Assembly: GCF_013317235.1 (NCBI RefSeq)
Contig: NZ_WLCM01000028.1
Span: forward strand, 3,219-54,785
Source of the DNA: Leisingera sp. ANG59
Lineage (GTDB): Bacteria > Pseudomonadota > Alphaproteobacteria > Rhodobacterales > Rhodobacteraceae
DNA: 51,567 nucleotides
Direction of reading: 5' to 3'
Shown here: positions 1 to 51,567 of the stretch, piece after piece
How the letters are laid out: each line of letters starts with the position of its first letter
Numbering within the stretch: the stretch's first letter is position 1
Made by a program: the position numbers and the translations under genes
The notes under the pieces: model-generated
Database searches by the model: none
Told to the model about the DNA's origin: nothing
What the model saw: the letters and a program-made list of their open reading frames with translations, nothing else

Positions 1-145
1 CTGCCGCCCGCAAATATCTTACCGCCGTGTCAGCGCAATAGCCCTGATGATTGAGCGCGGCGGCAAAACCGTCAAGGTATGGTCCGCTTGGCCCAGCCCG
101 CAAATGCCCCAGCATCTTCGGTGCCGAGAAATAGAAATCCAACAT
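1..145 (-). CDS. Tyrosine recombinase, N-terminal part only (runs off window)
   Basis: The minus strand reads from an ATG at 145 through 48 codons to the window edge without a stop. The translation begins MLDFYFSAPKMLGHLRAG and continues with GYCADTAVRYLRAA, which resembles the SAM-like core-binding N-terminus of transposon-borne tyrosine recombinases. The catalytic domain would lie outside the window. It sits just inside the point (about 291) where an IS91-type transposase reading frame is interrupted, so it probably belongs to a second element inserted there. It may be the first gene of a multi-recombinase (RIT-like) element, but that is inference. The family call rests on a short N-terminus only. 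Confidence 0.5.
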   Translation of the reverse strand, partial: MLDFYFSAPKMLGHLRAGPSGPYLDGFAAALNHQGYCADTAVRYLRAA

Positions 146-207
146 GTTCGTCCCCGTTTGTGACCGGCCATCAGTGGCCGCGTCGACGGAGACACAGGAC
201 CGTTCTG

Positions 208-492
208 TTATGGAGACAAAAAAGCGCTGAAACTCAGCAAAAAACGCACATATTGGCACGCCAACTCCCCATTACCGGATTTGCCCATAATGCAGGAATT
301 GTAGGCGATGTGCCGGTGGCCGCATTTTCCGCACGCAGCGACATGCCCGCCGAGCACCTCGGTCCGGCAGGCCTCGATCGCCGACATCACCTTGAGCTGG
401 GTTAGGCTGACATGCCCGGCATTGGCCCGCCGCCACGCGGGTCCGTGTCTTCGGAAGATGTCAGCAAGCTCCAGTCCCGGCCGCCCGGGCAC
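208..492 (-). pseudogene. IS91-family transposase, truncated after the N-terminal zinc-binding domain
   Basis: This frame opens with GTG at 492, 13 nt after the stop of the upstream tyrosine recombinase. It encodes the typical IS91 transposase start, with LADIFRRHGPAW, a conserved LxxxxACRTEVLGGH stretch and the zinc-finger half HVAACGKCGHRHIAYNSC. In intact members the next residues are a second Cys pair (RxRHCPKCQ type). Here the reading frame changes at about nt 291 into unrelated AT-richer sequence, and it stops after 94 residues instead of roughly 300-400. The HUH catalytic domain is missing. The most likely cause is insertion of another element whose recombinase starts at 145. It is non-functional as seen. 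Confidence 0.8.
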
Positions 493-505
493 CCCCGGCG
501 TCCGG

Positions 506-1393
506 TCACTCCAGTCCGCGCCGGAGAGTGTGGTCCTGCAGCTCCTTCAGACGTTCGTACGGGCTGACGGTGGAGCGGATCGTCTTGGTGGCCACATGCG
601 CGTAGCGGGCGGTGGTGCTGAGCTTGGCGTGGCCCAGCAAAACCTGGATGATCCGCACATCCGTCCCCGCCTCCAGCAGATGCGTCGCGAAGCTATGGCG
701 GAGCGTGTGCAGGGTTGCGGGCTTGTTGATCCCTGCCATGTGTTTTGCGGACGTGAACGCCCGGTTCAGTTGCCGCAGTGACAGCGGGTTGATCTTCGGC
801 TTGCCCGGGAACAGCCAGCCCTCCGGCCGCGCCTCGCGCCAATAGTCGCGCAAAAGCTCCAGCAGCCCCGGCGACAGCATCGCCTTGCGGTCCCGGCTGC
901 CCTTGCCGTCCTCGACGTGGATCAGCATCCGGTCACTGTCGATATCCGTGACCTTGAGATTGCAGACCTCGGAGGCCCGCAGACCTGCACCGTAGCTGAT
1001 ACCCAGGGCCGCACGGTACTTCAGCCCGGGTCCGGGCACCGCGGCCATCAGGTCGCCCACTTCTTCGACGCTGAGGACGATCGGCAACTTCCGGGGTTTG
1101 CTTCGGAACTGCATGTACCGCTTCATCTCCTCGCGGCCGCATGTGATGCTGAAGAAGAACCGCAGCGATGAGATCCGCACGTTGAACGTCGAGGCCGAGA
1201 CGCCGGTATCGGTCATATGCAACTGGTAGGCCCGAAGCTCTTCCGGCGTCGCTGTATCGGGCGCATGCCCGAGGTATCCCGCGAAATCCTTGATCGCCCG
1301 GATATGGGCTTTCTGGGCGCTCTCGCCCATGGCACGGATGCGCATGTCCTCGATCATCCGCGCGCGCAGCGGCGTGGTTCTATGATCCTTCAT
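506..1393 (-). CDS. Site-specific tyrosine recombinase (XerC/XerD-like), IS91-associated
   Basis: This is a 295-residue integrase with an N-terminal SAM-like core-binding domain (about residues 1-90) and a complete catalytic domain. The catalytic set is visible: Arg139 (GLRASEV), His229 and Arg232 (HTLRHSFATH), His255 (LLGH) and Tyr264 (ARYAHV). It should cut and rejoin DNA through a 3'-phosphotyrosine link. The ATG at 1393 is preceded by a strong AGGAGGG; the frame extends 13 codons further upstream without a site, so the shorter start is chosen. It is directly followed by the IS91-type transposase gene, a pairing that recurs on alphaproteobacterial transposons. It looks intact while its partner is broken, so it may be a stranded but active recombinase. 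Confidence 0.9.
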   Translation of the reverse strand: MKDHRTTPLRARMIEDMRIRAMGESAQKAHIRAIKDFAGYLGHAPDTATPEELRAYQLHMTDTGVSASTFNVRISSLRFFFSITCGREEMKRYMQFRSKPRKLPIVLSVEEVGDLMAAVPGPGLKYRAALGISYGAGLRASEVCNLKVTDIDSDRMLIHVEDGKGSRDRKAMLSPGLLELLRDYWREARPEGWLFPGKPKINPLSLRQLNRAFTSAKHMAGINKPATLHTLRHSFATHLLEAGTDVRIIQVLLGHAKLSTTARYAHVATKTIRSTVSPYERLKELQDHTLRRGLE

Positions 1394-1950
1394 GGGACCC
1401 TCCTGTCTGTGGATTGAGAAGGTCCCAATCATCAGACAGATCCGGTCATTCCCAAATGCACAGGGGGGTCAGATCAGCGAGGTGCGCCCGCCACAGCCGC
1501 CCCTGCCGCGCGAGCGGCTTCGTCCTCCCGCCCGACCTGCATGTGCTGGCCCGCCAGGCTGGTCACCAGGCATGGGGCCGCTTTCGGCTGAGACCGGTCA
1601 TCAGCAACCATTGAGCCTACGGCAACTTTGTCCGCACTTTGTGAGTTTGCCGGCTCCAGAGCCTCGCGGTCGCAGCGAACGGCAGAAACGGTAGCTCGAA
1701 CTGATCAAGCGAGCGGCCGCGGGGATCTGCGACGTTCGCTGCCAGACCTGCCACAGCCGGAAGTAACAAGAGGGCGCCGCGGCCCAGGGGGGGACGCTGA
1801 TCGGCGCAGACCCAGAAGGGGATCCGAATTACCGTAAGTACTCCTGCGCGCCATCGCCCGCGAAGCAGCCCGCGCCGACCACCGGGACGGAAAAGCTCCC
1901 GGTTAACATCAAACCACCGGAGAACCGCCAACTCCCAGCCCAAGCTCAGA
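1394..1950. other. Long stretch without a recognisable gene between two broken mobile elements
   Basis: No frame here gives a protein family I recognise. Open frames on both strands are low-complexity Arg/Pro/Gly-rich translations typical of GC-rich shadows. The segment holds the recombinase ribosome-binding site and probably its promoter near the left end, and the lost upstream end of the serine recombinase on the right. It is best read as transposon debris. Confidence 0.5.
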
Positions 1951-2464
1951 GCAGCCATCTACGCCCGCTACTCGACAGACCTGCAGCGCGACACCTCTGT
2001 CGAGGACCAGATCCGCAACTGCACCGATTATGCCAAGGCCTAGGGGCTTGAGATCGTGGCCACCTATTCCGACCGCGCCATCTCCGGCGCCAGCCTGATG
2101 CGCAGCGGCATGCAGAGCCTGCTGCGCGATGCGCAATGCGGACGCTTCGATGTGCTTATCTCAGCTGGAGCACAGCCCTGCCCCGGACACGGTGGTGTTT
2201 CACCCGTCGATGGCAGGAGCCTACCGGGAGCGGGTGTCGCGGCTGATCCGGACCCTTGGCTCTGCAGAAGGCATGGAAGACGCCAAGGCGTCGCTGCAGG
2301 CGCTGGTGGAGCGAATTGTGCTGACGCCTGCGGCGGAAGGCATCGGCCTGGATCTGACCCTTGAGGGGGATCTGGCCGGGCTGCTGCGGCTGGCGGCGGG
2401 TGCGGAAGGCGCGAACACGGAGAAGGCCCCGGATGACTCATCCGAAGCCTTTGATATGTATTGA
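1951..2464 (+). pseudogene. Large serine recombinase remnant (in-frame stop, internal deletion, frameshift)
   Basis: Reading from 1951, the frame gives AAIYARYSTDLQRDTSVEDQ, the N-terminus of the resolvase catalytic domain with its nucleophilic Ser in RYS. A TAG at 2041 interrupts it, then the same frame continues with GLEIVATYSDRAISGASL up to FDVL (about 2160). At that point the sequence jumps, in another frame, to the far C-terminus of the same family (HPSMAGAYRERVSRLIRTL, then LQALVERIVLTP and LDLTLEGDLAGLL), ending with TGA at 2464. Most of the protein, including the recombinase and zinc-ribbon domains, is deleted. No start codon could be assigned. It is a dead relic of a site-specific recombinase that may once have mobilised neighbouring DNA. 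Confidence 0.85.
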
Positions 2465-2903
2465 TAATTAGTGTTGGTTGCGGGAGCAGGCAACCGCCGT
2501 ATCCTACCTGCCCTCTCCGCAATCATATAAACGCATAATAGCGTACGGCCTCAAAAGGCGCCTATGTGAGACATTCCGCTACGGTCTTGCTTTTGTCGGG
2601 GCAATCCTCTCGGCGTTGTTCTCAAAGCTGCGTCGTCATGACCAGTCAGAAGCAATATCTGCGATAACGTCTATCTGCCTTGCTTCGTCTCTGATTTGCG
2701 GAGTTTGGTGGATGGCAAAAGGCGCGGGCATGCCAAAGCATATCCGGCCTTAGCCTTCCGGCCTGCGTTGTCACCGCAGAAATCTTACGGCCGCCTTCCA
2801 CAACACAGGCAACCCTTGGGGCCGACAGAAGTTGCAGAAGATTTGATAGGTGCAGCCGGCCCCGCCCGGCAGGAACAGCCGCTCTTCACTTCAACCGCCT
2901 GCT
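2465..2903. other. Intergenic stretch with no recognisable gene
   Basis: This stretch is more AT-rich than its surroundings near 2465-2700. A 91-codon plus-strand frame at 2478-2753 has a hydrophobic patch (VGAILSALFS) but no family resemblance, no good ribosome-binding site and mixed composition. I do not call it a gene. The right part is the 3' flank of the DUF2165 gene. No clear terminator was seen. Confidence 0.45.
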
Positions 2904-3410
2904 TTAGAGAACAACAACGGCGCCGCCGACCAGCAGCACGGCATTGAGCATGCCCCACAGCGTCATCTGGAAATGCGTGTTCTGACCGCCTTCGTGCCCG
3001 AACCAGTAGCAAAACCAGTTCCCGACGATCAGAAACCCGCACCAGGTCGCGGTAAACATCAAGGTTCCGGCGAGCCCCAGGGCAATGGCCGTGTCCTGCG
3101 CCTGCCACCCGGCGGCGGACATGGCAAGCGCGGCTGATCCGGCCCAGAGCGCTGCAGTGGCCGCGATTTCCCAAACGACAATGCACCGGAACAGGCCCCG
3201 GCGCAGCCTGCTGCTGGTGACCCGGCGATAGGCGACAAAGCGGTAGGCTTCCGGGTACTCCTCCCGCATGCGGGTCATGTCCATGACCTCGGCGGTGTAG
3301 GTTTCATTCAGAAAGGGATGCAGGAGGTTTTCCAGCGCGCCGATTGTCAGCCAGGCGGCCATGAAGGCAACGCTGACGGCCTGCGCGGCCAGTACGGTGG
3401 TTTCCAGCAA
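2904..3410 (-). CDS. DUF2165 family small integral membrane protein
   Basis: This 168-residue protein has four hydrophobic segments: about residues 6-26, 84-104, 108-130 and 148-168. It carries the characteristic aromatic stretch GFLIVGNWFCYWFGHEG followed by QNTHFQMTLWGM, the signature of DUF2165. Function is unknown for the family; it should sit in the inner membrane. The best start is TTG at 3410, preceded by a GGAG; the next ATG (residue 17) would remove part of the first membrane segment. It lies downstream of the peptide-type binding-protein gene on the same strand, separated by a strong hairpin at 3433-3458. It may therefore be expressed separately. Confidence 0.75.
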   Translation of the reverse strand: MLETTVLAAQAVSVAFMAAWLTIGALENLLHPFLNETYTAEVMDMTRMREEYPEAYRFVAYRRVTSSRLRRGLFRCIVVWEIAATAALWAGSAALAMSAAGWQAQDTAIALGLAGTLMFTATWCGFLIVGNWFCYWFGHEGGQNTHFQMTLWGMLNAVLLVGGAVVVL

Positions 3411-3432
3411 TGCTCTGCTCTCCGCTGCTGAT

Positions 3433-3458
3433 TGCCCGCCGAATTCGGTCGGCGGGCA
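3433..3458 (-). terminator. Perfect 10-bp hairpin after the binding-protein gene
   Basis: TGCCCGCCGA (3433-3442) and TCGGCGGGCA (3449-3458) are perfect inverted repeats around a 6-nt loop, 13 nt beyond the stop of the gene ending at 3472. There is no clear T-run on the minus strand, so this could be an imperfect intrinsic terminator or a 3'-end stabilising hairpin. Confidence 0.55.
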
Positions 3459-3471
3459 GAGTGTTCAAAGG

Positions 3472-5136
3472 TCAGGCTTCCCAGTACATGTACTGGGGGT
3501 ACAGCTCGTTGGAGATGTGGATTGCAGCCCCCTTCAGGTTGCTCTTGGAGTGGTTGTAGAGCGACCGCCAGTAGGGCTGAATGATGACACCCTCATCCAC
3601 CATGATCTGTTCGAGCTTGGCCATAATCCTGCTGCGGGCCGCCGGGTCGGCGGTTGCCAACGCTTGTTCAACCAACGCATCGAACTCGGCATTGGCAAAA
3701 CCGGTTTCGTTCCAGCCTTGGCCGCTCCGGTAGGCCAGCGCCAGTGTCTGGATGCCCAGCGGACGGTGGTTCCAGTTGGTGACCGAAAACGGGTACTTCG
3801 CCCAATCGTTCCAGAATGTCCCGGTTGGATAAACTTTTCGTCTGACTTTGATGCCCGCATCGCGCAACTGCGCGGCGATAGCATCGCCCGTTGCCTTCCA
3901 GAACGCGGAATCGAGTGAGATCAGTTCATGCTCGAAGTTCGCCATGCCAGCCTCTTCCAGCAGTTTCAGGGCACCTTCGGGGTCACGCACCGGCGCGCCG
4001 ATATCGGCATAGTCGGGATGCACAGGCGACACATGGTGGTTCTCTGCCGCGCGGCCTTGGCCGCCATAGGCGATTTCCAGCACCACCGCGTTGTCCACCG
4101 CCATTGCCAGCGCCCGGCGCACCCGCGCATCGGCATAAATGGCCGTGCCATCCACCTCGGTAGTCTGGTTGCAGCGGGCCAGAACCGTGGCCGCAGTGGT
4201 GACTTCATGCTTGGTCCAGCCGTCCAGCATGTCGAAGGATGCGATATAATCGCCTTCGGTGTCGAAGTTGACGTCGTATTCATCGGCGTCGGCACCGGCA
4301 AAAAACGCAGCCGGGTCGGCGCCCAGGTCGAGAAATTCGACCCGGTCCATGTAGGCGCCGTTGCCGGCGTTCCACCATGTGTGGTCCGGGTTGCGCACCA
4401 GTGCGGCACTGTCGCCGGTACTGTAGAATTCCGGCAGATAAGGGCCGGTGCCGATCGGATTGTCCAGCATCGTGACCTCGTCGAACGAAGAATGCACGAT
4501 GGCGGCCGGGTAGTCGGCAAAGCCGGCGATCAGCGAAATATCCGGTTGCGGCAGTTTCAGCCGCACGGTATGGCTGCCGGTCACTTCGACCGCATCCGGC
4601 AGCAGTTTTTTTGTTTCCGGGTCGATGATCACCTGCAGCTTGCCGGCCATGGCATTGCCTTCGACGGTGCCGTCGCAGAAGCGTGCGATGTTGGCCGCAA
4701 CATCTTCGGCGGTGAAGGGGTCGCCGTTGTTCCAGGTCACACCCTCGCGCACATGAAGCACATATTCGGTGGCATCGTCGCTGATCTCCCAGCTTTCCAG
4801 CAGGACCGGGGTGAACGTACCGTCCGAATTATACTGCACCAGGTATTCCAGCCAGCCGCGGGTAAAAGTTGCAAGGGAGTTGAAGTCGAACTTGCGCGGG
4901 TCGCGCATTGCCACGAGTTGCTGCTGAATGCGGGCGGTGCCGCCCATTTGCGCGTTGACCGCGGCCTGCACGGGCGCAGTCAGGCCCATCATCGCATAGG
5001 CGGTTGCGGCAGTTGCACCAAAGGAGCACACCGTTGCCAGGAATTCCCGGCGGCTGACAGGATCAGCTCCGAGGCGGCGGGCCTGCTGTGTAAGCGAATC
5101 CGGCAGCGGTTTTCCTGTGCTGGTAAAATAGGTCAT
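3472..5136 (-). CDS. ABC transporter substrate-binding protein, family 5 (oligopeptide/dipeptide type), Tat-exported
   Basis: This 554-residue periplasmic binding protein has the SBP_bac_5 layout: [24 protein letters not shown] near residue 90, [20 protein letters not shown] near 125, and a long C-terminal lobe ending in a [14 protein letters not shown]-type segment. The N-terminus has a twin-arginine signal (SRREFLA) followed by a hydrophobic Ala-rich stretch, so it is probably exported folded. The ATG at 5136 with GAGAGGG upstream fits the signal; the frame upstream of it is low quality. It is the last gene of the minus-strand operon starting at 10252, 92 nt after the dioxygenase gene. No permease or ATPase genes for it are nearby, so it is an orphan component. 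Ligand unknown. Confidence 0.88.
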
Positions 5137-5228
5137 TGTTTCCCTCTCTGTTGTGCCGTGAGGCTGGCCGATAGCGCTCTGCGGCGCAGTTTTGCGCTGG
5201 CCGGGTACGCGCCCGTCCAACGCGAGAT

Positions 5229-6113
5229 TTAGGCAGGCATGCGGATGCTGCCGATCCCGTCGTCCTCTGTCACCGACGCGCAGATGCTGGACAGGGTGCG
5301 TGGCTGTTTGTAGGGCCAGGGCGTGCCGCGGTGCAGCACCGCGCGCTGATCCCAAATCAGCACATCACCTACAGCCCACTGATGAGAATAGGTAAATTCC
5401 GGCTGCGTGCAGAACGCCATCAGTTCATCCAGAAGCGCCTGGCTTTCGGTCTCGTCATAGCCGTCGACTTTGAAGGCATGGCTGGCGATATAGAGCGCCT
5501 CTCGCCCATTGACCGGGTTCGGCCAGACTGCGTTCCAATGCTGGTCGGGCCATTTGTTGAACATCGGCAATTCAGCCAGCTCAGGAGAGATCTTTCGCCG
5601 GGAATGGCTGTAGCGGTGCCAGATACCGCGGCCGCGGATCTTTGCCTTCAGCGCCTCCGGCATCGCCGCCCAGGCGGCGCGGGTGCTGGCCAGTTCAGTG
5701 GCGCCACCCTCGCTGGTGACAACCCGGCCGATCAGGATGTTGGTCAACGCGGGCGTAGGCAGGAAAGTGCTGTCCGAATGCCACAGGAAATTGGACTTGA
5801 GGTTCAGCGTGTGCAGATCCATCTCGCCCGACGTGGAGCCGTCTTTCTGCACGTTGGACACCTCGGGCACCTCAAATTTCTCGCCGGGCTTGCGCTCGTC
5901 CGCCTTGCGGTCCTCGATCGGGCCGAACAGCTGCGCCAGCGCCATATGCTCCGCGTTGCTGATGTCCTGCGCCCGGAACAGCAGCGCTGAATGTTCTTCG
6001 AACAGCGCGCGCAGCTCGGCGAAATTTTGCCCCGCGCTGACGGCGGAGAGGTTCATTCCGCTCACTTCGACACCAAAGTTCGGCGTCAGCGGTTTTGTCT
6101 GAATGGTCGTCAT
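5229..6113 (-). CDS. TauD/TfdA-family 2-oxoglutarate-dependent dioxygenase
   Basis: This 294-residue Fe(II)/2-oxoglutarate oxygenase has the facial triad His112-x-Asp114 (WHSDSTF) and His261 (AVLHRGTPW). Arg272 (QPRTL) is placed to bind 2-oxoglutarate. The family hydroxylates substrates such as taurine, alkyl sulfates, 2,4-D and small carboxylates, releasing succinate and CO2. The protein is somewhat closer to the 2,4-D/alpha-ketoglutarate dioxygenase style than to sulfate-starvation TauD, but the substrate cannot be told. The start has a clean AGGAGA. It is 11 nt downstream of the FAD oxidase gene, so the two are co-transcribed and may act in sequence. It is cytoplasmic. Confidence 0.88.
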
Positions 6114-6124
6114 CTCGGGTCTCC

Positions 6125-7534
6125 TCAGCCCTTTGCCTTTGCTTCGATTTCTTCAGCGGAGAGATGCTTCACACCCTCCCAGGCCCGTGACTTGCCAGGG
6201 TTCAGCAGTCCCTTGGGGTCCATGCGCTTTTTCCACGCGAGGTGCCGGTAGTCGGCGTTCTTCAGCCCGCCGCCCTCGACGAAATAGGTGTGCGCGTCTG
6301 CTACGCTGTGTCCGTGCTGCTCGTAGATGCTGTCGATCTCGCGCAACCGCGCCTCGTCCGAGAACCAGATGATCGGCAGATCAAAGGCGACGATGCTGCC
6401 GTCCAGCCGGGCAAACTCATGGTGCTGCCAGACGTCATCACCCAAAGCCGCGCCCGCGGCGGCAACTGCATCCGCGTCCGACGGATCCGGCACCCCGATC
6501 TGCTGGTATGTGGCCGAGCGGTCCGCCTTCAGCACCTGCAGGGTCGTGTGGTTATACGCGAACTCAAAAACATGCGGCAGCTTTGCCGCCTGCCGCTCGG
6601 CATCACTCACCGCCAGATCCAGATGGCCGCCCTGCGCCGCAATGAGCGCGCGGAAGGCATCCATATCCTCCGCCGGGACAAGCGAGACCAGCAGGTGCCT
6701 GCCCTCCCGCAGGTGCCCTTTGAGGCGCGGGAAGTAGTCAACGATCCGCGCCTCGACTGTGCTGGCCAGCTTGCAGCCGATGTCCGGCGCAGCCGCCAGC
6801 GCATAGCCCGCGGCATAGCAGTCTCGGTAGCTGTCGAAGGTGGCCATGCAGCCGATCCAGTTGCGGTGCGGCACCGTGCGCAGGGTGACTTCGGTGATTA
6901 CGCCGTTCAGCCCCCAGGCGTGGTGGATCTGCAGCGCCGCTTCAGCGTCAAAAACATGCTCCTGCGGCTCCGCTTCCAGCGACAGCGCCTTGAGCTGGAT
7001 GATATTGCCCTTTTCCCGCAGGGCGCCGTTGGCGATCGACCCGATCCCGGCCGACCCGCCGGCCACGAAGCCGCCGATAGTGGCAATGTCCTGGGTCGAG
7101 GGGAACATCGCCATTTCCCAGCCCTGCTCAATCAGAGCAGCGTTCACATCGGCCATCAGCGCCCCGGCTTCGGCCCGCACATAGCCCTCACCGATCTCGA
7201 GGATGCGGTTCATCTTCGTGGTCTCGATGATCAGCCCGCCCTGCAGCGGCACCGCCTGACCGTAATTGCCGGTGCCGCCGCCGCGCAGGGTGACCGGCAC
7301 ATCTGCCGCATAGGCGCGCTGCAGGCAGTGGCGCATTTCATCCGGGGTCTTGGGCACCGCAACCAGATCGCCAAAGCACTTCTTCAGCTGCGCATTCAGA
7401 ACCGGACTGTACCAGAAAAAGTCGCGCGAGCGTTTCTTCACAAGCACCGGCTCGTCAATCACCTCCACCGGCGACAGGCTGTCGGCAAATGCGGCCCAAT
7501 CGGTGCGGGGGTGTTCCAGCGGCATCTCTGTCAT
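6125..7534 (-). CDS. FAD-binding oxidoreductase (GlcD/D-lactate dehydrogenase-like)
   Basis: This 469-residue flavoprotein has a PCMH-type FAD-binding domain near residues 70-250, with VPVTLRGGGTGNYGQAVPL as the phosphate-binding loop and TIGGFVAGGSAGIGS further on. The C-terminal part ends in AWKKRMDPKGLLNPGKS, typical of the glycolate/lactate oxidase group. Expected chemistry is oxidation of a 2-hydroxy acid or similar small substrate with FAD. The ATG at 7534 has CAAGGAG upstream and overlaps the stop of the previous gene (ATGA); the frame extends upstream but without a site. It belongs to the tightly coupled minus-strand operon. Substrate unknown. Confidence 0.86.
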   Translation of the reverse strand: MTEMPLEHPRTDWAAFADSLSPVEVIDEPVLVKKRSRDFFWYSPVLNAQLKKCFGDLVAVPKTPDEMRHCLQRAYAADVPVTLRGGGTGNYGQAVPLQGGLIIETTKMNRILEIGEGYVRAEAGALMADVNAALIEQGWEMAMFPSTQDIATIGGFVAGGSAGIGSIANGALREKGNIIQLKALSLEAEPQEHVFDAEAALQIHHAWGLNGVITEVTLRTVPHRNWIGCMATFDSYRDCYAAGYALAAAPDIGCKLASTVEARIVDYFPRLKGHLREGRHLLVSLVPAEDMDAFRALIAAQGGHLDLAVSDAERQAAKLPHVFEFAYNHTTLQVLKADRSATYQQIGVPDPSDADAVAAAGAALGDDVWQHHEFARLDGSIVAFDLPIIWFSDEARLREIDSIYEQHGHSVADAHTYFVEGGGLKNADYRHLAWKKRMDPKGLLNPGKSRAWEGVKHLSAEEIEAKAKG

Positions 7535-8772
7535 TGTTGTTCTCCTTGCAAGGCCTCGGTCAAGGAGCGCGGTGCAGCACGACTGCCCAGAATGTCCGTG
7601 ACCGAGAGAGCGTCGAACAGCTGCAGATCCCCGATTGCAGCCCCGTCGACGGTTACGGGCGCAAGGCCAAGCGCCTTGCGGGCGCCGGTGGTGATCATCG
7701 GAAGATGGCTGCCAAAAGGCGGGTCCAGATGCGCGGTCAGTGCCGCCAGCGAGAGGGTCGCCAGCGGATCGTGGCTGCCCAACGGGCAAAATGCGTCACG
7801 CACGTTGTCGGTGCCCAGCACCACATTGACACCTGCGGCCTGCAATTCATGGATTCGGGTCAGCCCGCGGCGGTCCGGGGTGCCTGCGCTGCGCCCTTGC
7901 AGGTACAGGTTGGTGGCGGGCAGTGCTGCCACCGAAATCCCTGCACGGGCCAGCTTCCCGGCGATACGCTGCACCTCTGCATCGGTGCGGTTCATCAGGC
8001 TGCAGGCATGGCCGCACAGAACCGGGCCCAGGAAACCGGTTTCCAGCGCCGCATCGGCGATCATCTCCAATCCGTCGAGGCCGGGCGCAAGGCCCTCGTC
8101 GACGTGGAAATCCAGCGCAAGACCGGCTTCCTCCGCGGCCCGGAATGTGTTGAGAATGCCGGCCTGCCGCTCAGGCTGGCCCAGCACGAAGGCGCCCAGA
8201 ACGCCGCCGCTTTGAGCCACTCGGCGGGCGCAGGCACGGGCATAGCTGATGTCGGCCATCATGTCGGCACCGGTCAGCGCCGCCCGTTGCAGGATCACCC
8301 CTACCGGGGCCTCTTCCTTCAGTTCCCGCAGGATGTCCCAGGCTAATGGTGCAGCCGCCGGGTCCGGGCTGATACCCCAATCGACGTGCGTGCGAACAGT
8401 GGCACAGCCTGCCGACAGCAGCTCCTGCAGTCCGCGACCCGCCCGCCGATGGATGTCTTCGGCTGTCCATATCCTGCGGTCCTGCGCCTGTGCGGCGATT
8501 GCATCACCCAGCCCGCCGCCGATCCCCTGCATCCGGTCAATGGTGTGGCATTTGTCGAGATGCACATGCGGCTCGGTAAACTTGGGCAGCACCAACCGCT
8601 CTGGCGGAACCGTGGCCGGTTCAAGTCCAGCCGCCCGTCCGTCCCGCAGCACAAGGTCGCCCGCCAGGCAATCGCCGTACAACTGCCCGCCGAACCGGTC
8701 TGCCGCAGCGATCAGTGCAGCCGGGATAAGCACACCGGGCAGGCGCGCATCTGCAGGAAGGGTATCCCTCAT
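7531..8772 (-). CDS. Cytosine deaminase-type amidohydrolase (CodA family)
   Basis: This 413-residue metal-dependent amidohydrolase keeps every metal and catalytic position of E. coli CodA at almost identical spacing: His69 and His71 (EPHVHLDK), His223 and Glu226 (FHVDEG), His255 (CGHACSL) and Asp322 (LGTDN). It should deaminate or hydrolyse a cyclic C-N compound in the cytoplasm. CodA relatives act on cytosine, isoguanine, creatinine and various heterocycles, so cytosine itself is not assured. The start (ATG 8772) overlaps the creatininase stop and its own stop overlaps the next ATG, indicating translational coupling. Neighbouring creatininase, glutaminase-like and RidA genes point to nitrogenous ring or amide breakdown. 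Confidence 0.88.
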   Translation of the reverse strand: MRDTLPADARLPGVLIPAALIAAADRFGGQLYGDCLAGDLVLRDGRAAGLEPATVPPERLVLPKFTEPHVHLDKCHTIDRMQGIGGGLGDAIAAQAQDRRIWTAEDIHRRAGRGLQELLSAGCATVRTHVDWGISPDPAAAPLAWDILRELKEEAPVGVILQRAALTGADMMADISYARACARRVAQSGGVLGAFVLGQPERQAGILNTFRAAEEAGLALDFHVDEGLAPGLDGLEMIADAALETGFLGPVLCGHACSLMNRTDAEVQRIAGKLARAGISVAALPATNLYLQGRSAGTPDRRGLTRIHELQAAGVNVVLGTDNVRDAFCPLGSHDPLATLSLAALTAHLDPPFGSHLPMITTGARKALGLAPVTVDGAAIGDLQLFDALSVTDILGSRAAPRSLTEALQGEQQ

Positions 8773-9560
8773 GAGCCGTTCCTGTGATCAAAGCGGGCAA
8801 ACTCCGCAAGAAACAGCGCGAAGTTGCGTCCGGCAGAGGCCAGCATCGCCTCCCCCTTTGCCACGGTGGCCGCGGAGGCATCGCCGCACACCCCCTCGGG
8901 GTTTAGATCGCCGGCAATCCAGCCCGGCGCAGCCGGCTGGCCGGTTAGTCCGATAAAACGGAAATTCCCGGCCCAGTCCTCCATTGCGGTGCGGAAATTC
9001 TTTGCCTTGCCCATGTCCACTAGATCGGGCCGGGCGGCCAGCATCGCCGAAGTCTCACTGTCGCCCGCGTGCAGGTCCACCGCATAAGCGCCGGGTTCGA
9101 AAAGACCCTCCGATTCAGCAAAGCCCGACCATGAGCAAACGGCCACGATCAGTTCGTGGCTGATGCGCAATTCACGCGCTGCCACCTGCAGCAGCGCGGT
9201 ATTGCCGCCATGCCCATTGAACAACACCAGCCTGGCAACACCTGCACGAGCCACCGAGGCACCGATGTCACGCAGCACCGCCAGCAGCGTTTCCGGTGAC
9301 AGGCTCAGCGACCCGGCAAAGCGGTCGTGCTCGTTGCTCTTGGTGATAGTCAGCGCGGGCAGCACCAGAACCGATTGCTCAGGGCTGAGATCCGCCAGCA
9401 TCAGCCTAACCGCCGCCTGCGTCAGGTCCGTATCGACCGACAGCGGCAGATGCGGTCCATGCTGCTCGGTCGCGCCCAGCGGCAGCACCGCCACGCAATC
9501 CGCCGGCAAAGCCTGGAAATCCGGCGCTTTCAGCTCAGCCCAATGTCCCTGAACGCTCAT
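8769..9560 (-). CDS. Creatininase-family amidohydrolase
   Basis: This 263-residue protein carries the family metal ligands: Glu32 and His34 (GATEQHGPHLPL), Asp43 (SVDTD), His117 (FNGHGGNT) and Glu169 (LHAGDSETS). Members hydrolyse cyclic or linear amides; examples are creatinine to creatine, the formamide in deazaflavin synthesis (MftE, FAPy-type hydrolases) and mandelonitrile-like amides. Enzymes of this family are usually homohexamers in the cytoplasm. It overlaps both neighbours by 4 nt (ATGA), so it is made together with the amidotransferase-like and CodA-like proteins. Pairing of a creatininase with a CodA-type deaminase is notable because both reactions are known on creatinine, but no other creatinine gene is present. 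Confidence 0.88.
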   Translation of the reverse strand: MSVQGHWAELKAPDFQALPADCVAVLPLGATEQHGPHLPLSVDTDLTQAAVRLMLADLSPEQSVLVLPALTITKSNEHDRFAGSLSLSPETLLAVLRDIGASVARAGVARLVLFNGHGGNTALLQVAARELRISHELIVAVCSWSGFAESEGLFEPGAYAVDLHAGDSETSAMLAARPDLVDMGKAKNFRTAMEDWAGNFRFIGLTGQPAAPGWIAGDLNPEGVCGDASAATVAKGEAMLASAGRNFALFLAEFARFDHRNGS

Positions 9561-10252
9561 GCCGCCTGCCCCAAAAAACTGTCAAGAAACCCGTTGAACC
9601 AGCGCGCCTGCTCCGCATCATGAGCCGCCATAAGCCGGTTCTGGGATTGCACGTCCTGAACCCCGGGCCGCCCGTAAACATGCGCCTTGCTGTCCTGCCA
9701 GCGGCGGAAGCCGGCCGGTGTCACTTCGGCGTGGAACTGGAAGCCAAAAACGTTTTCTCCATAGCGGAAGGCCTGGTTCGGGTATTCTGAATTTCCGGCA
9801 AGCCGGACTGCCCCCGCGGGCAGGTCAAATGTGTGGTAATGCGCCTGGGTAACAACCAGCGGTGCCTCCAGGAACTCTCCGGCCTCCTCAGCGGGTTCAA
9901 CCGGGTAATAGCCGAACTCGAAAAATTCCCGCTCCGGCGCCCCCGCCCAAGCGCCAAGATGATAGGCGATCTGCTGGCACCCCTGGCAGATTCCGAGCAG
10001 CGGGATGCCTTTCTCCAGGCACTGCGCGATCCAGCGGTCTTCCTCCAGCAGGAACGGGTATTCTTCCCTCTCAAAAACGTCGAACAGACCGCCGTAGATC
10101 ACCGATGCCGCGACCCCGCCCACATCATCCAGGCGGTCGCCCGCAAAAGGTTTCCGGGTCACGGCCTCATAGCCGTTCGCCGCCAGCCAGGTAACCACAC
10201 GGTCATCGGCAGGCTCATCGCCATGGCGCACCAATAGGACACGCGGTGCCAT
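9557..10252 (-). CDS. Class I glutamine amidotransferase-like protein
   Basis: This 231-residue stand-alone GATase domain resembles the GMP-synthase-like/GuaA1 group. The catalytic triad is complete: Cys89 in the nucleophile elbow GICQGCQQIA, and His174 and Glu176 in FQFHAEVTP. Such proteins release ammonia from glutamine or hydrolyse gamma-glutamyl bonds of small molecules (as in PuuD-like enzymes, though those have a different elbow). It is the first gene of the minus-strand operon, with a strong GGAGGGGG just before ATG 10252. It is divergent from the RidA-family gene across a 128-bp region containing a perfect inverted repeat. The acceptor of the ammonia, if any, is unknown. Confidence 0.86.
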   Translation of the reverse strand: MAPRVLLVRHGDEPADDRVVTWLAANGYEAVTRKPFAGDRLDDVGGVAASVIYGGLFDVFEREEYPFLLEEDRWIAQCLEKGIPLLGICQGCQQIAYHLGAWAGAPEREFFEFGYYPVEPAEEAGEFLEAPLVVTQAHYHTFDLPAGAVRLAGNSEYPNQAFRYGENVFGFQFHAEVTPAGFRRWQDSKAHVYGRPGVQDVQSQNRLMAAHDAEQARWFNGFLDSFLGQAA

Positions 10253-10319
10253 ATTCCCCCTCCTTCAGAGAATTGGTTTTGCGTGGCCCTGATGTTGATC
10301 TGTGCCAGAGAGTGTCTTT

Positions 10320-10352
10320 AGGCTTGCAAACTCTTTTCCCTCTTGCAAGCCT
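10320..10352. promoter_or_regulatory. Perfect 10-bp inverted repeat in the divergent promoter region
   Basis: AGGCTTGCAA (10320-10329) and TTGCAAGCCT (10343-10352) are exact inverted repeats separated by 13 nt (centre to centre about two helical turns). They lie between the divergent amidotransferase and RidA-family genes, 29 nt before the latter. This is the geometry of an operator for a dimeric regulator; a leader hairpin is the alternative. Confidence 0.6.
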
Positions 10353-10380
10353 TTTAAGCGATCGGAAAAAAGGACATGAA

Positions 10381-10767
10381 ATGAAAGCCTTAAACCCAAC
10401 CACTATTCGACCGCCTTTCGCCGCCTATGCGCATGGCACTGAGATTCCGGCGGGGAAACGGGTCATTGTGACCTCGGGGCAGCTTGGCATCCGGGCAGAT
10501 GATTCGATCCCCGAAAGCAGCTATGATCAGGCCCTCGTCTGCTTCGAAAACATTACGGAAATCCTGCGCGAGGGGGATATGAGGCCCGGTGATACCGCCC
10601 ATATCTCCGCCTATGTCACCAGCCGCGACCACATGGCCGGCTATATGCGCGCGCGGGATGAATTCCTGGCCGGAACCGGGCGGGTCCCCAGCTCAACCCT
10701 GCTGATCGTTTCCGGGTTCACACGCGAAGAGTTCAAGGTCGAAGTAGAGGTCATCGCCGCGAAGTAG
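10381..10767 (+). CDS. RidA-family (YjgF/YER057c/UK114) protein
   Basis: This 128-residue protein of the RidA fold is likely a trimer that hydrolyses reactive enamine/imine intermediates or a related small substrate. Matching features are the VTSGQLGIRADDSIP strand-turn, the central GDTAHISAYVT and the terminal SSTLLIVSGFTREEFKVEVEVIA. The usual Arg of the active site (xxRxxV in RidA) falls where this protein has GRVPSSTLL, so it retains an Arg. ATG 10381 was chosen because upstream codons in this frame are not family-like. It is divergent from the deaminase/creatininase operon; RidA relatives are common companions of amine and heterocycle breakdown pathways. Confidence 0.85.
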   Translation: MKALNPTTIRPPFAAYAHGTEIPAGKRVIVTSGQLGIRADDSIPESSYDQALVCFENITEILREGDMRPGDTAHISAYVTSRDHMAGYMRARDEFLAGTGRVPSSTLLIVSGFTREEFKVEVEVIAAK

Positions 10768-10847
10768 GCAGGTTTGCCCGCGGCCTAGGAGCATGATGTG
10801 GACCGAAGCCCGCTCTGCTGAAAGGCCGCGCCCGGCGCCAGGCGGGG

Positions 10848-12545
10848 TCATTCTGACAATTTTGTCCCGGCTGCCACCGAGACCTTCCTCCAGGCAAGCT
10901 TCCGCTTGATCGTGGAAACGCTGATACCGGTCGCATCGGCGGCCTTTTGAATACTGCCCGCGCGGGCTACCTGATCGTGCAGCAGATCAGCCTCAAAGGC
11001 CCGGACCCTGTCGCGCACTTCTTCGGCTGGCACCCGGCCTGACATCCCACCCTGCGGGATCACCGGATTTGTCGCTCCGGCAAAGGCGTCTTCAACCATG
11101 GCCGCTGATATGCGTGCCTCCTCCCCGGTGACAACCATCCGCTCGACCATGGTCCGCAGCTCCCGCACGTTGCCCGGCCAGGTCCAGCGCGCCAAACGGT
11201 TAATTGCCGCGCGGTCAAAGTATTTTTCCGCATCGTGCAGCTTGTTGAAAGCTTCCAGGAAATGCTGCGCAAGCCCGGCAATGTCCGCGACGCGGTCTTG
11301 CAAAGGCGGAATGCATATCTCAGCAACTGCAAGGCGGTAGTACAGATCTTCACGGAATTTGCCCGCGTTAACCATCGCGCTCAAATCGCCGCGGCTGGTT
11401 GCGATCAGCCGCAGGTCCCTGCCTTCGCGGCCAGGGCGTGATTTTCCTGTACGCAGCCAAGAGGACAGCCTTTCCTGAACCCGCGGCGGCATCAGGTCGA
11501 CCCGCTCCAAGATCATGGTGCCGCCAACTGCCCGCGCCAGCAGACCCTCGTCACGGCCAGCCTCGGCTGCCTCCTTGCCGAACAGCTCCTCCATAACCGC
11601 GGCTTCCGGTAAGCCGCCAAATCCGAAGCGCAGCAGCCGCTTGCGGCTGCGCTTGCTGTAACGGAAGATCAAATCCGAGAGCTTGCGTTTGCCAACACCC
11701 GACGGGCCGCTGATAAGCACCGCCGCATCTGTGCGCGCCACCCGCATCGCAAGACGGACGGTCTCCTGCATGTCCTCGCTGGCCCAGAACAACTCACCAT
11801 CCTGCGCCGCGTTCTCGCGGATTTCCCGCAGCTCGCTTTCGTAGTTTCGGATCTCCTGTTCAGCCGCCGTCAACTTACCCTGCATTTCAATCAGCTCAGT
11901 CGTGTCGCGCGAATTGATGATGACCCGCCGCACCGTGCCGTCCGGCGCCATCAGCGGGATGCCGGTGGCCAGCACCTTGCGCCCGGATTTCGTTGTTTGC
12001 AGCGCGGTCTGGCGCTTTTTGGTGGAGATGATCTTCCAGGTGATCAGCGGATCGAGATAGCCCTCACGCTCCAGCATGCTGGCGTCGCGCCCCAGGAAGT
12101 TGCGCGCGCTCAGGCCATAGCAGCGCTCGAAACCGGCGTTCATCCACAGGGTGCGTCCCGCCCCGTCCGCGACGTAGATGCCATCAAAGCAGTTTTCAAA
12201 GATCTCGGCGAAATCGTCGAAATTATCCTGCAGCGCCTTCAGCCCTTCGTCGGTGGCCGAGACGAACCAGCTGGGCAGGAAATAATGCTCCACCGCAGTG
12301 TCGCGCCGGACGCTGGCTACGCAAAACACCGAGGCGTTGATGGTGATCCAGGCCGGCGCCTGCTCCGCCCCGTCGCGGCGGCGCAGATCCTCCAGCTCCG
12401 GATAGCGGTCGGCGAGTTCAGACAGCGTCGTCAGCCCGCCGTCAAACAGGCTGCGCAGCATCCGGTTGGCATAGGTGATCCGCTCCCCCTGCAGCCTGAG
12501 CACCCCAAAGGGCAACATGTCCAGAATATCCGATTCGCGTTTCAT
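10848..12545 (-). CDS. NtrC-like (AAA+/Fis) transcriptional regulator with PAS domain, lacking GAFTGA
   Basis: This 565-residue regulator has an N-terminal sensory part with a clear PAS domain (about residues 110-230, CFDGIYVADGAGRTLWMN), then a coiled linker, an AAA+ domain (about 265-470) and a Fis-type helix-turn-helix at the end (SIQKAADATGISVSTIKRKL). Walker A is present near residue 281 (GPSGVGK) and FREDLYYRLAV is intact. The sigma-54-contacting GAFTGA loop is absent: ELFG is followed by a short KEAAEAGRDEGLL. The Walker B is degenerate (GGTMILERV instead of a DE pair). Established precedent (R. capsulatus NtrC, TyrR) suggests a sigma-70-type regulator or repressor. It is divergent from the flavoprotein/Liv operon, its probable target. 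ATG 12545 has GGGAGG upstream. Confidence 0.9.
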   Translation of the reverse strand: MKRESDILDMLPFGVLRLQGERITYANRMLRSLFDGGLTTLSELADRYPELEDLRRRDGAEQAPAWITINASVFCVASVRRDTAVEHYFLPSWFVSATDEGLKALQDNFDDFAEIFENCFDGIYVADGAGRTLWMNAGFERCYGLSARNFLGRDASMLEREGYLDPLITWKIISTKKRQTALQTTKSGRKVLATGIPLMAPDGTVRRVIINSRDTTELIEMQGKLTAAEQEIRNYESELREIRENAAQDGELFWASEDMQETVRLAMRVARTDAAVLISGPSGVGKRKLSDLIFRYSKRSRKRLLRFGFGGLPEAAVMEELFGKEAAEAGRDEGLLARAVGGTMILERVDLMPPRVQERLSSWLRTGKSRPGREGRDLRLIATSRGDLSAMVNAGKFREDLYYRLAVAEICIPPLQDRVADIAGLAQHFLEAFNKLHDAEKYFDRAAINRLARWTWPGNVRELRTMVERMVVTGEEARISAAMVEDAFAGATNPVIPQGGMSGRVPAEEVRDRVRAFEADLLHDQVARAGSIQKAADATGISVSTIKRKLAWRKVSVAAGTKLSE

Positions 12546-12567
12546 GCCAGTGCCTCCCGAGCCCGAC

Positions 12568-12611
12568 TTGGTGTCATTTTTGATATCATATAGGTTCAAT
12601 TTTGACACCAA
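12568..12611. promoter_or_regulatory. Inverted-repeat operator candidate between regulator and flavoprotein/Liv operon
   Basis: TTGGTGTCA (12568-12576) and TGACACCAA (12603-12611) are exact inverted repeats with 26 nt between them, in which a TGATATCA palindrome (12581-12588) lies near the centre. The matches continue weakly inward. The position, just upstream of the NtrC-like regulator gene (12545), fits autoregulation and control of the divergent operon. Confidence 0.6.
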
Positions 12612-12748
12612 TCACTTGCGCTAGTCAGGCGAAAGCTCCGCAAGTCACTAATAAATAAAGGATAATATTTCTGCCTCCTGCCCCGGTTCAGCAGCGGCCC
12701 CGCCGCCCCGCAGCCGTAGCCTTGAAGCTGACACATCAGGAGGAACAA

Positions 12749-14407
12749 GTGACTAATATCATCGAAACCGACGTTCTCGTCATAGGAGAAGGCAGCGCAG
12801 GCCAGGTCGCGGCCCTGGCGGCAAGCGAGGCGGGCGCCGATGTTGTCCTGCTGTTCAACGGGCAGGCCTCGTCGACCGCGATTTCCACCGGTTTCCTGAC
12901 CTACGCGGCGCATAACGGCTTCCCGCAAAAGGACGTTTTTGCCGCCATGTCGGAGGTAACCGGCAAGGGGCTCTGCGACACCGCCCTGCTGCGCCGGCTG
13001 GTGGACGAGGCGCCCGCGGAGATGGGCGCGATCATCGAAAAATACGGCATTCCAGTCGACCGGGCCCCGCGCGGCGTGCGGGTGCGGCGCTCCACGGGCA
13101 TGCGCGGCAAGGATATCCTGGACGAGACCTACGGCGCCGACGGGGCCGAGGACATGACCGGGCTGATGATGGAGTTCTCCTCTACCCACGGCACCGCGCT
13201 GTTCTCGCAGCTGCGCAAGGCGGTCAAGTCCAGCTCCGTGCGCCGGATCAAGGGCAGCGCCCTGTCGCTGCACCGCGAGGGGCCGAGCGTCTGGGCCGAC
13301 GTGGACGGCGCGCCGGTCAGGATCGCCGCCCGCGCGGTGATCCTGGCGACCGGCGGGATGCAGGGCGTCTACGAGTTCACCGACACGCCGCAGAACCTCC
13401 TTGGCGACGGTCAGTCGATGGCGCTGGAAGCGGGTGCCGAGCTGGTCGACATGGAGTTCATCCAGTTCTACCCGCTGGCGGTGAACGAAGAAGGCGCACC
13501 CGCGATCTTCCTCTACCCGGACTACCCTTCCACCGCCAAGCTGGTGAATTCCGACGGCGAGGACCTGATCCTGAAACACATGGGCCCCGGCCAGTCGGCG
13601 CTGGCCGCGCTGCACAACTGGGACTTCCTCAGTTTCATCATCCAGTCGGAGATCATCGAGGGGCGCGAGGTCTTCATCGACTTCCGCGAAACCCAGGACG
13701 CCGAATGGGCGCCGGACTCGCTGACCGCGACCTTCCTGTCCAAACACGTGCCGGATTACCGCGAGCGCCCGGTCCGGATCTCGCCCTCGTCGCACTACAC
13801 CATCGGCGGCGTGCGGGTGGACACCGACGGTCAAACTTCGATCCCCGGCGTCTATGCGGTGGGCGAGGTGGCCGGCGGTTTGCACGGCGCCAACCGCCAC
13901 GGCGGCACCGCGCTGGTCGAGGCGATGACCTATGGCGCCATCTCCGGCCGCCACGCGGCCACCAATCTGCAGCCGCGTTCCAACATGGCGCGTTCCACCG
14001 ACAATCCGCCCCCAACCCGGCGCGCGGGCAACGGCGCCCTCCCCGCGGACCTGCTGGCACAGGTGCGCCAGCTCACCCAGAAGGGCCTTGGCCCAGCCCG
14101 CTCCGACGAGCTGCTGACGGAAACGCTGGCGCAGATCCGCACCCTGCAGGGCGAAATTGCCGGACTGGGCTGGGACGATCTCAACGGCTTTACCGAGGTC
14201 CAACGCCTAGCCCGGGTCGCCCGTCTGGCCGAGGCCATGTGCCTGGCGATGCGGAGGCGGCAGGAATCCCGCGGCACCCACATGCGCAGCGACTTCCCGG
14301 AGGAGACCGGCGAATGGCAGCGCAAACAAGCCGTGCGCCTGAACGGCGCGGGGCTGGAAATCCATGACATCGCGCTGGGGGAGCAACCCCTGGCCGCAGC
14401 ACTCTAA
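12749..14407 (+). CDS. FAD-dependent fumarate reductase/succinate dehydrogenase flavoprotein-like oxidoreductase
   Basis: This 552-residue FAD_binding_2 protein has an N-terminal Rossmann motif (VLVIGEGSAGQVAALAAS), the FAD-binding ILATGGMQGVY and the C-terminal GEVAGGLHGANRHGGTAL with the catalytic-region SSHYTIGGVRVD. A helical C-terminal domain resembles that of SdhA/L-aspartate oxidase. It should oxidise or reduce a dicarboxylate-like C-C bond, or an amino acid, in the cytoplasm. No iron-sulfur partner subunit is nearby. GTG at 12749 is preferred because CAGGAGG lies 8 nt before it; a TTG start 9 codons earlier would place that site inside the gene. It is the first gene of the Liv operon, so it probably acts on the imported compound. 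Confidence 0.86.
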   Translation: MTNIIETDVLVIGEGSAGQVAALAASEAGADVVLLFNGQASSTAISTGFLTYAAHNGFPQKDVFAAMSEVTGKGLCDTALLRRLVDEAPAEMGAIIEKYGIPVDRAPRGVRVRRSTGMRGKDILDETYGADGAEDMTGLMMEFSSTHGTALFSQLRKAVKSSSVRRIKGSALSLHREGPSVWADVDGAPVRIAARAVILATGGMQGVYEFTDTPQNLLGDGQSMALEAGAELVDMEFIQFYPLAVNEEGAPAIFLYPDYPSTAKLVNSDGEDLILKHMGPGQSALAALHNWDFLSFIIQSEIIEGREVFIDFRETQDAEWAPDSLTATFLSKHVPDYRERPVRISPSSHYTIGGVRVDTDGQTSIPGVYAVGEVAGGLHGANRHGGTALVEAMTYGAISGRHAATNLQPRSNMARSTDNPPPTRRAGNGALPADLLAQVRQLTQKGLGPARSDELLTETLAQIRTLQGEIAGLGWDDLNGFTEVQRLARVARLAEAMCLAMRRRQESRGTHMRSDFPEETGEWQRKQAVRLNGAGLEIHDIALGEQPLAAAL

Positions 14408-14420
14408 GGGAGGAAAATCC

Positions 14421-15725
14421 ATGCAACCCAACCTGTTGAAACTGGCCTGCGTGTGCGGCCTCGCGGCCAGCACCGCGCTCAATGCGCTGCCCGCCGCCGC
14501 CAAGGAGGAGTTCAAGGTCGGTATCGTCACCTTTCTGTCCGGCCCCGCCGCCGGGCCGTTCGGGGTTCCGGGCCACCAGGGCGCCGAACTGGTCATCGAG
14601 GCCATCAACGCAGGTGCGCTGCCTGCCCCCTATGATACCCCCGGTTTTGCCGGGGCGCGGCTTGCCCCGGTTTTCGTCGACGAGGCCGGCGGCAATACCA
14701 AGCAGGTCGCTGAATACCGCAACCTCGTCCAGAAACAGGGCGTGGACGCTGTGATCGGCTATATCTCGTCGGGCTCCTGCCTGTCGGTGGCGCCGGTCGC
14801 CGAAGAGCTGAAGACGCTGACCATCATCCCGGTCTGCGGCTCGCCGCGCCTGTTCGAGGAAGGCGGCAAGGACTACGTCTTCCGCACCACCGGCCACGCG
14901 GTCGGCGATGGGGTGGCGGCGGCGCTTTACGTGCGCGACAAGTTCGGCGACGCCCCGGCCTATACCGGGATCAACCAGAACTACGCCTGGGGCCAGGACA
15001 GCTACAAGTTCTTCGACCTGGCGATGAAGACCATCAACCCGGACACCGCGGCGTCGGACAACCCGCAGTTCCCGAAGCTGTTTGCGGGCCAGTTCGGCAC
15101 CGAGATCTCCACCCTGTCGCTCGACAAGGCGCCGCTGGTGCATTCCAGCTTCTGGGACGGCGACATGGAGGCCTTTGTGCTGCAGGCCAATGTGCGCGGC
15201 TTCTTCCGCCAGAAGACCTTCATCTCGACGCTCGGCGCCTCGGCGGTGGACCGTCTGGGCAAGGGCTTCCCCGAAGGCGTGGTGATGGGCACCCGCGGCG
15301 AATACGGCCTGCTGGTGCGCGGTCTGGACACGCCGCTGAACCGCTGGTTCGTCGACCGCTACAAGGAGAAATACGGCGAATACCCCCTGGGGCCGTCCTA
15401 CCAGTACGCCCAGTCCGTCCTGGCGCTGAAGATCGCCATGGACAAGGCAGCAGAAGCGGCCGGCGGATTCCCGGAGCAGGCGCAGATCATCGACGCCTTG
15501 ACGGGACTTGAATGGGACAGCTTCGGCGGCCGCGTCTCGATGGCGCTTGGCGGCGGCCATCAGGCGGTGCATCCGGTGGGCTATGGCATCACCGGCTGGA
15601 ACAAGGAGACCGGCGAGCCGGAAGCCACCGGCGTCGTGTTCTACCCCGCGGACTGCATCATGCCGCCGGAAGGCCAGACCGGCATCGAATGGCTCGAGGC
15701 CGGCATGCCTGGCGCCAGCTGCTGA
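14421..15725 (+). CDS. Branched-chain amino acid-type ABC transporter substrate-binding protein (LivK-like)
   Basis: This 434-residue periplasmic binding protein has a Sec signal peptide (hydrophobic residues about 5-25, cleavage near AAAKEE). The Peripla_BP_6 fold starts with FKVGIVTFLSGPAAGPFG and later has VDAVIGYISSGSCLSVAPVAEE. It binds the ligand and delivers it to the LivHM channel encoded next. AAGGGAGGAAAA precedes ATG 14421. Group members take amino acids but also aromatic acids, amides and urea-type solutes, so the ligand is open. A stable hairpin separates it from the permease genes, as expected for a component needed in excess. Confidence 0.93.
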   Translation: MQPNLLKLACVCGLAASTALNALPAAAKEEFKVGIVTFLSGPAAGPFGVPGHQGAELVIEAINAGALPAPYDTPGFAGARLAPVFVDEAGGNTKQVAEYRNLVQKQGVDAVIGYISSGSCLSVAPVAEELKTLTIIPVCGSPRLFEEGGKDYVFRTTGHAVGDGVAAALYVRDKFGDAPAYTGINQNYAWGQDSYKFFDLAMKTINPDTAASDNPQFPKLFAGQFGTEISTLSLDKAPLVHSSFWDGDMEAFVLQANVRGFFRQKTFISTLGASAVDRLGKGFPEGVVMGTRGEYGLLVRGLDTPLNRWFVDRYKEKYGEYPLGPSYQYAQSVLALKIAMDKAAEAAGGFPEQAQIIDALTGLEWDSFGGRVSMALGGGHQAVHPVGYGITGWNKETGEPEATGVVFYPADCIMPPEGQTGIEWLEAGMPGASC

Positions 15726-15743
15726 CCCCGGTTCTCCCCGGTG

Positions 15744-15771
15744 GCGGGCGGGGCGCTTCTGCCCTGCCCGC
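15744..15771 (+). other. Intra-operon hairpin between binding-protein and permease genes
   Basis: GCGGGCGGGG (15744-15753) pairs with CCCTGCCCGC (15762-15771), giving ten pairs with one G-U and an 8-nt loop. There is no T-run. It probably stabilises the upstream binding-protein mRNA or attenuates readthrough into the permease genes, as is common in ABC operons. Confidence 0.5.
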
Positions 15772-15802
15772 TGCTGGAGAGAGAGGGAGGAGGAAAATAC
15801 AC

Positions 15803-16699
15803 ATGCAACTGCTGTTTACCATACTGCTGGACGGGCTGGTCTATGCCTCGTACCTGTTCATCGTCGCGGCGGGTCTCACCATCATCTTCGGGGTGATGAA
15901 GATCCTGAACGTGGCCCATGGCGGCTTCTACGCCTGGGGCGCTTACACTGCCGCCTATTTCATCGGCGCCGCCTCCGAGATGGGGCTGCCCGATTGGTTC
16001 GCCTTCCTGATCATCGCCGGATCGGCGCTGGCGGTCGGCATCGTGCTGGGCCTGCTGATCGAGCGGATCGTGCTGCGCCGGCTCTACGATCACGAGGAGA
16101 TCCTGATCGTGCTCGCCACCTTCGGGGTGTTCCTGATCCTCGAGGACCTGATCCTGCTGATCTTCGGCGTGAACCCCTATTTCGCCTATCAGCCGATGGT
16201 GGCCCTGGGCAGCGTCGAGATGGGCGGCATCTTCCGCGACGTCTATTCGCTGACCCTGTTCGGCGTCGCGCTGTCCGTCGCCGCGGGAAGCTGGTGGATG
16301 CTGACCCGCACCCGCTGGGGCAAGCTGATCACTGCCGTCATCCATGACCGCGAGATGGCGCTGATCGTCGGCATCAACGTGCGCCGCCTGTTTGTCGTCA
16401 CCTTCTGCGCGGGCGCCGTGCTGGGCGCGCTCGGCGGCGCCTATATCGCGCCCACCGTGTCGGTGGCGCCCGGCTTTGCCGTCGATGTCATCGTGCTCAG
16501 CTTCGCCGTCGTCGTGATCGGCGGCATGGGCTCGATCCCCGGCGCGCTGATCGGCGCGCTGCTGGTCGGCCTGCTGCGCGCGCTGGCGGTTCACAAGCTG
16601 CCGGAGCTGGAGCTGTTCGTGATCTTCCTGGTGATGTCCGCGGTTCTGATCGTGCGCCCCGAGGGGCTGTTTGCACCGGCCAAGGCGAGGAAAATCTGA
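15803..16699 (+). CDS. livH: Branched-chain amino acid-type ABC transporter permease LivH
   Basis: This 298-residue polytopic membrane protein begins in the inner membrane at once (LLDGLVYASYLFIVAAGLTIIFG). It has the conserved MKILNVAHGGFYAWGAY and the EAA-like region near GKLITAVIHDREMALIVGINVRR. The C-terminus shows VVIGGMGSIPGALIGALLVG and the final RPEGLF typical of LivH. It forms the channel with LivM. AGGAGG precedes ATG 15803, and its TGA overlaps the livM ATG (TGATG), so the two are coupled. Confidence 0.93.
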   Translation: MQLLFTILLDGLVYASYLFIVAAGLTIIFGVMKILNVAHGGFYAWGAYTAAYFIGAASEMGLPDWFAFLIIAGSALAVGIVLGLLIERIVLRRLYDHEEILIVLATFGVFLILEDLILLIFGVNPYFAYQPMVALGSVEMGGIFRDVYSLTLFGVALSVAAGSWWMLTRTRWGKLITAVIHDREMALIVGINVRRLFVVTFCAGAVLGALGGAYIAPTVSVAPGFAVDVIVLSFAVVVIGGMGSIPGALIGALLVGLLRALAVHKLPELELFVIFLVMSAVLIVRPEGLFAPAKARKI

Positions 16700-17658
16700 T
16701 GCTGCACGCAATTCTATCCGACAAGACGGTGCGGCTGACCGCACTGGCACTGCTGGCGCTGGCCGCCGCCGGGCTGATGCTGCCGGCCTGGGTCGTCAAC
16801 AACATGATGTTCGGCCTGGCGCGCGGCGCCGCCGTGCTGGGGCTTCTGGTGCTGTGGCGCACCGGGCTGATGTCCTTCGGCCACGGGCTCTACTTCGGGC
16901 TGGGCGCCTATGCGGTGGCGCTGTCCGAGCACTGGCTGGGCCTCAGCGATTTCGCCCTGCGCATCCTCGCCGCCATTCTTGTTGCGGTGGTCGCGGGATT
17001 TGCTCTCGGCTTCATCCTGCGCCGCTACCGCGACATCTTCTTTGCGATGCTGTCGCTGGCGTTTTCGATGGTGCTCTACGGCATCCTGGTCAAGACCGAG
17101 GCGCTGGGGTCCACCGATGGGTTCTCGGTGTCGCAGACCACCTTCCTGGGCTGGGCGCCCGAGGGCAAGCAGGTGCTGTTCACCGCCATCATAACCGTCT
17201 GCCTGGCGCTGGCGGTGCTGGTGCAGATGTACCTGCGCTCGACCCTCGGGCGGCTGACCACGGCGATCCGCGACAACGAGATCCGGGTGGAATACCTGGG
17301 CTATTCGGTGGCCCGCGCGATCCACATCAAATACGTGATCTCGGCCGCCCTGGCCGGCGGCGCGGGCGGGATGATGGCGATGGCGCTGGGGCAGGTCGAC
17401 CCCGACAGCATGGTCTACTGGACCGTCTCGGGCGAGCTGGTCTTCATCACCATCATGGCCGGGCCGGGCAGCGTGCTGGCGCCCTTCATCGGTGCCATCA
17501 TCTTCGAGTTCCTGCGCACCTACGCCTTCGAAATCGCCCCGCACGCCTGGCAGCTGATCGTCGGCGGCACGCTGCTCTTGATCATCTTCTTCCTGCCCGG
17601 CGGCATCTGGTCGCTGCTGGAACGCATCCCCTTTTTTCGGAGGCTCCGTCATGACTGA
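16699..17658 (+). CDS. livM: Branched-chain amino acid-type ABC transporter permease LivM
   Basis: This 319-residue polytopic membrane protein has GLMSFGHGLYFGLGAYAVAL, RYRDIFFAMLSLAFSMVLYG and the LivM loop with AIRDNEIRVEYLGYS, which docks on the ATPases. The C-terminal PGSVLAPFIGAIIFEFLRTY and FFLPGGIWSLL match the family. It pairs with LivH. It overlaps the start of livG by 8 nt, which keeps the stoichiometry of this operon tight. Confidence 0.93.
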   Translation: MLHAILSDKTVRLTALALLALAAAGLMLPAWVVNNMMFGLARGAAVLGLLVLWRTGLMSFGHGLYFGLGAYAVALSEHWLGLSDFALRILAAILVAVVAGFALGFILRRYRDIFFAMLSLAFSMVLYGILVKTEALGSTDGFSVSQTTFLGWAPEGKQVLFTAIITVCLALAVLVQMYLRSTLGRLTTAIRDNEIRVEYLGYSVARAIHIKYVISAALAGGAGGMMAMALGQVDPDSMVYWTVSGELVFITIMAGPGSVLAPFIGAIIFEFLRTYAFEIAPHAWQLIVGGTLLLIIFFLPGGIWSLLERIPFFRRLRHD

Positions 17659-18457
17659 TGTGCCTATCCTCTCCGTCAAGGACCTGCAGAAATCCTTCGG
17701 CGCCGTGACCGCGGCCAAGGACATCAACGTCGACATCCCCGCAGGCCAGGTGGTCGGCGTGATCGGTGCCAACGGCGCGGGCAAGACCACGTTCGTCAAC
17801 ATGGTCACGGGCTACCTGAAACCCTCAGGCGGCACCATCCGCTTCCGGGGCCGCGACATCACCGGCATCGCGCCGCGGCTGGCGGTGCACCAGGGGCTCA
17901 CCCGCTCGTTCCAGGTCAGCCAGGTGTTCATGACCCTCAGCGTGAGGCAGAACCTCCTGTCGGCACTGGCCCTGGCCCGGCGCAAGGGCGGCGCGCTGCT
18001 GCGCCCCATCGCCGGGCCGGAGCTGCTGGCGGAATGCGACGCGATCATGGCCCGCTACGGCCTCACGGATGTGGCCGAACACGAGGCCAGCGCGCTGTCG
18101 CAGGGCTCGCGCAAGCTGCTCGACATCGCCATGGCGGTGGTCAGCGGCCCCAGGATGCTGCTTCTGGACGAACCCACCTCCGGTGTCGCCGCAGAGGAGA
18201 AGTTCGCCATCATGGACACGGTGATGTCGGCGCTGAAGGCCTCCGGCACCACTGTCCTGTTCATCGAGCACGACATGGAAATCGTCGAGCGCTACGTCGA
18301 CCGGGTGCTCGCCTTCTTCTCGGGCGAGGTGATCTGCGACGCCCCGCCCGCCCGGGCGCTGATCGACCCCAAGGTGCGGGAGCTGGTGATCGGCGACACC
18401 CGCGCCCCAACCGCCCCAACAGCCGCAACCGGACAAGCGGAGGCAGCCTATGCTTGA
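17651..18457 (+). CDS. livG: ABC transporter ATP-binding protein LivG
   Basis: This 268-residue cytoplasmic ATPase has Walker A (GANGAGKTT, about residues 38-46), a family-typical TRSFQVSQVFMTLSVRQNLL Q-loop region, the signature LSQGSRKLLDIAMAV and Walker B LLLDEPTSGV with the H-loop FIEHDME. The signature LSQGSRK rather than LSGGQ is usual for the LivG subgroup. It partners LivF on the LivHM channel. A short Ala/Pro-rich tail of about 20 residues follows the nucleotide-binding domain. It overlaps livF by 8 nt. Confidence 0.93.
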   Translation: MTDVPILSVKDLQKSFGAVTAAKDINVDIPAGQVVGVIGANGAGKTTFVNMVTGYLKPSGGTIRFRGRDITGIAPRLAVHQGLTRSFQVSQVFMTLSVRQNLLSALALARRKGGALLRPIAGPELLAECDAIMARYGLTDVAEHEASALSQGSRKLLDIAMAVVSGPRMLLLDEPTSGVAAEEKFAIMDTVMSALKASGTTVLFIEHDMEIVERYVDRVLAFFSGEVICDAPPARALIDPKVRELVIGDTRAPTAPTAATGQAEAAYA

Positions 18458-19094
18458 GATCAACAACCTGAACGTCTCCATCGGCCCGGTGCCGATCCTG
18501 CGCGGCAGCGCGCTCACCGTGAACACCGGCGAGATGGTGGGCCTGATCGGCCCCAACGGCGCGGGAAAGACCACGATGATGCGCGCGATCATGGGGCTGC
18601 TCGCAGCACAGTCCGGCACGATGAACTTTGACCACTGCCAGCTGTCCGCCACCCCGCCGCAGGACCGCGCCCGCATCGGCATCGGCTACATGCCCGAGGA
18701 CCGCAAGCTGGTGCCGCAGCTGTCGGCCGAGGAAAACATCATGATGCCGGTCTGGGCGGTGGACATCCCCGACTATCAGGACCGGCTGAAATGGATCTAT
18801 GACCTGATGCCGGAGGTGCGCGAGTTCCGCGGCCGCAGCGCCACCTCGCTGTCCGGCGGCCAGCAGAAACTGGCGGCGCTGGCGCGGGCGCTGATGATGG
18901 GCGGGCGGCTGATCCTGCTGGATGAGCCCTCCGAGGGCATCGCCCCGGTGCTGGCCCGGCGGATCTCGGAAATCCTGCGGGACCTGAAATCCGAGGGCAT
19001 GTCGATCCTGATCGCGGAATCCAACGACCACCACTGCGCCGACCTGCTGGACCGCAGCTACCGCATCGAACGCGGGGCCACGCATCCCGCGTGA
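18450..19094 (+). CDS. livF: ABC transporter ATP-binding protein LivF
   Basis: This 214-residue ATPase has Walker A GPNGAGKTTMMRAI, the GYMPEDRKLVPQLSAEENI segment typical of LivF, the signature LSGGQQKLAALARAL and Walker B LILLDEPSEGIAP. At 214 residues it is about 20 shorter than common LivF proteins, because the usual end after the H-loop is trimmed; the H-loop position reads IAESNDHH. All core motifs are present, so it should be functional. It is the last gene of the transporter, followed after 38 nt by the CoA-hydrolase-like gene. Confidence 0.92.
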   Translation: MLEINNLNVSIGPVPILRGSALTVNTGEMVGLIGPNGAGKTTMMRAIMGLLAAQSGTMNFDHCQLSATPPQDRARIGIGYMPEDRKLVPQLSAEENIMMPVWAVDIPDYQDRLKWIYDLMPEVREFRGRSATSLSGGQQKLAALARALMMGGRLILLDEPSEGIAPVLARRISEILRDLKSEGMSILIAESNDHHCADLLDRSYRIERGATHPA

Positions 19095-19132
19095 CCCCTT
19101 CCCGCCACAGGCTCAAGCCAAAGGAGACCGGA

Positions 19133-20122
19133 ATGCTGGAACCGGAGATCACCGAAACCAAAGCTGGCGCCGCCGCGCGGATCACCCTGAACCGGCCCAA
19201 GGCGCTGAACGCCCTGACCCGCGGCATGGTGCAGCGCATGTCGCGCGTCCTGTCCGAGTGGGAGGCCGATCCGGGGGTGACGCTGATCGTGGTGGACGCC
19301 GCCGGCGGCAGGGCCTTCTGCGCCGGCGGCGACGTGGCCCGGCTTTATGCGGAGGGCACGGCGGGCAACTTTGCCTATTGCACCGGATTCTGGGCGGAAA
19401 ACTATGCATTGAACGCCCAGATTGCCGAACTCGGAACCCCCTACGTGGCGCTGATGGACGGCATCGTGATGGGCGGCGGCGCAGGTATCTCGGCCCACGG
19501 GCGGCACCGCGTGGTCACCGAACGCACGGTGCTGGCGATGCCCGAGTGCGGCATCGGGCTGGTGCCCGACGTGGGGGCCAGCCACCTGCTGGCACGGGCG
19601 CCCGAGGGGCTGGCCCGGCTGGTTGCGCTGACCAGGGTGCGCCTTGGCGCCGCCGATTGCATCGCGCTGGGGCTCGCGGACAGTTTCGTGCCCTCGGACC
19701 GGCTGCCCGCCCTGGCCGGCGCGCTGATGGAAGCGGCGGACGCAAGCCCGATTGCGCAATTCAGCACCCCGCCCGGGCCGGGCACCCTGCCCGATCCGGA
19801 AGACGCGGCGGCGATGTTTGCGGGGCAATCGCCCGCCGCGATGGCCGCCCGGCTGGAGCGGCGGCCCGACGCCTGGGCGCAGGACGCCGCCGCCGCGCTG
19901 CGCCGGGCCTCGCCGCGCTCCCTGCGGCTCACGCTCGATCTGCTGGATGCCGCGCGCCCCTGCCCGAGCCTGCGCCGCTGCCTGGAGCGTGACCTTGATG
20001 CAGCGGCATACTGCCTGACCGAAGGCGACTTCCTCGAAGGGGTGCGGGCCGCGATCATCGACAAGGACCGCAAACCAAACTGGAAGCCAGACACTGGCCC
20101 GCGGCCGGATCCCGGACCCTAG
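19133..20122 (+). CDS. Enoyl-CoA hydratase/isomerase family protein, 3-hydroxyisobutyryl-CoA hydrolase-like
   Basis: This 329-residue crotonase-fold protein has the oxyanion-hole segments AFCAGGDVARLY and DGIVMGGGAGIS. MPECGIGLVPDVGASHLL matches the 3-hydroxyisobutyryl-CoA hydrolase pattern, with Glu and Asp in the active site. The C-terminal extension ends DFLEGVRAAIIDKDRKPNW, also typical of that group. The usual role is thioester hydrolysis in valine breakdown; here it may hydrolyse another short hydroxyacyl-CoA. AAAGGAGA precedes ATG 19133. It closes the flavoprotein/Liv operon and links the imported compound to CoA-ester catabolism. No CoA ligase is adjacent. Confidence 0.85.
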   Translation: MLEPEITETKAGAAARITLNRPKALNALTRGMVQRMSRVLSEWEADPGVTLIVVDAAGGRAFCAGGDVARLYAEGTAGNFAYCTGFWAENYALNAQIAELGTPYVALMDGIVMGGGAGISAHGRHRVVTERTVLAMPECGIGLVPDVGASHLLARAPEGLARLVALTRVRLGAADCIALGLADSFVPSDRLPALAGALMEAADASPIAQFSTPPGPGTLPDPEDAAAMFAGQSPAAMAARLERRPDAWAQDAAAALRRASPRSLRLTLDLLDAARPCPSLRRCLERDLDAAAYCLTEGDFLEGVRAAIIDKDRKPNWKPDTGPRPDPGP

Positions 20123-20158
20123 CCGATAACCCCGCCGGGCAGCGCCTGCCGGGTCGTC

Positions 20159-20184
20159 AGGTTACTAAAAGTATACCGGTTGCG
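20159..20184 (+). promoter_or_regulatory. Shared operator/promoter element upstream of the molybdenum hydroxylase operon (copy 1)
   Basis: This element begins AGGTTACTAAAAGTATAC and ends GTTGCG. An almost identical 26-nt element (23 of 26 positions) lies at 32887-32912 on the other strand, upstream of the quinone-reductase-like gene next to the HxlR regulator. It has the same orientation relative to its gene. The core TACT-AAA-AGTA is a dyad of the kind HxlR/YodB-type regulators bind. It lies 125 nt before the gene at 20310. Confidence 0.65.
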
Positions 20185-20309
20185 ATTCGAAACCTGAAGT
20201 GAAACGGTAAGCGCGACCCGGCCCTACCCGACCTTTTTCACTCCCAACAACGCAGCACCAAACAGCGTTGAAGCCACTCTCCAGGACCAGCCAAAGGAGG
20301 AGACCCGAA

Positions 20310-20768
20310 ATGACAGACCTCACCATCAACGGAAAGGACGTCACGCTTGACGTTCCCGGCGATACGCCGCTGCTCTGGGCGCTGCGCGACGACCTGCGCC
20401 TGACCGGCACCAAATTCGGCTGCGGCATCGCCCAGTGCGGCGCCTGCACAGTCATGGTGGACGGCATGCCCGTGCGCTCCTGCGTGACCCCGGTGGAGGC
20501 GCTCGAAGGCTCCGACATCATCACCATCGAGGCGCTTGAAGGCCCCGAGGCCGACGCAGTGCGCAAGGCCTGGGTCGACATCGACGTGCCGCAATGCGGC
20601 TACTGCCAGTCCGGCCAGATCATCGCCGCCGCAGCCCTGCTGACCGAAATCCCAAACCCAACGGATGAGGATATCGACTTTGCGATGGCCGGCAACGCCT
20701 GCCGCTGCGCCACTTACGTGCGCATCCGCAAGGCGATCCACAACGCAGCCAAGATGCTGGAGACCTGA
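20310..20768 (+). CDS. iorA: Isoquinoline 1-oxidoreductase-type alpha subunit (2 x [2Fe-2S])
   Basis: This 152-residue small subunit of a xanthine-oxidase-family molybdenum hydroxylase has a plant-ferredoxin cluster site (KFGCGIAQCGACTV, then a Cys in RSC, about residues 38-60) and the second cluster domain (QCGYCQSGQ, then NACRCATY, about 95-137). It passes electrons from the Mo centre towards the cytochrome encoded two genes on. AAAGGAGGAGA precedes ATG 20310. The gene is 3 nt before the large subunit. The two-subunit form without a separate FAD subunit is characteristic of the isoquinoline oxidoreductase and nicotinate-dehydrogenase-like type. Confidence 0.9.
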   Translation: MTDLTINGKDVTLDVPGDTPLLWALRDDLRLTGTKFGCGIAQCGACTVMVDGMPVRSCVTPVEALEGSDIITIEALEGPEADAVRKAWVDIDVPQCGYCQSGQIIAAAALLTEIPNPTDEDIDFAMAGNACRCATYVRIRKAIHNAAKMLET

Positions 20769-20771
20769 TCC

Positions 20772-22916
20772 ATGACCAAGTTCTCGCCCACCCGTCGCGG
20801 CTTCCTGGCCGGCAGCGCAGCCCTTATCATCGGCGCGCATCTTCCTGTTGGCGGCAAGATGGCGGCCAAGGCGGCCTCCGGCCCGATCAGCCTCAACGCC
20901 TTCGTCCGCATCGCCGAGGACAACACAGTCACGGTAATCGTCAAGCACATCGAATTCGGCCAAGGGCCCTTTACCGGCTTCGCCACCCTCGTCGCGGAAG
21001 AGCTGGACGCCGACTGGTCGCAGATGCGCGCCGAACACGCGCCTGCGGACACCGCCACCTATCAGAACTTCGCCTTTGGCATCCAGGGCACCGGCGCCTC
21101 CACCGCGGTGCGCAATGCCTTTACCCAGATGCGCCAGGCCGGCGCAGCGGCCCGCTCCATGCTGGTGCAGGCCGCCGCCCGCGAATGGGGTTTGCCCGAG
21201 GATGAGATCACCGTCGCCAAGGGCGTCGTCAGCCACGCGGCCAGTGGCAATTCGGCGCAATTCGGCGAGCTCGTTGCCGCCGCTCATGACAGCACCCCGC
21301 CCGAAGAGCCCAAGCTCAAGGACCCGGCAGATTTCGTGCTGATCGGCAAGGACGTCCCGCGCCTCGATTCTGCGGACAAGACCACCGGCGCAGCACAGTT
21401 CACGCTCGACGTCTACCGGGAGGGGATGCTGACCGTTGCCGTCGCCCACTCTCCCTGGATTGGCGGCAAGGTAAAATCGGTCAATTCCGCCGCCGCGCTG
21501 GCCATCGATGGCGTCGAGAAGGTCGAGACGATCCCCACCGGCGTCGCGGTCTATGCCAAGAACACGTACAGCGCTTTCAAGGGCCGCGATGCGCTGGAAA
21601 TCGACTGGGACCTGAGCGAAGCGGAAACCCGCTCTGCCGAGGAACAGATGGAAGAGGTCGCCGCCGCCGCTGCGACGGGTGAAGGTGTGGTTGCCGAAAC
21701 CTATGGCGATCTGGACGCGGCCTTTGCCGGTGCCGCTGAGGTGATCGAGGCCGAATACCGCCTGCCCTACCTGGCCCATGCCCCGCTGGAGGTGATGGAC
21801 GGGGTGATCGAGAATCGCGGCGACGCCGCTGAGATCTGGATGGGCAGCCAGATGCAGACCGTCGACCAGCAGGTGACCGCCAATATCCTCGGCATCGCGC
21901 CCGAGCAGGTGGCGATCAACACCCTGATGGCCGGCGGCAGCTTTGGCCGCCGCGCCCAGTATGACTCGCAGTTCGCCCAGGAGCTGGCCCAGGTGGCCAA
22001 GGCCGGCGGCCAGGGCACCTTCAAGCTGGTCTGGAGCCGCAAGGACGACATCCAGGGCGCCTATTACCGCCCGCAGGCCGTCCACCGCCAGCGCGCCGCG
22101 CTGGACGAAACCGGCCGCATCATCGGCTGGCAAGACAAGTTCGCCACCGAAAGCATCATGGGCGGCTCCGCCTTCGAAGTGGTGATCCAGAACGGTGTCG
22201 ACCCCTTTTCGGTTGAGGGCTCAATCCACAAACCCTACGACTTTGGTGCCTTCGAGGCCCGCTGGGTGCGCACCGACAGCAAGGTGCCGCACCTGTGGTG
22301 GCGCTCAGTCGGCCACTCGCACACCGCATTCGCCAACGAGGTGTTCCTGGACGAGGTGCTGCAGGCCAAGGGCAAAGACCCGGTCGCGGGCCGTCTGGAG
22401 CTGCTGGGCGACAAGTCCCCGCGCGACCGCAAGGTGCTGGAGCGCGTGGCGGAAATGGCCAACTGGCAGGGCGTGAACGGTTCTGACGGCAAGGCCTACG
22501 GTGTGGCGCTGCATCCCAGCTATGACGCCCATTTCGCCTATATCGCCGAGGTCTCGGAGGTGGCCGGTGAACCCCGCGTGAGCAAGGTCTGGGTGGCCGC
22601 AGACGTCGGCATCGCCATCAACCCCGATGTGGTTAAGGCGCAGATCGAAGGCGGGCTCGGCTATGGGCTCAGCGCCGCGCTGTTCAACGAGATCACCTTT
22701 GCCGAAGACGGCCAGGTCGCGCAGGAGAACTTCGACAGTTACCGCCTGCTGCGGATCCACGAGATGCCCGAGGTCGAGATCGATCTTGCCGTCAGCAGTG
22801 AAAAACCCGGCGGCATCGGAGAAGCGGGCACCCCGCCGATTGCGCCGGCCGTCAGCAACGCCTGGCGTGTCCTAAAAGGCCAGCCAGTGCGCCGCCTGCC
22901 GCTGGTGCGCGCGTAA
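20772..22916 (+). CDS. iorB: Isoquinoline 1-oxidoreductase-type beta subunit (molybdopterin-binding), Tat-exported
   Basis: This 714-residue large subunit has an N-terminal twin-arginine signal (TRRGFLAGSAALIIGAHL). It shows the IorB-type layout: FGQGPFTGFATLVAEELDADW near residue 60, the Mo-cofactor motifs AGGSFGRRAQYDSQF near 390 and HSHTAFANEVFLDE near 515, and GIGEAGTPPIAPAV at the end with the conserved catalytic-type Glu. It hydroxylates an N-heterocycle or aldehyde using water. Export as a folded complex with the 2Fe-2S subunit to the periplasm is expected. No chaperone (XdhC-like) gene is in the window. Substrate unknown. Confidence 0.9.
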   Translation: MTKFSPTRRGFLAGSAALIIGAHLPVGGKMAAKAASGPISLNAFVRIAEDNTVTVIVKHIEFGQGPFTGFATLVAEELDADWSQMRAEHAPADTATYQNFAFGIQGTGASTAVRNAFTQMRQAGAAARSMLVQAAAREWGLPEDEITVAKGVVSHAASGNSAQFGELVAAAHDSTPPEEPKLKDPADFVLIGKDVPRLDSADKTTGAAQFTLDVYREGMLTVAVAHSPWIGGKVKSVNSAAALAIDGVEKVETIPTGVAVYAKNTYSAFKGRDALEIDWDLSEAETRSAEEQMEEVAAAAATGEGVVAETYGDLDAAFAGAAEVIEAEYRLPYLAHAPLEVMDGVIENRGDAAEIWMGSQMQTVDQQVTANILGIAPEQVAINTLMAGGSFGRRAQYDSQFAQELAQVAKAGGQGTFKLVWSRKDDIQGAYYRPQAVHRQRAALDETGRIIGWQDKFATESIMGGSAFEVVIQNGVDPFSVEGSIHKPYDFGAFEARWVRTDSKVPHLWWRSVGHSHTAFANEVFLDEVLQAKGKDPVAGRLELLGDKSPRDRKVLERVAEMANWQGVNGSDGKAYGVALHPSYDAHFAYIAEVSEVAGEPRVSKVWVAADVGIAINPDVVKAQIEGGLGYGLSAALFNEITFAEDGQVAQENFDSYRLLRIHEMPEVEIDLAVSSEKPGGIGEAGTPPIAPAVSNAWRVLKGQPVRRLPLVRA

Positions 22917-22930
22917 AAGGAGACCGGACA

Positions 22931-23554
22931 ATGAACTTCATCAAACGCGCTGCGGCCCTGACCGTTGCGGCCCTGCTCGCGCAATTCACCGCCGACGGCA
23001 CAGCCGCCGCCCAGGAGGTGAATGGCCTGAAAACTGCCGAGGCTTTCGAAGGCATTGCCCCCGAAGAGGCGCGCTCTGCCGCGATCTTCGGCGAAATGGC
23101 CAAGGTCATCACTCACCCGCGCTGCATGAACTGCCACCCGGTCAACAGCGGACCGCTGCAGGGCGACGAGCGCAAACCGCACTCGCCGCCCGTGCCGCGT
23201 ACCGAGGACAACTTCGGCGTTGTCGCGATGCGCTGCACCACCTGCCACGGCGAAGAAAACCGCCCGTTTCTGGGGGAAAGCGGCTCGGTGCCTGGCAATG
23301 GGCACTGGCAGCTGGCACCCGCCAGCATGGGTTGGGTCGGCATGACCGTGCCGGAGATCTGCGCCCAGTTGAAGGATCCAGAGCGCAATGGAGGCCGCAC
23401 CATGGCCGAGGTGGCGCACCACATGGGCCATGACTCCCTGGTCGGCTGGGCCTGGACCCCCGGCGAAGGCCGCACCCCGGCCCCGGGCACCTGGGAGGCT
23501 TTTGCCGAACTCGCGGAAAACTGGGTCGAAACCGGCGCCGCCTGCCCCGGTTGA
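22931..23554 (+). CDS. Di-heme c-type cytochrome subunit of the molybdenum hydroxylase
   Basis: This 207-residue exported protein has a signal peptide (residues 1-27, cleavage near AAAQ) and two heme c sites: Cys65-x-x-Cys68-His69 (CMNCH) and Cys102-x-x-Cys105-His106 (CTTCH). Proteins of this size and motif spacing are annotated as the isoquinoline 1-oxidoreductase subunit in proteobacteria. It likely accepts electrons from the Fe-S subunit and passes them to the respiratory chain. AAAGGAGA precedes the ATG, 14 nt after iorB. A bidirectional terminator follows. Confidence 0.85.
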   Translation: MNFIKRAAALTVAALLAQFTADGTAAAQEVNGLKTAEAFEGIAPEEARSAAIFGEMAKVITHPRCMNCHPVNSGPLQGDERKPHSPPVPRTEDNFGVVAMRCTTCHGEENRPFLGESGSVPGNGHWQLAPASMGWVGMTVPEICAQLKDPERNGGRTMAEVAHHMGHDSLVGWAWTPGEGRTPAPGTWEAFAELAENWVETGAACPG

Positions 23555-23576
23555 GTCAACGGCTTGCGCGAAAGAT

Positions 23577-23610
23577 AAAACCGGCGGCCCCTCGGAGCCG
23601 CCGGATTTTC
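23577..23610. terminator. Bidirectional intrinsic terminator between convergent genes
   Basis: CCGGCGGC (23581-23588) and GCCGCCGG (23597-23604) form a perfect 8-bp GC stem with an 8-nt loop, flanked by AAAA on the left and ATTTT on the right. It works in both directions, between the cytochrome gene (ends 23554) and the metallo-hydrolase gene (ends 23645 on the minus strand). Confidence 0.8.
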
Positions 23611-23644
23611 CGTTCAGACCATTGTCAAACCCGGATAGACCCGC

Positions 23645-24448
23645 TCAGAGCGGCACGAACCGCCAGACATCGCCCTCCGTCTCGACCCGGCCCAGACCCG
23701 GGAACGGCAGGTGGGTGGCGGCGATCGGTGTGCCCGACTGCGCCGCATCAGCCAGCAGCGCGCGGCGGGTGGCGGCGGCGGCATCAGCGTCGCTGTCCAG
23801 CGCATAGCCTGCGTCAGGCTCGGAAAAATGCACCTGTCCCGAGATCACCGCGTCACCGACAATCAGCAGTTCCTCGCCGCCAGACCTAAGGCGCAGCCCT
23901 GTGTGGCCTGGGGTGTGGCCCGGCAGCGGCACCAGCGTCAGCCCCTCGCCAAGGTCGGCGGCCCCCTCATGGGTCACCACACGGTCCGCGAAAGATGCGG
24001 CCACTGCCTGCACCATTTCGATCATCGGGCGCTGTTCCTCCGGCAATGCATCGGCCAGCCCGGCCTGCGTCCAGAACTCCCATTCCGGCTTCGACACATG
24101 CACCCGGACCCCAAAAAATTCGCCGCCCAGCAACCCGCCAAGGTGGTCAGCGTGCATATGGGTCAGCACGATGTCGGAGACCTCCGCGTCCGAGACAGCC
24201 TCCAGAGCTTGGCCTGTCGCGGGAAACCTCTGCTCGAGCGCCTGGCCGGACCCGGTATCTACCAGGAACCGTCGGCTGCCCGTATCAATCAGCCACAGGT
24301 TGGCACCGATGGTCAGCGGTGCGCTCAGTCGTTGGGTCAGATCGCCGGACAGGCCGGAAAAATACTCCAGCGGCAGATCAAAATGACCGTCGTCGAACAC
24401 CGTAAGGCTGATCTGGCCGACGGACAGTGTATGAGGGGCATTGGGCAT
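23645..24448 (-). CDS. MBL-fold metallo-hydrolase
   Basis: This 267-residue metallo-beta-lactamase-fold hydrolase has the dinuclear metal motif His97-x-His99-x-Asp101-His102 (LTHMHADHLGG), a later LPGHTPGHTG and GDAVISGQVHF with the bridging Asp. Members hydrolyse lactones, thioesters, phosphoesters or act as oxidoreductases. The pattern resembles the quorum-quenching lactonase-like/MBL group without proof of substrate. ATG 24448 has AGGAGAG upstream; the long upstream extension of the frame is not family-like. It is divergent from the GlxA-type regulator, which may control it. Confidence 0.85.
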   Translation of the reverse strand: MPNAPHTLSVGQISLTVFDDGHFDLPLEYFSGLSGDLTQRLSAPLTIGANLWLIDTGSRRFLVDTGSGQALEQRFPATGQALEAVSDAEVSDIVLTHMHADHLGGLLGGEFFGVRVHVSKPEWEFWTQAGLADALPEEQRPMIEMVQAVAASFADRVVTHEGAADLGEGLTLVPLPGHTPGHTGLRLRSGGEELLIVGDAVISGQVHFSEPDAGYALDSDADAAAATRRALLADAAQSGTPIAATHLPFPGLGRVETEGDVWRFVPL

Positions 24449-24547
24449 GGGCGCTCTCCTTTTCGCGTGTGATGATCCGGATATGGCGCAAAGCTGAGGT
24501 GGCGGGTATTGTCGCCCGTGACAAACTATTTGCCAGTTACGCCAATC

Positions 24548-25465
24548 ATGCCACTTCAACAGCCCACAGTGATCCTGAACTATCCCGGTTCCATGCCCTC
24601 TGCTGTGCTGGGGCTGAATGACATTCTGAGCCACGCCGGACTGGCCCCGCTAACGGTCACACAGCCGGACCTGGCACCCGCCCATACCCGCGCCGTGATC
24701 CTGCCGCCTTCCGCGTGTGAAGTGCATCCCTCGGATGCGCCCTGGGTCACCGGCTGGCTAGCGGAGCAATCCGCCCAGGGTGCGCTCATCTGCTCTGCCT
24801 GCACCGGGCTGCACTGGATTGCCGCCGCAGGGATCGACCGGGGCCGTCCAGTAACCACCCATTGGGGGCTAGAGACGCGCATACGGCTGGAATACCCCGC
24901 GCTTCAGCTCGATACTGCCCGGCTGGTGATCGAGCACACGGATTTGGTGACCGCTGGTGGGCTTATGGCCTGGATCGACCTGGCGCTGGTGGTGATTGAG
25001 CGGCTAGCGGGCCGCGCCGCAATGCTGGACACCGCCCGGCATTTCATCATCGACCCCGGCCGCCGCGACCAGCGCCGCTACCGCCGCTTCCTGCCGCCGA
25101 TGGACCACGGAGACCGGCCTGTTCTAGCCGCGCAGCAACGGATCGAGGCTCAGTTGGCTGAGCCGCTGAGTGCCGCCGATCTTGCTGCCGCTGTTGGCCT
25201 GTCGCTGCGCAGTCTGCAGCGGCGGTTCACCCGCACCACCGGTCACAGCCTGACTGCCTACCAGCAGAACTTGCGTATCGAACGCGCCCGCGACCTGCTG
25301 ACCACAACTGGACGCAGCGTGGCAGAGATCGCGGCAGAGGTGGGCTATTCCGACCTGCCAGCCTTTCACCGGGTTTTCTCACGTCAGGCCGGAATGACCC
25401 CCGGCCGCTTCCGGCGCACGCATTGGAACGCGCCTAGCCCTGCAACGCCGCCGCCAGTTCGTTGA
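24548..25465 (+). CDS. GlxA-family transcriptional regulator (DJ-1/PfpI domain plus AraC DNA-binding domain)
   Basis: This 305-residue protein has an N-terminal class-I-amidotransferase-like sensor (about 5-180, with the elbow LICSACTGLHWIA that keeps a Cys) and a C-terminal AraC domain with two helix-turn-helices (SAADLAAAVGLSLRSLQRRF, and AEIAAEVGYSDLPAFHRVF). Members respond to small amines or amino acid derivatives. The ATG at 24548 is used; a TTG 13 codons upstream is possible. It is divergent from the metallo-hydrolase. Its last 32 bp overlap the end of the convergent HAD gene. Confidence 0.86.
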   Translation: MPLQQPTVILNYPGSMPSAVLGLNDILSHAGLAPLTVTQPDLAPAHTRAVILPPSACEVHPSDAPWVTGWLAEQSAQGALICSACTGLHWIAAAGIDRGRPVTTHWGLETRIRLEYPALQLDTARLVIEHTDLVTAGGLMAWIDLALVVIERLAGRAAMLDTARHFIIDPGRRDQRRYRRFLPPMDHGDRPVLAAQQRIEAQLAEPLSAADLAAAVGLSLRSLQRRFTRTTGHSLTAYQQNLRIERARDLLTTTGRSVAEIAAEVGYSDLPAFHRVFSRQAGMTPGRFRRTHWNAPSPATPPPVR

Positions 25466-26156
25466 AACTGTCCACTTCTAGATCATAAGCACCGGTTTCG
25501 CCCCGTGCAGGCGTCTCCGGCATCCGGTCTCCCCATTCCCGAGGCCGCCGCACCAGCGCGGTGCGGAACCCCACCTGCCGCGCAGCGTCCAGGTCATAGG
25601 GGTGGCAAGCCACCATCAGGCATTCCTCAGGCGCCAGCTGTAGCCGCCTTGCCGCCCGCCGGTAGGCTTCTGGCAGCAGCTTGTAGAGGCCCAGCCCCTC
25701 GCATGACAGCACCGCATCCCAGACCAGCCCGTTCCGGCGCGAGCTGTCGATGATCAGCCGGTAGGAGAGCAGCGAGAACGACGCCACGATGCGGTCCAGG
25801 CGAAGCGCCGCCAGCCCTTCCTGCACGTCGGGCCAGGCATCGAACCCATGCGGTGCATCCCAGGCTATCGCCTGCCGGTCTCGCGCGTCAAAGGTCTCCA
25901 GCCCTTCTTCGTTCAGCAGCGCTTCCAGACAGAACCGGTGCGCTTCGTCGAAGTTGTATGCCGGCGGGCCATCCTCACCAAGGTTCAGCATCGCCTGCAT
26001 CGACCGCCGCCGCAGGTCATTGGCCAGCGCCGCCCAGTCACGGCTGATCCCGTGGCGCTGTCCCGCCGCGGCGAATGCATCGCGGAACCCGCTGTGCCAG
26101 TCCAGCACGGTGCCGCCGGTATCAAATGTCAGCGCCTTGATGTCTTGAAGTCTCAT
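25434..26156 (-). CDS. HAD-superfamily hydrolase, haloacid dehalogenase type II-like
   Basis: This 240-residue HAD protein has a nucleophile Asp12 in ALTFDTGGTVLDW, the Lys motif GLYKLLPEAYRRAARRL and motif III MVACHPYDLDAARQVGFRTALV. These resemble L-2-haloacid dehalogenases more than phosphatases. The usual SNGN segment is replaced by SLLSY, so substrate specificity is uncertain. The expected reaction is hydrolytic removal of halide from a 2-haloacid, or a phosphatase-type reaction. The 3' end overlaps the convergent regulator gene by 32 bp. A second, unrelated haloacid dehalogenase family member (DehI type) lies at 33489. Confidence 0.8.
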   Translation of the reverse strand: MRLQDIKALTFDTGGTVLDWHSGFRDAFAAAGQRHGISRDWAALANDLRRRSMQAMLNLGEDGPPAYNFDEAHRFCLEALLNEEGLETFDARDRQAIAWDAPHGFDAWPDVQEGLAALRLDRIVASFSLLSYRLIIDSSRRNGLVWDAVLSCEGLGLYKLLPEAYRRAARRLQLAPEECLMVACHPYDLDAARQVGFRTALVRRPREWGDRMPETPARGETGAYDLEVDSFNELAAALQG

Positions 26157-26226
26157 GTGGTTTCTCCCTCATCAGCAATTCCGCACCAGGTCGGGCTAGC
26201 ACGCGCCGGCTACCCTTAACTGCTGT

Positions 26227-26883
26227 TCAGGCCGCCTGCGCGGCCTTCAACTGCTGCAGGATACTGGCATAGTTTTCTTCGCCCTGCGCGCCGCTCACCA
26301 GATGTTGGCGCTCAAAGATCATCGCGGGCACGCCCTGGACGCCGCGGCTGGTCCAGAATTGCTCTTTGGCGCGCACCTGTTCGGCGCGACCGCCGCTTTC
26401 CAGCATGGCGCGGGCCGCATCGCCATCCAGCCCCGCGCCAGCGGCAACCGAGGCCAGAACATCAATGCTGAAAACATCCTCGCGCCGGGTAAAGAAGGCC
26501 GCAAACAGCGCCAGCTTTACGTCATGCGCCTTGCCCTGCTCCTCCGCCCAGCCGATCAGCTGATGGGCGCGGAAGGTGTTATACATACGCATGTCGTCAG
26601 CATAGTTGAAGGTGAACCCCAGCGCCGCGCCCATCTCTGTCAGCCGCGCCCGCGCCTGGCGCGAACCCTCCGGCGTGGTGCCGTATTTCGCAGCCAGATG
26701 CTCGCGCAGGTTCTCACCCTCCGGCGCCATCTGCGGGTTCAGCTCGAACGGGTGCCAGTGGATGTCCACCCCGATGCCGGTCTCGCGCACCGCCTTGGCC
26801 AGTTGGTAATAGCCGATGGCGCACCAGGGGCAAACAACGTCCGAGACGATATCGACGCGGATCGGCTGGGTTTCTGCGGTCAT
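26227..26883 (-). CDS. DsbA-family oxidoreductase (FrnE-like)
   Basis: This 218-residue thioredoxin-fold protein has the redox pair Cys18-Pro-Trp-Cys21 (DVVCPWCAIGY), an inserted helical domain and the cis-Pro loop SRGVQGVPAMIF. It lacks a signal peptide, as FrnE-like 2-hydroxychromene-2-carboxylate-isomerase/DsbA relatives do, so it probably acts in the cytoplasm on disulfides or glutathione adducts. ACAAGGAG precedes ATG 26883. It sits 4 nt after the stop of the GST gene, which suggests co-transcription and a thiol-related job. Confidence 0.86.
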   Translation of the reverse strand: MTAETQPIRVDIVSDVVCPWCAIGYYQLAKAVRETGIGVDIHWHPFELNPQMAPEGENLREHLAAKYGTTPEGSRQARARLTEMGAALGFTFNYADDMRMYNTFRAHQLIGWAEEQGKAHDVKLALFAAFFTRREDVFSIDVLASVAAGAGLDGDAARAMLESGGRAEQVRAKEQFWTSRGVQGVPAMIFERQHLVSGAQGEENYASILQQLKAAQAA

Positions 26884-26887
26884 GGGA

Positions 26888-27598
26888 TCACTCCTTGTAA
26901 TTGGCGGCATTGGCGGCCGCCGCAGCTTCGGTGTCGCCTTGGCCAAAGACGGCAGGTCGCGGTTTCGGCAGCTGCAACGCCGCCTGGGTGGCAGGCCGCA
27001 CGTCAATGCGAGCGAGCCAGGCGTTCAGATGGTCCAGGCCGGAGACATCAACTCCGGCCCAGAAATAGGACCGCGCCCAGGGGTACGTGGCGATATCGGC
27101 AATCGACATCTCCTCCCCTACCAGCCAGGCGCGCCCTTGCAGGCGGCTGTCGAGCACCTCCAGCAGGCGGCGGGACTCGTCCACATAGCGCTTGATGGCA
27201 TAGGGGTCGTCATGGCCGTTGGGCCGGGCGATGCGCTGGAAATACATCGCCTGCCCCATCATCGGCCCGAGGCCGCCCATCTGGAACATCAGCCACTGAT
27301 GCACCTGCGAGCGTTCCTTGGGATCCTCGCTCAGGAACCGCCCGTATTTCTCAGCCAGGTACCACAGGATCGCACCGCTTTCGAAGACCGCGAAATCATC
27401 GTTTCCGCGGTCGACAATGGTGGGGATGCGGCCATTTGGGTTGAGCTTCAGGTACTCCGGCGCCTTCTGTTCCCGCTTGGAGAAATCCACCGCCGACAGT
27501 TCGTACGGAATACCCGCCTCATGCAGAAAGATCAGCGGCTTCCAGCCGTTCATCGTCGGCGCCGTATACAGAAGGATATCCGGTTTACCCTCGTTCAT
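26888..27598 (-). CDS. Glutathione S-transferase (YfcG/Ure2-like), copy 1
   Basis: This 236-residue GST has the N-terminal thioredoxin-like domain (ILLYTAPTMNGWKP, then KLNPNGRIPTIVD and FESGAILWYLAEKYG, the glutathione-binding segments) and a helical C-terminal domain (MMGQAMYFQRIA, IADIATYPWAR). The nu-class signature TMNGxKP suggests disulfide-bond reductase or conjugation activity. The product is a close sister of the GST at 30207-30923; both have the block MMGQAMYFQRIA and KRYVDESRRL. ATG 27598 was chosen where the family homology begins. The gene lies between the DsbA-like gene and the Kef-type antiporter. Confidence 0.9.
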   Translation of the reverse strand: MNEGKPDILLYTAPTMNGWKPLIFLHEAGIPYELSAVDFSKREQKAPEYLKLNPNGRIPTIVDRGNDDFAVFESGAILWYLAEKYGRFLSEDPKERSQVHQWLMFQMGGLGPMMGQAMYFQRIARPNGHDDPYAIKRYVDESRRLLEVLDSRLQGRAWLVGEEMSIADIATYPWARSYFWAGVDVSGLDHLNAWLARIDVRPATQAALQLPKPRPAVFGQGDTEAAAAANAANYKE

Positions 27599-27608
27599 AA
27601 CCTCGGTC

Positions 27609-29525
27609 TCACAGGCTCGCATCGCCCTTGGGCGGCGGGGTCCAGCCGCGTTCCGAACGGTCGTGAGTGTCATGGCGGTCCGCCTTCATCAGCTCGAACA
27701 GAGTCTGCGAATGCGCCCGCATCGCATCGATATAGCTTTTCGACACCCCGCTTTCATTCCAGCTCTCCCGCAGCCCGTCCAGCGCCTCGCGGTCATGGCT
27801 GCGGAAGGTGCGGCTGGCGGCCTCGGCCCGGAACGGGTGGTAGCCGATGGCGGTCATCGCATCGCGACCCATTGCCAGCGCACCCTCGAAGGTTTCCCGC
27901 TGGGCCAGATGGGCGCCCGCCCGCTCCAGCTCATAGACATGGTGCCGGTCATGGGCACGGGCGTGGATGGTGACCTGCGGATAGGTCTTGGCAACATGAT
28001 GCACCAGTTCCGTCTGCTTTTCCCGGTCATCCAGCGCGGCGATGAAAAGCTTGGCATCCTCCAGCCCTGCGCTGTGCAGCAGGTCCGGGCGGGTGGCATC
28101 GCCGTAGTAGGCGCGGAAGCCGATCCGCGACAGGTTCTCGATGGTTTCGGGATCGTGGTCCAGCACCGTCACCTTGTGGCCGTTAGTGACCAGCATCCGG
28201 GTGATGATCTGGCCGACCCGGCCAATGCCCGCCACCACGATGCTGCCCGCCTCGTCGATCTCATCCGCCGCGCGGTCCTCTGTCCGGACCGCACGCGGCG
28301 CCAGCACCTTTTCATAAAGGATGAACAGCAGCGGCGTCAGCAGCATGGTCAGCGCCACCACCAGCGTCATCGGCTTGACCACCTCTGCCCCCAGGATACC
28401 GGCCCCGGCGGCAAAGCCGAACAGGACAAAGGCGAACTCTCCCGCCTGCGCGAGCCCCAGGGTGACCAGCCAGCGGTCGGCGCCGCGCAGCCCGAAGCCG
28501 GTGACCAGCACGTAGAGCAGCCCCGCCTTGAGCGCCATCAGCGCAACCGCGAGCCCCACGAGGCCGAAGGGGTTGGACAGCAGCAGCCCGAAGTCGATGC
28601 CCGCCCCGACGGTGATGAAGAACAGGCCCAGAAGCAGCCCCTTGAACGGTTCGATGTCGCTTTCCAGCTCGTGCCGGTATTCGCTGTCCGACAGCACCAC
28701 GCCGGCCAGGAATGTGCCAAGCGCGGGGGACAGACCGACGTAATTCATCAACAGCGCAATGCCGATCACCAGCATCAGCGCGGCGGCGGTGAAGATCTCG
28801 CGCAGGCGGGCCTCGGCGATGAAGCGGAAGACCGGCCGGATCACCGTCCGCCCCGCCACGACGATGCCCGCAATGATGATCAGCACCGCCGCCGCCTGCG
28901 CCCAGTCGGGCAGCGTGTCGAACAGCGTCGGCGCGCCGTGACCGTGCCCGTGCGTATCCGCCGCGGGCGCGCCATGGCCCGCATCGCCATGCCCGTCATG
29001 TCCGCCCGCCGCCGCGTTCACCGCCAGCAGCGGCATCAGCGCCAGCATCGGGATCACCGCGATGTCCTGCGTCAGCAGCACCGAAAAGGCGCTCTTGCCG
29101 CCCGCTGTCTGCATCAGCCCCTTTTCGCCCAGCGTCTGCAGCACGATCGCGGTGGAGGACAGCGCCAGGATCATCCCCAGCGCCAAGGCCGCCTGCCAGG
29201 CCAGGCCAAAGGCCAGCGCTGCCGCGGCGATCAGCGCGGCGGTGCCCAGCACCTGCAGGCCGCCCAGCCCGAGAAGCTGCGCCCGCATCCGCCACAGCAT
29301 TGCGGGCTGCAGTTCCAGGCCGACCAGGAACAGCATCATCACCACGCCGAACTCGGCAAAATGCTGGATGTCGGCGGTTTCGCCGCCGACGACGCCCAGA
29401 ACCGGGCCGATCACCACCCCGGCGATCAGATAACCGAGGACGGAGCCGAGGCCGAGACGCTTGGCCAGCGGCACCGCCAGTACGGCAGCGGCGAGATAGA
29501 CAAAACCGGCAGCGAGCAGTTCCAT
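27609..29525 (-). CDS. KefB/KefC-type cation:proton antiporter (CPA2) with RCK domain
   Basis: This 638-residue inner-membrane antiporter has about 12 hydrophobic segments over residues 1-400 and a C-terminal TrkA-N (RCK) domain starting near residue 425 (VVAGIGRVGQIITRML, a Rossmann GxGxxG motif). The CPA2 signature LLTQDIAVIPML is present. Kef systems release K+ and acidify the cytoplasm on electrophile stress, gated by glutathione conjugates. A His-rich insert (six His within residues 176-196, HDGHG and HGHGHG) replaces a plain loop and may bind metal. ATG 29525 overlaps the stop of the flavoprotein gene, and GST genes flank both: a glutathione-gated detoxification module. Confidence 0.9.
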   Translation of the reverse strand: MELLAAGFVYLAAAVLAVPLAKRLGLGSVLGYLIAGVVIGPVLGVVGGETADIQHFAEFGVVMMLFLVGLELQPAMLWRMRAQLLGLGGLQVLGTAALIAAAALAFGLAWQAALALGMILALSSTAIVLQTLGEKGLMQTAGGKSAFSVLLTQDIAVIPMLALMPLLAVNAAAGGHDGHGDAGHGAPAADTHGHGHGAPTLFDTLPDWAQAAAVLIIIAGIVVAGRTVIRPVFRFIAEARLREIFTAAALMLVIGIALLMNYVGLSPALGTFLAGVVLSDSEYRHELESDIEPFKGLLLGLFFITVGAGIDFGLLLSNPFGLVGLAVALMALKAGLLYVLVTGFGLRGADRWLVTLGLAQAGEFAFVLFGFAAGAGILGAEVVKPMTLVVALTMLLTPLLFILYEKVLAPRAVRTEDRAADEIDEAGSIVVAGIGRVGQIITRMLVTNGHKVTVLDHDPETIENLSRIGFRAYYGDATRPDLLHSAGLEDAKLFIAALDDREKQTELVHHVAKTYPQVTIHARAHDRHHVYELERAGAHLAQRETFEGALAMGRDAMTAIGYHPFRAEAASRTFRSHDREALDGLRESWNESGVSKSYIDAMRAHSQTLFELMKADRHDTHDRSERGWTPPPKGDASL

Positions 29526-30139
29526 CACACGGCCTCCAGCTTGGCGGCCCCTGCCGCCGCGATCCCGTTCAGCGTAAGCGCCGCACGCGCCGCCGCGATG
29601 TCCAGCGTATCGTCGCGCAGCGCCTGCAGCAGCGCCTGCCATTCGGCGAGGTGAGACTTGTCCCGTCCCTCGTCCACCGCACGCCCCGCGCCGAACAGCA
29701 CGAAGGGCGCCAGGTAGCGCATCCGGCACAGATCAGCGGTTTTCTCGAACGGCATCAGCAAGTCACGAAGATGCGCGCCATTTGCACCCTCGGGTGTGTA
29801 GACCTCGGCGGCGGCCCCGCAGGTGACTGCGTTGAAGGTCACCTTGCCGTCGAGCGCGTGGCCCGACTGGCCATAGGCAAAGCCGTGCTCCAGCACCAGG
29901 TCCTGCCATTCCTTCAGCAAGGCCGGCGCGGAATACCAGAACACCGGGTGCAGGAATACGATGGCGTCATGTTCGGTGAGCCGCTGCTGCTCGCGGTCGG
30001 TATCGATGCCGAACGACGGGTATTCGCCGTAGAGATCGACACAGGTGACCCCCTCGATCGCCTGCGCGGCCCTGAACATCGGCGCGTTGATCTCCGAGCG
30101 GCCGGGCCGCGGATGCGCCAGGTATACCAGTGTCTTCAT
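29525..30139 (-). CDS. NAD(P)H-dependent flavoprotein, KefF/KefG-like ancillary subunit
   Basis: This 204-residue flavodoxin-fold quinone reductase has MKTLVYLAHPRPGRSEINA, the LHPVFWYSAPALLKEWQDLV motif and AYGQSGHALDGKVTFNAVT, all as in KefF/KefG. These bind FMN and the KefC/B carboxy domain, activating K+ efflux, and can reduce quinones. TGA and the antiporter ATG share a base (TGATG), so the two are coupled, supporting a physical complex. The ATG at 30139 starts at the conserved core. Confidence 0.9.
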   Translation of the reverse strand: MKTLVYLAHPRPGRSEINAPMFRAAQAIEGVTCVDLYGEYPSFGIDTDREQQRLTEHDAIVFLHPVFWYSAPALLKEWQDLVLEHGFAYGQSGHALDGKVTFNAVTCGAAAEVYTPEGANGAHLRDLLMPFEKTADLCRMRYLAPFVLFGAGRAVDEGRDKSHLAEWQALLQALRDDTLDIAAARAALTLNGIAAAGAAKLEAV

Positions 30140-30206
30140 GCCATCGCTCCTTGCCGGCAACCGGCCCCGCGGGCGGCGGCGCTGCACACGCCCCGCCCTG
30201 CAAGGC

Positions 30207-30923
30207 TCATGCCTTCTTTACATCGCCCGCAAAGCGCGCGGCGTTTTCCCTCAGGAAGGCCTCCGCATCCGCGTTTTCGTCCCAGAACTGAGGCTGCGCC
30301 TTGGGGATGGTCAGCGCCTTCTGCACCGCCGGGCGCGCGCCGATGCGGCCGAACCAGGCCTTCAGGTGCGGCAAGTCGTCAACCTCGACCCGCGCCCAAG
30401 GGTAGGCCCGCGCCCAGGGGTAGATCATCATGTCGGCGATGGAATATTCGCCCGCGATATAGCCGCGTCCCTCAAGGCGCGTGTTCAGCACTTCCATCAG
30501 GCGGCGGGATTCATCCACGTAGCGCTTGATCGAGAACGGCTCCTCCTGCCCGTTCGGCGCCGCGATGCGCTGGAAATACATCGCCTGCCCCATCATCGGG
30601 CCGACGTGGCCGACCTGGAAGAACAGCCACTGCAGCGTTTCCGACCGGGTAACCGGATCGTCCGACAGGAACCGGCCGTATTTGTTGGCCAGATGCCAAA
30701 GAATGGCGCCGGACTCAAAAATGGCCCGATCTTCGGCCCGGTCATAGATCGTGGGGATCTTTCCGTTCGGGTTCAGCTTGAGGAAATCGGGGGTTTTCTG
30801 CTCCTGCTTGGAGAAATCGATGAAAGTCAGGTCATAGGGGACACCAGCTTCTTCCAGAAAAATAACCGGCTTGTAACCGTTCATAGTGGCAGCGGTGTAA
30901 AGGTGAATGTCCGGTTGGGTCAT
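30207..30923 (-). CDS. Glutathione S-transferase (YfcG/Ure2-like), copy 2
   Basis: This 238-residue GST has IHLYTAATMNGYKP, KLNPNGKIPTIYD, FESGAILWHLANKYG and MMGQAMYFQRIA, with a C-terminal helical domain. It is very similar along its whole length to the GST at 26888-27598, indicating an old duplication that now brackets the Kef pair. CAGGAGA precedes ATG 30923. It probably conjugates or reduces electrophiles, supplying adducts that gate the antiporter. Confidence 0.9.
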   Translation of the reverse strand: MTQPDIHLYTAATMNGYKPVIFLEEAGVPYDLTFIDFSKQEQKTPDFLKLNPNGKIPTIYDRAEDRAIFESGAILWHLANKYGRFLSDDPVTRSETLQWLFFQVGHVGPMMGQAMYFQRIAAPNGQEEPFSIKRYVDESRRLMEVLNTRLEGRGYIAGEYSIADMMIYPWARAYPWARVEVDDLPHLKAWFGRIGARPAVQKALTIPKAQPQFWDENADAEAFLRENAARFAGDVKKA

Positions 30924-30981
30924 GATTGTCTCCTGAGGGCAAGTGTCCGGGCCCGCTCGGTGCCGCGCAGGCCCGAAGGGT

Positions 30982-31785
30982 TCAGATTTCCAGCGTCCAG
31001 TGTTTCTGCTGGTAATCCAGCACGTCCTTGATCGCCTCTTCCGGGAAGACAGTGCGGAACTTGTGGTGATCCGCCGCGATGACCTCGGCCATCTTGTCGA
31101 TCATCGGCTGCGGATCCATCTGCAAGCCGTCGCCTGCAAACAGGTCGCGGACCTTGCGGATCGCTTCCGGCGGCGTAATGCTCTTCTCCGGATCATACCA
31201 CTCGTCCATCTTGTCATACATCCGGTCGTTGAACCCGGTCCGGTACGCGCCCGGGTTGAGGGTCGCAACCTGGACACCCATCGGTTCAAGCTCTTCCCGC
31301 ATCAGTTCGGCGATGGCCTCCAGCGCGTGTTTGGACGCGGTATAGGGGGCCAGATAGGGGAAGGTCAGGAACCCGGCGATCGACGAGACGAACACCACCT
31401 TGCCGCGCCCGCGGCGGGCAAAGGCCTGCGCATAGGGCTGCACGAACTCGACGGTCGAGAACACGTTGGTTTCAAACACATTCCGGATGCGGTCGACGTC
31501 AACCTCGGCAATCGGGCCGGTATCGCCGATGGCGGCATTTGCCACCACAACATCCACATCGGCGCCAAAGCGGTCAAAGGCGGCCTGCCGGTCCTCGGCG
31601 CTGGTGATATCCAGCTTGACGGTTTCCAGCGCTAGGCCCAGCTCAGCCGCTTCTGCCTTGAGCGTTTCCGCCCCTTTTGCGCCGTGGGTCGTCGCAATCA
31701 CGCGATGGCCCTGCTTCGCCAGTTCGAAGGCCGCACCCTTGCCAAGCCCGGAGCCGGCACCAGTGATCAGAATAGTCTTGCTCAT
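30982..31785 (-). CDS. Short-chain dehydrogenase/reductase (SDR)
   Basis: This 267-residue classical SDR has the cofactor motif TGAGSGLGKGAAFEL, the NAA-type segment VVANAAIG, catalytic Ser in VSSIAGF and Tyr-x-x-x-Lys (APYTASKHALE). The ATTHGAK after beta2 suggests NADP preference, but this is weak. Substrate unknown. It sits downstream of the cupin and quinone-reductase-like genes with 15 nt spacing, probably one operon divergent from the HxlR regulator, which suggests carbonyl or quinone detoxification. Confidence 0.88.
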   Translation of the reverse strand: MSKTILITGAGSGLGKGAAFELAKQGHRVIATTHGAKGAETLKAEAAELGLALETVKLDITSAEDRQAAFDRFGADVDVVVANAAIGDTGPIAEVDVDRIRNVFETNVFSTVEFVQPYAQAFARRGRGKVVFVSSIAGFLTFPYLAPYTASKHALEAIAELMREELEPMGVQVATLNPGAYRTGFNDRMYDKMDEWYDPEKSITPPEAIRKVRDLFAGDGLQMDPQPMIDKMAEVIAADHHKFRTVFPEEAIKDVLDYQQKHWTLEI

Positions 31786-31800
31786 CTGCCGTTCCTCGCC

Positions 31801-32154
31801 TCAGTTGTGCGGTTCCAGGTCATTGTCCAGACGCTCGAACAGCACGGCCTCAACCGTGGTGGTTCCGACATTGCTGACCTGATGCGTCCAGGGTCCGTTG
31901 TGCATGAAGTCGCCATCAGCCACCTCTTTCTCGACGATCGAGCCGTCTTCGAGCTTGATGGACAGCGTGCCGCCCTTGATGAAGTAGACGATCTCCTCGG
32001 GGTGGCGGTGCGGCTCATCCGTCGCACCCGGCGGCATCTTCATGCGGACCAGACGCGTAATGCCGGTGTTCACCAGCTCTTCATACATGTCGGGCGACGC
32101 CTCGTCGGCCAGCGGCGCGCGCTGGCCTTCGGTGATCAGGGGAGAGTTGCTCAC
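31801..32154 (-). CDS. Small cupin-domain protein
   Basis: This 117-residue single cupin barrel has the first motif MPPGATDEPHRHPEEIVYFIKGG (His-x-His, with Glu) and the second motif VADGDFMHNGPWTHQVSNVG. The metal site appears complete. GTG at 32154 is used because AAAGGAGG lies 8 nt before it and no ATG in frame fits. It is between the quinone-reductase-like and SDR genes. Function unknown; such proteins bind small ligands or act as isomerases/dioxygenases. Confidence 0.8.
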   Translation of the reverse strand: MSNSPLITEGQRAPLADEASPDMYEELVNTGITRLVRMKMPPGATDEPHRHPEEIVYFIKGGTLSIKLEDGSIVEKEVADGDFMHNGPWTHQVSNVGTTTVEAVLFERLDNDLEPHN

Positions 32155-32195
32155 CTCATGAGCCTCCTTTTTGGAATGAGTTCCACAAACGTGGA

Positions 32196-32807
32196 TCAGG
32201 CCACTTCCGATACGGAATTGGCACCGAAGACATGGGCCAGATGCGCGTCAAAACGGGCGAAATCCGAGTCCACATCGGCGTTCTTCATCACGTCAAAGGC
32301 GCCAAAGGTGGGCAGCGGCGACATGCCGAAGAACTTGGCGTTCAGGTGCATCGGGCGCAGCAGATCGTCGAGCGACGCGCCTTCGAAGAACGGCTCAGCC
32401 GGGTTGTCGAAGGATTCGGCCGGGGCGTTCAGCGTAACGGACAGCATGTAGGTGGTGCCGGTCAGCGAGCCGCCCATGCCGTAGTTTTCTTTCGGGGCTT
32501 CGGCGATGCGGCCATCACCATTGGTCAGGCGGCCATCCATACCTGCGGTATAGACCTCATCCATGTATTTCTTGAACGACCACGGTACACCCATCCAGTT
32601 TACCGGGAACTGCATGATGACGGTGTCGGCCCATTGGTGGCTGGCGATTTCCTGCTCGACATCATAGCCTTCGGCGATCTTAGTCACACGCACGTCGTGT
32701 CCGGCGGCTTTCAGGTACGCGGTGGCACGGTCAATCAGCGCTGCGTTCAGTTCACCCTTGGCAAAGGGATAGGGCTGGTGGCCGTTGAGGATCAGAATAT
32801 TGCTCAT
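32196..32807 (-). CDS. NAD(P)H-dependent quinone reductase-like flavoprotein (MdaB type)
   Basis: This 203-residue flavodoxin-like fold protein (NILILNGHQPYPFAKGELN; DTVIMQFPVNWMGVPWSFKKYMDEV) has the FMN/FAD-binding and dimer features of MdaB/NQO-like oxidoreductases. It reduces quinones by two electrons to limit redox cycling. AAGGAAG precedes ATG 32807. The promoter region contains element copy 2 (32887-32912) next to the HxlR regulator, so it is the most likely regulated target. Confidence 0.86.
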   Translation of the reverse strand: MSNILILNGHQPYPFAKGELNAALIDRATAYLKAAGHDVRVTKIAEGYDVEQEIASHQWADTVIMQFPVNWMGVPWSFKKYMDEVYTAGMDGRLTNGDGRIAEAPKENYGMGGSLTGTTYMLSVTLNAPAESFDNPAEPFFEGASLDDLLRPMHLNAKFFGMSPLPTFGAFDVMKNADVDSDFARFDAHLAHVFGANSVSEVA

Positions 32808-33112
32808 GGTGTCTTCCTTGCGATTTCCTGCGGCGTGGCGGGATCAGCCGCCGCACAGCCTGCAATCTGGACACGACGAAACATTCCGCAACTAGTATAC
32901 TTTTGGTAACCTCCACCAAAATCAGCACGGAAGGATGGGGCGGTTTCGCAGATGACCCGACTAAGGCCATGAAATAAGACCGGAAAACTTCCGCGCCCCG
33001 CCCGCGTTGACAAATTTGGACATTTGTGAAATTTGTTTCTCAAGCAACGAAAAGAGACCTGATCACTTTTCCTGTCCGCCCGAATCCTCTCCGGAACCTC
33101 ATGGAGGCAATG
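32808..33112. other. Divergent promoter region between quinone-reductase-like and HxlR genes
   Basis: No gene is visible here. The region contains the shared operator candidate at 32887-32912 and AT-richer sequence near 33004-33060 that could hold the HxlR promoter. Confidence 0.5.
32887..32912 (-). promoter_or_regulatory. Shared operator/promoter element upstream of the quinone-reductase-like gene (copy 2)
   Basis: Read on the minus strand, the element begins AGGTTACCAAAAGTATAC and ends GTTGCG, matching the copy at 20159-20184 at 23 of 26 positions. It also contains the palindrome AGTATACT. It lies 80 nt before the gene starting at 32807 and 200 nt before the divergent HxlR gene. It is a likely binding site for that regulator. 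Confidence 0.65.
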
Positions 33113-33487
33113 ATGCGAGCACGCGTGGAAGAAGACGACCAAGGCCGCCGCAACGCCTACGACGCCTGTTTTGAACCCTGCGCAATCGAGCGCGGCATGC
33201 GGATCATCGGCGGCAAGTGGACTGGCTCCATCCTGTGGCACCTGAAAGACGAACCCGTCCGGTTCAACGATCTCGCCCGCATGGTCGGCGGTGCCAGCAA
33301 GAAGATGATCACCGAACGCCTGCGCCAGCTCGAAGGACAGGGTCTTGTGACCCGCCAGGTTCTGGATACCGCTCCGGTGTCGGTGCAATACGAGATTACG
33401 GATCTGGGCCGCACCGCGCTGGGTTTCCTGGACGAGTTGCGCAAATGGAGTGAAGGACTGCCGCAACACATAAGGGAAGAGGCCTGA
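33113..33487 (+). CDS. HxlR-family winged-helix transcriptional regulator
   Basis: This 124-residue HxlR protein has ACFEPCAIERGMRIIGGKWTG, the wing-helix core RFNDLARMVGGASKKMITERL and the terminal YEITDLGRTALGFLDEL. Cys19 and Cys23 precede the DNA-binding domain. Related regulators (YodB, HypR, QorR) use N-terminal Cys to sense quinones or disulfide stress, so this is likely an electrophile sensor. Of several possible ATGs the one at 33113 fits the GGAGG at 33103-33107. It is 1 nt from the following DehI-family gene and divergent from a quinone-reductase-like gene. Confidence 0.85.
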   Translation: MRARVEEDDQGRRNAYDACFEPCAIERGMRIIGGKWTGSILWHLKDEPVRFNDLARMVGGASKKMITERLRQLEGQGLVTRQVLDTAPVSVQYEITDLGRTALGFLDELRKWSEGLPQHIREEA

Positions 33488-33488
33488 C

Positions 33489-34355
33489 GTGCTGAAGCGG
33501 CTGAAACCGTCCCCGCTGCCACCCATCCGCCCCGTGCCCGAACGCGCCGCAACCGGCGAACTGGCGGAAATCTACGAGCGCACCAAACGCGGGCTAGGCG
33601 TACCTTGGATGGGGGTCGTGGCGATGGCCTTTGCCCGTTATCCAAGCTTCTACAAAACGTTCTGGCAAGCGCTGGAGCCGGTGACCGCGACAGATGCCTT
33701 CACCGCGGCCTGCCAAGACTTGCGCAACTTCGCGGAAATGCGGGCCGGCTCGTTCTCCCCGCCGCCCATCAAGGCACGGCTCGAGGACGCGGGCTATGAC
33801 GCGGCGGAACTGGAGCAGATCATCGCCTGCAACGAGGTCTTCTCTGCCGGCAACATGCCCTATCTGCTGATGGCGTCGCTGGCCCGGACGCTGCTGGAAG
33901 GCCAGGCCTGGACCGCGCAAGGCGAGGCCGCGCCCCGGTCCGCGCTGGCGGCAGCAGGCGAACACCCGGTCCTGATGGAGGCCCATCATGCCAGCCCGGA
34001 CACCGCGGCGCTTTACGCCGACTTGCGCGAGACGCTTGGGTTGCCGTTTGTAAATACCGATTACCGCGCCTTTGCCCGCTGGCCGAGTTATTTTGCGGCG
34101 GCTTGGGAAGATCTCAAGCCCGTGATCCGGTCCGGCGGGTACGAACCCGCGGTCCAGGACATTCACGAACGGGCGGTGGAACTGGCACTTGGCCTGCCAA
34201 ACGCCACCGGTCTCACGCCGGATGCTCTGGAAGCCGCTGCGGCACAGGATGCGGACCCGAATGAAGTTCTCGCCGTCGTGCGGTTGTTCCAATGGCTTCT
34301 GCCTGGTCTTGCGTTCAACGTCGCCTTCCTGCGCGCGCAGCTTGTGACCGGCTGA
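33489..34355 (+). CDS. DehI-family (non-stereospecific 2-haloacid dehalogenase type) protein
   Basis: This 288-residue protein with an internal two-fold helical repeat typical of DehI has two similar halves, each with a DLR.TLGLPF/RTKRGLGVPW-type start. Asn122 (SAGNMPYLLMA) and Asp191 (NTDYRAFARWP) align with the active-site Asn and Asp of P. putida DehI. The family hydrolyses D- and L-2-haloacids by direct attack of water. Many distant relatives have other, unknown functions. The start is GTG at 33489, 1 nt after the HxlR stop, so the two are co-expressed. Confidence 0.75.
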   Translation: MLKRLKPSPLPPIRPVPERAATGELAEIYERTKRGLGVPWMGVVAMAFARYPSFYKTFWQALEPVTATDAFTAACQDLRNFAEMRAGSFSPPPIKARLEDAGYDAAELEQIIACNEVFSAGNMPYLLMASLARTLLEGQAWTAQGEAAPRSALAAAGEHPVLMEAHHASPDTAALYADLRETLGLPFVNTDYRAFARWPSYFAAAWEDLKPVIRSGGYEPAVQDIHERAVELALGLPNATGLTPDALEAAAAQDADPNEVLAVVRLFQWLLPGLAFNVAFLRAQLVTG

Positions 34356-34476
34356 CCACCGCCAGACGGCATGTCTATTGCGTCGGGCTAAAATCGGTGA
34401 CGGCAACAGAGGCGAGCGTCATTCAAGCGACCTTGCCGGCTGTTTCCCAGGCTGGTGAAGCAACTTTACGGTGCCC

Positions 34477-34956
34477 TCATCCCGCCTGCCGCCCGCCTTG
34501 CAGCCCAATCGAGCGCGAGCGGTGTTTCAATTCATGGCGCTCCGACGCTGGTATCTTGGCAGCTTGCAGGCGGCGCAGGATATCAGACGGGATCGCCGTC
34601 GCGTGCGGTTCCGGCTTCTGCTGAACGTGAAGCTCCATGAACTCACCTGCGGCTGCAATTTTGTCGCCGGCTAGCATTTGCATGTGCAGGTGAAAACGCT
34701 TGCCGTCGCAGTCCAGCAGCCGCGTTTCGACACGGACACGGTCCCCTTCCTTCACTTCGCGCAGGAAAAACTTGTGATCCTCAAGCAGATAGATCGTGCA
34801 GCCGGTCCGTTCGCGATAGGCGGCGTCGAACCCGATCTCATCCTGCATCGCATCAACGGCCAGGCTGAACACCAACCCATAGTAGCTGTCCCGCATATGG
34901 CCGTTATAGTCGATCCATTCGGGCATAATCTTGGTCTCAAAGGCAAAGATCGTCAC
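34477..34956 (-). CDS. Thioesterase family protein (hotdog fold)
   Basis: This 159-residue hotdog-fold thioesterase has the family segment PEWIDYNGHMRDSYYGLVFS, with Asp near the catalytic position, and VEGDRV-like EVKEGDRVRVETRLL. It likely hydrolyses an acyl-CoA. A similar group serves L-carnitine/betainyl-CoA breakdown, but no other carnitine gene is here. The start ATG overlaps the amidohydrolase stop (ATGA). It is the last gene of the minus-strand unit of region E. The terminal residues after about 145 are low-complexity and basic. Confidence 0.8.
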   Translation of the reverse strand: MTIFAFETKIMPEWIDYNGHMRDSYYGLVFSLAVDAMQDEIGFDAAYRERTGCTIYLLEDHKFFLREVKEGDRVRVETRLLDCDGKRFHLHMQMLAGDKIAAAGEFMELHVQQKPEPHATAIPSDILRRLQAAKIPASERHELKHRSRSIGLQGGRQAG

Positions 34957-35840
34957 TGTGGTGCCTCCAGATTGTAGAACCGGGCCGCGGTGCCGCGAAA
35001 CACTGCGCTGTGCATCTCTGCCGGGACCAACCCGCGATAGGCCTGCGCCAGAGTGCGGTAATCAGAATACAGCCTGTCGACCGGGAAGTTCGACCCGAAC
35101 ATCACCCGATCGGCGCCGAACTGCGCCAGGCAGGTCTCGACAATCGGACGGATGCTGGCCACTGTCCAATTGTGTTCGAACATGCCCAGGCCTGACAGTT
35201 TGCAAGTGACATGGGGCAGACGCGAGAAGTGCTTCAGTTCCTTCCCCCAAGCCGTCAGCCCCTCGGCGGAGCGGTCATGGGGTGAGCCTGCATGACACAG
35301 CGCCACCGGGGTATCCGGGGCCTGCGCCAGAAGCCTTGCGGTTTTCTCCATCAGTTCCGGGATCAGCTGCAGATCAAAGCTGAGCCCCCGCTGTCCCGCC
35401 TCCTGCAATCCTGCCAGAAACCGCGGGTCATCCAGCAGCGCATTGGTGCCGGTTTGCGCGTCTTCGCCCGGTGCGCGGCCGATGATCTGGCGCACACCGC
35501 GCACGGTTGGCAGGCTCTGGAACCGGTCGAGCTGTTCGGACAGGTCCGGCGCGGTCAGGTCACAAAACACCACTTGTGCCATCGGCCAGTCCGGATTCGC
35601 TTCTGCCACCGACTGCACCCAGCGCGCCTCTGCCAGACCGTCCTCGGCGCCCACCTGGATATGCACCGATGCAATGACACCTTCGGCTGCGGCCTCGGTG
35701 CGGAATTCTTCCAGCAGGTAATCCCGCTGGATCGGCGCCGGATCGCCAAAGAACCGTGTCTCCCCCTTGGCCATCAGCCAGGGATAGCGAACCGCCCCAA
35801 GATCCCACAGGTGGTGATGCGCGTCGATCCACCCGGTCAT
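34953..35840 (-). CDS. Amidohydrolase-family (lactonase-like) hydrolase
   Basis: This 295-residue amidohydrolase_2 protein begins WIDAHHHLWDL with the metal-binding His-x-His. It has LPTVRGVRQIIGRAPG, LCHAGSPHD and the late ligand in MFGSNFPVDRLYSDY, as in 2-pyrone-4,6-dicarboxylate lactonase and L-fucono/rhamnono-lactonase-like enzymes. Lactone hydrolysis is the most common activity. It fits sugar-acid or aldonolactone degradation next to the carbohydrate-type transporter. Both ends overlap neighbours by 4 nt, so it is co-translated with the SnoaL-like protein. Confidence 0.86.
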   Translation of the reverse strand: MTGWIDAHHHLWDLGAVRYPWLMAKGETRFFGDPAPIQRDYLLEEFRTEAAAEGVIASVHIQVGAEDGLAEARWVQSVAEANPDWPMAQVVFCDLTAPDLSEQLDRFQSLPTVRGVRQIIGRAPGEDAQTGTNALLDDPRFLAGLQEAGQRGLSFDLQLIPELMEKTARLLAQAPDTPVALCHAGSPHDRSAEGLTAWGKELKHFSRLPHVTCKLSGLGMFEHNWTVASIRPIVETCLAQFGADRVMFGSNFPVDRLYSDYRTLAQAYRGLVPAEMHSAVFRGTAARFYNLEAPQ

Positions 35841-36841
35841 GTACGCGGCACCTCTGCCATGCGGGCCAGAATGTCGACGCCCTGCTGGTTCCAAAAATGC
35901 AGCAGATCGATGAAAATCCAGTTCTCGGCGAGTTTATCCCCCTCGCGGCGGTAGATGTCGATCACCCGGAACTCCCCGGCCTTGCCGGTGGCGGGCATGC
36001 CCATGAAGCCCCCGGTGGGACGGGCGGTGAAATTCGGCCAGCCGAAGAAGCCGCCAAAACTGCCCTCGGCCAGACGGCAGATGTGATTGGTCTTGGAGCG
36101 GTCTGTGAAACCCGCACGGAACGGCCCCGAGTGCTGCTTGGCATAGCGTTCGATCGTATAGGTGGCGCCGATCCCCGCAGGGCCCCACCAGATCATGTCC
36201 TCGGCCCAGGTCCGGCGCAGCTCATCCTCTAGGCTCAACCCGCTTTTCCACTGCCCGAGGTCGGAGATCATCGCGTTGATTGTTGCCAGGGTCTTCTCCC
36301 CCTCCTCCGCAGGCTGCGAATCGAACATCAGCCCGTCATGCGTCATCGGTCCGGGCTGCACCAGATGCGCGGCGGTCTGCGGCGGGAACGGCTGCAAACC
36401 CGCCTGCATCATCAGATGCGGGATGTCGAAATACATCGCCGTTTCGGTGACCTTGCCATCTTCAACCTTGTTGAACTCGCAATAGCGCAGGAACGCCATC
36501 TTGCCGGTCGGGGCGATCCCCAGCCAGGGCGCGTCGAACAGCCCCATCAGATGCCCCATCGAGACCACCCAGACCGAAGCGAACCCGTCCATCTCGTTGG
36601 CGCCCGCCATAAAGATGTCCTCACGCCTCTGCATATTCTTCAGTGACCCGCGCAAGGGGGTCCAGAACACGTCAGCGACGGCTTCGGCGCCCTGCTGCTC
36701 ATGGAACGGATGGTAGCCGCGCCAGATATGATTCGAGGCGTAGTACCGCGCAAGCACCTCGCCTGCTTGCCCTGCCTTCGACCCGTCCAGATCGGCGTAA
36801 AGGTTTCGGATCACTTGCTTTTCCGCTGAAAAGTCAATCAT
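35837..36841 (-). CDS. Two-domain SnoaL/NTF2-like protein, copy A
   Basis: This 334-residue protein consists of two SnoaL-like (NTF2 fold) domains, about 1-150 and 185-334, joined by a PGPMTHDGLMFDSQP linker. Domain 1 includes APTGKMAFLRYCEFNKVEDGK and domain 2 the shared WWGPAGIGATYTIERY and VIDIYRREGDKLAENWIFID. The fold is used by polyketide cyclases, isomerases and dehydratases. It resembles the product at 43359 in both domains and in the linker. ATG 36841 follows LacI-type operator 1 by 13 nt. Function unknown. It is the first gene of the minus-strand unit. Confidence 0.75.
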   Translation of the reverse strand: MIDFSAEKQVIRNLYADLDGSKAGQAGEVLARYYASNHIWRGYHPFHEQQGAEAVADVFWTPLRGSLKNMQRREDIFMAGANEMDGFASVWVVSMGHLMGLFDAPWLGIAPTGKMAFLRYCEFNKVEDGKVTETAMYFDIPHLMMQAGLQPFPPQTAAHLVQPGPMTHDGLMFDSQPAEEGEKTLATINAMISDLGQWKSGLSLEDELRRTWAEDMIWWGPAGIGATYTIERYAKQHSGPFRAGFTDRSKTNHICRLAEGSFGGFFGWPNFTARPTGGFMGMPATGKAGEFRVIDIYRREGDKLAENWIFIDLLHFWNQQGVDILARMAEVPRT

Positions 36842-36854
36842 GAGAGGTTGCCCC

Positions 36855-36870
36855 TTGCATACGTGTGCAA
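36855..36870. promoter_or_regulatory. LacI-type operator 1
   Basis: TTGCATACGTGTGCAA is a 16-bp near-perfect palindrome centred on CG, the typical form of LacI/GalR operators. A second copy lies at 36910-36925. This one sits 13 nt upstream of the SnoaL-like gene read leftward. Confidence 0.7.
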
Positions 36871-36909
36871 AAAAGTCTTGCCAAAAAGTCATCTATAAGT
36901 CTACCCTCT

Positions 36910-36925
36910 TTGCATTCGTATGCAA
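36910..36925. promoter_or_regulatory. LacI-type operator 2
   Basis: TTGCATTCGTATGCAA is a 16-bp palindrome with one mismatched pair, centred on CG, 55 bp from operator 1 (centre to centre). A TATAAG at 36894-36899 lies between the two and could be the -10 of the rightward ABC operon, so this site would overlap the transcription start. The likely binder is the LacI-family protein encoded at 45183. Confidence 0.7.
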
Positions 36926-36957
36926 AACGGCCGGTCACAGCCGGCAGAGGGGAAGCC

Positions 36958-38010
36958 ATGGCCGAGATACAATTGCAGAATGTTGGCAAGCGCTGGGGGT
37001 CGTTCGTCGGCGTCGACAACTTCGACCTGACCATCGCCGACAAGGAGTTCCTGGTCCTTCTGGGGCCTTCGGGCTGTGGCAAGACCACCACCATGCGGAT
37101 GATCGCAGGGCTGGAAGAAGCTTCTGAGGGCGACATTCTGATCGACGGTCAGCGCGTCAACGACATGGAGCCCAAGGACCGCGACGTGGCGATGGTGTTC
37201 CAGTCCTACGCGCTCTACCCCAATATGAACGTCTACGAAAACATCCGTTTTCCGCTGAAGGTGCGCGGCATCGACCCCAAGACTCATGACGAGAAGGTCC
37301 GCCGCGCCTCGGCGATGGTGGAACTGGACGACTTCCTGCACCGCAAACCGGCCGAACTCTCCGGCGGCCAGCGCCAGCGCGTTGCTTTGGCCCGCGCCAT
37401 TGTGCGCGAACCCAATGTCTTCCTGATGGACGAGCCGCTGTCAAACCTCGATGCCAAGCTCCGCGTCTCCACCCGCGCCCAGATCAAGAACCTCAGCCAC
37501 GAGCTGGCTGTGACAACGATCTACGTGACTCACGACCAGATCGAGGCGATGACCCTGGCCGACCGCGTCGTGGTGATGAAAAAGGGCGTGGTTCAGCAGG
37601 TGGGCTCACCGACCGAAATCTACGACCGGCCCGCCAATACGTTTGTCGCCAGCTTCATCGGCAACCCGGCGATGAACCTGATGGAGGGCGAGATCCAGGG
37701 CGGCACCTTCCGCGCAAAGAACGTGGAAATCAGCGGGCTGAACGCCCCGAACGGACCGCTCACACTGGGTTTCCGGGCCGAGGACGCCAGCATCGCGGCA
37801 CCCGGCGAAGGCCAGATCAACGCGCCGATCTACACGATGGAACTGCTGGGCGACGCAACGATGATCTCGGTGCGCGTGGGCGGGGCTCTGGTTTCGGTAA
37901 AGGCGGACAAGACCTTCCGGGCTGAAATTGGCCAGACGGTGTCGATCTCCGTGCCGCAGGGCATCTGCCACCTGTTTGACGGTCAAACCGGCGCGCGGAT
38001 CGGGGGTTGA
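36958..38010 (+). CDS. Carbohydrate-type ABC transporter ATP-binding protein (UgpC/MalK family)
   Basis: This 350-residue ATPase has Walker A GPSGCGKTTTMRMIAG, the signature LSGGQRQRVALARAI, Walker B FLMDEPLSNLDAK and the H-loop VTHDQIEAM. A C-terminal TOBE/regulatory domain is present (about 240-350). It powers the permeases encoded at 39410 and 40452. GAGGGGAAG precedes ATG 36958. It is first in the plus-strand unit, directly behind the two LacI-type operators. Placing the ATPase first is less usual but occurs in this family in rhodobacters. Confidence 0.92.
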   Translation: MAEIQLQNVGKRWGSFVGVDNFDLTIADKEFLVLLGPSGCGKTTTMRMIAGLEEASEGDILIDGQRVNDMEPKDRDVAMVFQSYALYPNMNVYENIRFPLKVRGIDPKTHDEKVRRASAMVELDDFLHRKPAELSGGQRQRVALARAIVREPNVFLMDEPLSNLDAKLRVSTRAQIKNLSHELAVTTIYVTHDQIEAMTLADRVVVMKKGVVQQVGSPTEIYDRPANTFVASFIGNPAMNLMEGEIQGGTFRAKNVEISGLNAPNGPLTLGFRAEDASIAAPGEGQINAPIYTMELLGDATMISVRVGGALVSVKADKTFRAEIGQTVSISVPQGICHLFDGQTGARIGG

Positions 38011-38098
38011 ACGCTCCCTGCCGGCGCATCCGCCACTGCAGTCCACAGGACGGGCGCAAACCGCCTGCATCCATTCCAGAAAAACCAGGGAGAATGAT

Positions 38099-39343
38099 AT
38101 GTTACTGAAACGACTTGCCGCAGCATCGCTGTTTGCCGGGCTGATGGGCTCGGCAGCTTTCGCGGCCAACTGCGGCCCCGAAGGCCAGTCAATCCGCATC
38201 CTGGCGAGCGACTTTCCAGCAATCCACGCGGTTGTCAATGCGGCCCGGGCCAATTGCGCAGACGCCGCAGCGGAATTCACCGCCAACCACACCACCGAGG
38301 CGCGCCAGATCATGAACGCGGCGCTGACGCCGAACCCGGCGGAATACACTTCGGTGATCCTCGCCAACGCCACGCTGACCCAGCTGATGAACGATGGTCT
38401 GGTCCGGCCGCTCAATGACCTGGTGGAGAAGTACAAGGACAGCATCCCGCCGAACGTGCTGATCACCATCGACGGCAACGTGATGGCGGTTGCCTTCATG
38501 GCCAACTCGCAGCACCTGTTCTCGCGCAAGGATATCCTGGAGCAAGCGGGTGTTGACAGCATCCCCGCATCCTATGAGGAAGTGCTGGAGGCCGCAGAGA
38601 AGATCCGCGCCGCGGGCATCATGGAACATCCCATCGCGATGAACCTGCAGACCGGCTGGAACGTGGGCGAAGTCTTCAACATGATCTATCTCGGCCACGG
38701 CGGCGAGTTCTTCGCACCCGGCTCTGCCGAACCCTCGATCAACAATGAGCAGGGCATCGCCACGCTGGAAACCATGAAGGCGCTGGCCGAATACGCCCAC
38801 CCGGACCACCTGACCCATGCCTCCAACGAGACCCAGGGCCTGTGGGAATCCGGCCAGGCGGCGCTGGCCGTCATGTGGGGCTCGCGCGGTGCGCCGATCC
38901 TGGATGACGAAGGTTCCACCGAGGAAGTGACCTCTAACACCGTCCTGTCCGCGGCCCCTACCGTCGGCGGCGGCTCGATCCCGGCGGCCACCCTGTGGTG
39001 GGATGGCATCTCCATTGCCTCCAATGTTTCCGATGAAGAAGCTGAGGCAACCTTCGCCGCGCTGATCAGCGGCCTGACCCCCGAAATGGTGGCGGAGAAC
39101 AACGACGACGCGGTCTGGCTGCTGCCGGGTTTTGAACCCGGACCGGCAGCAGCGGGCGTGGCCGGAACCGTGCAGGGCGGGGCCCGGCCCTATCCGATGA
39201 TCCCGCAGATCGGTCTGCTGCACGCAGCACTCGGTTCCGAACTCACCGACTTCCTGAAGGGTGGTGAAAGTGCCGAGCAGGCGCTGTCAGATGTCGAGAC
39301 CGCCTACCGGACCTCGGCCAAGGAAGCCGGCTTCCTCAAGTAA
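38099..39343 (+). CDS. ABC transporter substrate-binding protein, sugar type (family 1)
   Basis: This 414-residue extracytoplasmic binding protein has a Sec signal peptide (MLLKRLAAASLFAGLMG, cleavage near AFA). It shows the SBP_bac_1 layout: IRILASDFPAIHAVVNA, VILANATLTQLMNDGLVRPLNDLV near residue 95, and ALAVMWGSRGAPILDD near 250. It is likely to bind a sugar, polyol or glycoside, but the ligand is not shown. GGGAGA precedes ATG 38099. A hairpin-plus-T-run lies behind it before the permease genes. Confidence 0.9.
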   Translation: MLLKRLAAASLFAGLMGSAAFAANCGPEGQSIRILASDFPAIHAVVNAARANCADAAAEFTANHTTEARQIMNAALTPNPAEYTSVILANATLTQLMNDGLVRPLNDLVEKYKDSIPPNVLITIDGNVMAVAFMANSQHLFSRKDILEQAGVDSIPASYEEVLEAAEKIRAAGIMEHPIAMNLQTGWNVGEVFNMIYLGHGGEFFAPGSAEPSINNEQGIATLETMKALAEYAHPDHLTHASNETQGLWESGQAALAVMWGSRGAPILDDEGSTEEVTSNTVLSAAPTVGGGSIPAATLWWDGISIASNVSDEEAEATFAALISGLTPEMVAENNDDAVWLLPGFEPGPAAAGVAGTVQGGARPYPMIPQIGLLHAALGSELTDFLKGGESAEQALSDVETAYRTSAKEAGFLK

Positions 39344-39356
39344 ACCTCCCCGACTG

Positions 39357-39382
39357 GAGGGGGCTCCGGCCCCCTCTCTTTT
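39357..39382 (+). terminator. Intra-operon terminator/attenuator after the binding-protein gene
   Basis: GAGGGGGC (39357-39364) and GCCCCCTC (39369-39376) form a perfect 8-bp stem with a 4-nt loop, followed by TCTTTT. It looks like an intrinsic terminator that would cause partial stop, giving more binding protein than permease. Confidence 0.65.
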
Positions 39383-39409
39383 CCCGGACTGAATACCGAG
39401 ACCCACACC

Positions 39410-40441
39410 ATGAAGCACCGCACATTTTTCTGGTTCATCCTGCCGACTCTTTCCGCGATGATCCTCTTCATCGCGCTGCCCATCGTCTCGGTTTTCATCC
39501 AGTCGCTGTTTGTCGAGCACGAGCAGGTTCTGGTGGTTTCCGAGAGCTGCGGCCCGTTCGGCTGCACGCCCACGACCACTGTTGATACCGCGGCCACAGC
39601 CGCACTGCAGGAAGAGCAGCCGCTAGGCCGGTACAACGGGCTCAACACCTACATCAACCGCTCGCACCTGGCCTTCGTCGAAGTCGGCGAAGCCTGGCGC
39701 AGCACGGAAACTTTCGGCGCGTTCTGGAAACAGATCATCAACCTGCCCTTCTACCGCGCGCTGATCTTCACGCTGACTTACACGGCGGTGGTCACTCCGG
39801 TCGTTATCGCGCTTGGCCTGGCAATTGCAGTGGGCGTCAACAACCTGCCCCGCATCCTCAAGGGCCCGTCGATCTTCATCTCGCTGCTGCCGTTCCTTGT
39901 CACACCGCTGGTTGGTTCCCTGATCCTGTTCTGGATGGTCGACAGCGACGGCGTCATCGGTGCCACCATCCAGCGCATCTTCAACGATCCCTCGCTGAGC
40001 CTGAAGGCTTCCACCGCGCTCACCTGGACCATGCTGATTGTCTATGGTGTCTGGCACACCCTGCCGTTCAGCTTCATCACCTTCTACGCAGGCCTCCAGA
40101 CCGTGCCCGAGGACACCATGGAGGCGGCGATGATTGACGGCGCGTCGAAGTGGCAGCGCATGATCCATGTGGTCGTGCCGCATCTGGCACCGCTGATGTC
40201 CTTCGTGACGCTGATGCTTTTGATGGACAACTTCCGCGTCTTCGAGCCGATCGTCAGCTTCAAGGCCGAGGCCCACGCCACCTCGCTCAGCTGGATCATC
40301 TACAACGACCTGCGCGAAAGCGGTAATCCGCTCTACGGCTCGGCCGGGGCGACCTCGATGATGACCATCATCGGCGTGGTCATCCTGCTGACCCCGGTGC
40401 TGATCCGCACCTGGCGCGACTTCAACCGCAAAGCACACTGA
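39410..40441 (+). CDS. ABC transporter permease, sugar type, component 1 (UgpA/MalF-like)
   Basis: This 343-residue inner-membrane permease has six membrane segments, beginning with LPTLSAMILFIALPIVSVFI. A large periplasmic loop follows (about residues 38-110), and the EAA-loop EAAMIDGASKWQRMIHVVVPHLAPL contacts the ATPase. Together with the next gene product it forms the heterodimeric channel. No strong Shine-Dalgarno precedes ATG 39410, which may lower expression relative to the binding protein. Confidence 0.9.
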   Translation: MKHRTFFWFILPTLSAMILFIALPIVSVFIQSLFVEHEQVLVVSESCGPFGCTPTTTVDTAATAALQEEQPLGRYNGLNTYINRSHLAFVEVGEAWRSTETFGAFWKQIINLPFYRALIFTLTYTAVVTPVVIALGLAIAVGVNNLPRILKGPSIFISLLPFLVTPLVGSLILFWMVDSDGVIGATIQRIFNDPSLSLKASTALTWTMLIVYGVWHTLPFSFITFYAGLQTVPEDTMEAAMIDGASKWQRMIHVVVPHLAPLMSFVTLMLLMDNFRVFEPIVSFKAEAHATSLSWIIYNDLRESGNPLYGSAGATSMMTIIGVVILLTPVLIRTWRDFNRKAH

Positions 40442-40451
40442 GGGCACGATC

Positions 40452-41372
40452 ATGGCAACCAATGCACAATCCTCCATCGCAGTCCCGGCAGTGAACCCGA
40501 AATCCCGCTCCCGCGTCCCGCTGCTCACGGTGGTTTCGCTGGCGCTCGTGGCGCTCTGGCTGATCATCGCTGCTTTCCCCTTCTTCTGGACCTTTTGGGG
40601 CAGCTTCAAGGTGCAGTCGGACTTCTTCTCCAAGACCGACTGGCAGAACGCCATCTACGGGGTCAACACGATCCGGCAGACCGGCAGCGCCTTCACGCTC
40701 GAAGGCTACCAGGGCGCCTGGGTGGACGAGGAATTCTGGCGCAACGTCATCAACTCCGGGATCGTGGTGTTCTTCACCGTGGTGATCTCACTCACCTTCG
40801 GCACTCTGGGCGGCTACGCCCTCGCCCGCTCCGGCCGCCGCTATGCCTTCTGGCTCCTGATGGCCGCGCTAGTGTTCCGCGCCATGCCGCATATCACCCT
40901 GGTTTCGGGCTACCTGCTGCCGTTCTTCGAGTGGAACATCTGGGGCATCCTGCCGACCACAATCATCGTGCTGGTGGCAATCAACCAGCCTTTCACCCTG
41001 TGGATGCTGCACTCCTTCTTCCTCAACATCCCCAAGGACATGGACGAAAGCGCCATGGTCGACGGCTGCACCCGCTTCCAGGCCTTCCGCCACGTGATTA
41101 TTCCGGTGATGTGGCCCGGCGTTATCACCACCGGCCTGTTCAGCTTCCTGCTCGCCTACAACGACTTCGCGGTGACCGCGATGCTGCTCAGCTCGGAAAA
41201 CGAGACCATCATCCCCGCGATCAACAGCTTCCTCGGTACCACTCAGGTCGAGGGCAAGGTGATGTACGCCGTCGCCGCCGTGGTCTCCGCCACCGCCCCG
41301 CTGTTCGTGCTGATCCTGTTCTTCCAGCGACAGATCGTCAGCGGGCTGACCGCAGGCGCGGTGAAGGGCTGA
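40452..41372 (+). CDS. ABC transporter permease, sugar type, component 2 (UgpE/MalG-like)
   Basis: This 306-residue permease has six membrane segments (first at about 24-45), the conserved EAA-loop ESAMVDGCTRFQAFRHVIIPVMWPG and the final QRQIVSGLTAGAVKG typical of the group. Its stop (TGA) overlaps an ATG that opens a 32-codon frame. It completes the importer with the ATPase at 36958. Confidence 0.91.
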   Translation: MATNAQSSIAVPAVNPKSRSRVPLLTVVSLALVALWLIIAAFPFFWTFWGSFKVQSDFFSKTDWQNAIYGVNTIRQTGSAFTLEGYQGAWVDEEFWRNVINSGIVVFFTVVISLTFGTLGGYALARSGRRYAFWLLMAALVFRAMPHITLVSGYLLPFFEWNIWGILPTTIIVLVAINQPFTLWMLHSFFLNIPKDMDESAMVDGCTRFQAFRHVIIPVMWPGVITTGLFSFLLAYNDFAVTAMLLSSENETIIPAINSFLGTTQVEGKVMYAVAAVVSATAPLFVLILFFQRQIVSGLTAGAVKG

Positions 41373-41470
41373 TGAGCAGCGCCGCAAGACATAATGCCGT
41401 TGCGCGCCACCCGGCGCTCAACCGGATGCCAAGGGATTTTCTGACAGGCGGCCGTCTCCTCCTCGTCTGA
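41372..41470 (+). CDS. Possible 32-residue coupled small ORF after the permease gene
   Basis: ATG at 41372 overlaps the permease stop (TGATG), and 32 codons follow to TGA at 41470 (MSSAARHNAVARHP..., ending GGRLLLV). No family is recognisable, and the composition could be chance. Part of the frame lies in the left arm of an 11-bp inverted repeat. I offer it as a candidate only. Confidence 0.25.
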   Translation: MSSAARHNAVARHPALNRMPRDFLTGGRLLLV

Positions 41471-41488
41471 TCACATCATCCCTTGGCA
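41427..41488. repeat. Perfect 11-bp inverted repeat between permease and SnoaL-like genes
   Basis: TGCCAAGGGAT (41427-41437) and ATCCCTTGGCA (41478-41488) are exact inverted repeats 40 nt apart, 20 nt before the ATG at 41508. The transcript can form a hairpin here; a DNA-binding site for an operator-type protein is the alternative. Confidence 0.55.
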
Positions 41489-41507
41489 ACAAATTAAGGA
41501 ACAGAGC

Positions 41508-42038
41508 ATGAAAGGCTCCCGCCCCGAACAAGCCGTGCTGACCAAAGACACGGACCTGAGCAAGACCGAAGAAACCCGCGCCGTGATCGAGAACATGGTG
41601 GACGGGTTGAATGACCACCGGATCAGCGACATCGGCGAATTCTTCTCCGAAGGCTTCCGCTGGATGGGCAATCAGGGCTGCGGCACCAAGACCGGGCTGA
41701 AGGAATTCCAGGACAACTGGCAGCGCCCGTTCCAGGCTGCGTTCTCTGACAAGGTCTGCATCGACGAGGCCCGCCTCTACATGGGCGAATGGGCCGCCGC
41801 CTTCGGCCGCCAGGAGGCCACCCACAGCGGCACCTTCCTCGGCATCGAACCCACCGGCAAGCGTGTCGAGATCCGTTACATGGACTTCTGGAAGGTCCAG
41901 GACGGCAAGATCGTGGACAACTGGGTGAACGTCGATTTCGCCCATGTCGCCGCCCAGCTCGGCGTTGACCTGTTCAACGGCGAGGGCTGGGAAGCTTTTG
42001 ACCGCGGGGAGAAAACCCCTCCGCGCCCCGACAATTGA
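41508..42038 (+). CDS. Single-domain SnoaL/NTF2-like protein, copy B
   Basis: This 176-residue protein has one NTF2-like domain: [19 protein letters not shown] near residue 38, then [35 protein letters not shown] near 110-145, the standard SnoaL ending. Family members include polyketide cyclases and small dehydratase or isomerase-like enzymes; catalytic residues cannot be fixed from sequence alone. AAGGAAC precedes the ATG. It lies between the transporter and the dehydrogenase-like gene. Confidence 0.78.
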
Positions 42039-42048
42039 GGACCTGACC

Positions 42049-43362
42049 ATGACCATCGAATACCTGAAACGCGGCAAGTCCGATGCCGACCGCGCCGAGG
42101 ATGACGCCAAGACCCGCGCCGTGGTCGAAGCCACGCTGAAGGACATCGAGGCCCGCGGCGACGCCGCCGTGCGGGAGCTGTCCGAGAAATTCGACAACTA
42201 CAGCCCCGAAAGCTTCCGCCTCAGCCAGCCGGAAATCGACGCGCTGATCGCCTCGCTGAGCGACCGCGAGCTGGAGGACATCAAATTCGCACAGAAGCAG
42301 GTGATGAATTTCGCCCAGGCGCAGCGCGATTCCATGCTGGACATCGAGGTGGAGACCCTGCCGGGCGTGATCCTCGGCCACAAGAACATCCCCGTGCAGT
42401 CGGTCGGCTGCTACGTGCCCGGCGGCAAGTTCCCGATGGTCGCCTCGGCGCATATGTCGGTGGCCACCGCCAAGGTCGCGGGCGTGCCGCGCATCATCGC
42501 CTGCACCCCGCCTTTCAACGGCAAGCCCAACGCCGCTGTGATTGCCGCGATGCACCTGGGCGGTGCCCATGAGATCTACGTGATGGGCGGCATCCAGGCG
42601 ATCGGCGCCATGGCGATCGGCACCGAGACCATCGACCCGGTGCACATGCTGGTCGGCCCCGGCAACGCCTTCGTGGCGGAGGCCAAGCGCCAGCTGTTCG
42701 GCCGCGTCGGCATCGACCTCTTTGCAGGCCCGACCGAGACAATGGTGATCGCCGATGAGAGTGCCGCGGACGCCGAGCTCTGCGCCACCGACCTCTTGGG
42801 CCAGGCCGAGCACGGCTACAATTCTCCCTGCGTGCTGCTGACGAACTCCCGCAAGCTGGCCGAGGACACCCTGAGCGAGATCGACCGCCTGCTCGGCATC
42901 CTGCCGACCGCGGGAACCGCCAAGGTCTCCTGGGAGGTTTATGGCGAGGTGATCGTCTGCGACACCTACGAGGAGATGCTGCAGGTCGCCGATGATATCG
43001 CCTCCGAGCACGTGCAGGTGATGACCGACCGCGACGACTGGTTCCTGGAGAACATGACCTGCTACGGCGCGCTGTTCCTCGGGCCCCGCACCAACGTGGC
43101 CAACGGCGACAAGGTGATCGGCACCAACCACACCCTGCCGACCAAGAAGGCGGGCCGCTACACCGGCGGGCTGTGGGTGGGCAAGTTCCTGAAAACCCAC
43201 AGCTACCAGAAGGTCACCACCGACGAGGCCGCCACCATGATCGGCGAATACGGCTCGCGGCTCTGCATGCTCGAAGGCTTCGTCGGCCACGCCGAGCAGT
43301 GCAACATCCGTGTCCGCCGCTATGGCGGCAAGAACGTGGCTTACGGTGAGGCCGCAGAATGA
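42049..43362 (+). CDS. Histidinol dehydrogenase-family oxidoreductase (HpsN/sulfopropanediol dehydrogenase-like)
   Basis: This 437-residue HisD-fold enzyme keeps every catalytic and zinc residue of HisD at the same spacing: Gln252 and His255 ([10 protein letters not shown]), Glu320-His321, Asp354 and His361 ([13 protein letters not shown]), Glu409 and His414 (EGFVGHAE). It should oxidise a primary alcohol via the aldehyde to an acid with NAD+ twice. No his genes are adjacent, and the context is catabolic. The closest described catabolic relative in roseobacters is HpsN (dihydroxypropanesulfonate dehydrogenase). The alcohol here is unknown. Its stop overlaps the next ATG (ATGA). Confidence 0.85.
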
Positions 43363-44414
43363 CCACCGATACCCACACCCAAAACAAGGCGCTGATCGCG
43401 CCGATGCGGGAGGCGATGCGCGACTTCAGCGAAAAGGGCGTGCGCGCCGCGCTGGAGGAGCTGATCGCGCCGGACGCGGTGGTGCATATGTGCCACCCGT
43501 TCGGCGACCTGACCGGGCCCAAGGAGCTCTATGACACCTGCTATGCGCCGCTGCTGCAGTCCATGCCGGACCTGGAGCGCCGCGACTGGATCGTCATGGG
43601 CGGGCGCACCGAGCATGGCGGCGACTGGATCGGCTGCGGCGGCCATTACTACGGCACCTTCGTGCAGCCCTGGCTGGACATCCCGCCGACCGGCCACCTG
43701 ACCCACATGCGCTTCCACGAGTTCTACCGGTTTGAGGAAGGCCGCGTGGTCGAGGTCCAGACCATCTGGGACATCCCCGAGGTGATGATGCAGGCAAACG
43801 CCTGGCCGATGGCGCCCTCGCTCGGCCTCGAGTTCTGCATCCCCGGCCCGGCCACACACGACGGCATCGTGCCGGGGCCCTGGGACGAGGAGAAATCCCA
43901 GGCCTCCTGCGCGCATATCGTCGACATGCTGACCCACCTGAAGAAACACCCGAGCCAGGGCGGCCCGGAGGTGATGGAGATGCCGAAGTTCTGGCACGAG
44001 CGGATGAACTGGTACGGGCCTGCGGGCATCGGCACCGGCCGCGGCATCTCGGGGTTCCGCAACTGGCACCAGATCCCGTTCCTGAACGGCATGCCCGACC
44101 GCGGCCAGTATCTGGACGAGATCACCTATCATTTCTTCGGCGACGGCGAATACGCCGCGGTGACCGGCTGGCCAAACATGATCCAGACCGTGACCCACGA
44201 CGGCTGGATGGGCATCGCGCCCTCGGGCCAGCGCATCACCATGCGCAGCCTCGACTTCTGGCGGCTGGAGAACGGCAAGATCCGGGAGAACTGGGTGACG
44301 GTCGACCTGCTGGACGCCTACCGCCAGCTGGGCGTAGACGTCTTTGCGCGCCTGCGCGAGTTCAACAAGGCCCGCGTGCCAGGCGGCATTCCATTTCCCG
44401 TCGGCGAGGCATGA
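43359..44414 (+). CDS. Two-domain SnoaL/NTF2-like protein, copy C
   Basis: This 351-residue protein has two NTF2-like domains joined by an [20 protein letters not shown] linker, and the core [16 protein letters not shown] in the second half. It is a clear relative of the copy at 35837-36841, sharing the PGP-THDG linker and GPAGIG. The first domain carries [20 protein letters not shown] and the second [21 protein letters not shown], both the family SnoaL end. Function is unknown, but presence on both sides of the operators suggests a core pathway step. It overlaps the dehydrogenase gene. Confidence 0.78.
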
Positions 44415-44415
44415 C

Positions 44416-45183
44416 ATGACCCAATTCCCCAGCACCCCCAGTTTCAGCCTGAAGGGCAAGCGCGCGCTTGTCGCGGGCGCCTCCTCCGGCATCGGCATGG
44501 CCTCTGCCGTGGCACTGGCGGAGCATGGGGCCGAGGTCACCCTTGCAGCGCGCCGCACGGACGCGCTGCAGGAGGTCGCCGCGGAAATGGCCGCGCGCGG
44601 CTGGGCCGCCAAGGTGCTTCAACTGGATGTGGGCGACGTTGCAGCCACGGCAGAGGCGGTGGCGGCAAACGGGCCCTTCGACATCCTGGTGAACTCCGCC
44701 GGCACCGCCCGCCACGGCAAGGCCGTCGACACCGCGCCGGAAGATTTCGACGCGGTGATGGATGTGAATGTCCGCGGCGCCTACTTCCTGACCCAGGCCG
44801 TCGCCAAGGGGCTCATCGCCGCGGGCCGCCCCGGCTCGCTGATCAATATCTCCAGCCAGATGGGCCACGTCGGCGGCCGCGAGCGCGCGGTCTACTGCGC
44901 GTCCAAGTTCGCGGTCGAAGGCTTCACCAAGGCGATGGCGCTGGAATTCGGCCCCGGCAAGATCCGCGTCAACACCATCTGCCCGACCTTCATCCTCACC
45001 GACCTCACCCGGCCCACCTTCGATGATCCGGAAAAACGCGCCTGGGTGCTCGACAAGATCAAGCTCGGCCGCCCGGGCGAGATCGAGGACATCATGGGCG
45101 CGGTGGTCTACCTCGCCTCGGACGCTTCGGCCCTGGTCACCGGCACCGCAATGCTGGTGGACGGCGGCTGGACGGCAGACTGA
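44416..45183 (+). CDS. Short-chain dehydrogenase/reductase (SDR), region E
   Basis: This 255-residue classical SDR has the cofactor-binding VAGASSGIGMASAVALAEHG, NSAGTA, Ser in NISSQMG and Tyr-x-x-x-Lys (VYCASKFAVEG), and ends GTAMLVDGGW. It likely oxidises a secondary alcohol, for example a sugar carbon. Its stop overlaps the LacI ATG (TGATG). In glycoside-oxidation pathways an SDR or similar makes a ketone for later elimination; this link is inference. Confidence 0.88.
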   Translation: MTQFPSTPSFSLKGKRALVAGASSGIGMASAVALAEHGAEVTLAARRTDALQEVAAEMAARGWAAKVLQLDVGDVAATAEAVAANGPFDILVNSAGTARHGKAVDTAPEDFDAVMDVNVRGAYFLTQAVAKGLIAAGRPGSLINISSQMGHVGGRERAVYCASKFAVEGFTKAMALEFGPGKIRVNTICPTFILTDLTRPTFDDPEKRAWVLDKIKLGRPGEIEDIMGAVVYLASDASALVTGTAMLVDGGWTAD

Positions 45184-46202
45184 TGGGCGCGAGCAAGGTC
45201 ACTTCCATGGACGTCGCCCGCCGCGCAGGCGTCAGCCAGTCGGCGGTCAGCCGGGTGTTCACGCCCGGCGCTTCGGCCTCGAAGAAGACCATCGAGAAGG
45301 TGCGCAAGGCGGCTGACGAACTGGGCTACCGGCCCAACGTGCTGGCCCGCGCAATGGTGTCCGGCAAGAGCGGCATCATCGGACTGGTGGTCGCCTACCT
45401 CAACAACCAGTTCTACCCCGAGGCGCTGGAGAAGCTCACCAACGCGCTGCAGGAGCGCGGCTATCACGTTCTGGTCTTCCTGGCCTCCCATTCGGCCGGC
45501 AACATCGACCGCGTGGTCGAGGAGATCCTGGATTTCCAGGTCGACGGCATCATTGCGGCCTCGGTTGCGCTGTCCTCGGACCTCTCCGCCCGCTGCCAGG
45601 CGGCCGGCGTGCCGATGGTGCTGTTCAACCGGGCGCAGGACGATGCCTCGATGTCGGCGGTGACCTCCGACAACGTGGCGGGCGGACGCAAGGCAGCCGA
45701 GTTCCTGCTCGCGGGCGGGCACCGGAAGATCGGCTATATCGCGGGCTGGGAAGGCGCCTCCACCCAGCGCGACCGCGAGGCGGGCTTCCGCGCCGGGCTG
45801 GAAGCGGGCGGCGCCACGCTGCATGCCCGCGAGGTCGGCAATTTCGTCACCGAACAGACCCAGGAAGCCACCCGCCGCATGTTCGCAAGCGACCCGCCGG
45901 ATGCGGTTTTTGTGGCCAATGATCACATGGCCATCGCGGTAATGGACACCCTGCGTTTCGAACTCGGCCTCAGCGTGCCCGACGATGTCTCTGTCATCGG
46001 CTACGACGATGTCACTGTCGCCGCCTGGCCTACCTATAATCTCACCACTGTGCGGCAGCCCGCCAACCGCATGGTGGCCGAAACCGTCGACATCATCCTG
46101 GCCAAGATCGAGGACGCCGACGTGCGCCCGCGCCGGGTCGAGATCGACGGCCCACTCATCGTCCGCGGCTCTGCCCGCATACCTGAAGGATGGAAGACAT
46201 GA
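45183..46202 (+). CDS. LacI-family transcriptional regulator
   Basis: This 339-residue LacI/GalR protein has the N-terminal helix-turn-helix (SMDVARRAGVSQSAVSRVF, about 7-26), a hinge-helix ending GYRPNVLARAMVSG and the periplasmic-binding-protein-like effector domain. It is embedded in the operon it probably controls. The CG-centred palindromes at 36855 and 36910 are of the type this family recognises. Effector unknown, probably a pathway sugar or its product. Its stop overlaps the next ATG (46199). Confidence 0.9.
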   Translation: MGASKVTSMDVARRAGVSQSAVSRVFTPGASASKKTIEKVRKAADELGYRPNVLARAMVSGKSGIIGLVVAYLNNQFYPEALEKLTNALQERGYHVLVFLASHSAGNIDRVVEEILDFQVDGIIAASVALSSDLSARCQAAGVPMVLFNRAQDDASMSAVTSDNVAGGRKAAEFLLAGGHRKIGYIAGWEGASTQRDREAGFRAGLEAGGATLHAREVGNFVTEQTQEATRRMFASDPPDAVFVANDHMAIAVMDTLRFELGLSVPDDVSVIGYDDVTVAAWPTYNLTTVRQPANRMVAETVDIILAKIEDADVRPRRVEIDGPLIVRGSARIPEGWKT

Positions 46203-47173
46203 AGGGTTTTAACCCCAAGTTCAAAGACTTCCCGGATTACATCATTGGCATCACCAAGGAGATCTGGGAAGACCGCGGCATCGCCACGCTGCATGACTAC
46301 TACGCGCCCGACATCGTCGTGCGCTCGCCCGCCTCGGTGGTGACCGGCAACGAGGGCGTGATCGCCGCAACCATGGCGACGCTTGCCGAGTTCCCCGACC
46401 GCACCCTCCTGGGCGAAGATGTCATCTGGTCCGGCACCCCGGAGGAGGGCATGTTGTCCTCGCACCGGCTCCTGTCCACCGCGACCCACCTGGGCGACGG
46501 GGTCTACGGCAAGGCGACCGGCAAGAAGCTCACCTACCGGATCCTCGCCGACTGCCACGCGATCAACAACCAGATCAACGACGAATGGCTGATCCGCGAT
46601 CAGGGTGCCATCGTGCGTCAGATTGGGTGGGACCCCAAGGAATACGCCCGCGATCTGATCGCGCGCGAGGGCGGCCCTGAGGCCTGCGTACAGCCCTACA
46701 CCCCAGCCAACGAGCAGCCCGGCCCTTACAAAGGCAACGGCAACGACAATGAATGGGGCCAGAAATACGCCGATATCCTGACGCGGATCATGAATGCCGA
46801 CATGCGCGCGATTGAATCCGAATACGACCGCGCAGTGCAGTCGGAATATCCCGGCGGCATCACCGGCCACAGCTGGGGTCCGGTGGACCGCTTCTGGATG
46901 GGGCTGCGCGCCTCGTTCCCGAACGCCGAGTTCAAGATCCACCACCAGATCGGCCGCGACGATCCAATGATGCCGCCCCGCGCTGCGTTGCGCTGGACGC
47001 TGCATGGCAAGCACGACGGCTGGGGCGTCTTCGGCAAACCGACCGGCGCCGAGGTCTTCGTGCTGGGCGCCAGCCACGCCGAATTCGGCCCCTGGGGACT
47101 GCGCCGCGAATACGCGCTGTTCGATGAAACCTCGGTCTGGAAACAGATCCTGCTGCAGACCGGCGATCTCTGA
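46199..47173 (+). CDS. Two-domain SnoaL/NTF2-like protein, copy D
   Basis: This 324-residue protein has two NTF2-like domains: YYAPDIVVRSPASVVTGNEGV near residue 32 and GITGHSWGPVDRFWMGLRASF near 220. It is more divergent than copies A and C, but has the same two-domain size and the WGP motif. The ATG at 46199 is used, as it overlaps the LacI stop (ATGA) and has AAGGA upstream; an ATG 9 nt earlier is also possible. Function unknown. Confidence 0.72.
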   Translation: MKGFNPKFKDFPDYIIGITKEIWEDRGIATLHDYYAPDIVVRSPASVVTGNEGVIAATMATLAEFPDRTLLGEDVIWSGTPEEGMLSSHRLLSTATHLGDGVYGKATGKKLTYRILADCHAINNQINDEWLIRDQGAIVRQIGWDPKEYARDLIAREGGPEACVQPYTPANEQPGPYKGNGNDNEWGQKYADILTRIMNADMRAIESEYDRAVQSEYPGGITGHSWGPVDRFWMGLRASFPNAEFKIHHQIGRDDPMMPPRAALRWTLHGKHDGWGVFGKPTGAEVFVLGASHAEFGPWGLRREYALFDETSVWKQILLQTGDL

Positions 47174-47290
47174 ATGCGGCCCGGTGCCTCTCCTCTGAAC
47201 GCCAGTCAGGCGGCGCGGCGGTATCACGCCCACCGCGCCAGCCTGCGCGCCCGGCGGCTGAACAACCACCCGCCCGGTTGCGGGCGCTGA
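47174..47290 (+). CDS. Possible 38-residue Arg-rich small ORF
   Basis: ATG at 47174 follows the stop of the previous gene directly (TGAATG). The frame runs 38 codons (MRPGASPLNASQAARRYHAH..., ending HPPGCGR) to TGA at 47290. No family is recognised, and a basic composition is common for chance frames in GC-rich DNA. Candidate only. Confidence 0.2.
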   Translation: MRPGASPLNASQAARRYHAHRASLRARRLNNHPPGCGR

Positions 47291-47329
47291 CTCAGCCGTT
47301 TCAAACCAGATTTCAAGAGGATACCAGCC

Positions 47330-48289
47330 ATGAGCACCATCCAAGAACGCATCGTCCGCTACGGCGAACTGAAACCCTGTAAGACCGCCTTCATCGACGC
47401 CCACACCCCGGGCTCGGACCAGAAGGAAAACTTCACCATCATCGGCGGCGGCGTCAGCGAAAGCCCCGACCAGCACGTCCACATCACCGACAAGATCGGC
47501 TTCAACATCGGCGCCGCGGGCCAGCCGCCGAAATGCCGCAACTCGCTGCACAGCCACACCACCGCCGAAGTGTTCTTTGTCGCCAAGGGCCGCTGGCGCT
47601 TCTTCTGGGGCCGCTATGGCACTGCGGGGGAGTTCATCGCCGAGGAAGGCGATATCTTCAACATCCCCACCGGCATCTTCCGCGGCTTCGAAAACGTCGG
47701 CCAGGACTATGGCATGATCATGTCGATCCTCGGCGGCGACGATGCTGGCGGCGGCGTCACCTGGGCGCCGCAGGTGATCGAGGACGCGCAGGCCCACGGG
47801 CTGATGCTGGGTAACAATGGCGTGCTGTATGACAGCAAGAAGGGCCAGGACCTGCCGCACAACGTGCAACCTATGCCAGTGCTGACCGAAGAGCAGATGA
47901 AGGCTTACCCCGAGGTCCCGGTCGAGGACGTCGTTGGCAAATACGTCGCCCGCTACTGGGACCTGATGGCGCTGGCGGCGGACAAGCCTGCCAAAGTCAT
48001 CGGTGAAGATGCGCTGATCAAGGACAAGCCCGGTTTCGAGGTCGATTTCCTGGGCCGCGGCTCTGCCGTGACGGATCAGGTCAAGGCGGAAAAGCCGGTG
48101 GTTCTGATGCCCGCCAGCGGCCATTGGCGCATCACCATCAACGAGGTCGAGACCACCTTGTCAAACGGCGACACCGCGCTGGTGCTGCCCGGTGAAAGCT
48201 ACAGCGCCGAACCGTCGATGACCGGAAACGCGGGCCTCTACCGCATCACTGCAACCGACGATCCGGCCGGCGCCACCTGGCAGGGCTGA
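47330..48289 (+). CDS. Cupin-domain protein, about 320 residues
   Basis: This is a 319-residue protein. The first cupin barrel has NSLHSHTTAEVFFVAKGRWRFFW (His-x-His with Glu) and GDIFNIPTGIFRGFENVG; a second smaller barrel follows near residues 255-319 with VLMPASGHWRITINEV and GDTALVLPGES. It may be a bicupin isomerase, dioxygenase or lyase. The metal site of the first barrel looks intact; the second lacks obvious His ligands. AAGAGGA precedes the ATG. Its substrate is likely a pathway intermediate, but is unknown. Confidence 0.8.
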   Translation: MSTIQERIVRYGELKPCKTAFIDAHTPGSDQKENFTIIGGGVSESPDQHVHITDKIGFNIGAAGQPPKCRNSLHSHTTAEVFFVAKGRWRFFWGRYGTAGEFIAEEGDIFNIPTGIFRGFENVGQDYGMIMSILGGDDAGGGVTWAPQVIEDAQAHGLMLGNNGVLYDSKKGQDLPHNVQPMPVLTEEQMKAYPEVPVEDVVGKYVARYWDLMALAADKPAKVIGEDALIKDKPGFEVDFLGRGSAVTDQVKAEKPVVLMPASGHWRITINEVETTLSNGDTALVLPGESYSAEPSMTGNAGLYRITATDDPAGATWQG

Positions 48290-48327
48290 TGACCGCAGTT
48301 ACCTCCTGTGGGGCGCCGTCCGCTGCA

Positions 48328-48365
48328 CAGGGGGTGTACAGGGGGTGTACGCATGTCACCCCCTG
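48328..48365. repeat. Tandem 11-bp repeat that competes for one hairpin arm
   Basis: CAGGGGGTGTA occurs twice in tandem (48328-48338, 48339-48349). CACCCCCTG (48357-48365) is the exact complement of the first nine bases of either copy. The nearer copy gives a 9-bp stem with a 9-nt loop, and the farther copy the same stem with a 20-nt loop. It lies 16 nt before the start of the MetE-fold gene. Confidence 0.55.
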
Positions 48366-48381
48366 AAATCAGGGAGATTGG

Positions 48382-49503
48382 ATGATGGTCAAGACAACCC
48401 ATGTCGGCTCGCTGCCCCGGACCCAGAAGGTGGTGAATTTCATCTTCGCCCGCGAGCGGAAGGAACCTTTCGACCAGGCGGAATTCGACGCCTGCATGTC
48501 GGCTGCCGTTTCTGAAACTGTCCGCAAACAGGTTGCCGCGGGGGTAGATATCGTCAGCGACGGCGAGACCTCCAAGATCTCCTATGCCACCTACGTCAAG
48601 GACCGCTACACCGGCTTTTCCGGCGACAGCCCGCGCAATGCGCCTGCCGATCTGAAGATGTTTCCGGGCTTCCTGCAACGGCTGTCAGACGACGGCGGCA
48701 CGCCGCAATATGCCCGCCCCATGTGTACCGGCGAGGTGCGCTCCAAAGGCCAGGCTGAGCTGGAAAAGGACATCGCCAACCTCAAGACTGCCTTGGCAGA
48801 GCACGGCATGGGACGCGGTTTCATGAACGCGGCGTCGCCCGGGGTCATCTCGCTGTTTTTGCAGAACGATTTCTATCCCACACGCGAGGCGTACCTGGCC
48901 GCGCTGGCCGATGCGATGAAGGCTGAATATGAGACCATCGTGGCCGCCGGGCTGGATCTGCAGCTGGACTGCCCCGACCTGGCGCTGTCGCGGCACATGC
49001 TGTTCAATGACTTGTCCGACGCGGAGTTCATCAAGATTGCAGACTTGCATGTGGAGGCATTGAACCACGCGCTGCAAAACGTGCCGCAGGAGCGCGTCCG
49101 GGTGCATATCTGCTGGGGCAACTACGAAGGCCCGCATTGCTGCGACATTCCGATGGACACAGTGTTCACCACTCTGATGAACACCAAATCGCGCTATGTT
49201 CTGTTTGAAACCTCCAATCCGCGCCACGCCCACGAGTGGACCGTGTTCCGCGACCGCAAGGCAGAGATCCCGGAGGACAAGGTGCTGGTGCCCGGCGTGG
49301 TAGATACTACCACCAATTTTGTAGAACACCCGGAACTGGTCGCGCAGCGCATTGAAAGATTTACGGAAATTGTCGGCTCTGACCGGGTGGTCGCGGGCTC
49401 GGACTGCGGCTTTGGTACCTTTGCAGGCTTTGGCTCAGTGGACCCGGACATCGCCTATGCCAAGCTCGCCGCGCTGTCGGAGGGGGCTCGGCGCGTCAAA
49501 TGA
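48382..49503 (+). CDS. MetE-fold zinc protein, epoxyalkane:CoM transferase-like
   Basis: This 373-residue protein of the cobalamin-independent methionine synthase C-terminal fold has the zinc site His242-x-Cys244 (VHICWGNYEG) and Cys342 (GSDCGFGTF). This length, and HICWGNY followed by PHCCD, are like the epoxyalkane:coenzyme M transferase group (XecA) rather than full MetE (about 750 residues). A thiol is activated on zinc and attacks an electrophile such as an epoxide or methyl group. Nothing here makes coenzyme M, so the thiol acceptor may differ. ATG 48382 has AGGGAGA upstream (or 48385). Its stop overlaps the following gene. Confidence 0.78.
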   Translation: MMVKTTHVGSLPRTQKVVNFIFARERKEPFDQAEFDACMSAAVSETVRKQVAAGVDIVSDGETSKISYATYVKDRYTGFSGDSPRNAPADLKMFPGFLQRLSDDGGTPQYARPMCTGEVRSKGQAELEKDIANLKTALAEHGMGRGFMNAASPGVISLFLQNDFYPTREAYLAALADAMKAEYETIVAAGLDLQLDCPDLALSRHMLFNDLSDAEFIKIADLHVEALNHALQNVPQERVRVHICWGNYEGPHCCDIPMDTVFTTLMNTKSRYVLFETSNPRHAHEWTVFRDRKAEIPEDKVLVPGVVDTTTNFVEHPELVAQRIERFTEIVGSDRVVAGSDCGFGTFAGFGSVDPDIAYAKLAALSEGARRVK

Positions 49504-50195
49504 CACCGCTTGTCCTGATCCCCGGCATGATGTGCGATGCGCGGCTGTTCAACCCCCAGATTGCGGCGCTGTCCGGCAGCGTTCCGATCGTGACCGCGCC
49601 AATCGGCGGTCATGGCACAATGGCGGCGCTGGCGGCGGAGCTGCTCTCTTACGCGCCGCCGCGCTTTGCACTGGCGGGCCTGTCGATGGGCGGCATCCTG
49701 GCGATGGAAATCCTCCGCCAGGCGCCAGAGCGGATCGCAGGCTTGGCGCTGATGGACACCAACCCGCTGGCCGAAAGGGATGAGGTCAAGGCCCGCCGCG
49801 CGCCGCAGATCGAAGCCGTCCGCCAAGGCGGGCTGCGCCGGGTGATGGCCGAGGAGATGAAGCCGAACTACTTGACGGAAGGGCCCAACCGGGCCGCGAT
49901 CCTTGATCTGTGCATGGACATGGCCTTGGATCTGGGTCCGGACGTTTTCATCAATCAGTCCACAGCCTTGCGCGACCGCATCGACCAATGCGAAACGCTG
50001 CGCGCCTTCACCGGCCCGGCGCTGGTGCTGTGCGGTCGCGGCGACATCCCCTGCCCCGTCGCCCGGCATGAGCTGATGCACGAATTGATGCCGCAAAGCC
50101 GGCTGGAAATCATCGGAAACGCCGGCCATCTGCCGGTTCTGGAACAACCTGAACAAACCACGGCGGCACTAAACCGCTGGCTGGAGACGATATGA
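49500..50195 (+). CDS. Alpha/beta-hydrolase fold protein
   Basis: This 231-residue hydrolase has the nucleophile elbow GLSMGG with Ser62, a possible acid in CGRGDIPCPV and the catalytic His in GNAGHLP near the end. The short lid suits small esters or thioesters. It overlaps both neighbours by 4 nt (ATGA), tying it to the MetE-fold and RraA-like proteins. Substrate unknown. Confidence 0.86.
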   Translation: MTPLVLIPGMMCDARLFNPQIAALSGSVPIVTAPIGGHGTMAALAAELLSYAPPRFALAGLSMGGILAMEILRQAPERIAGLALMDTNPLAERDEVKARRAPQIEAVRQGGLRRVMAEEMKPNYLTEGPNRAAILDLCMDMALDLGPDVFINQSTALRDRIDQCETLRAFTGPALVLCGRGDIPCPVARHELMHELMPQSRLEIIGNAGHLPVLEQPEQTTAALNRWLETI

Positions 50196-50887
50196 AACCA
50201 TCGCTGCTAAACCTGCTGAATAAGGTCGACACGCCCACCGTCTGCAACGCCATCGAAGTGGCTGAGGGAAAGCGCGGTTTCAACGCCTTCACCCGCGGCA
50301 CCATGCTGTGTTCGGACCCGGATGCCGGCGCCATGGTGGGCTATGCCCGCACCGCCAAGATTGCCGCGGTGAACCCGCCGGAAGAACCGCCCGAAGTGAT
50401 CCGCAAGCGCCGCATGGACTACTACCGGCACATGGCTCTCGGCACCGGGCCTTCGATCACCGTGGTCGAGGATCTGGACTTCCCCCATTGCATCGGCGCC
50501 TACTGGGGCGAGATCAACACCACCGTGCATAAAGGCTTCGGCATCAACGGCGCGCTGACCAACGGCGTGATGCGGGATCTGGGCGATCTGCCCGAGGGCT
50601 TCCCGGTTGTTGCTGGCTCCATTGGCCCCAGCCACGGGTTCGTACACGTCAAGGAAGTCGGAACACCCGTCAGCATCTTCGGCCTGGAAATCAATGACGG
50701 CGATCTGGTGCATGCGGACCGTCACGGCGCACTGGTGATCCCCCCAGAGGTGTTGGGTGATCTCGAACAGGCCATCCTCAAACTGCTCGAAACAGAGAAA
50801 CTGATCCTGGAGCCTGCGCGCAAGCATGGGTTCGACTTCGACGCATTCGAGGAAGCATGGCAAGCGTTTGAAGCGGCCAGGACTTAG
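50192..50887 (+). CDS. RraA-family protein (HMG/oxaloacetate aldolase-like)
   Basis: This 231-residue protein of the RraA/DlpA fold has the class II pyruvate aldolase signature Asn-Gly-x-x-Arg128-Asp129 (LTNGVMRDLGDL), with Arg and Asp in the places used for pyruvate enolate and metal binding. It probably cleaves a 4-hydroxy-2-oxo acid to pyruvate plus a second product, or decarboxylates oxaloacetate, rather than acting as an RNase E inhibitor. It is the last gene of region E and a natural end step for a sugar-like pathway. No clear terminator follows. Confidence 0.82.
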   Translation: MKPSLLNLLNKVDTPTVCNAIEVAEGKRGFNAFTRGTMLCSDPDAGAMVGYARTAKIAAVNPPEEPPEVIRKRRMDYYRHMALGTGPSITVVEDLDFPHCIGAYWGEINTTVHKGFGINGALTNGVMRDLGDLPEGFPVVAGSIGPSHGFVHVKEVGTPVSIFGLEINDGDLVHADRHGALVIPPEVLGDLEQAILKLLETEKLILEPARKHGFDFDAFEEAWQAFEAART

Positions 50888-51175
50888 GTTAGGACCCATT
50901 AATCCTGCACCATTGCTTTCGCCGCTTTCGACTTGGCTGCGTAACAGCTACTGGCCGCAGAACAAGCGGTCCGCGGAGGCCGTTTCTGACCTTGGAGTTG
51001 TTGGGCAGGCAGCGAGGCCTATGGCTGGGCTCGTTGGCGTAAGGCACCTTCTGCGTTTAATCGCGATGGTACCACACAGCTGCGCTGTGACCGGCTTGGC
51101 CTGATTTGGTCCCATTGCCGCAGTCTGAATTTAGTGTGCGAGCACAGCCTTTTCGAAACGGGGAGTGCCCTGCGG
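50888..51175. other. Intergenic segment with no recognisable gene
   Basis: No frame here gives a family match that I can support. It lies between the last pathway gene and the serine-recombinase fragment and is probably the scar of earlier insertions. AT-richer patches near 51050-51140 stand out from the GC-rich coding DNA. Confidence 0.4.
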
Positions 51176-51325
51176 CTGCACCCGAGCCTGTCGGCGCGGT
51201 ACCGGGAGCTGATCGAAGATCTTGCTGGCGCCCTGAATGCACCAGAGGTGCGGCGGGAGGCGGCGGCGTCGCTGGTGGTATTGATTTCGGAGGTGCAGAT
51301 GGTTCCGGATGCTGATGCGCCGTAA
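51176..51325 (+). pseudogene. Large serine recombinase C-terminal fragment, cut by IS66
   Basis: The frame reads LHPSLSARYRELIEDLAGAL followed by REAAASLVVLISEVQMVPDADAP, the C-terminal segment found just before the end of large serine recombinases. It aligns with the end of the remnant at 1951-2464 (HPSMAGAYRERVSRLIRTL). It ends with TAA at 51323-51325, which is already inside the IS66 end. The catalytic domain and the zinc ribbon are missing upstream. Confidence 0.75.
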
Positions 51326-51567
51326 GGCTCCGGCGGCGGCCGCCTGATCCCGGGATCGATCCGATGGTAAGTCCGGCCTTATGTCCGACTTCAATAACCG
51401 CCCTCAAATCGAAGTTCTTTCCGCTGCCGATGGTGATCGCCGCCGGTATTGGTCAGATGATGATAAACTGCGCATCGTGGAGGAGAGCTTTATCGGCCAC
51501 CGACAAGCGGCTGCCACAGCGCGGCGGCATGGCATTTGCCGGTCGCTGCTGACCACCTGGCGGCGGC
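51322..51567 (+). mobile_element. IS66-family insertion sequence, left end (runs off window)
   Basis: GTAAGGCTC at 51322 fits the GTAAG start of IS66-family terminal repeats. It is followed 59 nt on by an IS66 accessory tnpA reading frame. The insertion lies in the serine-recombinase fragment. The other end and any target duplication are outside the window. Confidence 0.75.
51381..51567 (+). CDS. tnpA: IS66-family accessory protein TnpA, partial
   Basis: The ATG at 51381 opens MSDFNNRPQIEVLSAADGDR followed by RYWSDDDKLRIVEES and TARRHGICRSLLTTWRR. This is the small helix-turn-helix protein encoded before TnpB and TnpC in IS66 elements. It runs off the window after 62 codons. It probably binds IS ends in transposition. 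Confidence 0.85.
   Translation, partial: MSDFNNRPQIEVLSAADGDRRRYWSDDDKLRIVEESFIGHRQAAATARRHGICRSLLTTWRR

Follow-up and report, generated by a model that had tools for sequence, protein, structure and literature searches.

A widespread gene cluster with tandem SnoaL-like proteins and a third type of HisD-fold dehydrogenase suggests a LacI-repressed catabolic pathway in marine bacteria

The gene cluster at positions 34477-50887 of the window (the whole 51,567-nucleotide stretch of Leisingera sp. ANG59 DNA analysed here) belongs, as we are on balance inclined to believe, to an undescribed and widespread marine pathway, in which tandem SnoaL-like enzymes would yield a polyhydroxy acid that a third class of HisD-fold dehydrogenase (HisD3) would take through a four-electron oxidation, with aldol cleavage to follow. 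To the fuller explanation we would give even chances: the cluster would form one LacI-repressed catabolic regulon of two modules, with LacI predicted to bind its operators, and an importer/SnoaL module would feed an oxidative-aldolase core. In a sample of 244 genomes from the order, almost half carry both signature genes, those for HisD3 and for the two-domain SnoaL-like protein SnC, and in view of the wide occurrence of these genes and their relatives the substrate is probably a common dissolved compound; it is also directly testable, because the operator is conserved and the set of candidate enzymes is small. No account of this gene set was found in searches of the open-licence PMC literature, which agrees with an earlier note on this DNA, made from the sequence alone, that no described pathway has this set.

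The gene set (Table 1) was read from open reading frames and Pfam/NCBIfam scans, and every gene that the earlier note had listed is there. In the case of the four proteins it had called SnoaL-like, three of them two-domain, all pass the Pfam gathering score (PF07366/PF12680), and Pfam gives two domains to SnA, SnC and SnD and one to SnB. Start codons were read from the sequence for the ATPase (36958), the substrate-binding protein (38099) and HisD3 (42049), and SnA is assigned the shorter of its two possible starts because the longer frame covers an operator.

Table 1. Features of the cluster, in window positions.
Feature	Position	Strand	Basis or remark
TE, 4HBT_2 thioesterase-like	34477..34956	-	PF13279, 5e-27
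LAC, amidohydrolase (Amidohydro_2), L-fuconolactonase-like, under family cut-off	34953..35840	-	Pfam/NCBIfam
SnA, two-domain SnoaL-like	35837..36841	-	Pfam; ORF extends to 36892, start probably 36841
LacI-type operator 1, TTGCATACGTGTGCAA	36855..36870	.	motif scan, locus comparison
LacI-type operator 2, TTGCATTCGTATGCAA	36910..36925	.	motif scan, locus comparison
ABC importer ATPase, UgpC/MalK type	36958..38010	+	Pfam/NCBIfam
Periplasmic substrate-binding protein (SBP), SBP_bac_1	38099..39343	+	Pfam; weak structure matches
ABC permease A, BPD_transp_1	39410..40441	+	Pfam
ABC permease B, BPD_transp_1	40452..41372	+	Pfam
SnB, single-domain SnoaL-like	41508..42038	+	PF07366, 2e-20
HisD3, HisD-fold NAD/zinc dehydrogenase, putative third type, motif GKFPM (Histidinol_dh)	42049..43362	+	
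SnC, two-domain SnoaL-like, signature gene	43359..44414	+	Pfam
SDR oxidoreductase, gluconate 5-dehydrogenase/KduD neighbourhood, under cut-offs	44416..45183	+	Pfam/NCBIfam
LacI-family regulator, presumed reader of the operators	45183..46202	+	Pfam/NCBIfam
SnD, two-domain SnoaL-like	46190..47173	+	Pfam; no NCBIfam match
Cup, cupin, H74/H76/E80 conserved	47330..48289	+	Pfam, locus alignment
MetE-fold protein (Meth_synt_2), H242, C244, E276, C342 conserved	48382..49503	+	Pfam/NCBIfam
ABH, alpha/beta hydrolase, enol-lactonase-like under cut-off; S62, D182, H210 conserved	49500..50195	+	
RraA/HMG-aldolase-like protein; R128, D129, D132 conserved	50192..50887	+	Pfam/NCBIfam, locus alignment

Paired LacI-type operators had been proposed at the divergent promoter, and both are present, spaced 55 bp; several further genomes likewise show a spacing of 54-56 bp. 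Across the 5.33-Mb genome, sites that differ from TTGCATNCGNATGCAA by at most one mismatch are the two operators and one site without the CG centre, and at up to three mismatches the window holds four sites, no excess over chance (mean 2.65). Among 77 distinct complete loci (distinct-locus counts leave out the second copies of eight locus pairs that are the same place), the divergent promoter carries two operator-like sites in 53, one in 19 and none in five; an operator thus lies near the ATPase gene in 72 of the 77, and sites with up to two mismatches number 125 in the 28,490 bases that surround the start of the ATPase gene, against 19 in 1,561,213 bases outside that region. One or two operators are still present in five of 11 distinct loci without LacI. 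In two genomes (G050 and G016) the HisD and SDR genes are detached from the cluster with a remote operator directly before them, and in a third (G104) an operator lies between detached, divergent lactonase and RraA genes, which shows that in some genomes HisD, SDR, lactonase and RraA belong to the regulon. Three (G013, G025 and G049) of six remote operator-like sites inspected, out of 15 in total, had no pathway gene nearby, and in G013 no operator within one mismatch was found at the detached HisD3 gene. The co-regulation claimed earlier is supported by these conserved and remote operators. The claim of a catabolic, LacI-regulated cluster with a carbohydrate-type importer is supported too.

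SnC relatives occur in 113 of the 244 genomes, in a search that also counts SnA-type paralogues. SnC and HisD3 are both present in 110 genomes, SnC only in three, HisD3 only in 17 and neither in 114, which gives an odds ratio of 246 with kinship ignored and SnA-type paralogues counted with SnC; SnC is, in fact, seldom seen without HisD3 (110 of 113). The HpsN control gave an odds ratio of 6.0, kinship again ignored (81, 32, 39 and 92 genomes). The first comparison covered 40 loci, 32 of which have seven core genes (ATPase, HisD, SnC, SDR, LacI, SnD and cupin) together; the same seven are together in named loci from Ruegeria, Leisingera, Roseibium and the Oceanospirillaceae. Relatives are also present in Halomonas, in Leucothrix, in uncultured SAR116 genomes and in others. 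A detached importer-SnC unit was seen in 16 genomes, and such loci were rejected as a stand-alone minimal pathway because 15 of the 16 have HisD3 at another place, fragmented in two of these genomes; of 13 such genomes inspected, three have a main cluster that lacks SnC but contains many of the other members. Of the genomes without SnC, 16 were inspected: 13 have an SDR gene no more than 1.5 kb away from HisD3, five have TRAP genes near HisD3 and two a GarL-like aldolase gene. Four SnC-less loci (L228, L229, L231 and L236) keep some genes of the importer/SnoaL module, namely importer, SnD relatives, MetE-fold or TE genes, so that the border between the modules is not sharp. The case of Halomonas urmiana suggests that importer, SnC, LacI and SnD are able to move horizontally as a block.

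In the scheme we propose, a carbohydrate-like compound would enter by way of module A (ABC importer, SnA to SnD and MetE-fold protein), whose SnoaL-like proteins would act early to yield a small polyhydroxy acid. Module B, the putative degradative core, comprises HisD3 and the SDR, often with the cupin, the alpha/beta hydrolase and RraA. Because its active-site chemistry is fully conserved, HisD3 is expected to use zinc and NAD to oxidise a terminal CH2OH that neighbours a hydroxyl by four electrons, giving the carboxylate, and the SDR might act on a hydroxyl of HisD3's intermediate, like HpsO alongside HpsN; the lactonase and the hydrolase would open the product of oxidation, and RraA (an HpcH/HpaI aldolase in other lineages) would cleave the product to pyruvate and a small aldehyde acid. 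Unlike the earlier scheme, the modular evidence places transport and the SnoaL steps first, with HisD, SDR, cupin, alpha/beta hydrolase and RraA acting after them. The MetE-fold protein, the cupin, the optional methyltransferase and the GMC oxidoreductase have no clear place in it.

The intact active site that had been claimed for the HisD-fold oxidoreductase holds across 89 distinct HisD3 sequences (from 94 rows including duplicates): the zinc ligands Q248, H251, H411 and D352, the catalytic E318 and H319, and Lys353 are kept in all of them. At the position of HpsN His126 all 89 have Met; at that of HpsN Arg123, 86 have Lys and three have Gly. The HisD3 motif is GK[FY]P[ML], with rare variants GGYPM and GAFPM; the window protein reads GGKFPM, and the motif ends in Leu in four loci (L203, L204, L206 and L234). 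The nearest solved relatives of HisD3 are HpsN dehydrogenases. HisD3 as HpsN was nevertheless rejected, given that His126 is absent and that two further HisD-fold proteins in the genome carry the HpsN motif GRYSH. Another separate HisD-fold protein in the genome, L197, is more likely the true HisD. The HisD loop motif G-S-A-P-L, as given in the available text of PMC11382572, is missing also in L197 (GLASYP) and in 4g07 (GTASYP), and is thus not discriminating here. In a tree without row L217, the three HpsN rows form a clade (support 98/100), and the 14 HisD3 rows all lie to one side, a placement that is weakly supported (58/73). Judged by its sequence, HisD3 is neither canonical HisD nor HpsN. 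A public record labels it hisD. The distinction matters for annotation, as a comparison of HisD3 with the HpsN-type protein of the same genome gives 375 bits, with another query than the survey's but well over the 167-bit cut-off with which, according to the available text of PMC11131964, one survey counted HpsN transcripts.

SnC shows 85 invariant columns of 361 in 18 sequences and 120 of 351 in 26. Asp299, which we take to be catalytic, is invariant and lies inside the stretch aligned to SnoaL-type cyclases; the other conserved SnoaL residues presumably have roles as well. A profile search of solved structures matched SnC to single-domain cyclase-type proteins, and among the 50 matches listed, those of the SnC model spanning both domains were the polyether epoxide hydrolases Lsd19 and MonB, on which both domains superpose poorly (TM about 0.3-0.4, rmsd 15-17). 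When viral contigs were scanned with SnC, 33 stretches matched, none of them a relative. One lone SnC (L105) is flanked at one end by genes of the trimethylamine-methyltransferase and DHDPS families and by those for an FAD oxidoreductase and an aldehyde dehydrogenase, and at the other end by type VI secretion genes; this neighbourhood resembles a junction and was rejected as a substrate hint.

In the case of the importer, the nearest solved structures of the SBP include NagB2, MalE3, a sorbitol SBP and SmoF, all weak matches. The MetE-fold protein had been called epoxyalkane-CoM-transferase-like, a label that appears unsupported: its matches are generic MetE-family ones far under cut-off (best 98 versus 406 bits), and its nearest solved relative is 3rpd. 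Its four conserved residues presumably have a zinc role. Of the 40 loci first compared, some of which are cut, 31 showed this protein; a SAM methyltransferase gene lies near it in 18 distinct loci, and a GMC oxidoreductase gene occurs in eight. LAC reaches 124.5 bits against the NCBIfam L-fuconolactonase equivalog, under the cut-off of 400, and the RraA-like protein 26.6 bits against that for 4-carboxy-4-hydroxy-2-oxoadipate (LigK-type) aldolase, under the cut-off of 304.5; the latter may still have a related activity, given that R128-D129, which we take to be active-site residues, are conserved. We likewise assume functional roles for the conserved residues of the SDR, cupin, lactonase and aldolase. 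The best NCBIfam match of TE is the C-terminal part of carnitine 3-dehydrogenase. TE, the lactonase and the neighbouring DehI are peripheral members, found respectively in one, six and none of the 40 loci first compared and, at 50% identity, in six, 31 and one of 119 distinct loci. For mycosporine-like amino acids, arsenosugars, methylthio sugars and DMSP relatives as candidate substrates, the neighbourhoods in other genomes offer circumstantial hints at most: DMSP genes (Marinovum), SBP56 (Phaeobacter piscinae) and sarcosine oxidase (Vibrio pelagius).

Some of these features would also fit other explanations. It is conceivable, if unlikely, that the cluster dealkylates a compound that is methylated, is a sulfonium or bears an epoxide; the MetE-fold protein would then be the central zinc-thiolate transferase, and the SnoaL domains would serve as epoxide hydrolases or elimination catalysts. 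The conserved MetE-fold residues, the methyltransferase genes near MetE, the two-domain matches to Lsd19 and MonB, and the pairing, in Halobellus, of five SnoaL proteins with one protein of the MetE fold and one of the aminomethyltransferase family all point that way, but the incomplete occurrence of MetE, the poor superpositions and the absence of corrinoid or folate-dependent demethylase families among the window's cluster genes speak against it. We consider it quite unlikely that the tandem SnoaL-like proteins carry or sense the imported ligand in the cytoplasm, leaving catalysis to HisD3, SDR, hydrolases and RraA: the NTF2-like fold has non-catalytic members, according to the available text of PMC3924330, and SnC accompanies the importer in detached units, but its many invariant columns, Asp299 included, argue against such a role.

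Very unlikely, in our opinion, is a variant DHPS or organosulfonate pathway, with HisD3 as HpsN and an importer for DHPS or a sulfo-sugar. The solved relatives of HisD3, its retention of the sulfonate-contacting Lys353, the SDR beside it, which parallels HpsO beside HpsN, and SmoF among the weak SBP relatives would agree with this explanation; the Met or Leu in place of the diagnostic His126, the two GRYSH proteins that the genome already has, and the lack of a sulfolyase among the scanned cluster genes do not, and a C3 sulfonate is disfavoured as substrate. Although SnoaL and IdmH-type cyclases act on polyketides, it is highly improbable that the cluster makes or tailors a polyketide-like metabolite, in view of the importer genes, LacI operators, wide distribution, and aldolase-like and dehydrogenase content, and no polyketide synthase was found among the scanned cluster genes.

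The catabolic regulon that we favour can be set beside several known systems. HpsN, with the motif GRY[AS]H and its His126, acts in the HpsN-HpsO-HpsP catabolism of DHPS known from Roseobacteraceae, as described in the available text of PMC11382572 and PMC11131964. HisD3 has the same zinc ligands, E318, H319 and K353, and an SDR companion; its motif, however, differs and thus lacks His126, and the cluster adds a sugar-type ABC importer, four SnoaL-like proteins, a cupin, a MetE-fold protein and RraA, with an SDR but no zinc medium-chain dehydrogenase or sulfolyase among the scanned cluster genes. With canonical HisD, HisD3 shares the fold, the zinc ligands and presumably the two-step alcohol-to-acid chemistry, and it scores above the cut-off of the NCBIfam hisD model (422.5 versus 243.8 bits); the genome's own presumed canonical HisD, L197, is however only 35-36% identical to it, has another loop and lacks the HpsN-type Lys353 in the aligned stretch. 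Non-phosphorylative sugar-acid pathways end in GarL/HpcH or RraA-type aldolases, and the cluster resembles them in its SDR of the gluconate 5-dehydrogenase/KduD group and its lactonase-like and pyruvate-aldolase-like proteins, but differs in having SnoaL-like proteins and a HisD-fold oxidase; a sugar-acid dehydratase, whether of the IlvD or the enolase-superfamily type, was not among its scanned genes. Finally, SnoaL/IdmH cyclases and Lsd19/MonB have the NTF2-like fold in common with the SnoaL-like proteins described here, and the latter two also the two-domain layout; identity is low, however (12-27% for SnC among the 50 matches listed), and the context here is a catabolic one, with an importer.

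Every gene that the earlier note had named in this cluster was recovered by ORF listing together with Pfam and NCBIfam scans of the window (G000:C30:3219-54785, from a host genome of 5.33 Mb in 108 contigs), with two SnoaL-type domains each in SnA, SnC and SnD and a single one in SnB. Searches of an open-licence paper library turned up no published pathway that matches the gene set. The closest named locus across the entire cluster is that of Leisingera aquaemixtae (91-100% per gene). A DehI-family gene (2-haloacid dehalogenase type) adjoins the window cluster, immediately after an HxlR regulator; its counterpart in L. aquaemixtae is 99% identical, and none of the 40 loci first compared carries it at 50% identity or more. 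These 40 were fetched from the listed SnC matches, mostly the best ones, so that the set is biased to good matches and some loci are cut; at least 50% identity was seen for SnC in 40, SnD in 38, cupin, LacI and PermB in 37 each, ATPase in 36, HisD and SDR in 35 each, MetE in 31, SnB in 30, the alpha/beta hydrolase (ABH) and RraA in 29 each, SnA in 22, lactonase in 6 and thioesterase (TE) in 1, with seven core genes co-present in 32. Identity of the substrate-binding protein ranges from 39.8 to 93% and reaches 50% in 21 of 37 loci, so that this protein is more variable than the enzymes.

Relatives of SnC at 1e-20 or better occur in 113 of 244 sampled genomes of the order and in 51 of the 100 genera sampled. 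When species genomes were scanned, the 80 best of 556 relatives came from, among others, Ruegeria, Tropicimonas, Roseibium, uncultured SAR116, Halomonas, Leucothrix and an Oceanospirillaceae assembly, part of these loci not being complete clusters. A phylum-wide draw gave matches at 1e-30 in 15 of 299 genomes, ten of which belong to the same family as the window; four of the other five were fetched (G250, G309, G482 and G514, leaving out G339). In three of them, G250, G482 and G514, HisD (65-69%), SDR, cupin and SnoaL proteins are encoded next to importers of a different kind, namely a TonB receptor and sodium symporter in G250 and G514 and TRAP plus a symporter in G482. A second G482 region and G309 have SnA- and LacI-type matches and no HisD in the stretch. 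SnC relatives are also found on 23 plasmid records, and the cluster itself is plasmid-borne in Ruegeria conchae, Marinovum algicola and Ensifer adhaerens. On a plasmid of the haloarchaeon Halobellus limi, five SnoaL-like genes are accompanied by genes for an ABC importer, a MetE-fold protein and an aminomethyltransferase-family protein. In Phaeobacter piscinae and M. algicola the neighbourhood of SnoaL/ABC genes includes SBP56-type genes, of the methanethiol oxidase family, which in M. algicola adjoin DMSP genes.

Across the 244 genomes, the SnC family and HisD3, the HisD-fold dehydrogenase of the cluster, occur together in 110, SnC alone in 3, HisD3 alone in 17 and neither in 114 (odds ratio 246, ignoring phylogeny); the corresponding counts of an HpsN control over 244 genomes were 81, 32, 39 and 92 (odds ratio 6.0, again ignoring phylogeny). 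Sixteen loci hold the importer genes with SnC alone, or with SnD too in some, and a divergent LysR-type gene in seven; this set leaves out four similar loci that are short or partial (L101, L118, L125, L133). HisD3 is encoded elsewhere in 15 of these 16 genomes (thirteen full-length at 72-93%, an 85% fragment at a contig end and a 63% fragment), and none was found in the remaining one, of 1.8 Mb. SnC at 50% or more lies in eight of the 13 such HisD3 regions fetched. Of the five lacking it, L243 and L244 have little besides HisD; L245, L247 and L250 contain many other cluster genes, and therefore the detached unit could supply their missing SnC. In the HisD3-only genomes (16 of 17 read, G188 left out), no more than 1.5 kb separates the SDR from HisD3 in 13, and cupin, ABH or RraA genes stand alongside in L227, L228, L229 and L235. 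Pfam identifies TRAP importer genes near HisD3 in the SnC-less loci L224, L226 and L235, and similarity to these adds L227 and L237, making five; a GarL-like HpcH aldolase is likewise near HisD3 in L226 (from Pfam) and L224 (from similarity). Because TRAP systems usually carry organic acids, these associations make HisD3-SDR, often with cupin, ABH and RraA, look like a core handling an acid, and the importer with the SnoaL proteins like a funnel dependent on it. The border is not sharp, as L228, L229, L231 and L236, all SnC-less, retain some importer, SnD-like, MetE-fold or TE genes. A Sulf_transp-family gene lies near the HisD3-SDR pair of one genome without SnC (L239, G108).

The locus of Halomonas urmiana fits this split: its importer, SnC, LacI and SnD are 82-92% identical to those of the window, against 70% for HisD, 57% for SDR, 52% for SnA, 49% for RraA and 40% for cupin. 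The former block was probably acquired horizontally, as if the funnel had moved by itself. This locus has two nearly identical HisD3 copies.

Two putative operators lie in the window (see table). Genome-wide, a search allowing one mismatch returned these two and a third site that lacks the central CG; with up to three mismatches the window holds four sites, no more than expected by chance (mean 2.65), and hence only the two strong sites count.

Coordinates of features in the window
Feature	Position	Description
Putative LacI-type operator 1	36855-36870	16-bp near-palindrome, central CG
Putative LacI-type operator 2	36910-36925	16-bp near-palindrome, central CG; 55 bp from operator 1
DehI-family gene	within 33026-34355	

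The ATPase could be placed in 92 distinct loci, 77 of which have both HisD and LacI; near the ATPase start, 53 of the 77 have two operator-like sites, 19 have one and 5 none (58, 19 and 5 of 82 with duplicates). At up to two mismatches, 125 sites of these complete loci fall in the 28,490 bases that surround the ATPase start, and 19 in 1,561,213 bases elsewhere. No site was seen in six of 11 distinct loci without LacI (one in three, two in two), nor in two of four with LacI but without HisD. Scanning 25 genomes gave 15 sites outside the main cluster, six of which were inspected. In G050 and G016, whose main clusters (L049, L075) lack HisD and SDR, the remote site is directly upstream of HisD with SDR adjoining, and in G104 it falls between divergent lactonase and RraA genes, neither of which was seen in the main locus. 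The other three (G013, G025, G049) have no pathway gene nearby, and the detached HisD of G013 has no such site. The earlier note would have taken a lack of co-regulation as refuting its reading; the survey and the remote sites favour co-regulation, with the exceptions just named.

Among solved structures, HisD3 is most closely related to the DHPS dehydrogenases HpsN (6e-113), with histidinol dehydrogenases coming after them. Burchill et al. give His126 in G-R-Y-A/S-H as the HpsN mark and name the residues for zinc binding and catalysis (PMC11382572). Q248, H251, H411, D352, E318, H319, K353 and D46 are kept in all 94 HisD3 rows, which comprise the window and 93 rows of fetched loci and amount to 89 distinct sequences, and the His126 position is Met in every one; it is Leu in L165 (45% identity, counted apart) and in the more distant members L203, L204, L206 and L234. 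The alcohol-to-acid chemistry should be intact and the group recognised by His126 changed, and since Lys353 is kept, the substrate may be anionic or strongly polar. In the tree the HpsN rows form a clade (98/100), and HisD3 as a single group is weakly supported (58/73). Three other HisD-fold proteins are encoded in the window's genome: L197, presumed to be the canonical HisD, and two that carry the HpsN motif GRYSH, L198 (G000:C32) and L199 (G000:C43), one of them adjoining an SDR; these two are probable DHPS dehydrogenases.

Residues with a presumed role in catalysis or metal binding show at least 97% conservation (33 to 108 rows per family, duplicates included) in SDR (N118/S147/Y160/K164), ABH (S62/D182/H210), cupin (H74/H76/E80), the MetE-fold protein (H242/C244/E276/C342), RraA (R128/D129/D132) and lactonase (H8/H10/H183/D255). 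The predicted SnC structure (pLDDT 83.8, pTM 0.88) is closest to cyclases of a single domain, IdmH and SnoaL among them; over both domains the epoxide hydrolases Lsd19 and MonB match, with poor superposition. We infer a pathway in which a compound would be imported, converted by the SnoaL proteins, oxidised by SDR and HisD3, then hydrolysed and lastly cleaved by an aldolase to pyruvate; its substrate, the order of reactions and the SnoaL chemistry are part of that inference. The MetE-fold protein has no clear place in this scheme, nor does an optional SAM-dependent methyltransferase whose gene lies between the cupin and MetE-fold genes (e.g. L139:14950-15573) in 20 loci, 18 distinct places; because of these two, dealkylation is still the leading alternative reading of the pathway. 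A GMC oxidoreductase, likewise optional, sits inside the importer stretch in eight distinct loci (one member of each was scanned by Pfam).

In the DHPS pathway, too, a HisD-fold enzyme has an SDR as its partner, one that resembles gluconate dehydrogenase (PMC11131964); the best family matches of the window SDR, below cut-off, fall in that broad neighbourhood.
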